A stretch of DNA of 64,000 nt from NCBI GenBank assembly GCA_016617855.1, contig JAECUM010091510.1, forward strand, positions 54,367 through 118,366. The letters are read 5' to 3'. The notes under the pieces were generated by a model. The model worked only from the letters and a program-made list of their open reading frames with translations, did no database searches and was not told the origin of the DNA. This document shows positions 1 through 64,000 of this stretch, piece by piece; position 1 is the stretch's first letter; the number at the start of each line of letters is the position of its first letter. Source of the DNA: Megalonaias nervosa. Taxonomy: Eukaryota; Mollusca; Bivalvia; Unionida; Unionidae. The translations under genes were made by a program, and so were the position numbers.

Positions 1-330
1 CAATAGGAATGGAACAGGTGGAATGGCGTCTTGGTACTTGACACTTGTAACAATGTTGCGAGTGGCTGACCTGAAAACGCGCAGCTACTCTAGGTAGGGA
101 TAAATACAATAGAGAGACAGAGACATAGATAAACACAACCATAGATTGATGCACATCAATCTATCATACCCAAATTATACAACCGACTAAAAAACAATTA
201 GGTAAGATAATAATGTTTTTGGGAGTTAAACATAAATTATACAACTGACTTACATATTTTTAGGCAAGAAAGAATAAATATCTTTTCGAGGTATATGAAA
301 GTGGCCCTGAAAAGGGCCTTTGGTTTTTTT
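1..330. repeat. P1 left terminal inverted repeat (inner part)
   Basis: Bases 1-130 are about 90% identical by eye to the reverse complement of the right end (18880-19009). After a left-only insert of about 130 bp the match resumes at 262-325, which includes TCTTTTCGAGGTATATGAAAG and the minus-strand histone-like hairpin. The left-only insert contains a perfect small hairpin, ATAGATTGAT-GCAC-ATCAATCTAT (141-164). The outermost part of the repeat lies before base 1. Confidence 0.85.
303..318 (-). terminator. histone-type 3' stem-loop after gene A (P1)
   Basis: On the minus strand this reads GGCCCT-TTTC-AGGGCC, a 6-bp stem with a 4-nt loop. It is preceded by CCAAA and followed by ACTTTC and then CTCGAAAAGATA. 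This fits the animal histone mRNA stem-loop consensus (CCAAA-GGYYYT-TTYC-ARRRCC-ACC) with a purine-rich downstream element. It lies 30 nt past the stop of gene A. The role in 3' end processing is inferred from the match. Confidence 0.8.
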
Positions 331-347
331 TTGTTAACACCATTCTC

Positions 348-581
348 TTAACATAGAGGACATCTCACTGATCTTCTTCTCTTTCTCAAACTTTGTCTAA
401 CCTCTGGACCGTAGATGAGGACTCGTTTCAGACAGCCCTGTCTCTCCACATAGCATCTTCTTTTGCAAACAGTCGTATCGGTGATCCGGATTATGGTCAA
501 AGATGATTTAACATACATGGGTAAGTCCATACGGAAAAACAACGACGATACGAAAGTAGACGATTCAACGTTTGTCCACAT
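348..581 (-). CDS. gene A, small basic left-arm protein (77 aa), function unknown
   Basis: Not recognised. The open frame extends upstream to a GTG at 620, but the first ATG is at 581 and a minus-strand TATA box (TATAAATA, 624-631) lies 43 bp before it, so 581 is the better start. The product is basic, with cysteines in the middle (VCKRRCYVERQGC), an NLS-like cluster (RQSLRKRRR) near the end and a terminal Cys. It points outward toward the element's end and ends in a histone-type hairpin. The P2 copy keeps the same C-terminal half but is frameshifted. Conservation of the second half between copies supports a real gene; no function is claimed. Confidence 0.6.
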   Translation of the reverse strand: MWTNVESSTFVSSLFFRMDLPMYVKSSLTIIRITDTTVCKRRCYVERQGCLKRVLIYGPEVRQSLRKRRRSVRCPLC

Positions 582-623
582 CTTGTGACGAGAACAGGTG
601 AAGGGAATGAAGTGAACCACGTT

Positions 624-631
624 TATTTATA
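624..631 (-). promoter_or_regulatory. TATA box of gene A
   Basis: The minus strand reads TATAAATA. It lies 43 bp upstream of the ATG at 581, and P2 keeps the same sequence next to its gene A copy. With the divergent gene B promoter it makes an intergenic control region of about 190 bp. Confidence 0.6.
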
Positions 632-739
632 GTGGAAGACCGGACCGAAACGGATTGAGATTGTTCACCAATCCCAACACGCGTTACAAAATTCAGTCAC
701 TTCGCGGAGTCTGTCTTCCAATCCGAAGAGAGCTACCTG

Positions 740-762
740 TGACGTCACATTCCCTATATAGG
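740..762 (+). promoter_or_regulatory. CRE-like site plus TATA box of gene B (P1)
   Basis: A perfect TGACGTCA palindrome (740-747) is followed 7 bp later by TATATAGG (755-762). The gene B ATG at 813 is 58 bp downstream. TGACGTCA is the known consensus of CREB/ATF factors. In P2 the site has decayed to TCACGTCA but the TATA box is kept. An ATG at 791 in the P1 leader opens an 11-codon upstream frame that overlaps the gene B start; P2 lacks it. Confidence 0.6.
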
Positions 763-812
763 TGCACTAGCGTCTGTGCGCAGTGAATCGATGCGACATT
801 GTTTTTTGAAAC

Positions 813-992
813 ATGACGGAAATTAAGAAGACAATGAATTGGGGTGCACCGGCCGTGGAGACAAGAAGCGATGGCACAGCAGCAGCTACCAAAGTTAACA
901 TAGGGCCACTTCCAGAAGAGGTCGATTTTAATTGGGATTTAGTAGATTTTCTCTCTTCTTCGCAAGAATTTATTCCGGTACCAGTGAAATGA
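813..992 (+). pseudogene. gene B, truncated copy (59 codons left)
   Basis: The N-terminal 58 residues match gene B of P2 (33768-34394), including the segment DFNWDLVDFLSS. The frame then runs into sequence that in P2 lies about 1.2 kb further on, upstream of the zinc-knuckle gene. P1 therefore lost the coiled-coil and basic C-terminal part of gene B, its 3' hairpin and the whole zinc-knuckle gene in one deletion, with the junction near 985. Confidence 0.7.
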
Positions 993-1109
993 GAGTGAAA
1001 TGAATACTGAGAGGGAAGGAACCAGCCCATTATAGATACACTGGTCTGACATAGATATATAGGGGTTCATGGCGTTGCAAATGTAATCATTTGACTTTTT
1101 GCAGTCAAG

Positions 1110-1299
1110 ATGAAACGATCGCAACATTTCGTAAAGAAAGGAGAAGAAAGTAAGAGGCACAGTAGCTGAAGTCTTGGCTCAAATTCATGCCATCGGTATT
1201 GAAGATGACATGAGTGAGCCAGAATCCAGGTCCAGAGAGTCTACACCAAGTCAAAGTCCATCACCACCAGTAAACCCCAAAAAGTATTTGCACATTTGA
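1110..1299 (+). pseudogene. gene C, small gene before polymerase, frameshifted
   Basis: The start (MKRSQHFVKKGEESKR) and later parts match the intact 68-aa gene C of P2 (35272-35478), but a deletion after codon 16 breaks the frame. The rest (acidic stretch, then a proline/serine tail) continues in another frame up to just before the polymerase ATG at 1303. A TATA-like GATATATAGG lies about 50 bp upstream. The function is unknown. Confidence 0.55.
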
Positions 1300-1302
1300 G
1301 AG

Positions 1303-4300
1303 ATGGACAAACGCTCCTCTAGAAAATTTAGAACCACAGCCTACACGTACACAGTGAAGTTTAAAGATTTCAAGTCAGACGTACCGCAGGAGAAAGCAGA
1401 AGGGTTCATCACCGATGTGTGGGATTCTTTGTTAACCACACTGAAACAGCAATGTGAAGCCAAAGAAGACGATCGTTTGAGACTTTCCATTTATCACGAC
1501 AGTTTGAAGTCCCCCGTTTGGATCGAGTTTAGGAGCCCGGCAGAACTGACACCTTCCAAAGTCATGGAGAAGATTCAACACCTACAGCAATCCAACGACA
1601 AGTTTCACATCACCGATGGAAAAGCGACACTGTCCATGACCCACGTTTCTCTTCCCCAAGGGACCGGACAACGCAAAAAGGTGTTAGTGGTAGACGACCT
1701 TCTCAGCATCAAGCGCAGCATCGTTCAAATTAACAACACTCAAGACCAGATGTGTTTAGCCCGTGCCATCGTGGTGGGACGAAAGTACGCCGTCAAGAAC
1801 GACACCACAGAATTGAAAAGAGCCAGGAAAACTATTCGACGATCGGGCCGAACCAAACAAAGAAGAGAAGCAGAACTCCTGTTACAACAAGCGGGGATAT
1901 CCAAAGTCAGACCCTGCGGCATTCCTGAAATGCAAAAATTGCAAGACGTCTTGGATGTAATCTACACCTTGAAAGTGTACCCTCAAGAAGTGCGCGGACC
2001 TCTGTTATTTCGAGACAAAGATTTCAAAGACGGAAAATACATTCATGTCTATCATCACGATGAACATTTTGATGTCATTACCAGTATCATCGGATTCCTG
2101 TCATACAGTTATTACTGTGAGAAATGTGACTATGGCTATAACAATCGAGAGCAACACAAACATTGTGGATCGAAATGTGAGGGATGTTGTCCTCTAAGCC
2201 CTGTCTGGACGAAGGACAAGAACGAGTGCATTGCTCAGCTTGTCAGTGCACTTTTGTCAGCCCTGCCTGTTACAAACAACATTTGAAGACGCAAGGTTCA
2301 CAGCAGAAATGTGCTTGTCAACTCCTGAGATTGTGCCCTACTTGTGAACAAGGCATACGCACCAATAATAGCAAGGCACACGTCTGTTCAGGAAAGAAGC
2401 GATGTCAGATTTGTCACCAAATAGTGGACTCGGAACACAAATGCTACATTCAAAAATACCATTCCAAACATGAAGAAGAAGAAGATGACCAGAAGAAAGG
2501 GAATTTCATCTTTTTCGATTTCGAATGCATGCAAGAGACCGGCATTCACATTGCTAATTTCTGCGTGGCTCACCGAGCGTGCGAGAAGTGCATCCAAAAC
2601 CCTATCTTTACTCATTGCCCTCACTGCAGCAAGATTCCTGGAGGACGTGAAAAAATCTTTCGGGGACCGAACACGCTGGCCGATTTCGCCCAATGGCTCT
2701 TAGACCCTATCGACGAGACGTGGAATCAAGAGGACATTGAACATTACGGAGATTGCCATCGCTATGCCACGGTGATGGCTTACAATTTTACGGGATACGA
2801 TGGGCAATGACTTCTCAAATACTATACGGAACAAGGCACAGAACGTCCTAAAGTGACTTTGAACTGAGCCAAAATCATTTCCATGCAAGTGGGACAAGTG
2901 CAGTTTAAACATTCGATGAGTTAGTTTTTCATGCCTTTGAGCCGAATGCCTAAAACGTTTGGAATGACAGAAATGGTCAAAAGCCTTTTTCCGCACTTTT
3001 TTAATATCGAAGCCAATCAACATGCCGTTCTATCCCATTTGCCTGAGGTTCACTGCAACGACCCCGACAACATGCACACCGAACACCGAGAAGCTTTCTA
3101 CGCTTGGTACCACACTCACGCCTCGGACCCTATCGACTTTCAAGAAGAAATGTTGAAATATTGTCGTTCCGACGTGGACATTTTACGGGGTTGCTGTGGA
3201 AAATTTCGAGAATTATTCATGGAGCATGGAGGGATCGACCCTTTGAAAGAAGCCTGCACCATTGCCAAAGCGTGTTCTTTAGTGTAACGCCAACGACTCA
3301 TGCCCGAAAACACCCTAGCTGTCGTAAGTCCTCAAACGACCAATTTTGTCCAACGTCAATACTCGGTCAATGCCCTATGCTGGTTACATTACTTGTACGA
3401 CAAGGAAGACAAATGGATCCAACATGATCGCAATGGAGGAGGCGAAGAAGCCCTCAAAAGATATTCAGTGGATGGTTGGGACTTAGAAAACCCCCAGATC
3501 ATGTACGAGTTTAACGGTTGCTTATTTCACGGATGCCCCATCTGTCACCCTCAACGTGACACTAAAAATCAGTTTTTACAACGGACCATGGAAGACTTGT
3601 ACGAGACCACTTGTCAGCGGCAAATGAAGTTAGAAGAGCAAGCATATCAAGTGGTGGAAATGTGGGAACACGAGTGGGATCAGCGATTGAAAACCGATCC
3701 CGAGCTTAAACGCATCGTGGAAAGTTACAAGCTGGTTGACCCTCTGAACCCGCGGAACAGCTTGTACGGAGGACTGACGACTGTCACCTGTTTGCTGTAC
3801 CAAGCCGTACATGTGCAAATATTGTCACTTTTCCGCAGGGCACCCGCAATTGCTGACGGAACACACCGACGTGGACAACATTCGACAATACGAAGGATTG
3901 ATCAAGTGCAAAGTCTTGCCTCCCACGGACTTGTACCATCCCGTTTTACCACATCATTGCCAAAGAAAACTGATGTTTCCCTTGTGTCGTACTTGTGCCG
4001 AAACGTGCAACCAAGACCGACCTTGTCAGCACAGCCAGGAAGAACGAGCCTTCACGGGAACGTGGGTCAGCGTGGAATTGTTCAAAGATCTGGACCTGGG
4101 ATACCAACTGTTAGATGTGTACTAAATTTACCACTTTCCCAAGACAGAAAAATGCCACTAGGGCGACAAGACTCAGAAAGGCATTTTCGCAGACTACGTG
4201 AATGCCTTTTTGAAACTGAAACAAGAAGCCAGCGGCTATCCTTCCTGGTGCCACACTCCCGAAGGCCAAAAGAAATTCAAAGAGAAATACTGGGAGCAGG

Positions 4301-5113
4301 AAGGCATCCTTTTAGACCGCGTAGAGAAAAACGAAGGAAGGCGATCGTTTGTCAAAGTGATGTTAAATTGTTTGTGGGGCAAAAAGGCACAACGACCGTG
4401 GTTACCCAAGACGGAGTATTTGACAGAACCTTCCCGCTACTTCCAGATGATTCATGACAAAACCAAATACATGAAACACGTGGACGTCCTTCGTGAGGAC
4501 TTGATCTTAGTCAATTACGAAGAAGAACTGGACTTTGTAGAAGCCGACGAATTTGGAAATGTCATCATTGTGGCTTACGTGACAGCCCATGCTCGCTTAA
4601 AACTGTACGAAGCTTTAGAACTGTTAGGAGATCGTGTGTTGTAATTTGACACGGACAGTTGCATCTACAGCGATCGTCTGGGTCAACAAGACACTAAAAT
4701 CGAAGGAGACCGTTTAGGAGCCTGGACGGAGGAGCATCGCGACGACAAGATTGTAAGTTTTGCAAGTGGCGGTCCCAAAAATTACGGCTACGAAAACCGA
4801 GACCCATAAGGAGAAGTGCACACCAATGTAAAGTGAAATGATTGACTCTCAATTATCGCACCACTCGACTGGTGAACTTTGGCGTCTTGAAAGAAGCCTT
4901 GCAGTCTGACAGGATGGAAATTTTAAAGTGACCACCCACGAACTGCACAAGATTGTACGTTTACCCATACACCAAATCGTCAGCCGACCCTTGGAAAAAG
5001 TCTATCAAATAGTGTACCAGAAGCCAGTACGGCTTCCCAATCACTTCACTTTACCGTACGGTCACGTCTATGTTGGTCAGCATATAAAAAGGAACAACGT
5101 CCAAGACCAATAG
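1303..5113 (+). pseudogene. polB: protein-primed DNA polymerase B (Polinton PolB), disrupted
   Basis: The N-terminal part (1303-2286) is open for 327 codons; the frame then shifts near 2180. A Cys/His-rich segment with several CxxC pairs follows (about 2190-2450). Exonuclease motifs are visible: FDFECMQETG (Exo I, about 2512), NFTGYDGQ (Exo II, about 2784) and YCRSDVD (Exo III, about 3158). Polymerase motif B is MLNCLWGK (about 4360) and motif C is FDTDS (4645-4659). The DxxSLYP core of motif A is missing, apparently deleted near 3800. In-frame stops at 2808, about 2866, about 2920, 3285 and 4642 and at least three frameshifts show it is dead. The family replicates linear DNA with a terminal protein primer. 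Confidence 0.9.
5083..5090 (+). promoter_or_regulatory. TATA box before the BIR-like gene
   Basis: TATAAAAA lies 63 bp upstream of the ATG at 5146, in the region where the polymerase gene ends. The form and spacing resemble the other TATA boxes in the element. Confidence 0.5.
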
Positions 5114-5145
5114 ATTATTGTCACTACAAACAGCAAGCGAGAAAG

Positions 5146-5440
5146 ATGAATCCTTTCACACAAGCGTAAGACTCAAGTCCAACGAGAAGCTCGAGTACGA
5201 TGCTGTGCCTTGCGATGGAAGGGATGCCATACGCTATGACCTCAGCGATTCAGTACGACATCATAGGAACTTTGCTACGACTGTACCTACCATGGAAAGT
5301 GATGCGAAGGAGATAAAGTCAAGTGTTTCAGTTGCGGTATGTCACTGCACGAGTGGGGGAAGAAAGATTCCGCTTACCTGGAGCATGCTCGATGTTCTCC
5401 GGATAGTCACTACCTACCTTTAGTGGGGCCTCGTCATTGA
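5146..5440 (+). pseudogene. BIR (IAP-repeat)-like gene fragment
   Basis: From 5312 one frame reads a clear BIR zinc-fold signature: KVKCFSCGMSLHEW, then EHARCSP, with C-x2-C, 16 residues, His, as in baculovirus IAP repeats. The final metal-binding Cys, expected seven residues after the His, is a Ser (codon AGT). A TGA lies just upstream in the same frame, and the ATG at 5146 is in a different frame, so the gene is broken. BIR proteins block apoptosis in insects and in several large DNA viruses. An anti-apoptotic role for the ancestral gene is inferred from the family only. Confidence 0.65.
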
Positions 5441-5451
5441 AGTGGCATACC

Positions 5452-5993
5452 ATGTCGTTTAAGAAACCAGCTGCTTGGCTAGGAGTCAAACGTTGGATAA
5501 CCCCTCGACAAGTATTTAAACCCCATTTAAAAAATAATCTTCAAACATTACCAAACGAATTGCAAGAGAAGATCTACAAGGACATTTGGCAGGGACTTGC
5601 CAGAACAAAATCTTGATGGGTGACTGTAGAACTTTTATGGCGAGAAATTCACGAGAGGAAATTGACAACAGTCAACAAACAAGTCAGATTTATCTGGATC
5701 AAGTGTGCGTTATTCCGAATATTCCGCTTTATACCATTTACATTTGAAGATCTTATTGATATTCTTGACCGTTACCCTGAATGGCAGTGGCCAGAAATTA
5801 CTCACTGCATTCGTTACTCTCGCTCTATGAGAAATGTATGACTGATATAGTCATGGATACTTTACAAGAGAACATTCGTGGTTTGCCTGTGGAGTTGAGA
5901 GAAAGCATTTACCGAGAGTTGACTAAAATACAAGTGGAACGCAAGAACAGTTTCATCCGTTACGTCACCGATCTTAAAAGCACTTGTTCCTAA
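5452..5993 (+). pseudogene. accessory gene with two LPxEL motifs, disrupted
   Basis: Not recognised. The ATG at 5452 begins 12 bp after the BIR-like frame. The reading continues through one TGA (5614) in the same frame to about 5800, then shifts frame and ends at 5993. Two similar segments are seen, LPNELQEKIYKDI and LPVELRESIYREL, about 100 residues apart, with a W-rich segment (YPEWQWPEI) between them. LP-x-EL-like starts recall F-box helices, but this is only a resemblance. Decayed coding sequence may continue to about 6250. Confidence 0.4.
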
Positions 5994-6293
5994 ACGCTAT
6001 AAGAGGATTGATTCTGCCGAAAGTGTTCCAGTGGTCAGACATTGATGAATCGCGTAAAATTTATAGATATTTGGATGCCACTCATTAAACTTACAAGGTG
6101 ATCCTAATACACAGAATTCCAGAAGACGAGTTAGAGGATTACCAAAATCTTTAACACAATGTAAACTTTGTTCAAGAGGAAACTTCTGTACGACGTGTGG
6201 TGTGTGAGTTAGTGACTAAACATTTTTGGTACTGTACTAAAATAAAACCGATGCTGTTCATAAAGTACACTTTTTACCTTACACCAATGAGGG

Positions 6294-6300
6294 TATAAAA
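6294..6300 (+). promoter_or_regulatory. TATA box of accessory gene at 6311
   Basis: GGGTATAAAAACGG is a good TATA box. It is only 17 bp before the first ATG (6311), so transcription would start downstream and the true start codon may be another one. Confidence 0.4.
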
Positions 6301-6310
6301 ACGGACTACC

Positions 6311-6991
6311 ATGCCTCGACCTTTATCATTCGTGATACAACAGATTCCGTGGAAGGAAATCAATGACAATATTTAAACGGTGTTGGATTGCGATCGCCTA
6401 TTACGAGAACTGTGTCCATTGAATTGGGGTCGACATGTAGTGTGTGTCTTAGTGGTTTGCTTTATGGGATTTCGTTTACCAGCCGATTCCTTGTGGACTC
6501 TTTACGAACAGTACCTACCACTCCAAAAAGCATGAAAGTGGTCCCTTTAAATGTACACGAAAAACTCATTCTGCTCAAAGCTTTGCACTTTCATTTCGAT
6601 ACTTCTCGACAACCTCTACAGGAAAGAAAGATTCGTTAACTTTTAGGCACTGAAGATGTGTACGATGATGTGTTTGTAGCTTGTGACTTACACCCTCACT
6701 GGCAATATGTACGTCACTGGAAATGTTGGGGTTTCGAGGCTTGGACAAAAGAAATGGCACACTATGGCCAAGATTTGTCATCCTAAAAAGGTAAAACATT
6801 CAGTGAAAAAAGTAACTTTTAAACCTGCGTTAGTGGCAGTAGCAGAAGAAGAACCACTACCTTCAGGACAGGACAGGACCGTCATTGACATCCCCGAAAG
6901 ACCATTCCGGGAAGACCCTTGTATGACTGTGCCAAGGAATGTAGAGACTCTAAGAACATTACACACTGTCCCTACGATACCCACCTCTTGA
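6311..6991 (+). pseudogene. accessory gene of unknown function, disrupted
   Basis: Not recognised. Reading from 6311 meets stops after about 21 codons and again after about 70. An open stretch in another frame covers 6388-6639. The last part (6683-6991) is open for 102 codons, with a basic middle (HPKKVKHSVKKVTFKP) and an acidic/proline tail. A hydrophobic stretch (VVCVLVVCFMGF) occurs near 6440 in the first frame. AATAAA at 7123 could be its poly(A) signal. It may be more than one gene. P2 lacks this region, so no comparison is possible. Confidence 0.35.
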
Positions 6992-7144
6992 TCACCAAAA
7001 ATGTTGTACAGAGACTTGTTTATATTCCACTTTGATCGTTTTGATGTGTCTTTTATTCATGTACTTAGCCATTTGGCTTTTATGTGTTTTTGTCATTCGT
7101 GTTGATCACTTTCAAAGATGGCAATAAACGAGTCCTGAAAAAAG

Positions 7145-7152
7145 TATAAAAA
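7145..7152 (+). promoter_or_regulatory. TATA box of packaging ATPase gene
   Basis: TATAAAAA lies 53 bp upstream of the ATG at 7205 and just after the AATAAA at 7123-7128 that could end the previous unit. Confidence 0.55.
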
Positions 7153-7204
7153 GTCTTGTCTTGTCTGTCTTCCTGTCAAACGTGACATTCTTTACACTAC
7201 TACT

Positions 7205-7935
7205 ATGGCTACTTCTACTGTCTCTGCTCCCTCTTCCTCCACAGTCAAAGTCATCGACTAAAACGTAGATCGTGCTAGTTGGGAGGCCTTGTATCTTCGC
7301 CATCCCTTTAACATGTTAACTGCTGGACCCAGAGATCCAGACAAAACCGAATTTGTCAAACGTTTGATCGAACATAAACGTCATTTGATCGATCGTCCAC
7401 CTCAACGTATCGTTTGGTGTTACAAAGAGTGGCAATCGGCGTACAGTCTCCTGCGAGAAAGTCAAGGCGATTCCATCGTGTTTGTGGAAGGCATTCCTGG
7501 CGAAGACGACGGGATCGTGTCTAACCCTAGTCAAACCCATCTGGTCATCTTTGACGACATGTTAAGAGAAGAAGAAGAAGAAATTATACTCTGGTTTACG
7601 CGCTAAGGCCATCATCGTAATGCCAGTGTCATTTACATCACTCAAAATTTGTTTTTCAACAAAGTAAAGCCCATCGCACCATCAGTCTCAATGCTCATTA
7701 CGTGGTGCTGTTTAAAAGCCCTAGATATAAATCGCAAGTGCAAGTGTTAGCCAAACAGTTAGGAACGATTTGGCTGACTCATGCGTACGACGATGCCACT
7801 CAAACCCCACAAGCCTATTTACTCGTGGATTTAAAACCCACCACTCCCGATTATTTGCGATTTCGTACCCATCTGTTTCACCACTGGTGCCAAGACGGAG
7901 GGCCTGTCGTGTACACGTCCCCTTCGTCGACTTAA
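7205..7935 (+). pseudogene. FtsK/HerA-like DNA-packaging ATPase, disrupted
   Basis: This family pumps viral DNA into capsids (A32-like ATPases of Polintons and related viruses). The P-loop region reads PFNMLTAGPRDPDKTEF: position and flanks fit a Walker A, but the usual glycines are replaced, so ATP binding would be lost. The Walker B candidate is HLVIFDDM (about 7545). A later segment (SVIYITQNLFF, about 7625) fits the sensor region. In-frame TAA codons at 7259 and 7604 and a frameshift between 7640 and 7702 break the gene. About 243 codons in total, normal for the family. Confidence 0.82.
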
Positions 7936-7969
7936 CAACAACAACAACCAAAAAAAGTCTATAAAAACC

Positions 7970-7977
7970 TTGGTCAC
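7970..7977 (+). promoter_or_regulatory. TATA box of gene at 8005
   Basis: TATAAAAA lies 35 bp upstream of the ATG at 8005, directly after the ATPase gene and a short CAA repeat. Confidence 0.5.
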
Positions 7978-8004
7978 TTTAGGTCTGTCTCACACATCGT
8001 CAAC

Positions 8005-8736
8005 ATGACGTCCCTTCAGTCTCATCTTCCCGTCAAATTGATTCGTACCTTGAACGGCATCAGTCGCGAAAAAATCCACAAATACGTGCTCGTGTCTTAG
8101 AAGTTAGTCTCAAATAAGTCTTACGATGGTTTACGGTGACAGCACGTCAATTACTGCAAAGCATAATTCACATTCCACATCAAATCAAACCTTTTTTGAG
8201 AGAAACAAAGTAGCCTTGAGGCAGCAAGTCGATCCTCGCATCGACACTCAAACCAAAAAGCACATCATTTTGAAACCTGGAAGTAGCGGTTCTCTAGGAG
8301 GTGTCATCATTCGTTCCCTCTTAAAATGGGATCCCAATGCTCCCAAAGTCCTACCCAAGAAAACAGCCACTCCTCGACGTACCCAGAAGAAAACCTCAGG
8401 TTCTTCGACTTCTCCGTTGCTGGTGATCCCTGCCAAACCCGATTTGACACGCATCTTTCTTAATTTGATTTGAAACATTGGAAACCTGCGTCTCCAAGAA
8501 CTTCTCCTCCAGTGGTGACACCTTCCTTCTCTTTAGCGGCAACAGCCGCTGCTCACAAAGTACCTGCCCCCAAAATCAAAGTCCAAGAAAGATCGGGTGT
8601 CTTAAAGAGTTTACTGGATTTGTCCAAGAAAGAACTGTCCCGACTGAATCCGTTGCGAACTCCTCTACGAAGTGTGATGCCTGCCATGAAACTGATACGA
8701 CGAGCCGACAATCAGTGGCAACGCATCCCAGTATAA
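8005..8736 (+). pseudogene. basic virion-core-like gene region, disrupted
   Basis: Not firmly recognised. The ATG at 8005 opens 31 codons (MTSLQSHLPVKLIRTLNG...) to a TAG at 8098. Basic, proline-rich coding sequence continues in other frames at 8126-8473 (KWDPNAPKVLPKKTATPRR) and 8470-8736 (IRRADNQWQRIP near the end). The composition (Lys/Arg/Pro/Ser, few acidic residues) suggests a DNA-binding internal virion protein. Position between ATPase and integrase suits a structural gene. Whether it was one gene or two is unclear. P2 lacks this region. Confidence 0.4.
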
Positions 8737-8793
8737 GAAAGACCCGTGGCAAACGATAGGGATCAGTGTTTTTGTGCTCCTGAACAACCAAAG

Positions 8794-8901
8794 ATGTCCC
8801 CTCAAAGACGTGCACACTGTCACCATCGTCGTTCTTCTGTCCAAAAAGGAAAAAGAAAAAGAAAAGGACAGTTACGTCATCCAAAAAAAACTCTTAGGTA
8901 A
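8794..8901 (+). CDS. tiny very basic protein (35 aa), core-peptide-like
   Basis: ATG at 8794 and TAA at 8899-8901. The product is highly basic, with a His/Arg start (MSPQRRAHCHHRRSS) and a KGKRKRKG run. It resembles in composition the protamine-like core peptides of adenovirus-type virions, but it is too short for family assignment. No paralogue is seen in P2, where this stretch is deleted. It could also be a fragment of a longer decayed gene. Confidence 0.35.
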   Translation: MSPQRRAHCHHRRSSVQKGKRKRKGQLRHPKKTLR

Positions 8902-9028
8902 AAACACCCACGACTGTCCGTGAAAAGACACTCTGGTTCAAATAAAAGAAGTCACCAAAGAGGAGGATTCTTTGGCGATTTTGGAAAACAAATTGTCACC
9001 TTTATGACGAAGCGATAGTCAAGAAAAG

Positions 9029-9037
9029 GATAAAAGG
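9029..9037 (+). promoter_or_regulatory. TATA-like box before gene at 9110
   Basis: GATAAAAGG lies about 80 bp before the ATG at 9110. Two more copies of GATAAAAGG lie at 9545 and 9561, before the ATG at 9614. Confidence 0.4.
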
Positions 9038-9109
9038 CCGTGTGACAAGTCATCGACGTTAGTGTATTTTTTGGTGTGTGCCGCGGAACCAACGAACCAA
9101 CCAAGAAAG

Positions 9110-9328
9110 ATGTCACCTCCCAAAAAACATCCTTCTTCTACCCCCAAAGGAAAGAAAAGGAAAGGACTGCCTTCTGGTTTAGTCAAACATTGGGACATGT
9201 TATCCGTCCTGTCCAAAGCTTCTCCACCCATGCGAACAAAAACTCATTCAAACTTCCTCCAAAGATGTCATCGATACCGTGAGCGAATGTTGTCTGAATG
9301 TCTTGAAAGGCACGATAACTTTCTCTAA
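9110..9328 (+). CDS. small basic protein (72 aa), possible N-part of the pX-like gene
   Basis: The frame opens at an ATG within AAGAAAGATGTC, with a Lys-rich start (MSPPKKHPSSTPKGKKRKG). The tail has several Cys and Arg. It ends inside a hairpin (9303-9350), after which the pX-like coding starts in another frame without an ATG. One reading is a single gene 9110-9543 broken by a frameshift or a hairpin insertion. The alternative is two small genes. No homologue was recognised. Confidence 0.4.
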   Translation: MSPPKKHPSSTPKGKKRKGLPSGLVKHWDMLSVLSKASPPMRTKTHSNFLQRCHRYRERMLSECLERHDNFL

Positions 9329-9350
9329 ACAAAGGTATCGTGCCTTTCAA
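9303..9350. repeat. perfect 15-bp inverted repeat
   Basis: Arms TTGAAAGGCACGATA (9303-9317) and TATCGTGCCTTTCAA (9336-9350) with an 18-nt loop. It lies exactly where the frame changes between the small basic gene and the pX-like segment. It does not resemble the histone-type hairpins. Confidence 0.7.
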
Positions 9351-9543
9351 AGAATGCTTAGCCAAACATCGACACGTTCTTCGCCAAATGGTCCAAAAGA
9401 AAATACCCATTCGTCAAAAGAAAAAGATGTTGGTGCAACGCGGAGGAATTGCCATTTTACCCCTGTTAGCACCCTTGCTGGGAAACATAGGAGGACCCTT
9501 GCTGAAAGAAGTACTGGGAACAATGGGAAGAATCCTGGGATGA
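9340..9543 (+). CDS. pX-like small virion protein segment (hydrophobic GG core)
   Basis: The open frame has no ATG at its beginning (GTG at 9340); the first ATGs are at 9388 and 9427. It reads a basic stretch (KKIPIRQKKKMLVQRGG), then a hydrophobic Gly-rich tail (LPLLAPLLGNIGGPLL). A basic segment followed by RGG and a hydrophobic Leu/Gly-rich segment is typical of the small core protein compared with adenovirus pX in Polintons/adintoviruses. I rely on that family knowledge and cannot test it here. Confidence 0.5.
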   Translation: MPFKECLAKHRHVLRQMVQKKIPIRQKKKMLVQRGGIAILPLLAPLLGNIGGPLLKEVLGTMGRILG

Positions 9544-9613
9544 AGATAAAAGGTCAAGAGGATAAAAGGGACCTCAGAAATCAAAAGATCTCAGACGTGA
9601 CCCTTGAAATCCA

Positions 9614-10303
9614 ATGGAAGGACGAAAACTGGCTTTAGTGCCTGATAAACGATGGATGGAATACCATCGTTGGCAAGAACAACGAACCCCGCATTTACCT
9701 CCCAATCCTCATTTGACCGAGATGTCCCAGTTACAACACGAATTGCAATTTTTGATGGATCGCAGCGATATGTCAGAAACGGACAAATCGCAATGGTACG
9801 GTCAATTGTTGCAACGACTGCAATACTTTCACCAGAAAGCTTTAGACAAAACAGCTCTACCCACTCTGAAAGATTTTAAGATCCTGATGAAAAGTTCATC
9901 ACCACCCCCAGCGGTCAAGACAGATGCAGCCCCAAGGATGTCTGAGGAAGAAGAGGCAAGAGAAGTCTTTCAAACACCGTCAGCAGTACCCATCCCTAGT
10001 AAGATTGCAGCGTCCTTGTTGACCCTTTCCCCTACACCCCAACGAGAAGAACGTAAAGCTTGGGTTAAAAAGATGATGTCCACTCCACCTTCGACAGAAG
10101 TCAAAAAGAAAGAAGGGGAAGCAGAAGTACAAAAAGAAAAGAAGACCAAAGCCATTCCAATACCGCCACCATCAACACCACCATTACCTTCGACTTCTAC
10201 TCCCGTGGCACATCGGACACGTAAAGCCGTTTCTAAACCACACTCTTTCAGAGTACCATTAGCGAAGAGTGGATCACTTATTAAAAAATGGAGAAGGTGT
10301 TAG
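9614..10303 (+). CDS. Polinton protein upstream of integrase (229 aa), intact
   Basis: Open from an ATG at 9614 to a TAG at 10301, overlapping the integrase ATG (10288) by 16 bp. The N-terminus has a conserved-looking pattern (LALVPDKRW, then DMSETDKSQWYGQLLQRLQYF) that I associate with an uncharacterised protein often next to the integrase in Polintons. The middle is acidic, and the C-terminal half is Lys/Pro/Ser-rich and probably disordered. Two GATAAAAGG boxes lie upstream. It is one of the few longer P1 frames without a stop. Function unknown. Confidence 0.6.
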   Translation: MEGRKLALVPDKRWMEYHRWQEQRTPHLPPNPHLTEMSQLQHELQFLMDRSDMSETDKSQWYGQLLQRLQYFHQKALDKTALPTLKDFKILMKSSSPPPAVKTDAAPRMSEEEEAREVFQTPSAVPIPSKIAASLLTLSPTPQREERKAWVKKMMSTPPSTEVKKKEGEAEVQKEKKTKAIPIPPPSTPPLPSTSTPVAHRTRKAVSKPHSFRVPLAKSGSLIKKWRRC

Positions 10304-11367
10304 CCAGCATTTACTATGATCCATCCCATCCTGCAGGTTACGGAGGAGTTCAGAAATTGTATCGTGCCGCCAAAACTCGACTGAAAAGTGTTCGTTCACC
10401 TCAAATGCAACGCTGGTTACAAGAACAAGCCACGTAAACCTTATGCAAACCCATTCGACGAAAATTTTCCAGAAGTCGTACCCAAGTGGAGAGTATAGAT
10501 CATCAATGGCAAGCCGATTTAGCCGATGTCTCTCATTTGGCCACCTACAATCGTGGCTACAAATATTTGTTTTGTGTCATCGACGTCTTTTCTAAATTTC
10601 CTTGGGTCATACCATTGATTTCCAAATCGAGCAGTGAGTTAGTGCGAGCCCTCAAACTGGTGTTGAAACAAAGCGGGCGTCACCCTCTTCGATGGCAAAC
10701 CGACAAAGGCACCGAATTTCTGAACCAAGCTTTCCAAAAAGAATTGAAGAAACGTGACATTCATTTTTTCACCACCGAGAATCCCGAAACCAAAACCAGC
10801 ATCTTGGAACGTTTTCAACGCACCTTGAAAGAACGCATGTGGAAATATTTTACGCATCAACACACTCTCAAGTACATCGACGTCTTGCCACAACCAATAT
10901 TTATTACCATCGGAGCATTGGACATGCCCCCCCCCCTCCAAGAAGTGACTCTCGACAACGAAGTGACCGTCTTCGAGCGCCTGTTTGTTAGGTCCCCGAC
11001 AGTGACTGTCTCCAAGAAAGGTGGAGTGTTGGCAGTAGGAGATTGGGTGCGCAATGGCAAAACCAAACGTACTTTCAACAAAGGTTACTTATCCAACTGG
11101 ACCACCGAATTGTTTCGTGTCACTGTACGTGTGCGTGGTCGTTATCCTCCCGTGTATATATTGGAAGACATGAACGGGAAAATATTAAAAGGAACTTTTT
11201 GCTTGCCCGAGTTACAACGCGGGACCAAAAAAGAAGACGACGTGTACGAGATTGAAAGCATTTTCGATGGAAGAACCCGAAAGGTGGGAAAACGACGTGT
11301 CAAAGAAGTCAAAGTAAGTTGGAAAGGATATCCTCCCAGTTTTGACTCTTGGATCGACTCTTCGTAA
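10288..11367 (+). pseudogene. int: retroviral-type integrase with C-terminal chromodomain, one stop
   Basis: The enzyme joins element ends to target DNA. The start is the ATG at 10288; one in-frame TAA (10435) interrupts the N-terminal part, and the rest is open to 11367. The DDE core is visible: WQADLADVS (first Asp), WQTDKGTEF (second Asp) and TSILERFQRTLK (Glu, 34 residues between Asp and Glu). A C-terminal domain (VGDWVRNGK) is followed by a chromodomain-like segment (DDVYEIESIF and VSWKGYPPSFDSWI), typical of Polinton integrases. About 359 codons, normal length. Apart from the stop the catalytic residues are kept. In P2 only the last 70 or so codons remain. Confidence 0.93.
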
Positions 11368-11376
11368 ATCATCGAC

Positions 11377-11384
11377 TATAAAAG
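11377..11384 (+). promoter_or_regulatory. TATA box after integrase
   Basis: TATAAAAG lies just after the integrase stop. P2 keeps it as TATAAAAA (37174). The nearest ATGs (11388 and 11397) are only 11-20 bp downstream, so this may drive the longer transcript for penton and following genes. Confidence 0.5.
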
Positions 11385-11396
11385 GAAGTGACCTTC

Positions 11397-11800
11397 ATGC
11401 CCCTGAACACAGCCTCAGTCATCGCAGGAACCACTCCTTCCCCCAGTTCTTCTCTGCAAGATCTACAAAAGCAACCCTTGTGGGTATGGTGTGGAGAACG
11501 TGTGCCTAAAACACAAATCGTCATTTTCTGTCAAATCTTTGTGGTGTATCGTGTCATTGGTGCTGCCATTGAAAATTTGAATTTGCAAGAAGAAGACAAA
11601 TAATTATGGACCATTTTACTCAGCAGTTGCATGGTTACCTTCTTCCCAATCCATCTCTGAAATATTTCTCTAACGGGAACAACAACCGGAGTCTTGCGTC
11701 CAACGTCAGTCCCCCTTCCAACAGTCACCCTAACCATCCTCTTTTAGACACTCCTCTGACTTTCAGCGACCATTCGGACACTAGAACTCTGGAATTATGA
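11397..11800 (+). pseudogene. virion-associated gene of unknown function, split (134 aa in P2)
   Basis: In P2 the same gene is one open frame (37194-37598). Here it is broken by a TAA at 11601 and a 1-bp loss soon after, giving two frames (11397-11603 and 11606-11800). The N-terminal half has a short hydrophobic stretch (IVIFCQIFVVYRV); the C-terminal half is Asn/Ser/Pro-rich. The stop overlaps the start of the penton gene in an ATGA arrangement, kept in both copies. No family recognised. Confidence 0.5.
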
Positions 11801-12667
11801 ACAACCAACTTTACTTAACGTTACCCAGTGACAGTTCCATGGATGTGTTTCCCAATAACACCTTATGATGTTACATGGCCAAATTACCTCAGGCCGTCCA
11901 ATTTAATCATGAAGCCCATTGGGAAGTGGCTTTAGTGGAAATGATTTACCCTATACAAATCAAAAACATCGTCGAAAATCAAAACACCTTTACGGTAGAA
12001 ATTCATGAGGAGCAAGTGCAACAACACTTGGATGAACGCTCCAGTGTAGGTGACTCTATGAAGTCACAAGACCCCAAAACTAAACGGACCACTTATCGGT
12101 TGAAAATTCCCTCAGGCTATTATTTTAGTGGTCAACATTTAGTGAACGCCATTGCTGACAGGTTCAATACCGTGTTTGGCAACGTCTTGGAAAAACCAGA
12201 AAAAGCGTCAAAGTTTCAGAGGACAAAGTATTGGCCATTACATTTTGTCCTGAATTGTATGACATTCTGGGTGGATACCCCAAGTTGATCAAGATTAGAA
12301 ACGAAATACCAACCGTGAACAGTAACTCGGATTTTGCGAAATATTTTCGATTCCCTGTAGAAATCAACCAAAGACTGAATTTCATCTTTGTGTTCTCCGA
12401 TGTGGCGGAGTACAACGAGGTAGGACACACCTCCGTACCGTTACTGCGTGTCATTCCTTTCAAAGAGGATTCTGCCACGAACGCTGACGAGGAAGGTGGA
12501 AACAATATTCACGTTCACCGCCAATTTATACATCCTCACTATTTACCTGTCAGTAAGTCGTATTTCGACAATGTCAACATTACTATAAAAGGAGATCTGG
12601 ACAAAATATTCCATTCACCGAAGGGAAAGTCACAGTGAAACTCCATTTTCGAAAACGATTACTCTAA
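11797..12667 (+). pseudogene. penton-like minor capsid protein, disrupted
   Basis: The N-terminus (LYLTLPSDSSMDVFPNNTL, then HEAHWEVALVEMIYP) shows the start of the single jelly-roll minor capsid protein of Polintons, which forms capsid vertices. A TGA at 11866 interrupts it; the frame shifts near 12230 and again near 12605. The end is at 12667. About 290 codons, the usual size. A TATAAAAGG inside the coding sequence (about 12581) could serve the next gene. The copy in P2 (37595-38464) differs in its lesions. Confidence 0.8.
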
Positions 12668-12680
12668 CCCTTTGTCAGTC

Positions 12681-13099
12681 ATGTATCCTGTGTACCAAGG
12701 AGTAGCTTGACAGCAAGGACGTGGTTTAGGAGATATGCTAAAATCAGCCTTTCGTTGGGTGGCTCCCGTTGTGAAACCGATGGTGACACGGGGATTGCAC
12801 GCCTTGAAAGATGCCGCGTTGACGCAAGGTAAAGAATTTCTCCAAAATGTCATCATCGACAGACAAAATCCTAAAGAAGCTTTCTTGAGAGCAGGCAAAA
12901 ATGTCTTACTTCAAACTGGCAAAGTGTTATAAATGCCCTGGGCTCTGCCGAGTCAGGCAATCCTGCTTAACTGACGCCACAGCAAGGACAAGGCAGAAAA
13001 GGACGATGAAAATATCCCTTCAGAGGACTTCACACCCCCAGAGCTAGAAAGACTAAGAAAAGAAAAACCGTCCGAGACTTAGACGCTTTTGATTATTAA
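12681..13099 (+). pseudogene. small basic internal virion protein, disrupted
   Basis: The ATG at 12681 is followed by YPVYQGVA, a TGA at codon 10 (12708), then QQGRGLGDMLKSAFRWVAP. The RG-GLG-x-SAFR-VAP pattern between penton and major capsid is characteristic of a small basic Polinton virion protein. The C-terminal part is Lys/Arg-rich and has lost its frame through deletions near 12930-13010. The stop is set by alignment with P2 at the conserved DY-TAA end (13097-13099). Confidence 0.65.
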
Positions 13100-13117
13100 A
13101 TCAGAGAAAGAAAGAAA

Positions 13118-14421
13118 ATGATGCACCGAGTGTTTTGCACCTGTTCCAAGTCGGACCTGGATCTGTTTGCCATGCCACCCGCCACGATGATGATGCAAGA
13201 ATCCCAGTGGGTCGAATTTCATCCGGTCTCCTCTTTGACGGATTCAGCTCCCATTGAGTTTGAAATCAAAGGACAGCCCGAAGATTACATCGATCTGAAT
13301 AGCAGTTGCTTGTACTTGAAACTGAAAGTGATCAAAACGGACAACACCAATCCGGGAGCCGATGCTAGAGTAGCTCCGGTCAACAATTTCATGCATTCCT
13401 TGTTCAGCGAAGTGAATTTGTACTTGAATAACAAACTGGTCAGCAGTAGCATGGATACTTACCCTTACCGAGCGTACCTGGAAAATCTCTTGACGTACGG
13501 AAAAGAGACAAAGAACACTCATCTGGATGCATGCGTGGTGTGGAAACCTGACATAGCAGGCGAGGACATGTTTAACGACATAGCCCTGACAGCAGATGAC
13601 AATCCTCACAATGTGGGCTGTAACGACCCTCGAAAGAAAATCCTACAATGCCGTAGTTTAGAACTGATGGATCGCTTGCATTTTGACATGTGGTTGCAAG
13701 ATAAGTATTTGCTCAACGGAGTGGATATTCGCCTGAGACTAAATCTCAGCAGTGTCGCTTTCAATTTGATGGATCATGCCAACGAGTACAAAACCATCAT
13801 CCAAAAAGCCAGACTTTACGTGCGTCGTGTAGAAGTGTTACCTGAGGAGGGAAACCACATCAGTCACAAATTGAGCAGAACGACCGCCAAGTTTCCGATA
13901 CGACGCGTAGAAGTGCTGCTGAACTCCGATCCAAGATCGAAGATCATCTGTTCCAAGGACAGTTACCCAAACGTTTAATCATTGGCATCGTCAGTAATGC
14001 AGCCCTCAACGGAGCCCACGATTAAAGTCCTTTCCAGTTTAAGCACTACAGAGTGTCCAAGATCGAAGTCAGGCGCGATGGCAAGACCTTGTGTACCAGA
14101 CCCTTTGAACCTAACGTTCCCCAGAAGAATTACTTGAGATCGTACTTGTCCCTGTACGATGCTACCGGGCTATTAGGAACCAACACCAGTCACGGCATTT
14201 CGTACGAAGATTATGTAGGAGGTTACACTTTGTGGGCCTTTGATTTCACTCCAGACCAAGGCATTGACGAGGGACATTTCCACCCTATAAAATCTGGTCA
14301 AATGCGTGTTGAACTTCAGTTTGCAGAAGCTCTCGTCGAGACGGTGAACGTCATCTTGTATGCCGAATTCGATAATACCATAGAAATCAACCGTTTGAGA
14401 GAAGTCATTCTAGACTATTAG
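13118..14421 (+). pseudogene. mcp: major capsid protein (double jelly-roll), disrupted
   Basis: Capsid hexon protein of the Polinton/adintovirus class. The first 264 or so codons are open, with ESQWVEFHPV and EDYIDLNSS in the first jelly roll. A frameshift near 13910 and a TAA at 14023 break the second half, which otherwise reads on to HFHPIKSGQMRVELQF and ends at 14421. The total of about 434 codons matches family size. The P2 copy has a TAG, a 15-bp duplication and lacks about 300 bp of the middle. The 18-bp gap to the upstream gene suggests co-transcription. Confidence 0.92.
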
Positions 14422-14426
14422 AAACT

Positions 14427-14960
14427 ACGGAAGACACTTATCCCTCTCTGAACGGTAGAGAATCCTTGAAAATGGAATGGGAGGATAGCGTGAAAGCAGA
14501 ACCCCAAGACAAAGAGGAAGAGGACGTAGTGGTCACGTCCAGATGGCCAGAACAAGAACAACATTTAGTGTCGGGTTTTACCAAACACCTGGCGGATAAA
14601 ATTACGGAATTGATCAAGAAAGATTGCTATGGATATCAAAACGATCATCCCAGTCAAATCCAACACGATAAATGTCTGATGATGAGCCCAGAAGAATAAT
14701 TGGAGGAGTATCTGGACGACGCTTGAAGTCTCATCTCGGAAGAAGCAGTGTTGCATGAGTGGTATAAAGGCTTGCGTGATCATTCCTGCCCTCCATTGAC
14801 TACTCTAGAGATCTATCGCATCGAAGCTCTCTTAGCCCAAAGTACAGAGACGAAGGAAAGAAACTGTTACATGTCAGAGATTTTCAAACAAAAAGACAGA
14901 ATTGAATTGATGACTTATCGTTACCTGTGGAAAAAAAAAACCCAAAACAACAAAACAAAA
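14427..14960 (+). pseudogene. HPSQ-motif Polinton protein, start lost, fused in frame to protease
   Basis: The equivalent of the P2 start codon is ACG (14427); the first in-frame ATG is 14472. Stops at 14697 (TAA) and 14724 (TGA) lie inside. The segment KKDCYGYQNDHPSQIQHDKC is a Cys/His signature often seen in the gene before the protease in Polintons, and may bind zinc. The P2 stop after MTYHYL is TGG here, so this frame runs directly into the protease start at 14961. Role unknown. Confidence 0.6.
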
Positions 14961-15518
14961 ATGGATACCTGGGAACTTTATTACCTTTTGAACAACAGTT
15001 CGTACACTGCTTCTTGGAATCCTGTCGTGTGCGCTAAAGATGAACTACCTTATCGCAAACCTCAAGACCATCAAGCTTATGTCATCAACACGGACGACAG
15101 TCATCTCCCAGGAACTCACTGGGTCGCCGTCTAGTTCCCTCAAGATAGTTGTGTGGAATATTTTGATTCGTATGGATTACTCCCTCTGGAAGACGACATC
15201 ATCGACTTTATGAGAAGAAATGCCCAGACGACACGATACAATAATGTGAAATTACAAGGCACAGATTCCATGGTGTGTGGACAATATTGTGTGTATTTTC
15301 TTCATCAATGCAGTCTTGGATATTCGTTAGAACATTTAGTGACTTATTTTGATCGTAACTCTTCTAGAAACGATGAGAAAGTAGATCGATGGTTTTGTGA
15401 CCATTATGGCTATCTTTTGTCTTTAGCTAGGAAACGTAGTGTACATGAATGGCCTTATGACATCTATCAGTGGAAATCTCATATGATGTCACAACGTTGC
15501 CAACCTTGTCAAAAATAG
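14961..15518 (+). pseudogene. pro: adenain-like cysteine protease (capsid maturation), one stop
   Basis: Ulp1/adenain-fold protease that cuts capsid precursors. Catalytic residues are visible: His in GTHWVAV (about 15112), Asp in EYFDSYG (about 15155) and Cys in MVCGQYCVYFL (about 15280). A TAG at 15132 follows the His motif, and the frame then reads on to a TAG at 15516. Total 186 codons, normal for the family. AATAAA at 15557-15562 gives an ordinary poly(A) signal, unlike the arm genes. P2 has two other stops. Confidence 0.88.
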
Positions 15519-15556
15519 TTTATTTGATGTTATTATTAGTGGTTAATTGTTTAATG

Positions 15557-15562
15557 AATAAA
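15557..15562 (+). terminator. poly(A) signal after protease
   Basis: AATAAA lies 39 bp after the protease stop. In P2 the site reads AATACA. It marks the end of the core gene block; downstream genes have their own promoters and histone-type hairpins. Confidence 0.6.
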
Positions 15563-15732
15563 AATGTTGTGTTTTGAAACAAATGTGTCTGTCGTTTGTT
15601 TTCAAAAAAATTCTGTGAATATATGCTCTTTGACTTTCTCTCTATCCCTCACCATGACATTAGCTATCATAGTGTTCCGACCCAATAAAAACCCAGTAAG
15701 GATGTTTTCTATCGCGTCCGCGTTTGAACCAT

Positions 15733-15764
15733 ATAAAGCTGGTCGGTCTCCAGTCTGGCCATCC
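15733..15764 (+). promoter_or_regulatory. arm promoter of gene Q (P1): TATAAA + CAGTCTGGC
   Basis: TATAAAGC is followed 15-20 bp later by CAGTCTGGC and then GGTTGACTCGTC. The same TATA, CAGTCTGGC and TTGACT order recurs before genes E and L and in P2 and P3. Confidence 0.6.
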
Positions 15765-15783
15765 ATGGTTGACTCGTCTACCT

Positions 15784-16154
15784 ATGAACATGCCTTCCAG
15801 ACTAGCAAAGCTGAACGAAGCTTCCGTGAATTTACATCGTGTCAGGTTAAACCTGATACAAAAACCTGAAGAGAAAGAGAATGTCAGGATGTTAGCAATA
15901 GCCCAAGACCTGGTAGAAGAGGTCTTCAGATAGGAAATCAAGAAAGAACAAGAAGAATGGACAGAGAAGTACAGACTTCAAAAGCAGAGGGAACAGCAAC
16001 AACAACAGCAGCAGCAACAGCAGCAGCAAGAACCAGACAGAGGTTTTGTCGACGGTCGTGTTGACAGCAAAGAGTTCTCCTTCTCTTTCCGCAGAAGCAG
16101 GCCGTATCGTATAGGAAAGCCTGCTGCCAGACGGGGACGCAACCTTAACAGTAA
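15784..16154 (+). pseudogene. gene Q, Gln-rich right-arm protein, disrupted
   Basis: Not recognised. Two in-frame ATGs (15784, 15790) as in P2. The N-terminal half is helical-looking (RLAKLNEASVNLHRVRLNL), followed by a TAG (15931), a charged segment, a CAG/CAA-coded Gln run (about 15990-16030) and a basic C-terminus (FRRSRPYRIGKPAARRGR). A 1-bp loss just before the end shifts the frame; the original stop is at about 16152. The hairpin follows 33 nt later. Three copies (P1, P2 and part of P3) share the C-terminal half, so this is a real element gene. Confidence 0.6.
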
Positions 16155-16187
16155 AAAAGATTGCCATCACTCCCCGTCAACAAAAAC

Positions 16188-16226
16188 AGCCCTTTTCAGG
16201 GCTACCCCAATACTCTAGAAAGGACA
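16188..16226 (+). terminator. histone-type 3' stem-loop and downstream element after gene Q (P1)
   Basis: AGCCCT-TTTC-AGGGCT (16188-16203), a perfect 6-bp stem with the TTTC loop. It is preceded by CAAAAAC and followed by ACCCCA, as in histone mRNAs. CTCTAGAAAGGACA (16213-16226) fits a U7-binding downstream element. Confidence 0.82.
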
Positions 16227-16462
16227 TACTAATTCAATTGGTTAAAAAAAATTTTGTATTTGTATGTTAAAAAAAAATAGATGTTTGTCTATAAGCACTT
16301 CCTTTCTTTTGTCAGTAAAAAAATCCACACATCGTTTCTCTGTCTTGTCTGATAGTGAATGTCTGTGTTTGTAAGTAAAAAAGTCAACGTGAGTGTTTCT
16401 TTTAGGTCCGCGCTTTTGATGTGATGGTAATAGTGGTATTGTAAGTTTTGGTGTCAATGGAT

Positions 16463-16521
16463 GTTTACCTTCACATCCGTGCTTCAAGTATAAAAAGTGG
16501 CGCGATCGTCAGTCTGGCTAC
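16463..16521 (+). promoter_or_regulatory. arm promoter of gene E (P1)
   Basis: TTTACCTTCACATCCGTGCT, then TATAAAAAG (16489-16497), then TCAGTCTGGCTACCC (16509-16523). It is the same module as before genes E and L elsewhere. Confidence 0.65.
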
Positions 16522-16545
16522 CCACGTTGACTCGTCAATATTGAA

Positions 16546-17104
16546 AAAACTGTTGAATCACAAAACTGTTGGAGCTCCTGATGCACCTAGAGTATGCTAG
16601 GAGACTCGTGGACGAACTAGCCATGGAGGCAATCCAGGAAGAAGCCAGGATAGAGGAAGAGGAAGAGAAGAAAAAGAAAGAAGAGGAGAAGGAAAAGAAG
16701 CGAGGGATACTGCCTCACCTCATGCTAAGACCTGTGTGTCATGTCAAGCCTGAGGTGAGGACACTAACGTCTCTACAGCCATCAATTCCACAACAAAGAC
16801 TGCCACAGCCTCTGCCACCAGTAACACCAGTACCAAGAGTCGCTGTCTCCCAGACAGAAAACTGGGAGGAGGAGGCAATGGAGGAGTTGGAGAGACACCG
16901 ACAAGAGTGGGAGTCGCAGAGACCTCATCCCCGTGTGTGGCATAGAAGAAGAAGGCAGAGGAAACAACAAGTGTTCACTATCCGACAAACAGAAGAGTGG
17001 GATAGTGAAGCCACTCTGCACTCCCAAGAACAATACTGAATTGGGAGCAAGATTGGAGTAGGAGATGCGTGTGTGGTGCCCGACCTGAGAGGTGTTACCA
17101 TTAG
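16546..17104 (+). pseudogene. gene E, acidic/tryptophan-motif arm protein, start lost
   Basis: Homologous to the intact 185-aa gene E of P2 (42757-43314). The ATG and first codons are altered. A frame open at 16569-17039 carries the K/E-rich segment, the Pro/Gln stretch and W-acidic motifs (TENWEEEAMEEL, TEEWDSEA). A frameshift near 17020 separates the Cys-rich end (NWEQDWSRRCVCGARP), which stops at 17102. A histone-type hairpin follows 14 nt later. Function unknown. Confidence 0.6.
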
Positions 17105-17118
17105 CCAGTTCGAAAAAC

Positions 17119-17160
17119 AGCCCTTCTCAGGGTTAACCAGATCTCTAGAAAAGAGAGACT
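17119..17160 (+). terminator. histone-type 3' stem-loop and downstream element after gene E (P1)
   Basis: AGCCCT-TCTC-AGGGTT (17119-17134; one G-U pair), preceded by CGAAAAAC. The downstream element CTCTAGAAAAGAGAGACT (17143-17160) is identical in P2 and nearly so in P3. AAAAGAG is complementary to the CUCUUUU core of animal U7 snRNA. Confidence 0.82.
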
Positions 17161-17224
17161 ATTCAAGTTGCCAATTTGTGTTGCCGTAGAGTAGTGTGAC
17201 TATAAACACTCACTCCTTTACTGA

Positions 17225-17242
17225 CGTGTGTGTGTGTGTGTG

Positions 17243-17334
<92 letters not shown>

Positions 17335-17345
17335 TGTGTGTGTTT
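17225..17345. repeat. (TG)n microsatellite
   Basis: About 110 bp of TG repeats between gene E and the 45-bp repeat array. P2 has a shorter TG run at the same place and P3 a similar one (24561-24628), so the microsatellite belongs to the element. Confidence 0.9.
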
Positions 17346-17815
17346 TGCGTTCGCGTGTGAATAGTAGATATGGTATGTTTTATGTATTCGCGTTCGTTTG
17401 TGTGGATAGTATAGTGTGTGTGTTTTATGCATTCGCGTCCTTTTGTGTGGATAGCAGGTATGGTGTGTTTTTTCTTCTCTTCCCGTCTGTGTGGATAGTA
17501 TAGTGTGTGTTTTATGCATTCGCGTCCGTTTGTGTGGATAGTAAGTATGGTGTGTTTTATGGATTCGCGTCCGTTTGTGTGGATAATAGGTATGGTGTGT
17601 TTTCGTCTCTTCCCGCCTGTGTGGATAGTATAATGTGTGTATTTTATGCATTCTCATTCGTTTGTGTGGACAGTAGACATGGTGTGTTTTAGGCGTTCGC
17701 GTCCGTTTGTGTGGATAGTATAGTGTGTGTTTTAGCATTCGCGTCCGTATGTGTGGATAGTAAGTATGGTGCGTTTTATGCGTTCCCGTTCTTTTGTGTG
17801 AAGTCAATGTAAGGG
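17345..17815 (+). repeat. tandem array of about 45-bp units upstream of gene L (P1)
   Basis: Roughly ten imperfect units of the type TTCGCGTCCGTTTGTGTGGA plus TAGTAAGTATGGTGTGTTTTATGCA. The length is a multiple of three and the unit lacks stops in some frames, so long meaningless open frames arise on both strands. Each unit contains TTCGCGTCCGT, close to the TTCACGTCCGT of the arm promoters just downstream, so it may act as a promoter/enhancer array (inference). Confidence 0.8.
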
Positions 17816-17821
17816 ATGTTT

Positions 17822-17876
17822 TCCTTCACGTCCGTGCTCCACGGATGTAAAGCAGAGCGCTTGTCAGTCTGGCTAC
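17822..17876 (+). promoter_or_regulatory. arm promoter of gene L (P1)
   Basis: TTCCTTCACGTCCGTGCTCC, then a weakened TATA (TGTAAAGC, 17846) and TCAGTCTGGCTACCC (17864). The ATG of gene L is at 17905. Confidence 0.6.
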
Positions 17877-17904
17877 CCGCCTTGACTAGTCAACACCATT
17901 AAAG

Positions 17905-18476
17905 ATGAATGTATTTAACGAATTAAGACATAGTTGGTTCTGGATGGTGGATGGAGCCTACGTAGTGGAAAGGCTTGATAAGGAATGGAGGTTTCCAGGC
18001 AGCCTAGACTATGCAAACAGCTGAAAGTAGCCAGGGATCTGTTGCAAGTCATGATAGAGGAGGAAGTAGACAAGTTAAGTGGCTTCATTCAACCTAAATA
18101 TGTAAGAATAGGCACCTTGAAGCAGGCCACTGATCTTGTCATCAGAGTGAGGTGTTGTTTGCAAGATATATTTAATTGGACAGAGTGGTCTTTTGTCCAG
18201 TGGGGATTAGTCCAGTTAAAGAATGCTGAAGACAAGATGAAAAAGGTGATGGAAGAAGAAGTGAAGAAGATTAAATAGACATGGGCAAAAGAGAAAAAGG
18301 ACAAATAAAACAAAAAGAAGAAAGAGGAGTTTGACAGACTTAACAACAACTGGATGAAGGTGCAGGAAAAATTTAGAGCAATGGGACATCCTGACTGGAT
18401 TGAAGAGGATGAAAAGAAGAAGAAGAAAGGAATCATTGAAAAAGTGAGGAACTGGTTGAAGAAGTGGAGAACATAG
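17905..18476 (+). pseudogene. gene L, last right-arm gene, coiled-coil/basic, disrupted
   Basis: Not recognised. The ATG at 17905 is followed by 39 codons and a TGA; a frame open at 17985-18278 continues (KQLKVARDLLQVMIEEEVDK). After further stops, a K/E-rich helical region leads to an end RNWLKKWRT and a TAG at 18474. P2 and P3 genes at this position share the layout (helical N-part, K/E-rich coil, R-x-WW-KRRT-like end) but diverge in sequence. A SINE sits 4 bp after the stop. Confidence 0.5.
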
Positions 18477-18480
18477 AAGA

Positions 18481-18803
18481 TGTGATGTGATGTGATTATG
18501 ATTTTTAACGTAGCTTTAACAATTTTTCAGTCATATCGCTACGATGCCTGCAGTGTGGCAGTTTATAGTGATGTCTAGCACTGGGGCATCATGCGCAGAC
18601 ATGTAGCATGATGTCCCACCCAGTCACATTATCCTGACACCAGGCCGACCAGTCCTAACACTAACCTCTTAATGCTGAGCGCCAAGCGAAGCAGCTGTTA
18701 GTACCATTTTTGTAAGTCTTTGGTATGACTCGACCGGGGATCGAACCCACGACCTCCCGCATCCGAGGCGGACGCTCTAACCACTAGGCCACCGGAGCGG
18801 TCC
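18481..18803 (-). mobile_element. tRNA-derived SINE inserted in P1, with 12-bp target duplication
   Basis: Flanked by GAACATAGAAGA at 18469-18480 and 18804-18815. Read on the minus strand it starts with a tRNA-like head having an A box (TGGCCTAGTGG) and B box (GGTTCGATCCC), then a body shared with 51221-51535 and 47991-48243, and ends in a short TCACA-type repeat tail. It lies between the gene L stop and its hairpin. LINE-type mobilisation is inferred from the TSD. Confidence 0.9.
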
Positions 18804-18812
18804 GAACATAGA

Positions 18813-19146
18813 AGAAGAAGAACCCAAAGGCTCTTTTCAAGGCCACTTTCATATGCCTCGAAAAGATTTATTCTTTCTTGCCTATATATGTGTTGTCTAT
18901 GTTTCTGTCTCTACCTAGAGTAGCTGCGCGTATTCAGGTCAGCCACTCGCAACATTGTTACAAGTGTCCAGTACCATGATGTCATCCCACCTTTTCCATT
19001 CCTATTGACCCATAATTAATCTTGGAGGGGGGGGGCATATCACTCCAGGGTGTGCTATTTCTTGCTAAACATTTGAGGGCCATATCACCCAAGGCTGACT
19101 TTCCTTCTTTGGCATGATGAGGGCCCTATCGCCCCACTATACTACT
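18813..19146. repeat. P1 right terminal inverted repeat
   Basis: Bases 18880-19009 pair with 130-1. The outer 137 bp (19010-19146) have short internal repeats (GGGCCATATCACCC-like) and end CCCCACTATACTACT. The terminus is assigned by likeness to the P2 end (CCCCATATACTACT) and P3 end (CCCCATTCACTACT). Confidence 0.75.
18829..18860 (+). terminator. histone-type 3' stem-loop after gene L (P1), mutated and displaced
   Basis: GGCTCT-TTTC-AAGGCC (18829-18844) preceded by ACCCAAA, with CTCGAAAAGATT downstream. One pair is lost and one is G-U. The SINE pushed it from about 30 nt to about 350 nt past the stop. Confidence 0.65.
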
Positions 19147-22006
19147 TTTGTTGGTTGATGAGCACCTTATGGAGGATAATTGTCTCCGTGCTCATGGAGT
19201 AACCTTTTAGACCATGATATCTTTGAGTGACCATAGGTTTCATTTCGATTCCCACCGTATGATAGACACTTTTAAATATACCTCCCAAACCGTATCATCG
19301 TTGTGGAGCTACTCTCTGTTCACAGAATAAAGGAGTTAAAAAGCTGAAAATGTAGTTTCACGTTGACGTTTCGATTAGAGAATATATCATTTTTTCCAAG
19401 ATCTATAATTCATGCTAATGCTCACATTGTCAAAATACAATATACGGAAAGAAACATCAAACTTTATACTTGTCTCTGCCTTCGATTCGATAAATAACCT
19501 TAGTGAAAAGCAATTTTCGTTGCTTTTGCAGTGAGAATCTAATCGCCATTTTTAACATTTGTTTCTTATTATGGTATACGACGTCCCCAAAGCAAATGTT
19601 CTCATTTCGCTCTAAGGAGTCAGTTCTTCTGGAGCACTTTCGATGCAACGATTGAATAGTTGATTTGTGTCAGTCGAATATTCTTTTAGCCATTGTCGCA
19701 CATCTTGCAGAATTTGCAGTTAGGATTTGGCTGCAGGAAACAATTTTGAATTGCTCTGTAGCTATCTTCATGGAGAGGACAGAACAAATGCTGCCTAAGG
19801 TGTATCCATGTTGTTGCTGCTCAGTACATTACGCAATATTTGATGCCGTTAGGGTCGTGTAGTATTTATCTATCATTATTTTTGAGGAGTCTAGAGATCA
19901 AAGCAGGAAAGAAGGAAGTTTTGTTGATTGCATTGGATCTATTATCATTTTTATATTTTTCGCTTCTATCTGATCTTCCTTCTTTCTCTTCGGAAGCAGA
20001 GTCTGTTGACATCGTCTTTTTGGCATCGACATTCAGTTATTATCTCCTCGAGGTAAGAAAAGGTGCCAACATGACTGCCAAACTTGGGCAAATTGTGTTT
20101 GACTAAACGTGGTTTTATACACTTCTAACTGCTCCCTTTTCTATTTCCCTTCTTCCGTTATCTGTGACCGTGTCTATCATCGTCATTGCGGTTGCTACTA
20201 CGTTTTGTTATTGTTCGCTTTTCATGAAAAGACTGAATTCTTCAATAGTTGTTTTGGACGTCTCATTTAAACCTTTATGATGAAACATTTGAAGCCTTTA
20301 CAATAGTGGTCTTTACCTTTGCGATTTATTACATTTCTGACATCTGGACTCGATACATCAACGATTGTAACTATTATTTGTACGTGTGACATATCTACGC
20401 TATTAGGATTAGCGGGTAAGTGATGTATCTGTTGTCAGTGTTATCATATCAAGAAAAAGGAAATTGATATTTAGATTTTTAAGAAAGCAAAAACAAAGGA
20501 GAAGACGGAAGAACCTTCAAGAGCAAATGAAACAGATGACGAACCTATTCCAACATAGAGATTCAAATAATGATAGACGAAATAGAAGCAATAACCCATT
20601 CTAATGAAGCAATTCAAATAATTAAGACAATACGAAGAACAAAAAAATGACTTCTCTAATGTATTTGAAATTTCATAGTGAATGTTATTTATGAGAGTAT
20701 CTCAGAAAGTAAGCATATCCGTGTATTGACGTCTTGTTTTAATCTTGATACCATTTTGACACAAACTTATTTTTATAACACGATCTTTAAGATTTATTTA
20801 GTTTTTCGGAGAGATGAATGGAGTTGGAAGAGTTCTGGTTGGTCCAGTAAAAGGTCCATGGGTTTGAATGGACATTATGGATTTTAAAACATCATCTGTA
20901 AGCTTCAAGAAACCCTTTTCCAGGCCCAAGTACTACCCCTGATGTTGTGGTGTAGTAGCCACTGCTGCCACTGCGGGCTCTTAGTCAATTTTGGATCAAA
21001 TGTATGCTGTTATTTGCTTAGTTTTGGCGACGTAAATTTTGTTTAAAGTTTCCGATTGTTTCTTATAAAATCAGAATTCGCTGACAATGACAGTTAGAGA
21101 GAAAAAGATGGTACCGGCCAAAATTCTTGTTAGAATAACAAATCGCAGTAAGGCGAATCCAAATCCAAATTAAAATCAATTGCCTCTATAATAATATTCG
21201 CTACTTCAGTAATATTCGTGATATCACTCCATGTATAAGATGTTTCCACAGCAGGCGCACCCCAACACGACGTTTTGATCTCAAATTATTCGAATTATTC
21301 TGCAACAATCACGGGTATTTTGTTATGAATGTTTTTAATTCATCGTGTGTGTTTGACCTTTGTCCGTGATTGATGGTTGCGTTTTGTCTAGCTAACTATT
21401 GTCATGTTCTGTGTACCTGGTTCTTGTCTTGATTATGAAGTATTAAACAAGATGTTTATTTAGATTTGATTTAAGGAAATTGGTTTTACCCTGGGAAATT
21501 CTATTGGTCAAGTGAAACATGCATATAAATGATTTGGTAAATAACGTCCTCATTCCTATTTCATATTAATCTTTGGGAATCTATTGTCAGAGTTTAGAGT
21601 TGTGTCCTGATATAATTCTGGAGGAATTATTTAAATCATTCATTGAAATAACAATATTCGTTGACTGGATTAACAAATTATTTTGAGATGTTTGTGTTCG
21701 ATTCAAAGCTATTTTGGATTACATCTTTGTTCCATCAGCACAGTGAAGATTACTAGAATTCATTCGGAATATTTTCGGACTTCTAAAATGGAAGTTAGGA
21801 TTTATTTGGATTTAATTCACAATACTTTAACTGTTTGTTAACTTTCATGATAATGCTGTGCATTTGATTAATTAGTCTCTGTCCGGTTTTATTGAAAATG
21901 AAAAGAACTACAGTTGAAAAACCAGATATTACTAGAATTAGCAATACTTTAGCTTTAGAAAACAATTGTTCATTCAGGCAGAGGTAAAAGAGAACGAAAT
22001 GCCAAT

Positions 22007-22009
<3 letters not shown>
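19147..22009. other. host intergenic sequence, nothing recognised
   Basis: AT-rich sequence with only short random open frames. No domain, splice-like gene structure or known repeat was recognised. Confidence 0.6.
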
Positions 22010-22105
<96 letters not shown>

Positions 22106-23223
22106 TAGAGACAGCAAGAGAGACACAGAGACGGAGAAAGAGACAGAGAGAGACAGAGATAGAGAAAGAGGGAGAGATAGAGAGAGAGACAAAGACAGAG
22201 AGAGAGACTGAGACAAAGAGAGAGACAGACGGAGAGAGAGACAGAGTGAGACAGAGACGAGACACTGAGAGAGGGAGAGATAGAGACAGAGAGAGAGAGA
22301 GAAAACAGAGAGACAGAGATAAACTGAGACAAAGAGAGAGAAATAGAGACAGAGACGGAGACAAGGAGATAGATCGAGATAAAGCGACATATAGAGGAAC
22401 AGAGAGAGACACAGATAGAGAGATAGAGAGAGACAAAGAGAGGCACAGAGACACGCAGAGCCAGAGACAGAGAGAGAAAGAGGGAGAGAGAGAAACATAG
22501 AGGGAGAGACAGAGAGAGACAGAGAGAGAGAGAGAGAGACAAACAAACAGACTGACAGACAGATTGAGAGAAAGAGAGAGACAGAGAGAGAGGGAGACAG
22601 AGACACAGAGACAGAGAGAGAGACAGAAAGAGATAAAGAAAGATAGAGAGAGAAAGAGAGAGCGAGGGACAGAGACAGACTGAGAGAGAGAGACAGACAG
22701 AGAGAAAGAGATAGCGAGTGACAGAGACAGAAAGAGAGAGAGACAGAGAGACAGAGAGGGAGACAGAGGGACAGAGACAGAGAGACAGATAAAGAAACAG
22801 AGACAGAGAGAGACTGAGAGAGACATACACAGAGAGACAAAGATAGAGAGACACGGAGAGAAACGGAGAGAGACTGAGAGAGGGAGTTAGAGGGAGAGAC
22901 ATAAAGAGAGTGACAGACAGAGATAAAGAGAGATATAGAGAGACAGACAGACAGACAGAAACAAAGAGAGAGAGGGAGAGAGAGACAGAATGATGGAGAG
23001 AAAGACAGAGGGAGACAAGAGACAGATACATAGAGACTGGGAGAGAGAGACAGGGAGACAGAAAGAGAGAGAGAGACAAAGAGAGAGAGAGAAAAAGAAA
23101 TACGGAGAGAGCGCCAGAGGTAGAGGGAGAGAGAGATGGAGAGAGAGACGGAGAGAGACAGAAACAGAGAGAGATAGACGAAGTGAAGTAGGGAGAAAGA
23201 GAGAGAGACGGAGACAGAGAGAC

Positions 23224-23280
<57 letters not shown>
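22010..23280. repeat. (GA)n-rich tract, 1.27 kb
   Basis: Two pure GA runs (22011-22100 and 23229-23281) enclose more than 1 kb of degenerate GAGACA/GAGA sequence. The long Ser/Leu minus-strand frames here are artefacts. The right edge runs directly into P3 gene Q sequence, which in P2 also begins with AGAGAGAAC, so the tract may have expanded from inside the element. Confidence 0.9.
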
Positions 23281-23282
<2 letters not shown>

Positions 23283-23455
23283 AGCAACATCAGCACCAAC
23301 AACAACAACAGCAGGAGCAAGACAGAGGCTTTGTGGACTGTCATGTAGACACTAAGGAGTTCTTCTTCTTCTCCGGAGAAGCAGGTCGTTTTCCGTGGGA
23401 AAGCCTGCTGCCGGACGGGGACGTAATCCCAGACGTTAAGAGAGATTGCCCAAAC
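23281..23455 (+). pseudogene. gene Q, C-terminal remnant (P3)
   Basis: The CAG/CAA-type run and the following segment (coding for RGFVD-like and basic residues) match gene Q of P1 and P2. The N-terminal half is replaced by the GA tract. No start remains. Confidence 0.6.
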
Positions 23456-23470
23456 TCTTAACCAACAAAA

Positions 23471-23503
23471 GCTCCCTTTTCAGGGCTACCCCAAAGATCT
23501 AGG
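23471..23503 (+). terminator. histone-type stem-loop after gene Q (P3), degraded
   Basis: GCTCCCTTTTCAGGGCTACC: only a 4-bp stem (CCCT/AGGG) remains perfect, in the same CAAAA/ACCCCA context. It is followed by ATCTAGGAAGGACA where P1 has CTCTAGAAAGGACA. Confidence 0.6.
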
Positions 23504-23776
23504 AAGGACAAACTACTCTATTGCCAAAATTTGTCTGTATTTGTGTGTTGGACTGTGAGTGTGATTTTTATGTCAAAAGATAGAACTGTGCCTATAAACA
23601 CTTCGTGTCCCTGGCTTGTAAGATAGTGTGTGTATGTGTGTTTGTTTTAGGGTTATATGCATGGATGGTAATAAAGTGTGTTTGTAGGAAAAATATGAAC
23701 GTGATTGTTTTAGGTCCGCGCGTTGCATGTTTTGATTGTGCTGTGGGTATTGTTAGTTTTTGTGTAAGGGAGTGTT

Positions 23777-23836
23777 TTCCTTCGCGTCCGTGCTTCAGGG
23801 ATATAAAGCGTAGCGTTCGTCAGTCTGGCTACCCAT
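23777..23836 (+). promoter_or_regulatory. arm promoter of gene E (P3)
   Basis: TTTTCCTTCGCGTCCGTGCT, then TATAAAGC (23802) and GTCAGTCTGGCTACCC. This is one of the best-preserved copies of the module. Confidence 0.65.
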
Positions 23837-23879
23837 CGTTGAATAGTCAACATCCAAAATCAATAGAGCACAGAAGATA

Positions 23880-24332
23880 ATGGAACTCCAAATTAACCTG
23901 GAAAATACTCGTTGCCTCCTAAACTAACTAGCCATGGAGGCTATTGCTGAAGAAGAAGAAGTTGCGTTAGAGTAGGAGAAGGAGAAGGAGAAAGAAAAGA
24001 GCATAATCTATCTGATGCGACCCATCTGCCATGTGAAACCTGTGGTGAAGACACCATTACAGAAACCACCGCAAGCGTTCGCGGTGCCTCGTACCGAAGA
24101 TTGGGCCTTGGAGCTGGAGCTACAACGCCAAGAGTGGGAACCTCAGCGACCACAGCAGCAGTATCAGCATGTACGGGCAAGGGATGCAGTCTTCACAATC
24201 CCTCAAGCCGAAGACTGGGAGGGTGAAGCGAATCAACCCTCTTCAGCACTCCCTATCTTTACCATTTCGTGGGAGAACGAATGGAGTCGTGGATGTGTGT
24301 GTGGTGCCAGGCCTGGGAGGTGTCATCATTAA
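23880..24332 (+). pseudogene. gene E (P3), disrupted
   Basis: The ATG at 23880 is followed by stops. The frame open from about 24015 holds two W-acidic motifs (TEDWALELELQ, AEDWEGEAN) and the Cys end (SWENEWSRGCVCGARP), stopping at 24330-24332. The end matches P2 closely, showing long-term conservation of the tail. Confidence 0.6.
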
Positions 24333-24357
24333 GAAGGTGTATTTGAAATTTAAAAAC

Positions 24358-24399
24358 AGCCATTCTCAGGGCTATCCAGATCTTCAGAAAAGAGAGACT
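24358..24399 (+). terminator. histone-type 3' stem-loop and downstream element after gene E (P3)
   Basis: AGCCAT-TCTC-AGGGCT with one mismatch, preceded by TAAAAAC. CTTCAGAAAAGAGAGACT (24382-24399) is the downstream element. It lies 25 nt after the stop. Confidence 0.75.
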
Positions 24400-24570
24400 G
24401 ATCAATTTGCCAATAATATTAGTGTTTGTTGGTAGTGTGTGTATGTGTGACTGTCTGTGTGTGTGTGTCTTTCCCTGAACAAAACCCATGGTTCCAACAC
24501 TTATGAGTGTTTGTATTGTGTGAAAGTAAAGTAGTTTCACTTTAAATACTAACTCCTTTGCTGATGTGAG

Positions 24571-24633
<63 letters not shown>

Positions 24634-24974
24634 TAACCAAACCCTTGTCCCTACACTCATGAGTGATTGTTTTGTGTGAAAGTAATGTGACTCTAAACAC
24701 TGACTCATTTGGTGGTGAGTTTGTAGGTAATGGTGTATTTTTGTAAATAAAAAGTTTCCTTCTCCACTATTTGTTAGCATGAAGTATTGTTGATTTTGTT
24801 GGTATTAGTGTATTGACTTGTATAAAAATTTATTTTAGGTCAGCACTCTCATCTCTGGGGATTGTATGGTATGTGATGTGCGTAGTTAGTGTGAGGGGAT
24901 GTTTTCCTTCTGGTCCGTGTTTGACGTATATATTACGTAGCGTTTCGTGCACTTCATCTTTGAATTTTCAAACG

Positions 24975-25375
24975 ATGGCAACGAACTACGTCGACAAAAC
25001 GCAGATGTTAAAAGAGGTTGTGGATACCTTACGGATAGTTGAAGAAATGATTGTAAGGTTGGAGTATGGTTCATATAGCCCCCACAGATTGAAAATGGAA
25101 ATTAGTAATTTAAGGAGAGGGAAGGAAATATTAAGGGAGCTTATAAAACAGTAAAAAGAAGAAAAGGAGGATTTGGAGGAAAAAGAACAGATTAGAAGAT
25201 ACAACGAAAAAATAATGAAAGAGGAGGAAAATGAAAATGGACAAAAGAGGAGGAGGAGGAGGAGAAGGAGGAAGAGGAGGAGGAAAAGGATGAGAAGAAG
25301 AAAAAGACAAATGTAGTGAAGAAGATAAGGAACTGGTGGAAGAGAAGAAGAGAAGAGAGACAGCAGAAGAAGATG
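24975..25375 (+). pseudogene. gene L (P3), disrupted
   Basis: The ATG at 24975 gives 59 open codons to a TAA at 25152; they align with the P2 gene L start (EVVDTLRIVEEMIVRLEYG). A K/E- and K/R-rich low-complexity region with more stops follows. The upstream promoter module (24898-24935) is weaker. The first open part could still encode a short helical protein. Confidence 0.5.
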
Positions 25376-25387
25376 AAGAAACCCAAC

Positions 25388-25425
25388 GGCCATTTTCAGG
25401 GCCCCTCAACTGTCTCGAAAAGATG
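25388..25425 (+). terminator. histone-type 3' stem-loop after gene L (P3)
   Basis: GGCCAT-TTTC-AGGGCC (one mismatch), preceded by ACCCAAC and followed by GTCTCGAAAAGATG. Same position and context as in P1 and P2. Confidence 0.75.
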
Positions 25426-25675
25426 CCCATTCTCTCTTGCCTAAATTAATTTGTAGTCGAATGTATAGTTGCTTGTGTGATAGATTTATGTAGATAAATC
25501 TATGTAAGTCTGTCTCTATGTCTCTAACCCTGTCTCTAGCCACGTCTCTATGTCTATGTCTCTATTTGTTCTTAGAGTAGGGCGTATTCAGGTCAACACC
25601 TTGCAACACTATTCCGCCGATTGAGGTCAGCCTCTTGCAACATTGTTGCCATTGTTTCCCCAGTGTCCAGTACCG

Positions 25676-25683
25676 TGACGTCA
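25676..25683. promoter_or_regulatory. CRE-like TGACGTCA in P3 terminal repeat
   Basis: Perfect TGACGTCA in the context AGTACCGTGACGTCA, the same as in the P2 terminal repeats. Confidence 0.5.
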
Positions 25684-25708
25684 CCCCTCTCCAATACCTA
25701 TTGACAGG

Positions 25709-25893
25709 CCCAATACATTGTATCTATACATTCCCTGTGTTAAATTTCCCTTGTCCGTATACAGTCCCACTCCTGTTCAATTCCCCTTGTCCGTAGACAG
25801 ACCCAATACATTGTCGATATACATTCCCAATGTTAAATTTCCCTTGTCCGTATATAGTTCCACTCCTGATCAATTCCCCTTGTCCGTATAGGG
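25709..25893. repeat. 93-bp tandem duplication in P3 terminus
   Basis: Two similar units begin CCCAATACATTGT at 25709 and 25802. Each contains CCCTTGTCCGTATA-type boxes; TTGTCCGTA is also repeated in the outer P2 terminal repeat. Confidence 0.8.
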
Positions 25894-26008
25894 CCGCGGC
25901 ACTTTTTAACATGGGAAGCCCCATTGTCCGTATAAATTTTCCATATAGGGTTGCGACACTTTTTAACATGGAAGTCTCATTTTTCGTATATCGTCCCCAT
26001 TCACTACT

Positions 26009-27457
26009 TACAGTACCTGAGATCTTCTATGTTTATTTTCTATTATTTCTAATGGTTTATATTCACCACTTCTCTTATAGCATATTTGAATCCAAACTAA
26101 TTCTAAACAAGTTCTACTCAAGTCCAAAAGAATCGAACGTTCCGAATGAATTTCTGATTCTCGAATGTATTGGTCTACCAACAGTCCTCTTGTGTCAAAA
26201 TGGCATTGTCCAGAACTCCTTTAAATGATTCATTGGAACGAAGTGCGACCAGCCAATAAAACCTCAGTCTTGAAGATGAAAACTAAGTTGGTTTACCAAT
26301 AATTTTTATGACACACCTGCAAAATATTTTCAACGTAGGAGAGTATAGGTTGCATTCATTCATTTCAACCCTTTTTTTGTCCGTTAGTGGTTCTAATTTT
26401 AACAAGCTTGATTAACGGTTTGTTCAAGATGGCAATGACTTAAATAGATGCACTGACGTACGAAACTCATTACGAGTTAGGTTTAATTGTTATAAACTCG
26501 ACATATTTCAAAGTATAAACTGAAATGTTATTACATGACCTTTTAAATTCTCTGATTTAAACACAGGAAGCAGCTTTACCGAATATATAAATGCAATTGA
26601 TTCGTTTTGTTTTAGGTTCCTTTACTACACACGCAAAAGGGATTAACATAATTTATGTTTGCACTGTGTTCATGAGCTTCATTGTTGGATCTGCTAAAGA
26701 TAGAGTTATTTACTATTGATTCTCAGCTAGCAAAATCCCAAAAGCTTAATAAAGATGCTTTTAACAAAGTTTCTGAAATGTGTTATATGAAAAACAGATT
26801 ATAACATATATATTCCATTACTTCTTTGAGTGAAAATTCTTCAGGGAAGCTAGACTGAATAAGATTAGAAAGATTGTTATATAAGGCATATAGCTTTTGA
26901 TATTCATCAATCCATTTATTCTAAACGTATGAAAGAAAACCGGTCTAAAACCAGTCATGCTTATTTACATCTTACGGAGAAACAGTATCTACAGATATAC
27001 AGAGCTAAAACGGTAAAAACAACATTTGAAACAATATAAAAGCCTAGTAGGGTGATCCTAATATTTTAAATGCGAGTAGGATAAGAAAGCTATACCGTGT
27101 ACAAAACAAAAATATATTTTAACTTTCAAATACGATTTTCCAATGTATCTTTGTTTTACCTCGCCGTATTCCAATAAATGTTATCCTATTCACATAACAC
27201 TGCCCACTGTATCGTTTAGTTGTACTACGCAATATTTTCCAGTTAATGGTATCCTATTCACATAACACTGCCTACTGTGTCGTCTTGTTGTACCAAGCAA
27301 TATTCCAGTTAGAATTATCATATTCATATAACACTGCCCACCGTATCGTTATTTTTTATATCGCAACATTCCATTTAGAATTACTACTACTAATATTAAT
27401 TTTATTATCATTATTAGTATTAGTAGTAGTAGTAGTAGTAGTAGCAGTAGTAGTAGC

Positions 27458-27493
<36 letters not shown>

Positions 27494-28270
27494 TTTATTT
27501 CCTGAGAACAATACATCTGGTTCTGAATTAGCAGATCCTACATGCAGTCGTCGTTGATGTAATATTTAAACTATACATTTGCTGCAGTGTCACCAACACT
27601 CACATGTAATCAGAAAATATACATCCATTAGTCTAAAACATACAAAAGATATATTTGTAGTTTTGGATAGTAGTGGTAACAAATTAGGAATCTCAGTTTG
27701 TCTAAGCTCAAGCATAACCAGAAATAATAAATTTGTGAAACGTGTTCTTAAAAGAAGATACTATTGGCATTTATATTATATCATTGGGAATGATATTCCA
27801 TAACAATGTTGCTGAATATGGTACAGATGGCATGTACAGAATCGTTTTGCGTTTTGGCAAATGATTCGAGTACGAAATAGTACATGGTGTGAACTGATTT
27901 TGGAAGCTAAAATTAGGAAGGCATTGATATATTATAGAACAATGTTGTAAAAAGATTTATATGTCAATATAGTATTAATGTAATGTACTCTATAATTTGA
28001 AGATAACAACTGTAAATTAAGGAACATTTGAGAGGATTGATAGTCTTTTTATGCAATAAATTCAACAGTTTGTTTTGGGAAAAAAATTATCCGATTATGC
28101 GTACTAGCATCGCAGGAAGGATACGACGTTTCTCCCCAAGACAAATGCATGTGAATAATCGCACCTAAAGGTTGTTATGCTCTATGTTATTTAATTTGGT
28201 TCCCTGAACAAATATATTGATATCTTCTCTTTTTTTGTACTCTTTGTCTTGCTCAAGTTGTTAGCTTTTC
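26009..28270. other. host sequence with small repeats
   Basis: No gene seen. It holds about three units of a 66-67 bp tandem repeat (27168-27385; CACATAACACTGCC...) and a (TAG)n/(TAA)n run (27408-27493). Confidence 0.6.
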
Positions 28271-28272
28271 CC

Positions 28273-28375
28273 GTGTTTAATTGATTTTGATGATTGTGAA
28301 ATCATCAAAATCAATTAAACACAAAAAAGGTAACAATCTACAACAGAATGTTGAGAACTATCTACATTCTGTTGT
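28273..28375. repeat. two adjacent perfect palindromes
   Basis: First: 22-bp arms 28273-28294 and 28301-28322 with a 6-nt loop. Second: ACAACAGAATGT (28340-28351) and ACATTCTGTTGT (28364-28375). They sit directly beside the downstream edge of the LINE remnant. Confidence 0.75.
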
Positions 28376-28389
28376 AAATTTTTCTCCAG

Positions 28390-29160
28390 GGAATTGATTG
28401 CAATTTCCATGGCTTGTAGGGACGTTATTGACAATACTATTAGTTTCAGTTGCGTTCATATGAAGTGGTACATTGTTAATGAAAAGGATACAGGGTCTAT
28501 ATTAGAACCCTGAGAGATTCCATTTTTGACATATTGTAAAGGTGTTGTACTATTAGCCACACACGAACTGTTGCTTTCCTGTTATTCAGGACTAAACATC
28601 GCTAGCGTATTATCACTGAGATTGAATGCCTTAAGTGTTTTCATCAATATTTCATGACCAACTAAATCTAACCTTTCCTAACATCTCAAAAACTGCACCG
28701 TATCAACGAAGTTTGTGAGGGATGTTTGACACAAACGCTTTTCCCTAAAGCCTGAAAGTGTCTTATATAAAAGACTAAATTTCTTTTTAAAATAGAGAAG
28801 AAAACATCGGCAAAATTGAAGGGCAGTGTATTTTTCAAACGTTTAAGAAAGTTTGGTAAGATTAATATAGGTCGATAGTTGTTTGCTGAAGACATGTCAC
28901 CATGTTTAAAGATGATTTGGTTAATTTCAGAGGAACCGGAAAGATTCCCGTATCAATAAATGTACTTATTACGCCAGAATTGTAAGGGACAGCAACCTGA
29001 GCTAATAGTTTTTAATACTTCTGGCGAAAGTTCATATAATCCTGTTGCTTTGTTGCCGTCAAATTTCTCTAAAATATCTATCACATCTTGAACACATATT
29101 AGAGGGATCTTTGGACTCTGCAGAATCAATACGGAGTGAAAATCTTGTGATATGGGCAAA
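28390..29160 (-). pseudogene. LINE (non-LTR) reverse-transcriptase remnant
   Basis: On the minus strand, frames broken by stops show the linear order of LINE RT blocks: GNKATGLYELSPEVLK, then SSANNYRPILILPNF, then DLVGHEILMK and NGISQGSNIDPVSF. These match the known KATGxDxxxxxxLK, NYRPISxLP, DLxKAFDxVxH and GxxQGSxLxPxLF blocks. The family type cannot be fixed. It is clearly dead. Confidence 0.75.
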
Positions 29161-31019
29161 TGTTCTCCAATAATGTGAAAACGGTATTTAGGGCGTGTGC
29201 GACATGTAATGACTCTATACTATTATGACTACTGAGTTTTTATTATAAAGGGAAAACATGAGTTTTATTTCCTTAAATAAAGTTACGTTTCCCTATTTTT
29301 CTGCAGTCACTTTTATTCTTGGTAAATCTGATTGTACCAAGAAGATCAGTTCGAAAATTCATCATAGACTATGTTTCCTAACACCCGCTCATATTGTCTT
29401 ATTTGATAAAATTCGATTTCTGACATTTGACTGTGACAGGTGATGTATATTATTGGCAAAGCGTATTAATTTAAAAAGCACAGATTGTTCTTCTCTGTAC
29501 CGGAAGTAGCTTTAAGTGTACCAGGAATGTGCATATGGAAATGTGAAGTGAAAAGTCACATCTCATTCCAGGCGCCTGTCACTCATAAGTGGTTCTGACT
29601 GGAACTTCCGGTCTCATAATACCTGCTAATATTGCCTCGTTTGAAAAAGTTCGTTTACTCACAGTAGAATGAAGTAAACTTTAATTGTGAGCATGATTTA
29701 TATAGCATTTAAATGCGAAAACTCAAATTTCTCTCGTCTTAACCAGAGATAGATTTGAGCGTGTCAGCAATATGCTTATGGAAAGTTGGAGTGGAGTCGT
29801 TGTACCTCAGCAGCAACTTCTCTCTAGCGTCAGGAACTCTTATTTCCAGGTAGGGCGGGAGATAATGTATTCGATCATACTAACCTGCCTCTTCATTGTC
29901 TGCACAATGTGGCTTTAAATTTCACCAATATTTCCGATTTAGCGTATATCATGGTCACTGTATTTGTTTACGAGAGCTACTGTCGCTGTCAGAAGCGGTT
30001 TCGATATTGAAGATTTAATATAAAGGACACTGCAAACTTCCAATGCATTGGAGAACGATGCAAAAGAATAAACCTCTGTGAAGCAACCACATGTATGTGG
30101 AGGCTGTGTGTTCAAATTCTAGGAAGTAAGGTAAATTTTTTTTAACTAGGTACATTTTCTTTATATATTTATATAATCTGTTGCATCGGTCGTGTTCCTG
30201 TTCTAATCTATGCTCAAGAAACGTTAAACACTGTTTATACGTGTGAAAAAGTGATATTGCATCACATCTTATAAATGTTACACTCACATAGACATCGCAT
30301 TAAGGTAGTTAGCCCCCGTACAAGGTAATTCTTAAGATCTGACGCAGATTCGCACGAAATGGAATTATACTCAATTTTAGCGTGACGTAGAAGCATCGGG
30401 GTGCTCAATGGAGCACAACTGTTGGAAACTGGCGGATCATGGAATCAGTGTATTAAGAACAAGATAGGAGCAGAACGTTTTATTCTGTCACTTAAATATT
30501 TTAATGTCTTCTGGTTAGATGGTAACTATGGAAACTGGCTTTTAATTTATGCAGATTCTACCTGTATTTGGATAATTAAGACTGTGCAAGAAGCATGTCT
30601 CGCGGTTAAACCTACCAACCCATCAACCTACCAACCCATCAGCCTACCAACCCATCAACCTACCAACCCATCAACCTACCAACCCATCAACCTGGATATG
30701 AGGATTATGTTTTCTTCATGATGGATGACTTGTGTGAAATAGTGGAAATGGTCTGTTTATTGCATGTCAGCATCCGCATTACAAATACCGTATACTGTCA
30801 TTTGAATGCGTCTCAATATAAATGTGGCAATTTTTTTTCCGTAGGCGGCTGATATCTTTGTCTTGCTGAAAAATGTATTTGTTTACGAGAACTACTATAC
30901 TTTTCGTTTGGATTCCCATGGTTGGAATAAACTACTTAGTTGATCACGAATGGGATGAAATTATCATTTACTTAAAGTTTTGAAATATGTACAGTATGCA
31001 TACTCCACATGTTGGTTAT

Positions 31020-31057
<38 letters not shown>

Positions 31058-31350
31058 AATAATAATAATAATAAACTACTTCATGATATTTATACATCTC
31101 GCTACTTTTGTCAATAGTTAGCATACGATTACTTCATGTGGCGATGTTTAAGCACACTGCTAGATAAATGTTTTGTTACTTACACCTTAAGTGAAACAGT
31201 CAGCATAAAACAGCAGTATTGAACCAACAGGCTGAAGTAAGCGCAGTTTAGGGCATGCGCATGTGTAAATAGTCACACATTCAAGGTCGGTTGTTTTCTG
31301 GGTTTTTATGTTTCCTCTTTCCCAAAAGATCACTTGATCTCTCTGTCTCA

Positions 31351-31605
31351 ACCGTTCATACTGCGTTTTGTAGCGTGCTTTAAGTAACCAATCATTTGTC
31401 ATGCAGTAGGCCATCGCGGAAACACTTCAACATTGACCGTTCATACTGCGTTATGTAGCGTGCTTTAAGTAACCAATCATTTGTCATGCAGTAGGCCATC
31501 GCGGAAACACTTCAACATTGACCGTTCATACTGCGTTATGTAGCGTGCTTTAAGTAACCAATCATTTGTCATACAGTAAGTCATCGCGGAAACACTTCAA
31601 CATTG
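31351..31605. repeat. three tandem 85-bp units
   Basis: Units start ACCGTTCATACTGCGTT at 31351, 31436 and 31521 and are nearly identical, so the duplication is recent. Confidence 0.9.
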
Positions 31606-31966
31606 ACGTTAGTCTTGGGAAGATCCCAAACAAGATCGCTCCACTTGACGTGGTCTCGTCGATACTGAAGCTACCGACTGAAACTGAGGAGAATTGCAGA
31701 GGCCATCCAGCAACAATCTCATCAATGCAGCAATCATCTATTAATTAAGCAAACACAAGCGGCATCTCATGTCTAGTGTGCAACAAACAGTTCCGAGCAC
31801 ACACTGGCTTGATCAATCACTCACGTATGCAAAGAAACCAAACCAGTTAGTAATGTCATGATCATCTTCGAACTCGAATGACGAACAACATTGGCATGAA
31901 AGATCCAAATGAATGTCTGAACGCAATACATAATATCAATAGTTAATATACTTCATTTCACCCTCC

Positions 31967-31969
<3 letters not shown>

Positions 31970-32041
<72 letters not shown>
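31970..32041. repeat. (TA)n microsatellite
   Basis: About 72 bp of pure TA repeats. Confidence 0.95.
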
Positions 32042-32043
<2 letters not shown>

Positions 32044-32807
32044 CATTTGCATATTCAAAGAAACGACTATATTATCAGAATAGTTCTATTCCTCACCTGG
32101 CAACTGTATAAAAATCTATTTAATAAACCACACCAGAAAACCTAAATACGGTAAATCTGCTATGGAACAATTTAACATTTAAACTTGGAGGTCTACATCG
32201 TTTTCCTCCTAAGGCATATACATTGAAGCTATATGGCATGTCTGAGACATTATGAACTGCTTACAACATTACCAGCTGGAACATATATTTTATTAAGGTG
32301 CACCGTAATTTGTTCATGAGAAAGATTTATGATGATAAGTAAGAACGATTGAAGGATTTTAATATGCTAATGATAAATGAGGGTGGCATAAGAGGCTGAA
32401 TTAGCATGATGCGAAATAGATACATCAAAGCACATCAAGAATATGACTTGACAATGTCTTCTGGTGAATACAAAAGATTATGGTCATCCATTATAGAAAT
32501 AGATACTAATAATCTCTACGAAAGGACACAGGCAATGCATGCCGGTAACACAGGTCTGTATTGATAAGTGATGATCACATTAAATGAGTGGCAGGGTTAG
32601 TGTAAAGCACGATCTGAGGACAACTGTTACAAATATCAGATGATAATGATACTGTTAGAAGTGGATTTGAACACTCTATTACATCTGAATGACAAATTGA
32701 CGTACAAACGGTGGGGGCGGACGGGGCGGCTGTCCCTGGTGTCATAGTCTTGGGGCGCCAAAACCCCAATGGGCCATCATTATCCCCTGGGCGCCATTTA
32801 CCATTAC

Positions 32808-32813
32808 TACGCC
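32808..32813. repeat. target-site duplication of P2, left copy (TACGCC)
   Basis: TACGCC directly precedes AGTAGTATATGGGG. The same six bases follow the right terminus at 44865-44870. Six-bp duplications are the known signature of Polinton insertion. Confidence 0.93.
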
Positions 32814-33009
32814 AGTAGTATATGGGGATACCCAACAGACAATGGGAATTAGCATTACGGAACCCTGTTTTGTACCCTACGGACAAGATTTCTACGGACA
32901 AAAAATGACCCTGGGACACACTACGGGCAATGGGAATTTTGTATAGCGACTAGCACACCATGGGTCAGTATGACGTCATGGTACTGGACACTTGCAACAA
33001 TGTAGCAAG
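32814..33009. repeat. P2 left terminal inverted repeat
   Basis: About 196 bp pairing with 44667-44864. Shared pieces include ATGACCCTGGGACAC and ACTGGACACTTGCAACAATG. Just inside, 33010-33045 is a second, inverted piece of the repeat (ACCGTGACGTCATGCCACCTG), so the left arm has its own small rearrangement and two TGACGTCA sites. Confidence 0.93.
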
Positions 33010-33022
33010 TACCGTGACGTCA
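32971..33022. promoter_or_regulatory. pair of CRE-like TGACGTCA sites in P2 left arm
   Basis: Perfect TGACGTCA at 32971-32978 and 33015-33022. The second arises from an inverted copy of terminal-repeat sequence. Confidence 0.5.
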
Positions 33023-33278
33023 TGCCACCTGTTTCATTTCTATACAAAGTGTTATGCATTCGCGTCCGTGTCAGTGGATAGTATAGTATGTTTTATGCCT
33101 TCACGTTCGTTTCCATAGACTGATGAACATCACTCTATCCTACCCAAATTATACAACCGACTAAAAAATTTTTAGGTTAAGAGAATACTGTTTTTGTGAG
33201 TTAAACATAAGTTATACAATCGAATAAAATTTTTTTTAGGCAAAGTGATAATAAATATCTTTTCGAGGTATAGGAAGT

Positions 33279-33294
33279 GGCCCTGAAAAGGACC
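33279..33294 (-). terminator. histone-type 3' stem-loop after gene A (P2)
   Basis: The minus strand reads GGTCCT-TTTC-AGGGCC (one G-U pair), followed by CTCGAAAAGATA as in P1. It lies 12 nt after the stop of the gene A remnant. Confidence 0.75.
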
Positions 33295-33306
33295 GTTGTT
33301 TTTATG

Positions 33307-33540
33307 TTAACACCATTTCTTTAACATAGGTCTTCTTCTCTTTCTCAAACTTCGTCTAACCTCTGGTCCATAAATCAGAACTCGCTTCAGACAGCCTTGT
33401 CTTTCCACATAGATCCTTCGTTTCCAAAGGGCTGTATCAGTGATCTGGGTAATTGCCAATGATGATCTGACATGGATAGTCCGGGTGGAACAGCATCGAC
33501 GATAAGAGGGTAGACGATTCTACGTTGGTCCAAATCTTGT
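33307..33540 (-). pseudogene. gene A (P2), frameshifted
   Basis: Matches P1 gene A. The P1 start ATG is ATT here, and at least two small indels shift the frame. The C-terminal half is still readable (YVERQGCLKRVLIYGPEVRR) to the stop at 33307-33309. The TATA box is kept upstream. Confidence 0.6.
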
Positions 33541-33767
33541 GACGAGGAACAGGTGAAGGGAATGAAGTGAACCGTGTTTATTTATAGTGGAAGACCGGAT
33601 CGAAACGGATTGAAATTGTTCACAAATCCCATCACGCGTTACAAAATTCAGTCACTTCGCGGAGTCTGTCTTCCAATCCGAAGAGAGCTACATGTCACGT
33701 CAAATTCCCTATATAGGTGCACTAGCGTCTGCGTGCAGTGAATCGATACGACATTGTTTTGTGAAAC

Positions 33768-34394
33768 ATGACTGAAACTAAGAAGACGATGAATTGTGGT
33801 GCACTGGCTTTGGAGATGAAAAGCGATGGCATAACAATGGCTACCAAAGTTAACACAGCGCTACTTCCAGAAGAGACCGATTTCAACTGGAATTTAGTAG
33901 ATTTTCTCTCTTCGCAAGAATTTGTTCCAGTACCAGTACCTTCGCCACCTTCTCATTCTTTACCATACGTCGAGGATTTTAAACAGAGACAGAAAGAAGA
34001 ATTGGAGAAATTTTTGCAGCAGCAGAAAGAGGCAGAACAAGCATTCCTCCTTGAACAGCAACAGCGAGAAGAAGAGGCAAGAAGGAAACGACAGGAAGAA
34101 GCAGTAGAGGAGAAACAAGGTCTAGGAGAGAAGGAGAACAGTGAACCTCAAACGGTAACGGTACTCTTGGACATTTTGGCAGAGTTAAGAAGTCTGAAAC
34201 AAATGTACCAGATTTCTATATTAAGACCGAAGAGAAAAAGACCTTCCCGAGTCAAACAGTCTAACCCGGTTACTACACCGGAGATACCACCCCTAGTGAT
34301 TTCTACTAAATCATTGACAGGAGCAAGTTCAGGAGTAGGTCTTGGCCGTGGCAAAGGCTTAAGGCAGTTAAAGCTAATTGCTTCTCGTTCCTGA
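33768..34394 (+). CDS. gene B, coiled-coil arm protein with acidic N-part and basic tail (208 aa), intact
   Basis: Not recognised. ATG at 33768, 58 bp after a TATA box (TATATAGG, 33710), and TGA at 34392. Residues 35-50 read ETDFNWNLVDFLSSQEF, an acidic/aromatic segment like transcription activation domains. Residues 68-115 are a Gln/Glu-rich helix, probably a coiled coil. Residues 150-165 are NLS-like (RPKRKRPSRVK), and the tail is Gly/Arg-rich. A nuclear regulatory role is my inference. A histone-type hairpin follows 31 nt after the stop. The P1 copy is truncated. Confidence 0.65.
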   Translation: MTETKKTMNCGALALEMKSDGITMATKVNTALLPEETDFNWNLVDFLSSQEFVPVPVPSPPSHSLPYVEDFKQRQKEELEKFLQQQKEAEQAFLLEQQQREEEARRKRQEEAVEEKQGLGEKENSEPQTVTVLLDILAELRSLKQMYQISILRPKRKRPSRVKQSNPVTTPEIPPLVISTKSLTGASSGVGLGRGKGLRQLKLIASRS

Positions 34395-34425
34395 GTTTGT
34401 TCTAAGAAGAAAACAAACACCCAAC

Positions 34426-34464
34426 GGTCCTTTTCAGGACAACTCACTTCTTTTGAAAAGAGAT
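34426..34464 (+). terminator. histone-type 3' stem-loop and downstream element after gene B (P2)
   Basis: GGTCCT-TTTC-AGGACA: five pairs and one mismatch at the base, preceded by CACCCAAC and followed by ACTCAC. CTTTTGAAAAGAGAT (34450-34464) is a good downstream element. Confidence 0.78.
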
Positions 34465-34664
34465 AATATTCCTTTTGCCAAAATCAATTAAAACTCAAAA
34501 TCCCTTTTATTTTTTTAACCCTGTGATGCACGTGTGTGAGTGAGTGAGTGTAGACCCTTATCATTCTTAAAAATCAAAACCAAGATACACTTACGTTTTT
34601 TTCAGTCTGGACTATTCTGGTACAAATATTTACAATTCAATGTCACAACACAACACAACACGTT

Positions 34665-35129
34665 TTAGAAAAGTTCATAGACTTCTTCTGTTTCTTTTTT
34701 TCTTCTCTGTTTTCTGATTTTCTTCACTTTCACAGTTTTTTCCTCCTCTTCTTCCTCACCTTTTTCTCGTCTTCTTTTCTTTTCTGTCTTCTCTTTCTGA
34801 ACGTGTCGGGGTTCTTCCTTTGCCGAGGGTACCTCTTCTTCTTCCTCCTCCTGCTCCTGTTGTTTCTTAGGGCAGTCTGAAGACCAATGTCCTCTCTCTT
34901 GACAATGATAACAGGTATCTTGACTTTTGTCTCTTTTGACACTGATCTTGCTTTTTTGATGATCTGGACATTCTGTAGCCCAATGTCCTTTCTTCTGACA
35001 GATATAGCAAGTATCTTGACTTTTATCTCGAAAGGAGGGAGAGTAGACCGTCTGCTTGTCTGAAAAAAACTTTCGTATGACACCTCGCAAAGCTCTAATC
35101 AGAAGTTCGATTTGTGTGGGTTTTTCCAT
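34665..35129 (-). CDS. double CCHC zinc-knuckle protein (154 aa), intact
   Basis: Nucleic-acid-binding protein by its two CCHC knuckles: CYICQKKGHWATEC and CYHCQERGHWSSDC (C-x2-C-x4-H-x4-C), 17 residues apart and preceded by the same DKSQDT in both, so one arose by duplication. The C-terminal half is alternating Glu- and Lys/Arg-rich and probably disordered. The ATG at 35129 lies about 55 bp after a minus-strand TATATAAAG (35181-35190). No histone-type hairpin follows; AATAAA-like sequence lies near 34500. The gene is absent from P1 by deletion. Knuckles of this type occur in retroviral nucleocapsids and cellular CNBP-like proteins; origin unknown. Confidence 0.8.
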   Translation of the reverse strand: MEKPTQIELLIRALRGVIRKFFSDKQTVYSPSFRDKSQDTCYICQKKGHWATECPDHQKSKISVKRDKSQDTCYHCQERGHWSSDCPKKQQEQEEEEEEVPSAKEEPRHVQKEKTEKKRRREKGEEEEEEKTVKVKKIRKQRRKKETEEVYELF

Positions 35130-35180
35130 CGTGCTGATCGACTTGAGAGTGAAATGAATACTGAGAGGGAAGGCACCAGC

Positions 35181-35220
35181 CCTTTATATATATACACTAA
35201 GCCTGACATAGATATATAGG
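35181..35220. promoter_or_regulatory. divergent TATA boxes for zinc-knuckle gene and gene C
   Basis: TATATAAAG on the minus strand (35181-35190) and GATATATAGG on the plus strand (35211-35220). The plus box is 52 bp before the gene C ATG. A pyrimidine tract ending TTTTTGCAG (35258-35266) just before the gene C ATG looks like a splice acceptor, but no convincing donor is seen. Confidence 0.45.
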
Positions 35221-35271
35221 GGTCCATGGCGTTTCAAATGTAATCATTTGACTTTTCTTTTTGCAGTCAAG

Positions 35272-35478
35272 ATGAAACGATCGCATCATTTCGTAAAGAA
35301 AGGAGAAGAAAGTAAGAGGCAGAAACGTGATTTATCGCCTCGAACAGTAGCTGAAGTCTTGGCTCAAATTCATGCCAGCGATTTTGAAGATGAGATGAGT
35401 GAGTCAGAATCTAGGCCTAGAGTGTTTACACCCAATCAGAGTCTACCATCACCACCAGTAAACCCTAAAAAGTATTAA
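35272..35478 (+). CDS. gene C, small protein before polymerase (68 aa)
   Basis: Not recognised. ATG at 35272, basic start (MKRSHHFVKKGEESKRQKR), a middle helix (TVAEVLAQIH), an acidic segment (FEDEMSESES) and a Pro/Ser tail; TAA at 35476. The P1 copy is frameshifted. It may be a separate gene or an upstream exon-like part of the polymerase transcript. Confidence 0.5.
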   Translation: MKRSHHFVKKGEESKRQKRDLSPRTVAEVLAQIHASDFEDEMSESESRPRVFTPNQSLPSPPVNPKKY

Positions 35479-35489
35479 TACATTCGAGA

Positions 35490-36950
35490 GACGGAAAACG
35501 CTCCTCTAGAAAATTTAGAACCACAGCCTACACGTGCGCGGTGAAGTTTAAAGATTTCAAGTCAGACATACCGTTGGAAAAAGCAGAAGGGTTCATCACC
35601 GATGTGTGGGATTCTTTGTTAACCACACTGAAACAGCAATGTGAAGCCAAAGAAGACGATCGCATGAGACTTTACATTCATCACGACAGTTTGAAGTCAC
35701 CCGTTTGGATCGAGTTTAGCAGTCCAGCAGAGTTGACGACTTCAAAGGTCATCGACAAGATTCAACACGTGCAGCAATCCAACGACAAGTTTCACATCAC
35801 CGATGGAAAAGCGACACTGTTCATGACCCACGTGTCTCTTCCCCAAGGGATCGGACGCAAAAGGCGTTCTTGGTGGACGACCTTCGCAGCACAAAAACGA
35901 GCCTCGTTCAAATTAACAACCCTCAAGACAAGATGTGTTTAGTCCGTGCCATCGTGGTGGGACGAACGTATGCCGACAAGAACGACACGGCAGAATGGAA
36001 AAGAGCCTGGCAAACTATTCAAAAATCTAGCCGAGCCAAACAACGAATAGAAGCAGAACTCCTGTTACAGCAAGCTGGCCTTTCCAAAGACACACCATGT
36101 GGCATTCCTGAAATGAAAAAGTTGCAAGACGTCTTGGCTCCACGCTACACCTTGAAAGTGCACCCTCAAGAAGTGTGCGGACCTCTGCTGTTTCGAGGCA
36201 AAAATTTCAAAGACGGAAAATACATTCACATCTATCATCACGATTAACATTTTGATGCCATTACCAGTATCACCTGCTTCCTGGGATACAGTTATTACTG
36301 TGAGAAATGTGACTATGGCTATAACAATCGAGATCAACACAAGCATTGCGGTCGAAATGTGAGGAATATTTAGCCTCTAAGTCCTGTCTGGACCACGGAC
36401 AAGAACGAGTGCATTGCTCTGGTTGTCAGCGCACGTTTGTCAGTTCAACCTGTTACCAACAACACCAAAAGATGCAAGGTTCACAGCAGAAAAATGTTTG
36501 TCAGCTCCTGAGATTGTGCCCTACTTTTGGACAAGGCATACGTACCAACAGTGCCAAGGCACACGTACGTTCAGGAAAGAAACGATGTCACATTTGTCGC
36601 CAAATCGTGGACTTGGAACACCAATGTACATTCAAAAATACCATTCCAAACACGAAGAAGACGAAGATCGCCAGAAGAAAGGCCATTTCATCTTTTTTGA
36701 TTTCGAATGCATGCAAGAGACTGGCATTCACATTCCTAATTTCTGTGTGGCTCACCGAGCTTGCGAGAAGTGGATCCAAGAGCCTATCTGTAGTAATTGC
36801 TCTCATTGCAGCAAGATTCCTGGAGGACGTGAAAAAATCTTTCGTGGACCGAACACGCTGGCCGATTTTGGCCAATGGATCTTAGGCCCTATCGACGAAA
36901 CGTGGGGCCCAGAAGACATCGAACGTTACGGAGATTGTCATCGCTATGTC
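35490..36950 (+). pseudogene. polB: DNA polymerase B N-terminal part (P2), truncated and disrupted
   Basis: Aligns with P1 1303-2770. The start codon is ACG here. Frameshifts near 35870 and 36340 and a TAA at 36245 interrupt it. The Exo I segment FDFECMQETG is still present (about 36700). The sequence stops matching polymerase near 36950, where it joins integrase C-terminal sequence. No polymerase domain remains. Confidence 0.88.
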
Positions 36951-37165
36951 CTGTCCATAAATTGGAAGACATGAACGGTGAAGTGTTAAAAGGAACGTTT
37001 CACTTGCCCGAGTTACAACGTGTGACCAAAAAAGAAGACGACGTGTACGAGATCGAAAGCTCGATCGAAGAACTCGTAAAGTGTGAAAACGGCGTGTCAA
37101 AGAAGTCAAAGTACATTGGAAAGGATATCTGCCAAGTTTTGACTCTTGGATCGACGCTTCGCACA
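36951..37165 (+). pseudogene. int: integrase C-terminal/chromodomain remnant (P2)
   Basis: Matches P1 11151-11360, starting at LEDMNGEVLKGTF and running through DDVYEIES to the WKGY-type end, with a further frameshift. The catalytic core is missing. P2 therefore could not integrate by its own enzyme after this deletion. Confidence 0.8.
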
Positions 37166-37173
37166 TCGTCGAC

Positions 37174-37598
37174 TATAAAAAGAACTGATAATCATGCCCT
37201 TCAACACAGCCTCAGCTACTGCAGTGACCACTCCTTCCCCCAGTTATTCTCTGCAAGATCTACAAAAGCAACCCTTGTGGGTGTGGTGTAGAGAAGGTGT
37301 GCTTAAAACGCAGGTCGTCTTTTTCTGCCAAATCTTTGTAGTGTATTGTGACACCGGTGCTGCCATTGCCAATTTGAGTTTGCAACAAGGAGACAAACAA
37401 TTGTGGACCATTTTACTCAGCAGTTGCATTAGTTACCTTCTTCCCAATCCATCTCTGAAATACTCTTCTAACGGGAACAACAACGGGAACCTTGCTTGCA
37501 ACGTCAGTCCGTCTTCCAACAGTCACCATAACCATCCTCTTTTAGACACTCCTCTGACCTCCAGTGATCCCTCGGACACTAGAACTGTGGAATTATGA
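37174..37598 (+). CDS. virion-associated gene of unknown function (134 aa), open in P2
   Basis: TATAAAAA (37174-37181) precedes the ATG at 37194; the frame is open to the TGA at 37596-37598. A short hydrophobic stretch (VVFFCQIFVVYC) lies in the middle, and an Asn/Ser/His/Pro-rich tail follows (NPSLKYSSNGNNNG). The stop overlaps the penton ATG. It shows that the two P1 pieces are one gene. Confidence 0.55.
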
Positions 37599-38464
37599 AC
37601 AACCAATTTTACTTAACGTTACCCAGTTCCCAATAACACTTTGTGCTGTTTCTCGACCAGACTACCTCAAGCCATCCAACTGGATCACGAAGCCCATTGG
37701 GAAGTGGCTTTGGTGGAAATGATTCACCCTACACAAATCAAACACATCGTCGAAAATCAAAACATTTTTACGGTGGAAGTTCATGACCCGCAAGTGCAAC
37801 AAGCCATGGATGAACGCGCCACAATAGCTGACGTTATGAAAACACAAGACCCCAAAACGAATCGCTCCACGTATCTGTTGAAAATTCCTGTGGGCCATTA
37901 TTTTAGTGGTCAACATTTGGTGAATACCATTGCTGACAGGTTCAATTTCAAGCCAGAAGAAGTGGCACGATCGAATACCACAAAATAGCTTGTCGCCTAC
38001 TGATCAAATTTTCAGAGGACAAAATATTGGCCATTACATTTTGTCCTGAATTGTATGACATTTGGGGTGGAGACCCCAAGATGATCAAGATTAGAAACGA
38101 AATACCATCCGTTACCGGCAACTTGGATTTTGCGAAATATTTTCGATTCCCTGGAGAAATGAACCAAGGACTGAATTTGATGTTTGTGTACTCTGATGTG
38201 GTGGAGTACAACGTGGTGGGACACACCTCCGTACCGTTACAGCGTGTCATTCCTTTCAAAGTGGATTCTGCCACGGCTGCTGACGAGGAAGGTGGAAACA
38301 CCTATCATGTTCACCGCGAATTTGTACATCCTCATTATTTACCCGTCAGTAAGTCGTATTTCGACACTGTCAACATTACTATAAAAGCAGATCTGGGACA
38401 AAATATTCCATTCACCAAAGGGAAAGTCACAGTGAAACTCCATTTTCGACAACGATTACTCTAA
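37595..38464 (+). pseudogene. penton-like minor capsid protein (P2), disrupted
   Basis: ATG at 37595 (LYLTLPSS-type start), then a small deletion and frameshift, a frame open at 37641-37988, a TAG (37986), a frameshift, and a frame open from 38027 to the TAA at 38462. The end (TVKLHFRQRLL) is intact here, unlike in P1. Confidence 0.78.
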
Positions 38465-38477
38465 CCTTTTATCAGTC

Positions 38478-38917
38478 ACGTATCCTGTGTACCAAGGAGT
38501 CGCTTAACAGCGAGGACATGGTTTAGGAGATATGATTAAATCAGCCTTTCGTTCGGTGGCTCCCGTTTTGAAACAGATGGTGACACGTGGATTGCACGCC
38601 TTGAAAGATGCCGCGTTGACGCACGGCAAAGAATTTTTCCAAAATGTCATCATTGACAAACAAAACCTCAAAGAAGCTTTCTTGACAGCTGGCAAAAATG
38701 TCTTGCTTCAAACGGGTAAAGACATTTTGGGCCGGCAAGAAACTCCTATAAATGCCCTGGGCGATGCCAAGTCAGACATTCCTGCTTCCCTGACACCACA
38801 GCAAGGACAAGGCAGAAAAAGACGACGAAAACACCCCTTCAGATGATATCACGCCCCCAGAGCTAGAAAGACTAAGAAAAAAAAACTGTCCGAGAGTTAG
38901 ACGTTTTTGATTATTAA
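38478..38917 (+). pseudogene. small basic internal virion protein (P2), disrupted
   Basis: The start codon is ACG (38478) and codon 10 is TAA, at the same position where P1 has TGA. The frame 38532-38846 is open (MIKSAFRSVAPVLK, later QQGQGRKRRRKH), so most of the protein is readable. The last part shifts frame and ends at the conserved DY-TAA. Confidence 0.62.
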
Positions 38918-38926
38918 AAAAAGAAA

Positions 38927-39968
38927 ATGAGGCACCGAGAGTCTTGTGCTTGTTCCAAGTCGGAACTGGATCTCTTTGCCATGCCACCCAACATGATGAC
39001 GATGCAAGAATCCCAATGGGTCGAATTTCATCCCGTCTCCTCTTTGACGGATTCAGCTCCCATCGAGTTTGAAATCAAAGGACAACCCGAGGATTACATC
39101 GATCTGAATAGCAGTTACTTGTACCTGAAACTCAAAGTGATAAAAACCGACAACACCAATCCGGGAGCCGATGCCAGGGTAGCTCCCGTGAACACTTTCA
39201 TGCATTCCTTGTTCAGCAAAGTGGATTTGTACTTGAATAACAAACTGGGTTAGCAGCAGTATGGATACTTACCCTATGGATACTTACCCTTACCGAGCGT
39301 ACCTAGAAAATATCTTGACGTACGGAAAAGAGGCCAAGAACACTCATCTGAATGCTTGTGTGGTATGGAAACCTGAAGCGGGAAACGATATCAGTCAAAC
39401 ATTGAGCAGATCGACCGCCAAGTATCCGATGCGACGTGTAGAAGTGAAAATGTTCACCGTTGCTGCTGGACTCCGATCCAAGATCGAAGATCATCTGTTC
39501 CAAGGACAGTTACCCAAACGTTTAATCGTTGGCTTCGTCAGTAATGCAGCCCTCAACGGAGCCCACGATCAAATTCCTTTCCGGTTTAAGCACTACAGAG
39601 TGTTTAAGATCGAAGTCAGTCGCGATGGCAAGACCTTGTGTACCAGACCCTTCGAATCTAACTTTGCCCAGAAGAATTACTTGAGATCGTACTTGTCCCT
39701 GTACGAAGCTACCGGACAACTAGGAACCAACACCAGTCGCGGTATTTCTTACGAAGATTATGTAGGAGGTTACACTTTGTGGGCCTTTGATTTCACTCCA
39801 GACCAAGGCAGCGACGAGGGACATTTCCACCCTATAAAATCTGGTCAACTGCGTGTGGAACTTCAGTTTGCAGAAGCTCTCACCAAGACGGTCAACGTCA
39901 TCTTGTATGCTGAATTCGACAATATCACAGAAATCAACAGTTTGAGAGAAGTCATTCTAGACTATTAG
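38927..39968 (+). pseudogene. mcp: major capsid protein (P2), disrupted and internally deleted
   Basis: ATG at 38927; open for 108 codons to a TAG (39251). A 15-bp tandem duplication (ATGGATACTTACCCT) follows, and then an open frame 39261-39968. Relative to P1 about 300 bp of the first half are missing after VVWKPE. The C-terminal jelly roll is complete (FHPIKSGQLRVELQF). Confidence 0.9.
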
Positions 39969-39973
39969 AAATA

Positions 39974-40479
39974 ATGAAAGACACTTATCCCTCATTGAAC
40001 GGTAGAGAATCTTTGGAAATGGATTGGGAGGATAGCGTGAAAACAGAACCCCAAGACCAAGACAAAGAGGATGAGGTACTGGTCAAGTCCAGATGGCCAG
40101 AACAAGAACAACATTTAGTGTCGTCTTTTCAAAACACCTGGCGAATAAAATTACGGAATTGGGTAAGAAAGATTGTTATGGATGTCAAAACGATCATCCC
40201 AGTCAAATTCAACACGATAAATGTATGATGATGAATCAAGAAGAAAAATTGGCCGAGTATCTGGACGACGCTTGGAGTCTCATCTCGGAAGAAGTAGTTT
40301 TGCATGAGTGGTATAAAGGCTTGGGTGATCATTCCTGCCCCCCATTGACTACTCTGGAGATCTATCGCATCGAAACTCTCTTAGCCCAGAGTTGGGAGAC
40401 AAGGCGAAGAAACGGCTACTTGACTGAGCGTTTTAAACAAAAAATCAGAATTGAATTGATGACTTATCATTACCTGTGA
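39974..40479 (+). pseudogene. HPSQ-motif Polinton protein (P2), one frameshift
   Basis: ATG at 39974; a single frameshift near 40130 splits it, and the second frame ends at a TGA (40477). KKDCYGCQNDHPSQIQHDKC carries an extra Cys (C-x2-C) compared with P1, which fits a zinc site of Cys and His residues. Six bp after the capsid stop. Confidence 0.6.
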
Positions 40480-40504
40480 AAAAAAAAACAACAAAAACAA
40501 AAAA

Positions 40505-41062
40505 ATGGATACCTGGGAACTTTATTACCTATTGAGCAACAGTTCGTATACTGCTTCTTGGAATCCTGTCGTGTGCGCTAAAGAAGAACTACCTCATCGC
40601 AAACCTCAAGACCATCAAGCTTATGTCATCAACACGGACGACAGTCATCTTCCAGGAACTCACTAGGTTGCCGTCGTCTTCCCTCAAGAGGATTGTGTGG
40701 AGTATTTTGATTTGTATGGATTACCCCCTTTGGAAGACGATATCATTGACTTTATGAGAAGAAATGCCCAGACGACACGATACAATAATGTGAAATTACA
40801 AGGCACAGATTCCATGGTGTGTGGACAATACTGAGTGTATTTTCTTCATCAACGCAGTCTTGGATATTCTTTAGAACATTTAGTGACGTATTTTGATAGT
40901 AACTCTTCTAGAAACGATGAGAAAGTAGATCGATGGTTTTGTGACCATTATGGCTATCTTTTGTCTTTAACTAGGAAACATAATGTACATCAATGGCCTC
41001 ATGACTTCCATCAGTGGAAATCTCACATGATTTCACAACGTTGTCAACCTTGTCAAAAATAA
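40505..41062 (+). pseudogene. pro: adenain-like protease (P2), two stops
   Basis: ATG at 40505, 186 codons. A TAG (40664) replaces the Trp after the catalytic His, and a TGA (40832) replaces a Cys just after the catalytic-Cys motif MVCGQY. The remainder is open to the TAA at 41060. Different lesions from P1 show independent decay. Confidence 0.88.
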
Positions 41063-41290
41063 TTTGTTTGATGTTATTGTTAATTGTTAGATGTTAGTAG
41101 TTGATTGTTGGTTGAATACAAAATGTTGTGTGTTTGAAAAAAAATGTGTCTGTCGTTTGTTTTCAAAAAAAAAGACTGTGAATATATGCTCTTTGACTTT
41201 CTCTCTATTCCTCACTATGATATTCGCTATCATAACGTCCAACTCAACAAAAACCAAGTAAGGATGTTTTCTATCGCGTCCGCGTTTGAA

Positions 41291-41324
41291 CCATATAAAG
41301 CGGGTTGGTCTCCAGTCTGGCCAT
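41291..41324 (+). promoter_or_regulatory. arm promoter of gene Q (P2), split by an insertion
   Basis: TATAAAGC and CAGTCTGGCCAT (41313-41324). The next part of the module (CAGTCTGGCCAT again at 41982, then TTGACTCGTC) is 669 bp downstream, beyond an inserted sequence. Confidence 0.65.
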
Positions 41325-41981
41325 TGCCCACAGATTTTCCACCAAGAATCCCCTTCCCCCCACCCACCGCCATCCCCCTATCTCTACTCTCACCCCCTAC
41401 TTTTATATACAAGGGAGGCACTTCCATTGGCAATAGAAGGCCTCATTCGATAACACCACAGTACAAAACTACCCTGATCCTTTAGTCCCTCCGCCATCAA
41501 AAACAACAACTAATACTAATAATGCGTGACCCCCCCCAAAAAAAACACAGTGTTGCTGACACCAGGCTGATTGGTGTAATTTCGCCATTAAAAGTACGCT
41601 TAGTACACAAAATTCCAACTACACAAGGATAAAATAGGCAATCTTCAACTCAAAATTTAGAACAATTGCACAGGTGGCCCACACAATATTGGGGATAGGG
41701 AACGTCCACTAGCACAACTGGACAGAATTTGACATACAAATCACGTCGGTCCGGGCCCTTTGGAGCGTACACGGCATCAGCTGTTGGCGTCCCCGCCGGG
41801 AACCCTTCCTCCTTTCCACCTCCTGACATACAATTAAAAAGTACGACTATCGTACATAAAAGTGGTGTTTTTGCGGCATCATTCCTGAAACACCGACCAA
41901 TTAAAAAGCTCAACAATTGAACATTAACGAGTCGCAAAAGCTCTTAGTTAGCATAGGCGACTTTAATCCTTCTCATTCAGT
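41325..41981. mobile_element. 657-bp insertion of unknown origin in the gene Q promoter (P2)
   Basis: Absent from P1, and flanked by the 12-bp direct repeat CAGTCTGGCCAT (41313-41324 and 41982-41993), as expected of a target duplication. It contains poly-C/poly-A runs and a minus-strand frame (41650-41937, 95 codons) with a Cys-rich end; nothing was recognised. It could be a retroposed piece or a non-autonomous transposon. Confidence 0.6.
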
Positions 41982-42014
41982 CAGTCTGGCCATCTACTGT
42001 TGACTCGTCAACCT

Positions 42015-42395
42015 ATGAAGATGCCTTCCAGACTAGCCAAGCTAAACGAAGCTTACGTCAATTTACATCGTGTCGGGCTAAACCTGATACCGAAGCCTGA
42101 AGAGATAGAGAATGTCAGGATGTTAGCAATAGCCCAAAACCTGATAGAAGAGGTCTTCAGAGAGGAAATCAAGAAAGAACAAGAATAATGGACAGAGAAG
42201 TACAGACTTCAGAAACAGAGAGAACAGCAACAACAACATCAGCAGCAACAGCAGCAGCAGCAGCAGCAAGAACCAGACAGAGGTTTTGTCGACTGCCGTG
42301 TGGACACCAAAGAGTTCTCCTTCTCTTTCCGCAGAAGCAGACCGTATCGTATAGCAAAGCCTGCCGCCAGACGGGGACGCAATCTTAGACAGTAA
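42015..42395 (+). pseudogene. gene Q, Gln-rich arm protein (P2), one stop
   Basis: ATGs at 42015 and 42021; a single TAA at codon 58 (42186) interrupts an otherwise continuous 126-codon frame. Layout: helical N-part (MPSRLAKLNEAYVNLHRV), charged linker, CAG/CAA Gln run (about 42228-42270), basic tail (FRRSRPYRIAKPAARRGR). A nucleic-acid-binding tail is plausible but unproven. Confidence 0.62.
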
Positions 42396-42436
42396 AACAA
42401 AGATTGCCATCACTCCCCGTCAACAGAAAAAAAAAC

Positions 42437-42475
42437 AGCCCTTTTCAGGGCTACCCCAATACTCTCAAAAAGACA
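42437..42475 (+). terminator. histone-type 3' stem-loop after gene Q (P2)
   Basis: AGCCCT-TTTC-AGGGCT, a perfect stem preceded by AAAAAAC and followed by ACCCCA. CTCTCAAAAAGACA (42462-42475) is the downstream element. It lies 41 nt after the stop. Confidence 0.83.
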
Positions 42476-42670
42476 TACTAATTCAATTGCCAAAACAAAT
42501 TTGTATGTTTGTATGTTTAAACAAAAAAAAAAATAGAAGTGTGTCTATAAGCACTTCGTTTCTCTGTCTTGTCAGATAATGTATGTCTGTGTTTGTAAGT
42601 AAAAAAAGGCAACGTAAGTGTTTCTTTTAGGTCCACGCGTTTGATGTGATGGTAAGTTTTGGTATCAGGG

Positions 42671-42730
42671 AATGTTTTCCTTCACGTCCGTGCTCCAGGG
42701 ATATAAAGCGCGCGTCAGTCTGGCTACCCG
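42671..42730 (+). promoter_or_regulatory. arm promoter of gene E (P2)
   Basis: TTTTCCTTCACGTCCGTGCT, then TATAAAGC (42702) and GTCAGTCTGGCTACCC. The distance between TATA and CAGTC is 5 bp shorter than in P3. Confidence 0.68.
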
Positions 42731-42756
42731 TCGTTGACCTGTTAACTTGTAAGAAG

Positions 42757-43314
42757 ATGTGTAACAGAATAGCCAAATTGTTGGAGCTGCAAATGCACCT
42801 GGAGTATGCCAGGCGCATCCTGGATGAGCTGGCTATGGAGGCCATTTCAGAAGCAACCCAGTTGGAAGAAGAGGAGGAAAATAAGAAGAAAGATGAGGAG
42901 AAGGAAAAGAAGCGACGGATCCTGCCTCACCTCATACTAAGACCTCTGTGTGAGGTCAGGCCTGAGGTGAGGACACCAACGTCTCAACAGCCACCACTTC
43001 CACAACAAAGACAGCCACAGCCTCTGCCACCAGTACCAAGAGCCGCTGTCCCCCAGAGAGAAACCTGGGAGGAGGAGGCATGGGAGGAATTGGAAAGACA
43101 GAGGCAAGAGTGGGAGCCTCGGCGTCAGCATCATCATCTCAGGGTGTGGAATAGAAGAAGGAGGGAACAAGTGTTCACTATCCCTCAAACTGAGGACTGG
43201 GATAGTGAAGCCAATCAACCTCCCTCTGCGCTCCCAACCACACGCATAAATTGGGAGCAGGACTGGAGCCGGCGATGCGTGTGTGGTGCCCGCCCTGGGA
43301 GATGTCATCATTAA
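42757..43314 (+). CDS. gene E, acidic/tryptophan-motif arm protein (185 aa), intact
   Basis: Not recognised. ATG at 42757, 55 bp after the TATA box; TAA at 43312. Layout: Leu-rich helix (residues 5-30), K/E-rich coil (35-55), Pro/Gln-rich stretch (75-100), two repeats of the form PQ-x-E-x-W-acidic (PQRETWEEEA and PQTEDWDSEA), and a Cys-rich end (NWEQDWSRRCVCGARPGRC). Both W-acidic repeats and the Cys end are kept in all three element copies, which argues for function. Tryptophan in an acidic setting often binds partner proteins, but no role is claimed. A histone-type hairpin follows 28 nt after the stop. Confidence 0.68.
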   Translation: MCNRIAKLLELQMHLEYARRILDELAMEAISEATQLEEEEENKKKDEEKEKKRRILPHLILRPLCEVRPEVRTPTSQQPPLPQQRQPQPLPPVPRAAVPQRETWEEEAWEELERQRQEWEPRRQHHHLRVWNRRRREQVFTIPQTEDWDSEANQPPSALPTTRINWEQDWSRRCVCGARPGRCHH

Positions 43315-43342
43315 CCAGGTGCATCTGGATTTCTAAAAAAAC

Positions 43343-43384
43343 AGCCCTTCTCAGGGCTAACCAGATCTCTAGAAAAGAGAGACT
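43343..43384 (+). terminator. histone-type 3' stem-loop and downstream element after gene E (P2)
   Basis: AGCCCT-TCTC-AGGGCT, a perfect stem preceded by AAAAAAAC and followed by AACCA. CTCTAGAAAAGAGAGACT (43367-43384) starts 9 nt past the stem. Confidence 0.85.
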
Positions 43385-43447
43385 ATTCAATTTGTCAATT
43401 TGTGTGAATGTGAAGTTGTGTGACTATAAACACTCACTTCTTTACTC

Positions 43448-43448
<1 letters not shown>

Positions 43449-43506
<58 letters not shown>

Positions 43507-43985
43507 GTTCGCATTCGTTTGTGAGAATAGTATAGTGTGTTTTATGCATTCTCATTCATTTGTGAGGATAGTATAGTGTGTATGTTTATGCATTCGCTTT
43601 CGTTTGTGTGGATAGTAAATATGGTGTGTTTTATGCTTTCTCGTCCGTTTGTGAGGATAGTAAATATGGTGTGTTTTATGCTTTCTCGTTCGTTCGTGTG
43701 GATAGTATATATGGTGTGTTTTATGCTTTCTCGTCCGTTTGTGAGGATACTAAATATGGTGTGTTTTATGCTTTCTCGTTCGTTGGTGTGGATAGTATAT
43801 ACTGTGTGTTTTATGCTTTCGCGTCCGTTTGTGTGGATAGTAAATATGGTGTGTTTTATGCATTCTTATTCGTTTGTGAGGATAGTATAGTGTGTATGTT
43901 TTATGCATTCGAGTTCGTTGGTGTGGATAGTAAATATGGTGTGTTTTATGCATTCTCGTTCGTGTGTGTGGATAGTATATAATAT
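43449..43985 (+). repeat. (TG)n plus 45-bp tandem array upstream of gene L (P2)
   Basis: After a TG run (43449-43503), about ten units with exact 45-bp spacing (for example CTTTCTCG at 43636, 43681 and 43726). The unit carries TTCGCGTCCGT or TTCTCGTCCGT. Open frames of 117 and 134 codons here are by-products of the 15-codon repeat. Confidence 0.88.
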
Positions 43986-44003
43986 GTGAAGTGAGTGTAA
44001 GGG

Positions 44004-44055
44004 ATCTTTTCCTTCACGTCCGTGCTCCACGGACATAAAGCAGAGCGCTCGTCAT
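44004..44055 (+). promoter_or_regulatory. arm promoter of gene L (P2)
   Basis: TTTTCCTTCACGTCCGTGCT, then CATAAAGC (44034). The CAGTCTGGC part is changed (GTCATTCGCGCC). Confidence 0.58.
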
Positions 44056-44081
44056 TCGCGCCATTCTACACAGAATACAAC

Positions 44082-44477
44082 ATGGCGAGCAACATGGAAA
44101 GAATCATTAGATTGCAGGAGGTAGTGGACACGTTAGGAATGGTGGAGGAGATGCTAGTCAGAATGCAGTTTGGGGCTTATAGTCCCCATAGACTAAGCAT
44201 GGAAATTAATAATTTATAGAGAAGTAAGGACATATTAAATGAAATGATTAGGATTGAAAAGGACGAAAAGGAAGATTTAGAAGATAAAAGGAGAATGAGT
44301 GAGTGAAACGAAAAGATAGAAAAGGAAGAAGAAAATGAAAAACGGAAGAAGGAGGAGAAAGGGAAGAAGAAGGAAAAAAAGGAGGAGAAGGAAAAGAACG
44401 AGAAGAAGACAAAAAGTGGAGGTCAAAAAAGTGTAGGAGAGAAAATAAGAAGTTGGTGGAGGAAAAGAAGAACTTAG
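44082..44477 (+). pseudogene. gene L (P2), two in-frame stops
   Basis: ATG at 44082; a continuous 131-codon frame apart from a TAG (44217) and a TGA (44304). N-terminal helical part (EVVDTLGMVEEMLVRMQFG), long Lys/Glu-rich coil, end IRSWWRKRRT. It is the last gene before the right terminal repeat and is followed by its hairpin after 30 nt. Confidence 0.58.
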
Positions 44478-44507
44478 AAGAAGACAAAGAAGAAGAAGAA
44501 ATCCAAA

Positions 44508-44545
44508 GGCCCTCTTCAGGGCCACTTTCATATGCCACGAAAAGA
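44508..44545 (+). terminator. histone-type 3' stem-loop after gene L (P2)
   Basis: GGCCCT-CTTC-AGGGCC, a perfect stem preceded by TCCAAA and followed by ACTTTC, with CACGAAAAGATA downstream. It is the near mirror image of the left-arm hairpin of gene A, so it belongs to the extended inverted repeat. Confidence 0.82.
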
Positions 44546-44666
44546 TATTTATTCAAAAATTTTACTATCTATGTGTGTTATCTATATGTTTATCTATGTC
44601 TCTGTCTCTCTCTCTATTGTATTTGTCCCTCCCTAGAACGGTAGCTGCGTGTATTCAGGTCAGTCC

Positions 44667-44864
44667 CTTGCTACATTGTTGCAAGTGTCCAGTACCGTGA
44701 CGTCATGCCACCTGTTCCATTCGTATTGTCCCTATACAAAATTCCCATTGTCCGTAGAGTGTCCCAGGGTCATTTTTTGTCCCTAGAAATTTTGTCCGTA
44801 GGGTACAAAACAGGGTCCCGTAATGCTAATTCCCACTGTCCGTAGGGTATCCCCATATACTACT
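44667..44864. repeat. P2 right terminal inverted repeat
   Basis: 198 bp pairing with 32814-33009. Contains TGACGTCA (44698-44705) and several TTGTCCGTAG boxes, and ends CCCCATATACTACT. Confidence 0.93.
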
Positions 44865-44870
44865 TACGCC
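44865..44870. repeat. target-site duplication of P2, right copy (TACGCC)
   Basis: Identical to 32808-32813; proves that both P2 ends are original. Confidence 0.93.
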
Positions 44871-47800
44871 GCTGCAGGCGAGAATGTATTATCCGAGTTA
44901 AATAAAAAGTTGAGAAATGATTACAAAGTTTCGAAAGCAATCGTGCCAAAACTATTATGTAGATTGAAACATAAAGACATATAAGTTATTTACTGAGAAC
45001 ATATAAAGTGTACATTAAACTGGTGGTATTACAACTGAGAGAGATACACAAAATCATCTCGTTTCATCAATAAACATGTTTAAACCCGAACATTGAACTA
45101 AATACAAAACTGAGGCAAAATGTAGAAAATGATTTCGCTATAGACATTTTTTAATAGTATTGCAGCAGTTTAAACATATGGAGATGAAAGCAAACTTTGT
45201 TATATACCAAAGAGATCTATCATTTGCAAGAAGAACAACTACTGACTGTAAATTGCTGTTAGACATGCTAAAATAATAAAAAGTTAAAATTATGAAACTA
45301 ATTTACGGACACATTATTGTATTATAGTAGGTGATGTACTAATTTTACTAAAAGAAGTTGAAACATGTACGGTGATACATGTTTCAACTGCTTTTGATTT
45401 ATTTGTTAACATCGTAAACCTCTATAATGCAATGGAAAATAATGTTAAGTTTTACGATACTAAAGGCCTACAAATAGGACAATTTATTGTATTATCAAAC
45501 TCGAATCAGGAAATGATCATAAACACTTAGAACCTGAACTGAATGTCATTCCCATTCAAGAATATTGTCATTTAAGGTACAACGTTATTTATTTACAACA
45601 AAAATGAATCACCTAAATCAAAACCAGTGTAATCAAAACAAAAAAATTTCAAATTCGAAAGCTGCAATGAATGTCGATTTATCCAAATTGAAAATACCTG
45701 GAAACAAATGAGCTCAGATTATGAAATTAAAGTGAAGGATGGTATCAAAAAGAATAAAGAATCATTGTCTGTGAATGATGACAACTTTTGATGACAACAT
45801 AACTATATTACCCTACTCTAAGTGAAACTCTGTATTGTGCAACGCGATGAGAGACCGTATACTTCTAGCATCCATACGGTACACATTGGAAGAGCTGAAC
45901 ATCACGATTATAGAGTCAAAGGTAAACTTGAAACATCTACCATACTGGTTAACAGTTTCCACCATGAGTCGTTTTCTTCTAGCATAATTTCTATTGCTTT
46001 TTGTCCTTTCTGTGAAATACTACTATAAGAGTGCATTTTCTCTGATATCTTTGACGACGGAGTTGCATTTTTGTACGATAACCCAATCAAATATTTCAAA
46101 ATGTCTACTGCTAAAAAGTAGTTGGTTTCTCTTATCTGCTATGTTTGAACGTTATCAATGTTACCACAGTTAGCAATGACGTTTATTGGTAACAGCCAAA
46201 AATATAAAGGAACTTGTTCAAAGCTGTTCCGAATTAGGTCCTTCCTGGTATTAAGGTATCTATGTTTACACCTTTCAAGCTTTTACAATCCTAAGATAGC
46301 GCAATAATTTTCTGCTGGGATGTGTCTGCATTTTGGTATAGAATTGCTGCCCAAAATGCGCATCAAAAGCTGCAATGGTACCGTGAATATCAAGATGGAA
46401 ATAATTGTCAGGTTTAAAATGGCTCTTAGCTGAAATGGAAACGTTAGATTTTCAAGCTACTAACATCTCTGCTTATTAACCTTATTTAATAAAAATCCTT
46501 TACGATATTTTTGTAAGTCATCTAAAGGCAGCTTAACTCTATATTTTGTTAGTTGTCTATTAATTTATCGAAGAACTTAAGTTTGGTCTTCAATTTCGAA
46601 TTTTGATTTCTAAATTTAGATTACGAGCTATTCTGTGATCTTTCTTCGAGTTTTTTTAATGTCAAAGTTGCGTGTGCACTGGTTGTCAATATTTAATTGC
46701 ATTTTAGATTTGTTGAATTTACTCAAAGTATTGATGTGTTGCATTCCTGAGAAGTACTGAAAAAGCCAATCGTGAGAAAGCCTAATATTACGACCGGATT
46801 CAGTTCTCTTGATAAAACTAGTTCGTGTAACTTTGCTCTTACTTAAATAACTAATAACACAAATATACATGTGCAAGTTAAATCACAAAATCGAACGTAG
46901 GCCTAATATATTTTGAAGGTTTTGTTTAATCCGATGCTTCTTCATATTTTGTTAGCAACTATGACTGAATCGCGAATCTGCGTAAGGCTAAATCATTCCA
47001 CTCCAGAAAGCTATATTAAATCCGCTTCTGTTTTGTGAATGGAATTTATATTGATGGATGATCTTAATTGGGGCTGATTTATTATAGTTTCCTCTCTGAA
47101 GATGAACATGGAGCAGCGGCGTCTACACATGTTTTCACATATCCACCCATAAGCACATAAAACATTAATGAATTTCGCCAGTGCAGTTCAAAAACGAGCA
47201 AAGTGAATTAATGTGTTTTAGATAAACAAACTGTGTCCAAGTTATCTAAATATATTGAATTACCTTTCGTACTTGTGTTTGATAAACCTCCAACAGAAAG
47301 ATTGTTTTGGTTAGCTTTTGTTTGCTTTGATTTCATGGCAAAGCAACACAAGTGGGATATTCAGTCCTGAGATAATTGGGCTAAAAGTACCTTGTCCAAG
47401 GACACATCACAGTAGCCGTCAGCCGAGCTGATCCGATGACAAGATTTGTCCCGTCACTTTATGTTCTTCCGGCATGCTAACCACTAAATCACAACGCCCC
47501 TGCCTCCATTAATCGCTTCTTTTACCGTATGCAGTTGTGTTATCGGACCTAGCCTACGTCCCTGATCGCACAATATTGGCGGGAGATGCGAGGAACATAA
47601 GATAAAAGCATTTGGAAACATTAAAAAAACAACTCTAAGTATAGATTGTATTGATAACGAACAAAGTCAAATTTAAGTCGGCAATGGTACCCTTGACAAC
47701 TGCATCTTCACTTCACTCGTTTAAGCTTATCTCATACTGGATCGAAGTGCACTGTTCCACTTTCGATGTTTCCGTTTGTTTTTCTTTACATTGCATCGAT

Positions 47801-47950
47801 ACTGTTTTGGCATGTCCTGCGGAATGACGTAGTTAAATAGAAACTAATTATGCGAGAAAGGTCCGAAATGAATAAACGGCGTCCATGCCATCTAAATATA
47901 TTAAATTCCATTTAGTAATTAAATTCCAAATCACGCGATTGACCCAGATG
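44871..47950. other. host intergenic sequence
   Basis: AT-rich, no gene recognised. A small perfect hairpin lies at 45357-45388 (GTTGAAACATGTA / TACATGTTTCAAC). A tRNA-like GTGATTTAGTGGTTAGCATG on the minus strand near 47475-47500 may be the head of an old SINE. Confidence 0.5.
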
Positions 47951-47952
<2 letters not shown>

Positions 47953-47992
<40 letters not shown>

Positions 47993-48243
47993 TCTGGATT
48001 TTAACGTAGGTTTAACAATTTGTCAGTCATATCACTACGATGTCTGTAGTGTGGCAGTTTATAGTGATGTCTAGCACTGGGGCATCATGCCTCAGACATG
48101 TAGCACTATGTCCCACCTAGTCACCTTATCTTGACAACTGGCAGACCATTCCTAACACTATTCTCTTAATGCTAAACGCCAAGCAAGGCAGCTGTTAGTA
48201 CAATTTTTATAAGTTCCACATCTACTAGGCCCCGGAGCTGTCC
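47953..48243 (-). mobile_element. degraded copy of the tRNA-SINE, box B region deleted
   Basis: 47991-48243 match the SINE body at 18481-18803 and 51221-51535. The tRNA head keeps only part of the A-box area (ACTAGGCCCCGG); the B box is gone. A GT run (47953-47990) marks its tail. Confidence 0.8.
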
Positions 48244-51060
48244 AAATATCGAAGATAACACCCACAAGTAAGAAACATCCAATAGTTACTGTCATTTGAA
48301 ATTTCCACAGAGAAATTCACATATTTATTGAATGTCTACAATTGTAGCAGACAGAATACACGAGGAGTACTGTAGGAAATGCTAATGGTAAAGTTGGGGT
48401 GTTGTGGAGAATCGCCTGAGCATAGGTAGATGGAATAAACATCTAGTCTTTACTCTAAATGAATCTAAAAGCTGTTTCATATTTCAGATTTGATGTTTGT
48501 TTGATACAACAACACTTTATTTCAACAAAACCTGATTGCTAGCAAATTTTCTTTACAAAATTGCTTTGTTTTACAATAGATACATTAACATCGGCGTTTA
48601 GTCTGGGAATGGAGTAACATTCTAAAAGACCAACTCTGGATTCATTCGTCAATATCTGACACTGGAAGTGCATAACTTTATGTCTGTTTATGCTGTAAAA
48701 TATGATTCAGATATAAAATTAATTATTGTAATAAAAATGTTGTATATGACTAGAAGTGACGTACCTGAGTGAAACACAAGGAAATACGTAGACAGCATGG
48801 AATACCTACCTGATATTGACAAGGTGGTGAGCACGCAGATAGATGAACATCGACATAATGCGGTGAACACGCAGATGGATTAAAATCGACATGATCATAC
48901 TTACTCTTTGATAATTTCGGTCCAATCATGGCTGGTCTAATTAGCTGCAGTACTTTCTAAGCAGAGTCAAGTAAGTCCTCATTGACCTAGCTTTGTAACT
49001 GATTGATTTAGCTTTAGTTTGCATGCATAATTTGTGCAATAAGCTTGTTACATGTTCTGATTTAATACATTCTATTTGAAGAAGTACTTTTGGTTGAGCT
49101 CAATTTGTTATATATCAGTTTGATAGGCCATTCAACTATCATGTATTTAATACTCGTATTTGTAGCTTTAGTTTGCAGAACATTGATTTATTTGTGCAAT
49201 AAGCAATTGTTACATGTTCTGATTTAATACATTCTATTTGAAGAAGTACTTTTGGTTGAGCTCAATTTGTTATATATCAGTTTGATAGGCCATTCAACTA
49301 TCATGTATTTAATACTCGTATTTGTATAAGTAAACACACACAGACACACACACACATGATATTTGGCATGTATTAGATTTAAAATTTGATTTTAATTGGA
49401 GGTCGATTATAAAAACTCATTCACTCCTCATTTCCTGAAGAGAAACAAAAGGAAAACTTTTAATAATTATTGACGTTTGGCTTTATTTGCAGTTATGGCC
49501 GTAATTACGTTCCTTTGATGTCAGCCGTGTTCATTGAAATGCAAACGGTTCTGATTTCTCGTAAGATCGATATTATAGATGAGTAATTGTTAACACCAAC
49601 GAGTAAATGTAAAATATATTCGAGAAGTTCAAGAAATTTAAATTATGACTCTCATTGTGAAAACTACTTAAAATGTCCTAGAGTTCCAAGACCACAATAA
49701 TATTTCAGAGACTGACCATGCAAACTTTCGAAATGTTCTTGCTGTTCAAAATATACTCCAGTCCTGTACAACATTCTAATCTGTTGATTGTGCACGGAGT
49801 AGAAGAGATAACATTTGGCACACATCATAAATAATGATAAAGAGAGATAAATCTCAGCGTGTTTATTATGTTTTAAGGAGCTACTTCCCTTGCTTGTATT
49901 AGTACTTGTTTGACAGTTTTGGGACATCTGACTCGAGGTTATTTTTATTCCTAGATCTGTTTCAAAACTTTATTAAGGTTTGACTCCTCGGCACTAAATA
50001 ATCTACTTGGGTTGCTTTGCTATAATGCGATATACCAAACCAATACAAATATTCAAAATTAAATCGATCAGATTGCTTGGTCCTAAGCCGAGAGAGCATG
50101 ATATCAAATCACGGACAAGGGTATTAGTTGAAATTGCTTCATAATGTACCGATAGGGTAAATTATATCCGAAGCTCTATTCTTTTGCTTAGACCTATAGC
50201 TTCCAAATGGGGTACCGTTAAACTACTACTCAGGGGCGCTTTACAGATGTTATGAACTTCTGAGTGAGTGACAAGTGTGCGTTCTTTGCATTTGCAACAT
50301 GCACAGTGGAACGAATGTTGAGATACCTATATGTTACTTTCATGTACTGTGGCTTAAATGCCTTTGCATATATACTTGTGGAAACTGTACATGACCTAGG
50401 CGCACAGTTTGTTTGTTTTTTTTCTTTTTAATAGCTGCTCGGTAAAGTCAAACTGTATACTCTATAACCCATATTTCAGTCATCCACGATACACTAGAAA
50501 AAGGGAATTAAAGGTTCCTTTTTTTTTTTCTTTTAACAACACCTAAGATATACGATGTCTTTTTAATTAGCCAGTATAACCATTGAGGAAACCAGGACAA
50601 ACTCTTTTTCTTTATAAAACTAACAGGATGAAAAATACGAAACTGTAGAGCGACATCCAGGCTCATTTGTTATAAGAAACCAAAGCAACAAACCCCTTAA
50701 TTTAGCGTAGGAAAAAAGATAAATCTTGCCCCAGGGGACGACAATGTGAACGGAAGCACGGATTTTTGTCACACATCGATGCAAGTTTAGTAGTGAAATA
50801 AATATTTAAGGTATTTATATTTAAATGAATCAGTGATAAAGACTTCGGTTTTTATTTACCAGTTGCCAAAAAAGGCGCGAAAAAAATGTCCTGGCTTCCT
50901 TAATACGTCTCTTTACAATAGCAAAACTGAAACGAATAAATACTCCAAATGTGAACAGAAGAATAACACGAAGACTTCGAGATACATTCAAAACACAAGT
51001 AGATGAATAAAAATGTTATGGAGATAACAATTATGATTTGTGTATATCAGTGACATACCC
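48244..51060. other. host sequence with one 150-bp tandem duplication
   Basis: 49011-49163 and 49164-49325 are near-identical (GCTTTAGTTTGCA...ATACTCGTATTTGTA). Otherwise nothing recognised. Confidence 0.7.
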
Positions 51061-51070
51061 AAGTCGTAGA

Positions 51071-51093
51071 ACACACACACACACACACACACA

Positions 51094-51184
<91 letters not shown>

Positions 51185-51220
51185 CTATATGATAGATAGA
51201 TAGATAGATAGATAGATAGA
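51071..51220. repeat. (AC)n, (AT)n and (GATA)n microsatellites
   Basis: Three adjoining simple repeats directly before the SINE; the AT run is about 80 bp. Confidence 0.95.
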
Positions 51221-51528
51221 GACCTCTCCGGTGGCCTAGTGGTTAGAGCGTCCGCCTTGGATGCGGGAGGTCGTGGGTTCGATCCCCGACCGAGTCATAC
51301 CAAAGATTTACAAAAATGGTACTAACGGCTGCCTCGCTTGGCGCTCGGCATTATGAGGTTAGTGTTAGGACTGGTCGGCCTGGTGTCAGAATAATGTGAC
51401 TGCGTGGGACATCATGCTACATCTCTGCGGCATGATGCCCCAGTGCTAAATATCGCTATAAACTGCCACACTGCAGACATCGTAGCGATATGACTGAAAA
51501 ATTGTTAAAGCTACGTTAAAAATCCAAA

Positions 51529-51535
<7 letters not shown>
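51221..51535 (+). mobile_element. full-length tRNA-derived SINE
   Basis: A box TGGCCTAGTGG (51232-51242) and B box GGTTCGATCCC (51276-51286) in the tRNA-like head, then a body of about 230 bp shared with the copies at 18481 and 47991, ending AAATC followed by an AC repeat. The head-body-tail arrangement is that of a pol III-transcribed SINE. Similar tRNA-headed families are known in molluscs; the exact family name is not assigned. Confidence 0.9.
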
Positions 51536-51558
<23 letters not shown>

Positions 51559-51563
<5 letters not shown>

Positions 51564-51703
51564 CAGTATGTACGCTGTATCAATGTTATACCACGAGATG
51601 TATAAACTTTCATTAAAATTAAACGAGGCTTGCCGAATTTCCTTTTAATGGAACATTTATACATCTCGTGGTATATCATTGACACAGCGTACATACTATA
51701 CAT
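51559..51703. repeat. foldback (MITE-like) element with about 48-bp arms
   Basis: Arms 51559-51606 and 51656-51703 are reverse complements with few mismatches (CACGAGATGTATAAA / TTTATACATCTCGTG). The inner part continues to pair in places. No coding capacity. Confidence 0.8.
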
Positions 51704-52326
51704 ATATTTATGTATATCAAATACAAATACAAATATTTACCTTGTGAACGGAGTTAAGACTGACTACGAGCAACTGTGTATTGACAGAATGAATAATGAT
51801 CCCTGCCGAGTATGTCCGCTACAAAGTGTAGTTTTGCGCCTTTTTGGCTATTCACAATCACTTTTGCATATTGATAATTTGATTGTGTTCTTTTTTGAGT
51901 TTCTATTTTTTATTCATATTGATTAAATCAATATAAGACACCCTTGTGACTTATACATGAAAGATAGTTTTAATGAAGAAAGTTGAACACTGAAATCTCA
52001 GCCATTCACGTATACACGCATGGAATTTAGCATGGAATAGAAACTAAGCGAAATGGCAAACCAACAAGAGGTAATTAAAATATTTTAATATATTTACAGT
52101 TGACCTAAATAATTTTTCTGCTTTAATTAACATTACTACCGACCATAAAATTTTCTGTCTCTCTGTCTGTGTCTGTCTCTGTCTGTCTGTCTCTCTATTC
52201 CTTTGGTCGGTTTGACTTAACATTGACCATCGTTCTTCATAGATTTAGAAACATTGTGGTATGACACAAGCGAAAATCATCTATGCTCATCTTTTCATGG
52301 AATTTCGCCTGTTTTGCTATGAGTGC

Positions 52327-52385
<59 letters not shown>

Positions 52386-55300
52386 CGGCATCCTTACATT
52401 TTCATATTTAATTAATAATAATCGATTTGTATAACCTTATAATAGGTTTAAGAAACAACAACTGTAACAACAACAAAGCATTAAATACGGTACATTCCGT
52501 GTGGCTCGTAACAAAGACAGGTTTATGCAACTTTGAATCATTGATTATATGAACACTGTAGAGTGCAAAAACCCTAACGACAAACCGTTGGTCTTGTAGG
52601 TTACTTGGTGCAAGTTCAGTTTCAAGGTTTTCAATCTCAGCACGGCTTGTTGGGAACTCCCCATTGAATTTGCAATGAATGGTTGGTATCTTCACATCGG
52701 CATGGTGCATGATGGGTAAAAGTTATATTTAAAAATCCGAACTTTTCTCAAAGATAGAGGACGATGGTGTCTGCGAGTACTGGCAATGTGGCATAGATGT
52801 CAGCAAATGGGATGGATACTTAGTGTGTCCTTGAAACAAAAAAGTATTTGTAAGCAATGTTTTTAATCATTATATAAAATTTGCGTTACCACATGTGTCT
52901 GTCAACCAGTTTGTGCATGTATGCCGTGATTTGATGTCAATAAAACTGCTGTAAAGCCAGGAAAAATATCAAAGATCTCATTTCACTATTTCATGGAATA
53001 CAAGATCTTTAATTTTAAAACCAATAATAAATTTTGTCCTACATAAGTGAAAAGAAAAAGAAAATGAAGTACACATTCACAATACCATTTCTTGAAGTCT
53101 AATACAAATACGTTTTACCTGTGGCGTGTTTGGAAACCTAATGCATAAACATATTGCCTGTGGCATTTTCTTTAGCCTAATACACAAACATTTTATCTGT
53201 GACATTTTGTGATTCTAACGTATGCTGATAAAAAAACCTAAACATCTAAGGAGAGAAGGTTACTGAAGTATGTGATTTTCGGTGTTTATTAAATTTGTCA
53301 AAACCTAGGATTAATCTTTCCTTACGTTTCGAACTAAATGCCATAATTAAATTCTACTTATTAGGCATAGATTTCATTGGTTAGGAAAAGGGTTACTTAA
53401 TGACATATTTTCCAATCCTTCAAAGTTACACCCCCACTCTCGCTAAAAACTCTGCTTGTTAAGACAATTCATCCAATAGCGCCAGAGTAACAATATGAAC
53501 AGAATACAAAATGATTGATCCTTTTATATGACAATCTGCTGAACTAAGCAGCTTATAAGGGGTATTCATAAAAGCTATGACTACCTCTGCATTTTGCGCA
53601 AACAAAAGAAAATAATGATTTTGAAAATTAAAATATATTAGTATGATTTTGTTTCGAAAGATATGACATGAGAGTAAAGATAATGTTGATATAGTTATAT
53701 TGAACTGGCTGTAAGTCTGATATGATTTACCATCAGAAGTAGTGCCTAGCTTCATGGGATTCGATAAAATAGAACCGCGTTCTTAGACACTTTAGATTCT
53801 TTTGCTGATTAACATCTAATTTGCTCTCCTGTTGAATTTAATTTTCAGGACGTCAATTAGGGATTTCAGTTTAAGTACATATTTATGTTTTTCACTGCAA
53901 TTAAGGTAAAGTCTGAAATCTGGATCAAAATATTCAAAGTCACTAATCTTCTCTCCTCTGGTAATGCTAGTAGCGGCGAAATGGCTCATAAAGTATGGCA
54001 TGAAGCTGGGTTTGAGCACATCGTGTATTCATTAGCAAATGTCTTTGATCGCATTCACTGCCAATCATATCAAATTTGATGACCTATTCCTAGTGCTATC
54101 TATGTTACCTGTACTTAAGGACACATTTGTACCTAATGCTTTAATGAGACATTTCAATTTGGTTTCATACAAAAATATAAAACATGGCTACTACCCATTC
54201 TGCCTACCTTTCATTGCAACTTGATGAAACACCGTATCATCTCCTCTGTTGTCCATAATGTGTACCATTGACAATGACTGCTCTACACGCTTCAGACCCT
54301 GTAGCACATGAACATTTCTATTCTCCTTTGATCTAGCAAGTCTTGCTGGGTAAAATTCACCACATGTGTCTTAATTTGCTTTGTAAGTATAGAACCCCCT
54401 TGCATATTAAATATCGCTTTGAGTACTTAATGTGACACCAAAAACAATGTTTCGCTCTTGTGACCATCGTTTCATCAACAAAATATTTTAATTATATCAC
54501 TATATCCTTGGAACATGAATCAACTGTATAAAATAAGGTGGCAAAAGTATTCAATTGGAAGTCAAGTCCAAAAGTACATTTTGATGGATGCCAGCAGGAC
54601 ACTACTTTTACTTCTTCTATTTGAAACACAGCTTCAAGTTTCATGCATATTATTTAATACGACATGTCGGTATGCATGTAATTTGTTTGTCATTATTAAG
54701 CCAAGCATTAAATCAAATATGCCTTTATGGAGCTAAAAGTGAGATTGGCTCTGTCTTTTAATCAATCCCATTTTGTCGAGAGATATCATAACAAATGGCA
54801 CAGTTCCATATATGTTGTTGTGCGTATCTTGTACGAATAAGATAGTGTTTATGCTAAAATCTGTTTATAATTGTGACAAATGATGACGTATAACGCTTGA
54901 TTTAAGGAATAAAACATGAAAGATTTAACGAAAATGATAATGACGCATTCGCTTGATGTCTGATTAGAATCGCGGTACAACGACTTCCTGATTTATTGGA
55001 CTTTGATACGTGATTATGAGTTGCATGACTTTACTCCGCCTTAATGATGAGTTTGGTTGATTTGAGGGTCAACAAGCTTAATAGAATAGACATGTTTAAC
55101 CTTAGCTGCTGAAAGTGTCTTGAAACCTCAGAATATTCACCTGTACAGCTCACAACGCCTGCAAAACTGGGACTGAATTACATGCAGGTCTTCTATTTTC
55201 TATTATTTCCAATAGTGGCCCAACAGATATTTTATTCGATTTAGAACATGTAAACAGATAGCACATGAATATTTATTCCGCAGCCAAGGATAATAATTTT

Positions 55301-58300
55301 ACCGGATTCCTGTCATGTGAGCGTATGGTATTCGATATCTCGACGCCCAGCGATAAATCAACATATCGTAATTTCTAGTGGTCAGTAACATGCAAATATG
55401 GTCATAACGTCACACTTTGGCGCAATACAGCTGTCAGGGTATTCTTACTATTTTAAGGCAAGTTAAATTCCTTCACTTTTACACTTTAATGCAAGAAAAC
55501 AATTGACCTTTCTTCATGTGAATAATAAGGCCGCAAACTTAATGGGGTCAGTCAATATAAATTTTGTTCCTGTATGAAAGAAATCATATTGACCTCACTG
55601 ACGGTTTACTACATATATTTCGAAATTCTCTTTTTGTCCACTAGTCCACAATGTCCACTAGTCTACCCGAATTCAAAAGTCGTTTTGTTAATACAACAAA
55701 ACAATCGGGGAAAACAATATTGTATTTTTGCGCGGTGATGCTGGTTGGGGTGCTGATAAAATTAACGCGAATTCATGGGTTGTTCTCTCTTTTTTTCATG
55801 AGGATAAATATATTATCTGCTGTCGATATTTTTAAATATGAAATGAGGAACATGTAGAGGGTACGCGTTAGCGTCGGCTGGTTATTTTTAATACCTATAA
55901 TAAGGACACAGTATAAGGTACACATTAGCGTCGGCTGGGTATTTTAAGGACACTGTATACGGTAAAATTAGCGTCTGATGGTTTTTTAATACATACAGTA
56001 AGGACACGGTATAAGGTGCAAATTAGCGTCGTGTAAAAGCTTTGAGAAAGATGTCTAATAACACCATATCCTGAAAATCTTCGAAGTTCAGACATTGTAT
56101 TAATGTAATTATGACATGTATAAATGTTACCCATTGTATTGCTTATAACATTGGTTTATTTCGTATTTTATAGCGTTGTCATGTTATGTACGTGAGGGAC
56201 AATTATCAGCTGACGCCATGTTATAAAGCTTTATGGTATTGATATACTTCAGAACTTACAGACAGTCTTGTCATCTTAAATGTCATATTCGTATTGGCAG
56301 ACACAAAATGGTTTTATTTGTGAAAACTGATGTTATAGGCAAATGAAATGTTGTGAAGGAATCATAAATATTTCATCGTTATTACACGAGGACTGAGTAT
56401 TCAATTATCGTAATATGATTTTAGCGAGTAAACATTTCCTATAATTTTGGCGTAAAGTCAGCAATATTCAATATAAATACAATTCCATTTGACCGCAGTG
56501 TGAATGCTTTATCATATGTTTGAAAAATGTATATTGCATAACTTGCGCTGAGGCAATATCATGATAATCGGCACTTACATATTGCGAGAAATGCGCGTGA
56601 AGTTGAAAAATGTCAAATCTGCACAAAACTTAGACGGCTTTTGTAGTTTCTCCCTAAAACAATATATAGCAACAACAATAATATATTTTCTTTCTTCCAG
56701 CTGCATGTTGAAGAAAATGTTATATAGTCAAAAATACGAGGGAAAATTATCTTAATTTTTAGCTAATCGTTGACAATTTGTTGCTTTTAACCAGAGCTCT
56801 TTATTCCCTTCCCCCAAAATACTTGTTCCGTGTTTCCCATCTAATACGTTATATCATACCCTGTGAATGTGGATGTAAAATTTCCCAAGTGTGTTTTTCT
56901 TAATATTATTTCTGGATGATACAGAAAAGGAAGCATGTCTCTATTAAAATATGGTTCTCTCATATGCAGTTTATGCGGCATGTCCTTTATTAGATAAAGA
57001 TACTGAGAAGTCCACACAATGGACATTAATCAATTTTACTGTGCAGAGTTGCTACTAGCATTTATAAAGTGTTCAAAATAATGCAACGTATTGAACAATG
57101 ATTGCCGACTGAGATTTTCAGGGGGTAGTTTAGGGTGGGGGAGGTGCCAACACTTGCTAGAATATTTGAATAGTTTCTCAGGAAGAGATAGTAGATATCT
57201 ATGTCAAATTCACGAATATGAATTAGAAACAACCACCCTGAAAATGAATGCACCAAGATGGAACCGTGGAATGCAAAACTGGGAAAGAAAAATGGAGTAT
57301 CATTTCATGATCAAATCTTCTCGTCCTGGGCCTCTTTATTACAATAACTTTCAGTTAATGCTTTCGGAAATATGGAAATTAGGAAAATTTGAAGGACAAT
57401 ATTGCCGTATTTACCCGTTATTATTTTTTTGTCTTTAGTCCAAATGTCATCTTGCTCAAAAAACAAGGCAATATAGGAATTCTAGCTGCGAATTTGTACA
57501 CACAGACACAAATAAGTTAACATTTACGAAGAAAGAACAGTCCATTTGTAGAGGGAAGCGTTTACAACAAATATCTCCAGTTATCTATTGTACAGTCTCG
57601 TAAAACTTTTCAGCCCATTCCCCACTCCACCAATCAACCAACCAATTAACGTATTGAAAAGATGTCGATTATCTATCTCTTCGGTATTCTAAGCGTGTAA
57701 CGGATATAAAAAGATATAAATTGCAATTATGTTAATGGCAGGCAAGCTTTGTAGAAAGCTTATACTGTATTTCTCCGATGCTCAATGCTAAGCCCCCACC
57801 CCAATTTGAAAATCTTGTAGCAGACATGATAGTGGAAACTGCAAAATAAACCCATTCCCACGTCTAATTATTGCGTATACAAAAATATCCCAGACACTCA
57901 TATTTGAATTCAGAAGGTCAACACTGTTTCCCTTATTTTAATATATTTATTTATTTGTATTTATCACTTTTGCGTCAAAATTTATTTCAAAACCTAAGAG
58001 ATGTCTCGAATTTCTTAAATGTGAATAAAATAATACACACTTCACACGCTGTTTCAACTAGGAACAGCATGTGCCAGAGTGATTCTGCAATGCCTGGAAT
58101 CCGCTGAACCAGCTGATTGCCGGTGAAAGCTCGTGAACAGTTCCAAGTCAACAAGGCATTAACAAACCTGCCCATCAATTTTAATTATCTCATCATCTAA
58201 GTTTTACCCAATGGATGGTCGAAAATTTAATTCCTTCGTTAATGCTAAATAGAGAATCCAAATCGATAGACGGCTTAACAAGTTTGGAAACATTCTATTT

Positions 58301-58480
58301 TCATGGCTAAGATGCCTTCTTGCAACGGAATCTTCGTAATCTCCGTAACAGAAGGAAACAGCTGCCCCTGTGTGTGTGCTTCACTACAGAACATTTGCTT
58401 CAAGCAAATCATGAAAATCATTACATTCCAGCGCTTGTCAATTCAAAATAATATAAAATACGCATGAACTAAGACTATCG
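51704..58480. other. host sequence, no gene recognised
   Basis: AT-rich. Contains (GA)n at 52330-52381 and about three units of a roughly 55-bp repeat (ATTAGCGTCGGCTGG...) at 55860-56035. Open frames are short and unremarkable. Confidence 0.5.
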
Positions 58481-58489
58481 AACAATGAG

Positions 58490-58690
58490 TGGACCCGGTG
58501 GCCAAGTAGTCTCTTGCCTTTACAGTTCACTTGCAAAATCTCACATCTGTCTGCATGAGTCCCGGCTGTACCAGCCAGAGTATGTAAGAACATTTGTCTG
58601 TAGGTTCTCGTGGGTCCATGGCTCTTCCCGGGGTCTTACTGTGTTCTTCCTCCAGCAAATATACTGGCTGCTATGTATAGCACATCATGT
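58490..58690 (+). mobile_element. second SINE-like repeat family, copy 1
   Basis: Shares the order CTCTTCCCGGGGTCTTACTG, TTCCTCCAGCAAATATACTGG and TAGCACATCATGTGCTG with 62673-62890. It is diverged and lacks a clear tRNA B box. Confidence 0.5.
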
Positions 58691-58734
58691 GCTGGAAACT
58701 GATGTTAAGCCACACAGATCCAAACCAATGAACA

Positions 58735-58970
58735 GGTTTGGTACCTGTACAGGATCTGTGCTGGAATATGCCTTTAACGTATTGTGGAATGCAAAATGTA
58801 GATGCTGTTCAACAAATACACCTAAAATTTGCGAAGTATCTATTGGACATACTACATCTAATGTTAACATGTATGGGGAACTTAACATATCCCCGATCGC
58901 TGCAAGTGCGGGTGTGTTTTTCAATAGTGACCACAATGCAGGATCAACAGGAATCGAAAACTTGAAATGA
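58735..58970 (+). pseudogene. LINE ORF2 C-terminal remnant
   Basis: Two frames show parts of a LINE C-terminal pattern: QIHLKFAKYLLDI in one and TTSNVNMYGELNISPIAAS in the next. This resembles the xxKFxKxLLxV...TxNxxVYGELGxxPL segment that follows the RT in several LINE families. It directly follows a SINE-like repeat. Confidence 0.5.
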
Positions 58971-59440
58971 AGTTCCTTTTGTTTTGATTTGTTTGTTGTT
59001 CATTCGTTTATTGTTCTTTTTGAGTTTTATTGTTGTTTTAAACAATAAAATGTTATATGCTTTTTGAATGTTTATTATGATAACCCTAGTTCTTCGCACA
59101 GGTAAATAAAGTCGTTTGAAGGAATGATTTTCGCTTTGGCGTCATTGCTTCCAACTTATAATAGGCAGACACACCTATGTGCATTTCCGGGTTCAGTTGA
59201 AATATCTTATTGTAGCAATATGATATAATGGACTGAGCATAAGTTCTAACAACTACAATTAGACCTTCCTCAATGTGATCAAAGTATCGCAACATATCTC
59301 ACAACGACAACAGTGTAGCAAAAGCTAATAATGAAAGAATTGATTGTAGTGGGTGGGGTGGCGATTTGAATCATTTAATGAAATCGTCTGGTACCGCTTA
59401 TATATTTGCATACACGATGTAGAATGATATATTTTTAATT

Positions 59441-59696
59441 TGTATCGCCCTTTCCCCTAATCAAAACAACAGCTGGATGTGGCACTGAGAGTAATTTTCT
59501 GATTTGTATCGCCCTTTCCCCTAATCAAAACAACAGCTGGATATGGCACTGACAGTAATTTTCTGATTTGTATCGCCCTTTCCCCTAATCAAAACAACAG
59601 CTGGATATGGCACTGACAGTAATTTTCTGATTTGTATCGCCCTTTCCCCTAATCAAAACAACAGCTGGATATGGCACTGACAGTAATTTTCTGATC
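59441..59696. repeat. four tandem 64-bp units
   Basis: Units start TGTATCGCCCTTTCCCC at 59441, 59505, 59569 and 59633; almost identical. Confidence 0.93.
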
Positions 59697-60865
59697 TACT
59701 CCATTGTTGACTTATCTTAGGACAGAACACATAGAACAAAGAAATGCATGGTGTTTTCCATCCCAACACAGGAACAAATAAGGGTGTCAACAAATGCATT
59801 ATGTTGTAAACTATATGAAAAATATCTAGAACTAGGCATTTTACTGGATTCGATATTTTGGGCGTAAACTATTTCTCCAAGCACGATAAGACATTGGGTG
59901 TCTTGTTCAAGATTGTTCCACAAAGCCACTGTTAAGAGTATAAAAAGGATTTAGTAGAATTGAGCCTGAAAGTGCAAGTGACACATTTTTTTCTTCGGAC
60001 ACAGTGGGTGGGATTAATTCAATGGCATAGTCCGGATTTGCTTCTTTTTAATATCTTACAGCGAAATTCATTTTTTGTTTCTTTCGTCTAGCTTGCACAC
60101 TATCCCACCAAGTTTCAAAATAGAGCGAATACCTACTCGAGTGTTTTGAAGCGCTGTAACTATTGTTGCTGCTTTAAGCTTTAGTTTCTCTTTCTTTTCT
60201 GAATCTATCAACGAACATCCATAACAGACTGCACTGGTATATTTAAATCTGGGCTGCATAGTTTGTTAGTTAGTTTTCATAGATTTTCTATTCGAGATGA
60301 TGCCGGTTTTTGAATACTGCCCATTTGAATTTTGATGACAATATTAATTCACGAAGAATCCATATGCTTAAAATCAGTATTTCAAAAACAAATTCAGGAA
60401 TATTTGTTACTCTCTCGTTCGTGAAAAACATAGCTACTGTGTTTCCTAATTAAATATTAAGACTTCATGCTCAAGATAGATTCTCCGTGGCGGTGACAAG
60501 TAACTACTCTTTACGAATACCACAGGAACAATATTATAACTGCATAGGGTACCACGTGCCTGCAAGGGAAGCGCCATTTGACGTCCACATCTGACGAACG
60601 GCACAATGTTTCACGTCATACCCGCCAATGCTACTAATGGAGGTGCTGTGCTCCACAACTCTTGGTCCGATAGGGATTGCTAATGGAGGTGTTGTGTTCC
60701 ATCGCTTTTTGCCCACACCGAGATAATGAATATTGATGAAATTTGTTACTATGTAATTGCTTGAATCAAATGTCAGAATGCCTTTTAACATAATGTATTA
60801 ATTTTATAGAATGTAAATTAAACTGATATTAAAATTGATAGGTTTTAATCAAAGACCTATATACA

Positions 60866-60990
60866 GGCATGTGATCTCCAGAGCAATAAAATAGCTATAT
60901 CCGGGCATGTGATCTCCAGGACAATAAAAAAAAGCTATATACGGGCATGTGATCACTAGAGCAATCAAAACACTATATACTGGCAAAATT
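60866..60990. repeat. three tandem units of about 50 bp
   Basis: The unit contains GGCATGTGATCTCCAGAGCA and ATAAAATAGCTATATCC; the third is diverged. Confidence 0.7.
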
Positions 60991-62672
60991 TTTCCCTAGA
61001 GCAGTCAATAAACGAAGAGACACTAATTAAAGCATACTAAAATTTTCAGTAGGTTCAATGTTCTTTTCTTTCCTAAGAATATTTTACTCAGAGCAGCAAC
61101 TTAATAACATAGCAACAATTTATCTTTCTTTACAAGCTATCGATCGTCTTCTTCGTTCTGTTAGTTCACGAATCGCTCTTCTGATACAAGGACAACATAT
61201 TTATGAACCAAACCCGTTCATATGAATATTACAAGATATGTTATGTATGCGGTGAAAGGCCAGCAAAGCATTATTAGGGGCAATGGGCTCATTCTCCAAG
61301 ATGACCTTGTTATATTAGAGCAAAATCATAAAAATCCGTTCAACGCTTTGTACAATTTATTAACTTGGAGGCATGAAGTCTTAATATTTAATCCAGAAAC
61401 ACAGTGCCTTCAACGAGCTTTAAGATATATTCAATTTTTGTGACAATTTCTGGGTCAAACTGAAATCAAATAATCCTAACTTTTCAATGGAAAGGAAATA
61501 AAATCAAATTTTTATTTTTGTTATTATTTTTCAGTGTTAGAAATTCCAAACAGTAATTATATTAACACATGCGTCTATGCAAAGAAACAGCTTTAGAATC
61601 TCTTTTTAATGAATTGGAACATCAGAAGTTTTAAATTCAAGACGTTTCAGATACGATTGAAAGAAATAAAGCTAGGGGAAAGGTCTAAACGCGCGTGATA
61701 AACGCTCATCGATAAGCAGAGAGTTAATTGCAATGAATATCTGATGGAAGGAAAACAGCAAATATTGAATGAAATAGCCACTTTAACAGTGTAGAAACTG
61801 TCTTCATTTAAACTTGAACCAATAAGATTATCACTAATCAGTAACCGTTTATCCTGATATATTACACCAATTTTATTGAAATCTTTTCTTAACGAACAAG
61901 CGCTAGCAGTCGGAGGAATGTTCGGTGTCTGCAATATTTTTAATATCTTCTCCCCGAGTACACTAACTTCATGATATTTAAAACATATATATTACAAATG
62001 GATAAGAGTAAAATCAAAACTAATTATAACACAAATGCTGGATGGCTCAGGTTGGTTGCTAATGGTGAGCATTAATTTGTCTAATGACATCAGCTTGATG
62101 AATGTATTATCTTCAATTTCCAAGGCAAAACTCCTTTGAATAAATGAATGATATCAGCTTTTGACGCAAATACTTGAGAGGGCTCAATTAAGATACACAG
62201 CAATAGGCAGCATTGCGCATACTGTTCCTTTTATTGATGTATTTTTTAAATACTGTGTTTCTTCTTTCTCGTACTGTGTTTGCAAATATCCACAAACAAA
62301 CATAACGATGTTTCCATAAATTAATTGCGTTTTTGTATTTTGTTCAAGTTTTGTTCATGTAATTGTTTTATATAGCTTTTTACCGTTGTGAAAGAAATCG
62401 GTACCTTCCGCAAACGCCCTGACATGTTTAACACTTGTTTTGCGTGTCGTCTGTGCGTTTTTGTTTGTTATGTACATACTTTCCTGACCAACGCGATCTT
62501 TATGATCCAGTGCAATTTGGAAAGACTGAAAAGAAAATGGTTTCTTGAGGTTTTCGCTGAATAGATTCTGACTGTACTCTGACAGTACTTACAATGGCCC
62601 AACATATTTGAAACCCTAAGTATCTGTCTCAGCTGAGTATGATTGACACTACGTGCTTTACAAGTAGTGGGA

Positions 62673-62890
62673 GCCCGAATGGTCGATTGGTCTAAAACGC
62701 ACGCCTTTACCGATCACTGCCATTTCCTCTCTGTCCGCGTGGGTTAGAGTCTTGATCGCGACAAGCGTGGTTATGTGAGAAGACTTGCCAGTAGCTTCCC
62801 TTGTTTCGGTGGTTCATACCGGTGTTTCCATGGGTTATTCCTCCACCAGTAATACTGGCCCCATGGATAGCTTATCAAGTGCTGAAAACA
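62673..62890 (+). mobile_element. second SINE-like repeat family, copy 2 (tRNA-like head)
   Basis: The head TGGTCGATTGGTCTAAAACG and GTGGGTTAGAGTCTTGA resemble pol III A and B boxes. The body (AGAAGACTTGCCAGTAGCTTCC, with TTCCTCCACCAGTAATACTGG) is shared in part with 58490-58690. Confidence 0.55.
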
Positions 62891-63112
62891 AAACACAAAA
62901 CAGCAGCAACAATAACAAGTTTTGGACTAGTGTACTAACAGGCTCCGGTTTGACCCTGTGAGATCGAGATATACATGTTACTGAATCAATGACTGGTGTG
63001 AGAAAAGATTTTGTTTATTTGGTTAAGAATAGAAAGTGAAGAGACAAATATATGAAATAATAACCTTCACTCTTTCAATTAATAGACACGTTTTGTGTAA
63101 AAGACGCTTTAA

Positions 63113-63712
63113 TAATATCAGATCATATAAAAAAAAAATCGTTGAGATACATATCACATCAGTTCATTAGACTTTGAGATGATATCAGATCTTTACATAA
63201 GACATTAAGATAATATCAGATCATTACATAAGACGCTGAGATAAATATCATATCATTACATAAGACGTTGAGATAACCATCAGATCATTTCATAAGACGT
63301 TGAGATAAACATCAGATCATTACAACAGACGTTGAAATAAATATCGTATCATTACATCAGCCATGAGATAAATATCAGATCAGACGCTGAGATAAATATC
63401 ATATCATTACATAAGACGTTGAGATAAACATCAAATCATTTCACAAGACTTTGTGATAAACATCGGATCATTACATAAGACGTTGAGAAAAATATCAGAT
63501 CATTACATCAGACGTTCAAATTCAAATAAATATCAGATCATTACATAAGACGTTGGGATAAACATCAAATCATTTCATAAAGACTTAGAGATAAACATCT
63601 GATCATTACATAAGACTTTGAGATAAATATCAGGTCATTACATAAGACGTTGAGATAAACATCGGACCAGTTCATAAGACGTTGAGACAAACATCAGATC
63701 ATTTCATATAAT
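63113..63712. repeat. 32-bp satellite, about 18 units
   Basis: The unit is of the type GACGTTGAGATAAACATCAG plus ATCATTACATAA, 32 bp, imperfect, some units shortened. Confidence 0.9.
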
Positions 63713-63937
63713 CAAAATTTTTGGCGACTTCTATCCTCATAGGAATCGTTCAGACCGGAGAAAAACCCGTTGTTAAATTTGAATTGGGATTCGCAAACAT
63801 AACAATCTACTTTGTGGGGTATCTGAATTCAAATATTTATATGTCCTTTTGACAACAATTTAAACCCCTGTACTAATGATGTTCAATATATCTAAATATG
63901 TCGGGAACTGGACTCGTGTATATACACGTGTATATCC

Positions 63938-63969
63938 ATACATACATACATACATACATACATACAAAC

Positions 63970-64000
<31 letters not shown>
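63938..64000. repeat. (CATA)n/(TA)n microsatellite at window end
   Basis: Simple repeat running out of the window. Confidence 0.9.

Follow-up and report, generated by a model that had tools for sequence, protein, structure and literature searches.

Histone-type 3' end signals behind the arm genes of Polintons in the Megalonaias nervosa genome

Polinton elements in the analysed window

The window, meaning the whole 64,000-nucleotide stretch of Megalonaias nervosa contig JAECUM010091510.1 that was analysed, holds three Polinton copies (A, B and C), with the following core features in element A:

1..19007, no strand assigned: element A, a Polinton recognised by terminal inverted repeats and homologies
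1303..5062, + strand: type B DNA polymerase, interrupted by stops and frameshifts
10438..11367, + strand: retrovirus-type integrase (rve, E 8.1e-13)

The terminal inverted repeats, identified by eye in element A, are about 100 nt long (1-100 and 18908-19007), the left one touching the window edge. The integrase also matched a chromodomain (E 3.2e-5, slightly under its cut-off). The polymerase piece at 3300-4454 shares 60% identity with P0001, which bears PF03175, and the window polymerase was also matched in tblastn by polymerase pieces of L009, a Polinton-like contig from another source. Further tblastn matches to L009 and L010 ORFs lie at 7304-7914, 13121-14406 and 15027-15395; such ORFs presumably encode the packaging ATPase, protease and capsid proteins, names that rest on motifs, and these putative ORFs had no Pfam match. 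The viral contigs yielded no relative when queried with the window polymerase, P0001 and alignment A1, and P0001 matched four phage and three plasmid records, all distant polymerases. The type B polymerase, integrase and terminal inverted repeats support, at the level of sequence, the identification of the elements as Polintons.

Hairpins and purine blocks behind the arm genes

Five types of arm-gene site (L1, L2, R1, R2 and R3) in the three copies give twelve sites, each with a 16-nt hairpin, listed below with the Histone3 score and, where AAAAGA is present, the downstream purine block on the same strand.

Left arm:
303..318, - strand: L1 hairpin, element A, GGCCCT TTTC AGGGCC (40.0 bits, E 2.8e-8); block AAAAGA at 281..286
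33279..33294, - strand: L1 hairpin, element C, GGTCCT TTTC AGGGCC (match at 33253(-), 29.6 bits, E 2.2e-4); block AAAAGA at 33258..33263
33768..34394, + strand: L2 arm gene, element C, 208-aa open frame
34426..34441, + strand: L2 hairpin, element C, GGTCCT TTTC AGGACA, first pair broken (match at 34421, 25.1 bits, E 0.0097); block AAAAGAG at 34456..34462

Right arm:
16188..16203, + strand: R1 hairpin, element A, AGCCCT TTTC AGGGCT (match at 16183, 28.2 bits, E 7.2e-4)
23472..23487, + strand: R1 hairpin, element B, degraded, CTCCCT TTTC AGGGCT (unreported up to E 5)
42437..42452, + strand: R1 hairpin, element C, AGCCCT TTTC AGGGCT (match at 42432, 28.4 bits, E 5.8e-4); block AAAAGA at 42468..42473
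17119..17134, + strand: R2 hairpin, element A, AGCCCT TCTC AGGGTT (unreported up to E 5); block AAAAGAG at 17149..17155
24358..24373, + strand: R2 hairpin, element B, AGCCAT TCTC AGGGCT, one mismatch (unreported up to E 5); block AAAAGAG at 24388..24394
42649..43314, + strand: R2 arm gene, element C, 221-aa open frame
43343..43358, + strand: R2 hairpin, element C, AGCCCT TCTC AGGGCT (match at 43338, 22.6 bits, E 0.089); block AAAAGAG at 43373..43379
18829..18844, + strand: R3 hairpin, element A, GGCTCT TTTC AAGGCC, one mismatch (match at 18824, 21.8 bits, E 0.17); block AAAAGA at 18861..18866
25388..25403, + strand: R3 hairpin, element B, GGCCAT TTTC AGGGCC, one mismatch (match at 25383, 19.8 bits, E 1); block AAAAGA at 25418..25423
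44508..44523, + strand: R3 hairpin, element C, GGCCCT CTTC AGGGCC (35.6 bits, E 1.2e-6); block AAAAGA at 44540..44545

The initial annotation had counted eleven hairpins behind five arm genes in three copies, although its own list held twelve; all twelve are present, on the coding strand of the arm genes. They lie close behind open frames, 29 nt past the stop of a 77-aa ORF for L1 of element A, and 31 and 28 nt past the stops of the 208-aa and 221-aa ORFs of element C. The L2 product matched no Pfam family at E 1 or below and the R2 product none over the cut-off, and no Pfam histone was found among the L1, L2 and R2 products. A TATA-like box lies within the 221-aa frame, so the true start of R2 is probably further downstream.

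The annotation had described the hairpins as being of exact histone type with a CCAAA-like left flank, which holds in part. Seven of the twelve stems are fully paired when G-U is allowed (303-318(-), 33279-33294(-), 16188, 42437, 43343, 44508 and 17119); the other five carry mismatches, one each at 18829, 25388, 24358 and 34426 and two at 23472, and the left flank of the R1 and R2 sites reads AAAAC or AAAAG. A G-C first pair and a G at the second stem base are important in SLBP recognition. In the window, base 2 is G at eleven of the twelve sites, and the first pair is G-C in the L1, L2 and R3 types and A-U in R1 and R2 (unpaired at 23472). The A-U first pair of R1 and R2 is a departure from the histone consensus.

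A scan of the window with the Rfam Histone3 covariance model (RF00032; gathering cut-off 34 bits), which the annotation had proposed, reported nine of the twelve sites when matches up to E 5 were considered, all at arm-gene ends and with E from 2.8e-8 to 1. Two were above the cut-off (278-323(-), 40.0 bits; 44503-44548(+), 35.6 bits) and seven under it (29.6 down to 19.8 bits, E 2.2e-4 to 1), and 17119, 23472 and 24358 were unreported. A pattern of hairpin plus purine block, written after the sites had been seen, matched ten places in the window, each an arm site in the correct orientation, and none in 200 first-order Markov sequences of window length, in which the hairpin pattern without the block had a mean of 0.04 and a maximum of 1 match.

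The purine block claimed after most hairpins is present as AAAAGA at ten of twelve, at a spacing of 14-16 nt past the stem instead of the 9-15 nt first given, and reads AAAAGAT in L1 and R3. The remaining two hairpins have the variants GAAAGGA (16188) and GGAAGGA (23472), the former a decayed form of the block. In the mouse H2a histone downstream element (HDE), the purine core AAAGAG pairs with CUCUUU of U7 and the CPSF73 cleavage site lies between hairpin and HDE, according to PMC7026596.

Recurrence across the genome

The exact pattern of hairpin plus AAAAGA occurs 3,469 times (1689+1780) in the 2.19-Gb M. nervosa genome, and the reversed control pattern does not occur (0+0). Histone3 scored 75 places in this genome, 66 of them above the cut-off; 70 of the 75 are similar to the window's elements, and none had a histone frame in its fetched stretch (tblastn, E up to 1e-4). 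Among the 80 distinct hairpins of these loci, AAA[AG]A starts 12-17 nt past the stem in 78 and exactly 15 nt past it in 52. Of 81 cases, 40 have the end of an ORF of 60 aa or longer no more than 120 nt upstream on the hairpin's own strand and 6 have one on the opposite strand, compared with 10.8% for random positions, and 29 of these 40 same-strand hairpins lie 24-39 nt past the stop; for ORFs of at least 80 aa the strand contrast is slight (6 vs 2 of 81, random 4.3%).

Since the 75 loci were picked by the model, hairpin conservation in them is biased, and pair counts were limited to hairpins that had not been used in retrieval. All six pairs were kept in 23 of 33 such rows (L1 11/13, L2 4/10, R1 5/5, R2 3/5). 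The L1 rows L098 and L140 were left out of these counts as retrieval hits; rows with too little flank (L135, L140 and L159 for L2; L143 and L147 for L1) had been dropped beforehand; L105 and L106, identical in sequence on two contigs, entered as two of the ten L2 rows; and the R1/R2 duplicates L119 = L192 and L137 = L194 were counted once, R1 and R2 each being mapped in four of the seven stretches examined. In L2 the hairpin and its flanks show roughly equal conservation, and the L1 flanks were compared ungapped, so that differences in spacer length depress their values.

In a set of 27 sequences, hand-picked as distinct variants, the first pair is G-C in 18, A-U in seven and other in two. Both-sided pair changes and pair types showed no excess over shuffles (299 and 472 of 500). 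A change of C to T on the 5' side alone gives G-U in RNA, which is tolerated, and by eye this wobble form accounts for seven stems among the approximately 101 matches listed of the 3,469; among the same matches one stem is changed on both sides and none has the mirror form, G to A on the 3' side alone, which leaves a C-A mismatch.

Other Polintons and host factors

Beyond the window, where the annotation had also proposed the Histone3 scan, the same signal is present in L009, one of six Polinton-like contigs of other origin, behind a zinc-finger gene (35.8 bits, E 7.6e-7, followed by AAAAAAGAGA); the other five, some of which may lack arms, had no Histone3 match. In viral contigs the hairpin-only pattern found eight places, rejected as bacterial-terminator look-alikes with a GAAA loop and mostly a T-run on the other strand, and adding flanks and purine block gave no match for either of the two patterns used.

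The Rfam family search for U7 found none in the assembly and likewise none in control genomes, a U7 pattern gave 73+87 matches vs 127+115 in the control, and 20 loci cut out from the pattern matches included no convincing U7-like gene. A search for host H4 gave seven matches, the best of them truncated, with no hairpin seen in the 701 bases examined for this match.

Interpretation and alternative explanations

The proposal of the annotation that the element borrows SLBP/U7 processing holds in part, for its Polinton identity and for an SLBP-type hairpin with a U7-type purine core, the pair being supported by sequence, recurrence, pairing and the element from another source; cleavage and reliance on host SLBP and U7 we infer from it. 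It is highly probable, judging from the DNA, that the arm genes end in a replication-dependent histone-type 3' signal, and that their mRNAs would be cut by host SLBP/U7 and carry no poly(A). The arm transcript would fold a 6-bp, 4-nt-loop hairpin soon after the stop codon, to be bound by host SLBP; the U7 snRNP would pair with AAAAGA(G) some 15 nt farther along; CPSF73 would cut between hairpin and block; and the mature mRNA would end a few nucleotides past the hairpin, lacking a poly(A) tail.

The L1 and R3 sites lie near the terminal inverted repeats with downstream sequence in common, and are thus not independent, and R1, R2 and R3 have by eye a common TATA/CAGTCTGG-like promoter, making the arms look like paralogues. 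These observations, with the imperfect stems in many copies, would fit a histone 3' end taken once from the host, which homogenisation of the terminal repeats and duplication of arm genes multiplied and which has fallen out of use, an explanation that is improbable given the six pairs retained in rows not chosen by that hairpin, the change of the first pair from G-C to A-U on both sides, the near-constant block distance among diverged genes and the same signal beside a different gene in a distant Polinton.

Equally small is the chance that the hairpin is real in RNA and serves stability, export or decay only, most transcripts being polyadenylated downstream. Back-up poly(A) sites exist in some histone genes, and two of the twelve window hairpins (34426 and 23472) are followed by AATAAA or ATTAAA at a distance of up to 300 nt; against this, neither occurs in the 300 nt downstream of the other ten, and the retained U7-type block would be superfluous for a purely stabilising hairpin. 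One such signal follows another kind of gene in element A, with no AATAAA within 200 nt of the protease-like gene of element C:

15557..15562, + strand: AATAAA, element A, 38 nt past the stop of the protease-like gene

A palindromic DNA-level element, such as a replication, packaging or integrase site, is very unlikely: L1 and R3 are subterminal and face outwards, as such a site might, but interior sites exist after R1, R2 and L2, the flanks, loop and purine block are asymmetric and lie on the sense strand of ORFs, and the bias of wobble over mirror forms among the approximately 101 matches listed of 3,469 is unexpected for a DNA site. Chance or bacterial-terminator look-alikes, suggested by the eight terminator-like places in viral contigs, are judged refuted by the pattern counts, with none for flanks plus block in viral contigs, none in the 200 Markov windows and 3,469 against none reversed in the own genome.

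The histone-type reading gives the arm-gene ends much in common with a replication-dependent histone mRNA end (RF00032 with HDE/U7), namely a 6-bp stem and 4-nt loop soon after the stop, an A-rich left flank, an ACC-type right flank and AAAAGA(G) about 15 nt on. They differ in that the arm genes are non-histone and part of a virus-like element, the first pair is A-U in R1 and R2, and the L1 and R3 blocks read AAAAGAT. To our knowledge, histone-type 3' ends are nearly private to replication-dependent histones. The elements resemble Polintons/Mavericks and adintoviruses in their type B polymerase, integrase, further core homologies, terminal inverted repeats and length of about 19 kb, but differ in the histone-type 3' ends of their arm genes, of which a search of open-access literature showed no earlier description. 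Adomaviruses and tailtomaviruses, one of which has adintovirus-like virion genes, are likewise animal DNA viruses with a link to histones; theirs consists of 'Histoid' genes encoding a histone-like protein, and PMC11071296 contains no mention of stem-loop, polyadenyl or SLBP.

Processing by SLBP/U7 could couple the arm genes to S phase, their proteins being made mainly when SLBP is abundant. The chances are evenly balanced for a wider reading, in which an old, widespread animal branch of Polintons/adintoviruses placed its arm genes, probably regulatory ones, under host SLBP/U7. In this wider reading viral mRNAs would lack a tail and be on hand chiefly while histone mRNAs are produced, and the thousands of integrated copies may outnumber the histone genes as a source of histone-type hairpins and compete for SLBP/U7. 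The histone-type reading, directly testable in any animal carrying such elements, would if true constitute a new route to mRNAs lacking poly(A) signals, systematic on several non-histone genes, and would provide a large natural collection of variant SLBP/U7 substrates. Expression of the element would then also be tied to host DNA synthesis.

Polinton copies in the window

Three copies of the Polinton family lie in the window:

about 1-19007: element A, a nearly whole Polinton
about 23280-25660: element B, the right arm of a second Polinton
about 33000-44740: element C, a third Polinton, rearranged

Element A ends in inverted repeats of about 100 nt, and element C is considered rearranged because its left end (33000-33120) bears, by eye, right-end-like sequence with the orientation seen around 44680-44740. 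The window contains a Pfam-supported integrase and a polymerase piece that shares 60% identity with the JGI protein P0001. This protein carries PF03175, and its relatives (120 listed of 1,448) include oyster, mussel, echinoderm, coral and insect proteins. Three further stretches match ORFs of two Polinton-like contigs, and from their motifs we take them to be:

7304-7914: ATPase-like
13121-14406: capsid candidate
15027-15395: protease-like

Stops interrupt the frames of the core genes, which were read in pieces only. A long GA-rich simple repeat (22000-23290) leads straight into R1 of element B, and a tRNA-Pro-like repeat is present in two mutually inverted copies (18594-18802 and 51221-51429), the first between the R3 coding region and R3 hairpin of element A.

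Histone-type hairpins and purine blocks on arm genes

The initial annotation listed histone-type hairpins after arm genes, and these were confirmed with corrections: there are 12 coding-strand hairpins, on five left-arm (L1, L2) and right-arm (R1, R2, R3) genes.

Hairpin positions by arm gene
318 and 33294, minus strand: L1
34426: L2
16188, 23472 and 42437: R1
17119, 24358 and 43343: R2
18829, 25388 and 44508: R3

By eye, the L2 hairpin is absent from element A, apparently through deletion. The stems, described as exactly of the histone type, are fully paired in 7 of 12 cases with G-U allowed, with one mismatch in four and two in one. The Rfam covariance model Histone3 (RF00032; gathering cut-off 34 bits) reported nine of the 12, two of them over the cut-off, and gave no report for the other three up to E 5. 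The purine blocks also claimed downstream are present as AAAAGA after ten hairpins, 14-16 nt past the stem, and absent as such after two; we take this spacing to resemble that of histone genes. In type the block fits, because in a mouse H2a pre-mRNA the purine core AAAGAG of the histone downstream element pairs with U7 CUCUUU (PMC7026596). A post hoc pattern found ten sites in the window, all in arms, and none in 200 Markov control sequences.

Spread of the signal in the M. nervosa genome

Searching the same assembly (2.19 Gb, 54,709 contigs) with Histone3 reduced 423,121 first-look candidates to 75 scored places, 66 over the cut-off, all of which were fetched with about 2.5 kb apiece. No histone frame was found within the fetched sequence at any of the 75. 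Similarity to the window was found in 72, of which 70 are counted as element-like, since L131 and L161 match non-element parts only; L115, L118 and L162 have no similarity to the window, the end of L162 being R2-like by eye. A pattern of exact hairpin, right flank and AAAAGA matched 1689 times on the forward and 1780 times on the reverse strand, and its reversed control 0 and 0 times. Among the matches listed, contigs C515 and C611 hold outward-facing pairs separated by about 19.5-19.8 kb, the spacing and orientation expected of the L1 and R3 hairpins of a single element; in C552 the members of a pair are separated by 1.1 kb, which fits L1 and L2. Seven R3-upstream stretches gave five Histone3 matches of 23.2-28.9 bits, none over the cut-off.

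Host U7 was not found in this assembly by an Rfam family search, which was silent in control genomes too, or by a pattern search. Nor was an intact host H4 found in the 2.19 Gb, the best match being truncated (L199, C1671:10246-10506), and the main histone repeats may be unassembled.

Tests for constraint on position, spacing and pairing

On the same strand, 40 of the 81 hairpins in the scored loci have the end of an ORF of at least 60 aa in the preceding 120 nt; on the opposite strand 6 of 81 do, and among random positions 10.8%. Raising the minimum ORF length to 80 aa leaves little contrast (6 and 2 of 81; random 4.3%). Of 80 distinct hairpins in these loci, 78 have AAA[AG]A starting 12-17 nt past the stem, 52 of them at 15 nt. 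Pair counts used only non-retrieval arm hairpins, because the retrieved loci were model-chosen, and six pairs were present in 11/13 L1, 4/10 L2, 5/5 R1 and 3/5 R2 hairpins. In L1 (12 full-length non-retrieval rows) mean majority-base frequency is 0.964 in the hairpin, 0.933 in the five preceding bases and 0.69-0.76 in the farther flanks, values that the ungapped comparison depresses; in L2 (8 rows) the hairpin (0.93) does not differ from its flanks (0.86-0.93), and the block reaches 0.97.

An alignment of 27 sequences exceeded all 500 shuffles in paired cells (92.0% versus 89.2%), covariation score (0.250 versus 0.192) and both-side-changed cells (8 versus 2.9), and did not rise above them in both-side-changed pairs (299 of 500) or pair types (472 of 500). 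It is the first pair (G-C 18, A-U 7) that gives rise to the signal, and there the change tracks gene type and so represents few events repeated across many rows.

Polinton-like contigs from other sources

A search of prokaryote assemblies returned 80 loci, among them six clear Polinton-like polymerases, whose contigs were taken for contaminants. Among these six, the 8.9-kb contig L009, recorded under a Bacteroidia MAG, carries a polymerase whose best segment is 40% identical to P0001, an integrase, a short C2H2 zinc-finger gene near the contig end and the gene listed below, which has no window counterpart by tblastn:

7192-7755, minus strand: TATA-binding-protein-like gene (Pfam TBP, E 1.9e-27)

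The zinc-finger gene is followed, 28 nt past its stop, by the hairpin GGCCCT TATC AGGGCC ACCCC and then AAAAAAGAGA, the hairpin scoring 35.8 bits with Histone3 (E 7.6e-7). The other five contigs gave no Histone3 match, and arms may be missing in some. Two hairpin-plus-block patterns had no match in viral contigs, which are no test of other Polintons because polymerase alignment found no relative there.

Putative promoters and probable processing of arm-gene mRNAs

Counted without a control, 9 of the 12 window hairpins have TATA-like boxes in the 900 nt before them and 8 are preceded by a CAGTC start-like motif. By eye, right-arm genes have in common a TATA-like box with a CAGTCTGGC(T/C)A-like motif after it (15700-15800, 16490-16540, 17830-17900 and 42690-42740), which suggests a common promoter module. 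Past the stop of the protease-like gene, AATAAA follows at 38 nt in element A and is absent from the first 200 nt in element C. A zinc-knuckle left-arm gene (34665-35129, minus strand; zf-CCHC E 2e-14, two stretches) has none of the tabulated hairpins on its 3' side, and AATAAA about 150 nt past its stop.

The initial annotation proposed SLBP/U7 processing of the arm genes, and histone-type processing of their mRNAs is well supported at the level of sequence. In the likeliest mechanism, SLBP would bind the arm-gene hairpin, U7 would pair with the downstream block and CPSF73 would cleave, leaving arm-gene mRNAs without a tail. Titles and abstract openings in the open-access literature yielded no description of histone-type 3' ends in Polintons, in agreement with the earlier statement that none was known, and we regard the arm-gene 3' ends as a known signal put to a new purpose. 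The regulation of SLBP is known to bring about S-phase limitation, from which we infer that arm-gene mRNAs would be limited to S phase.
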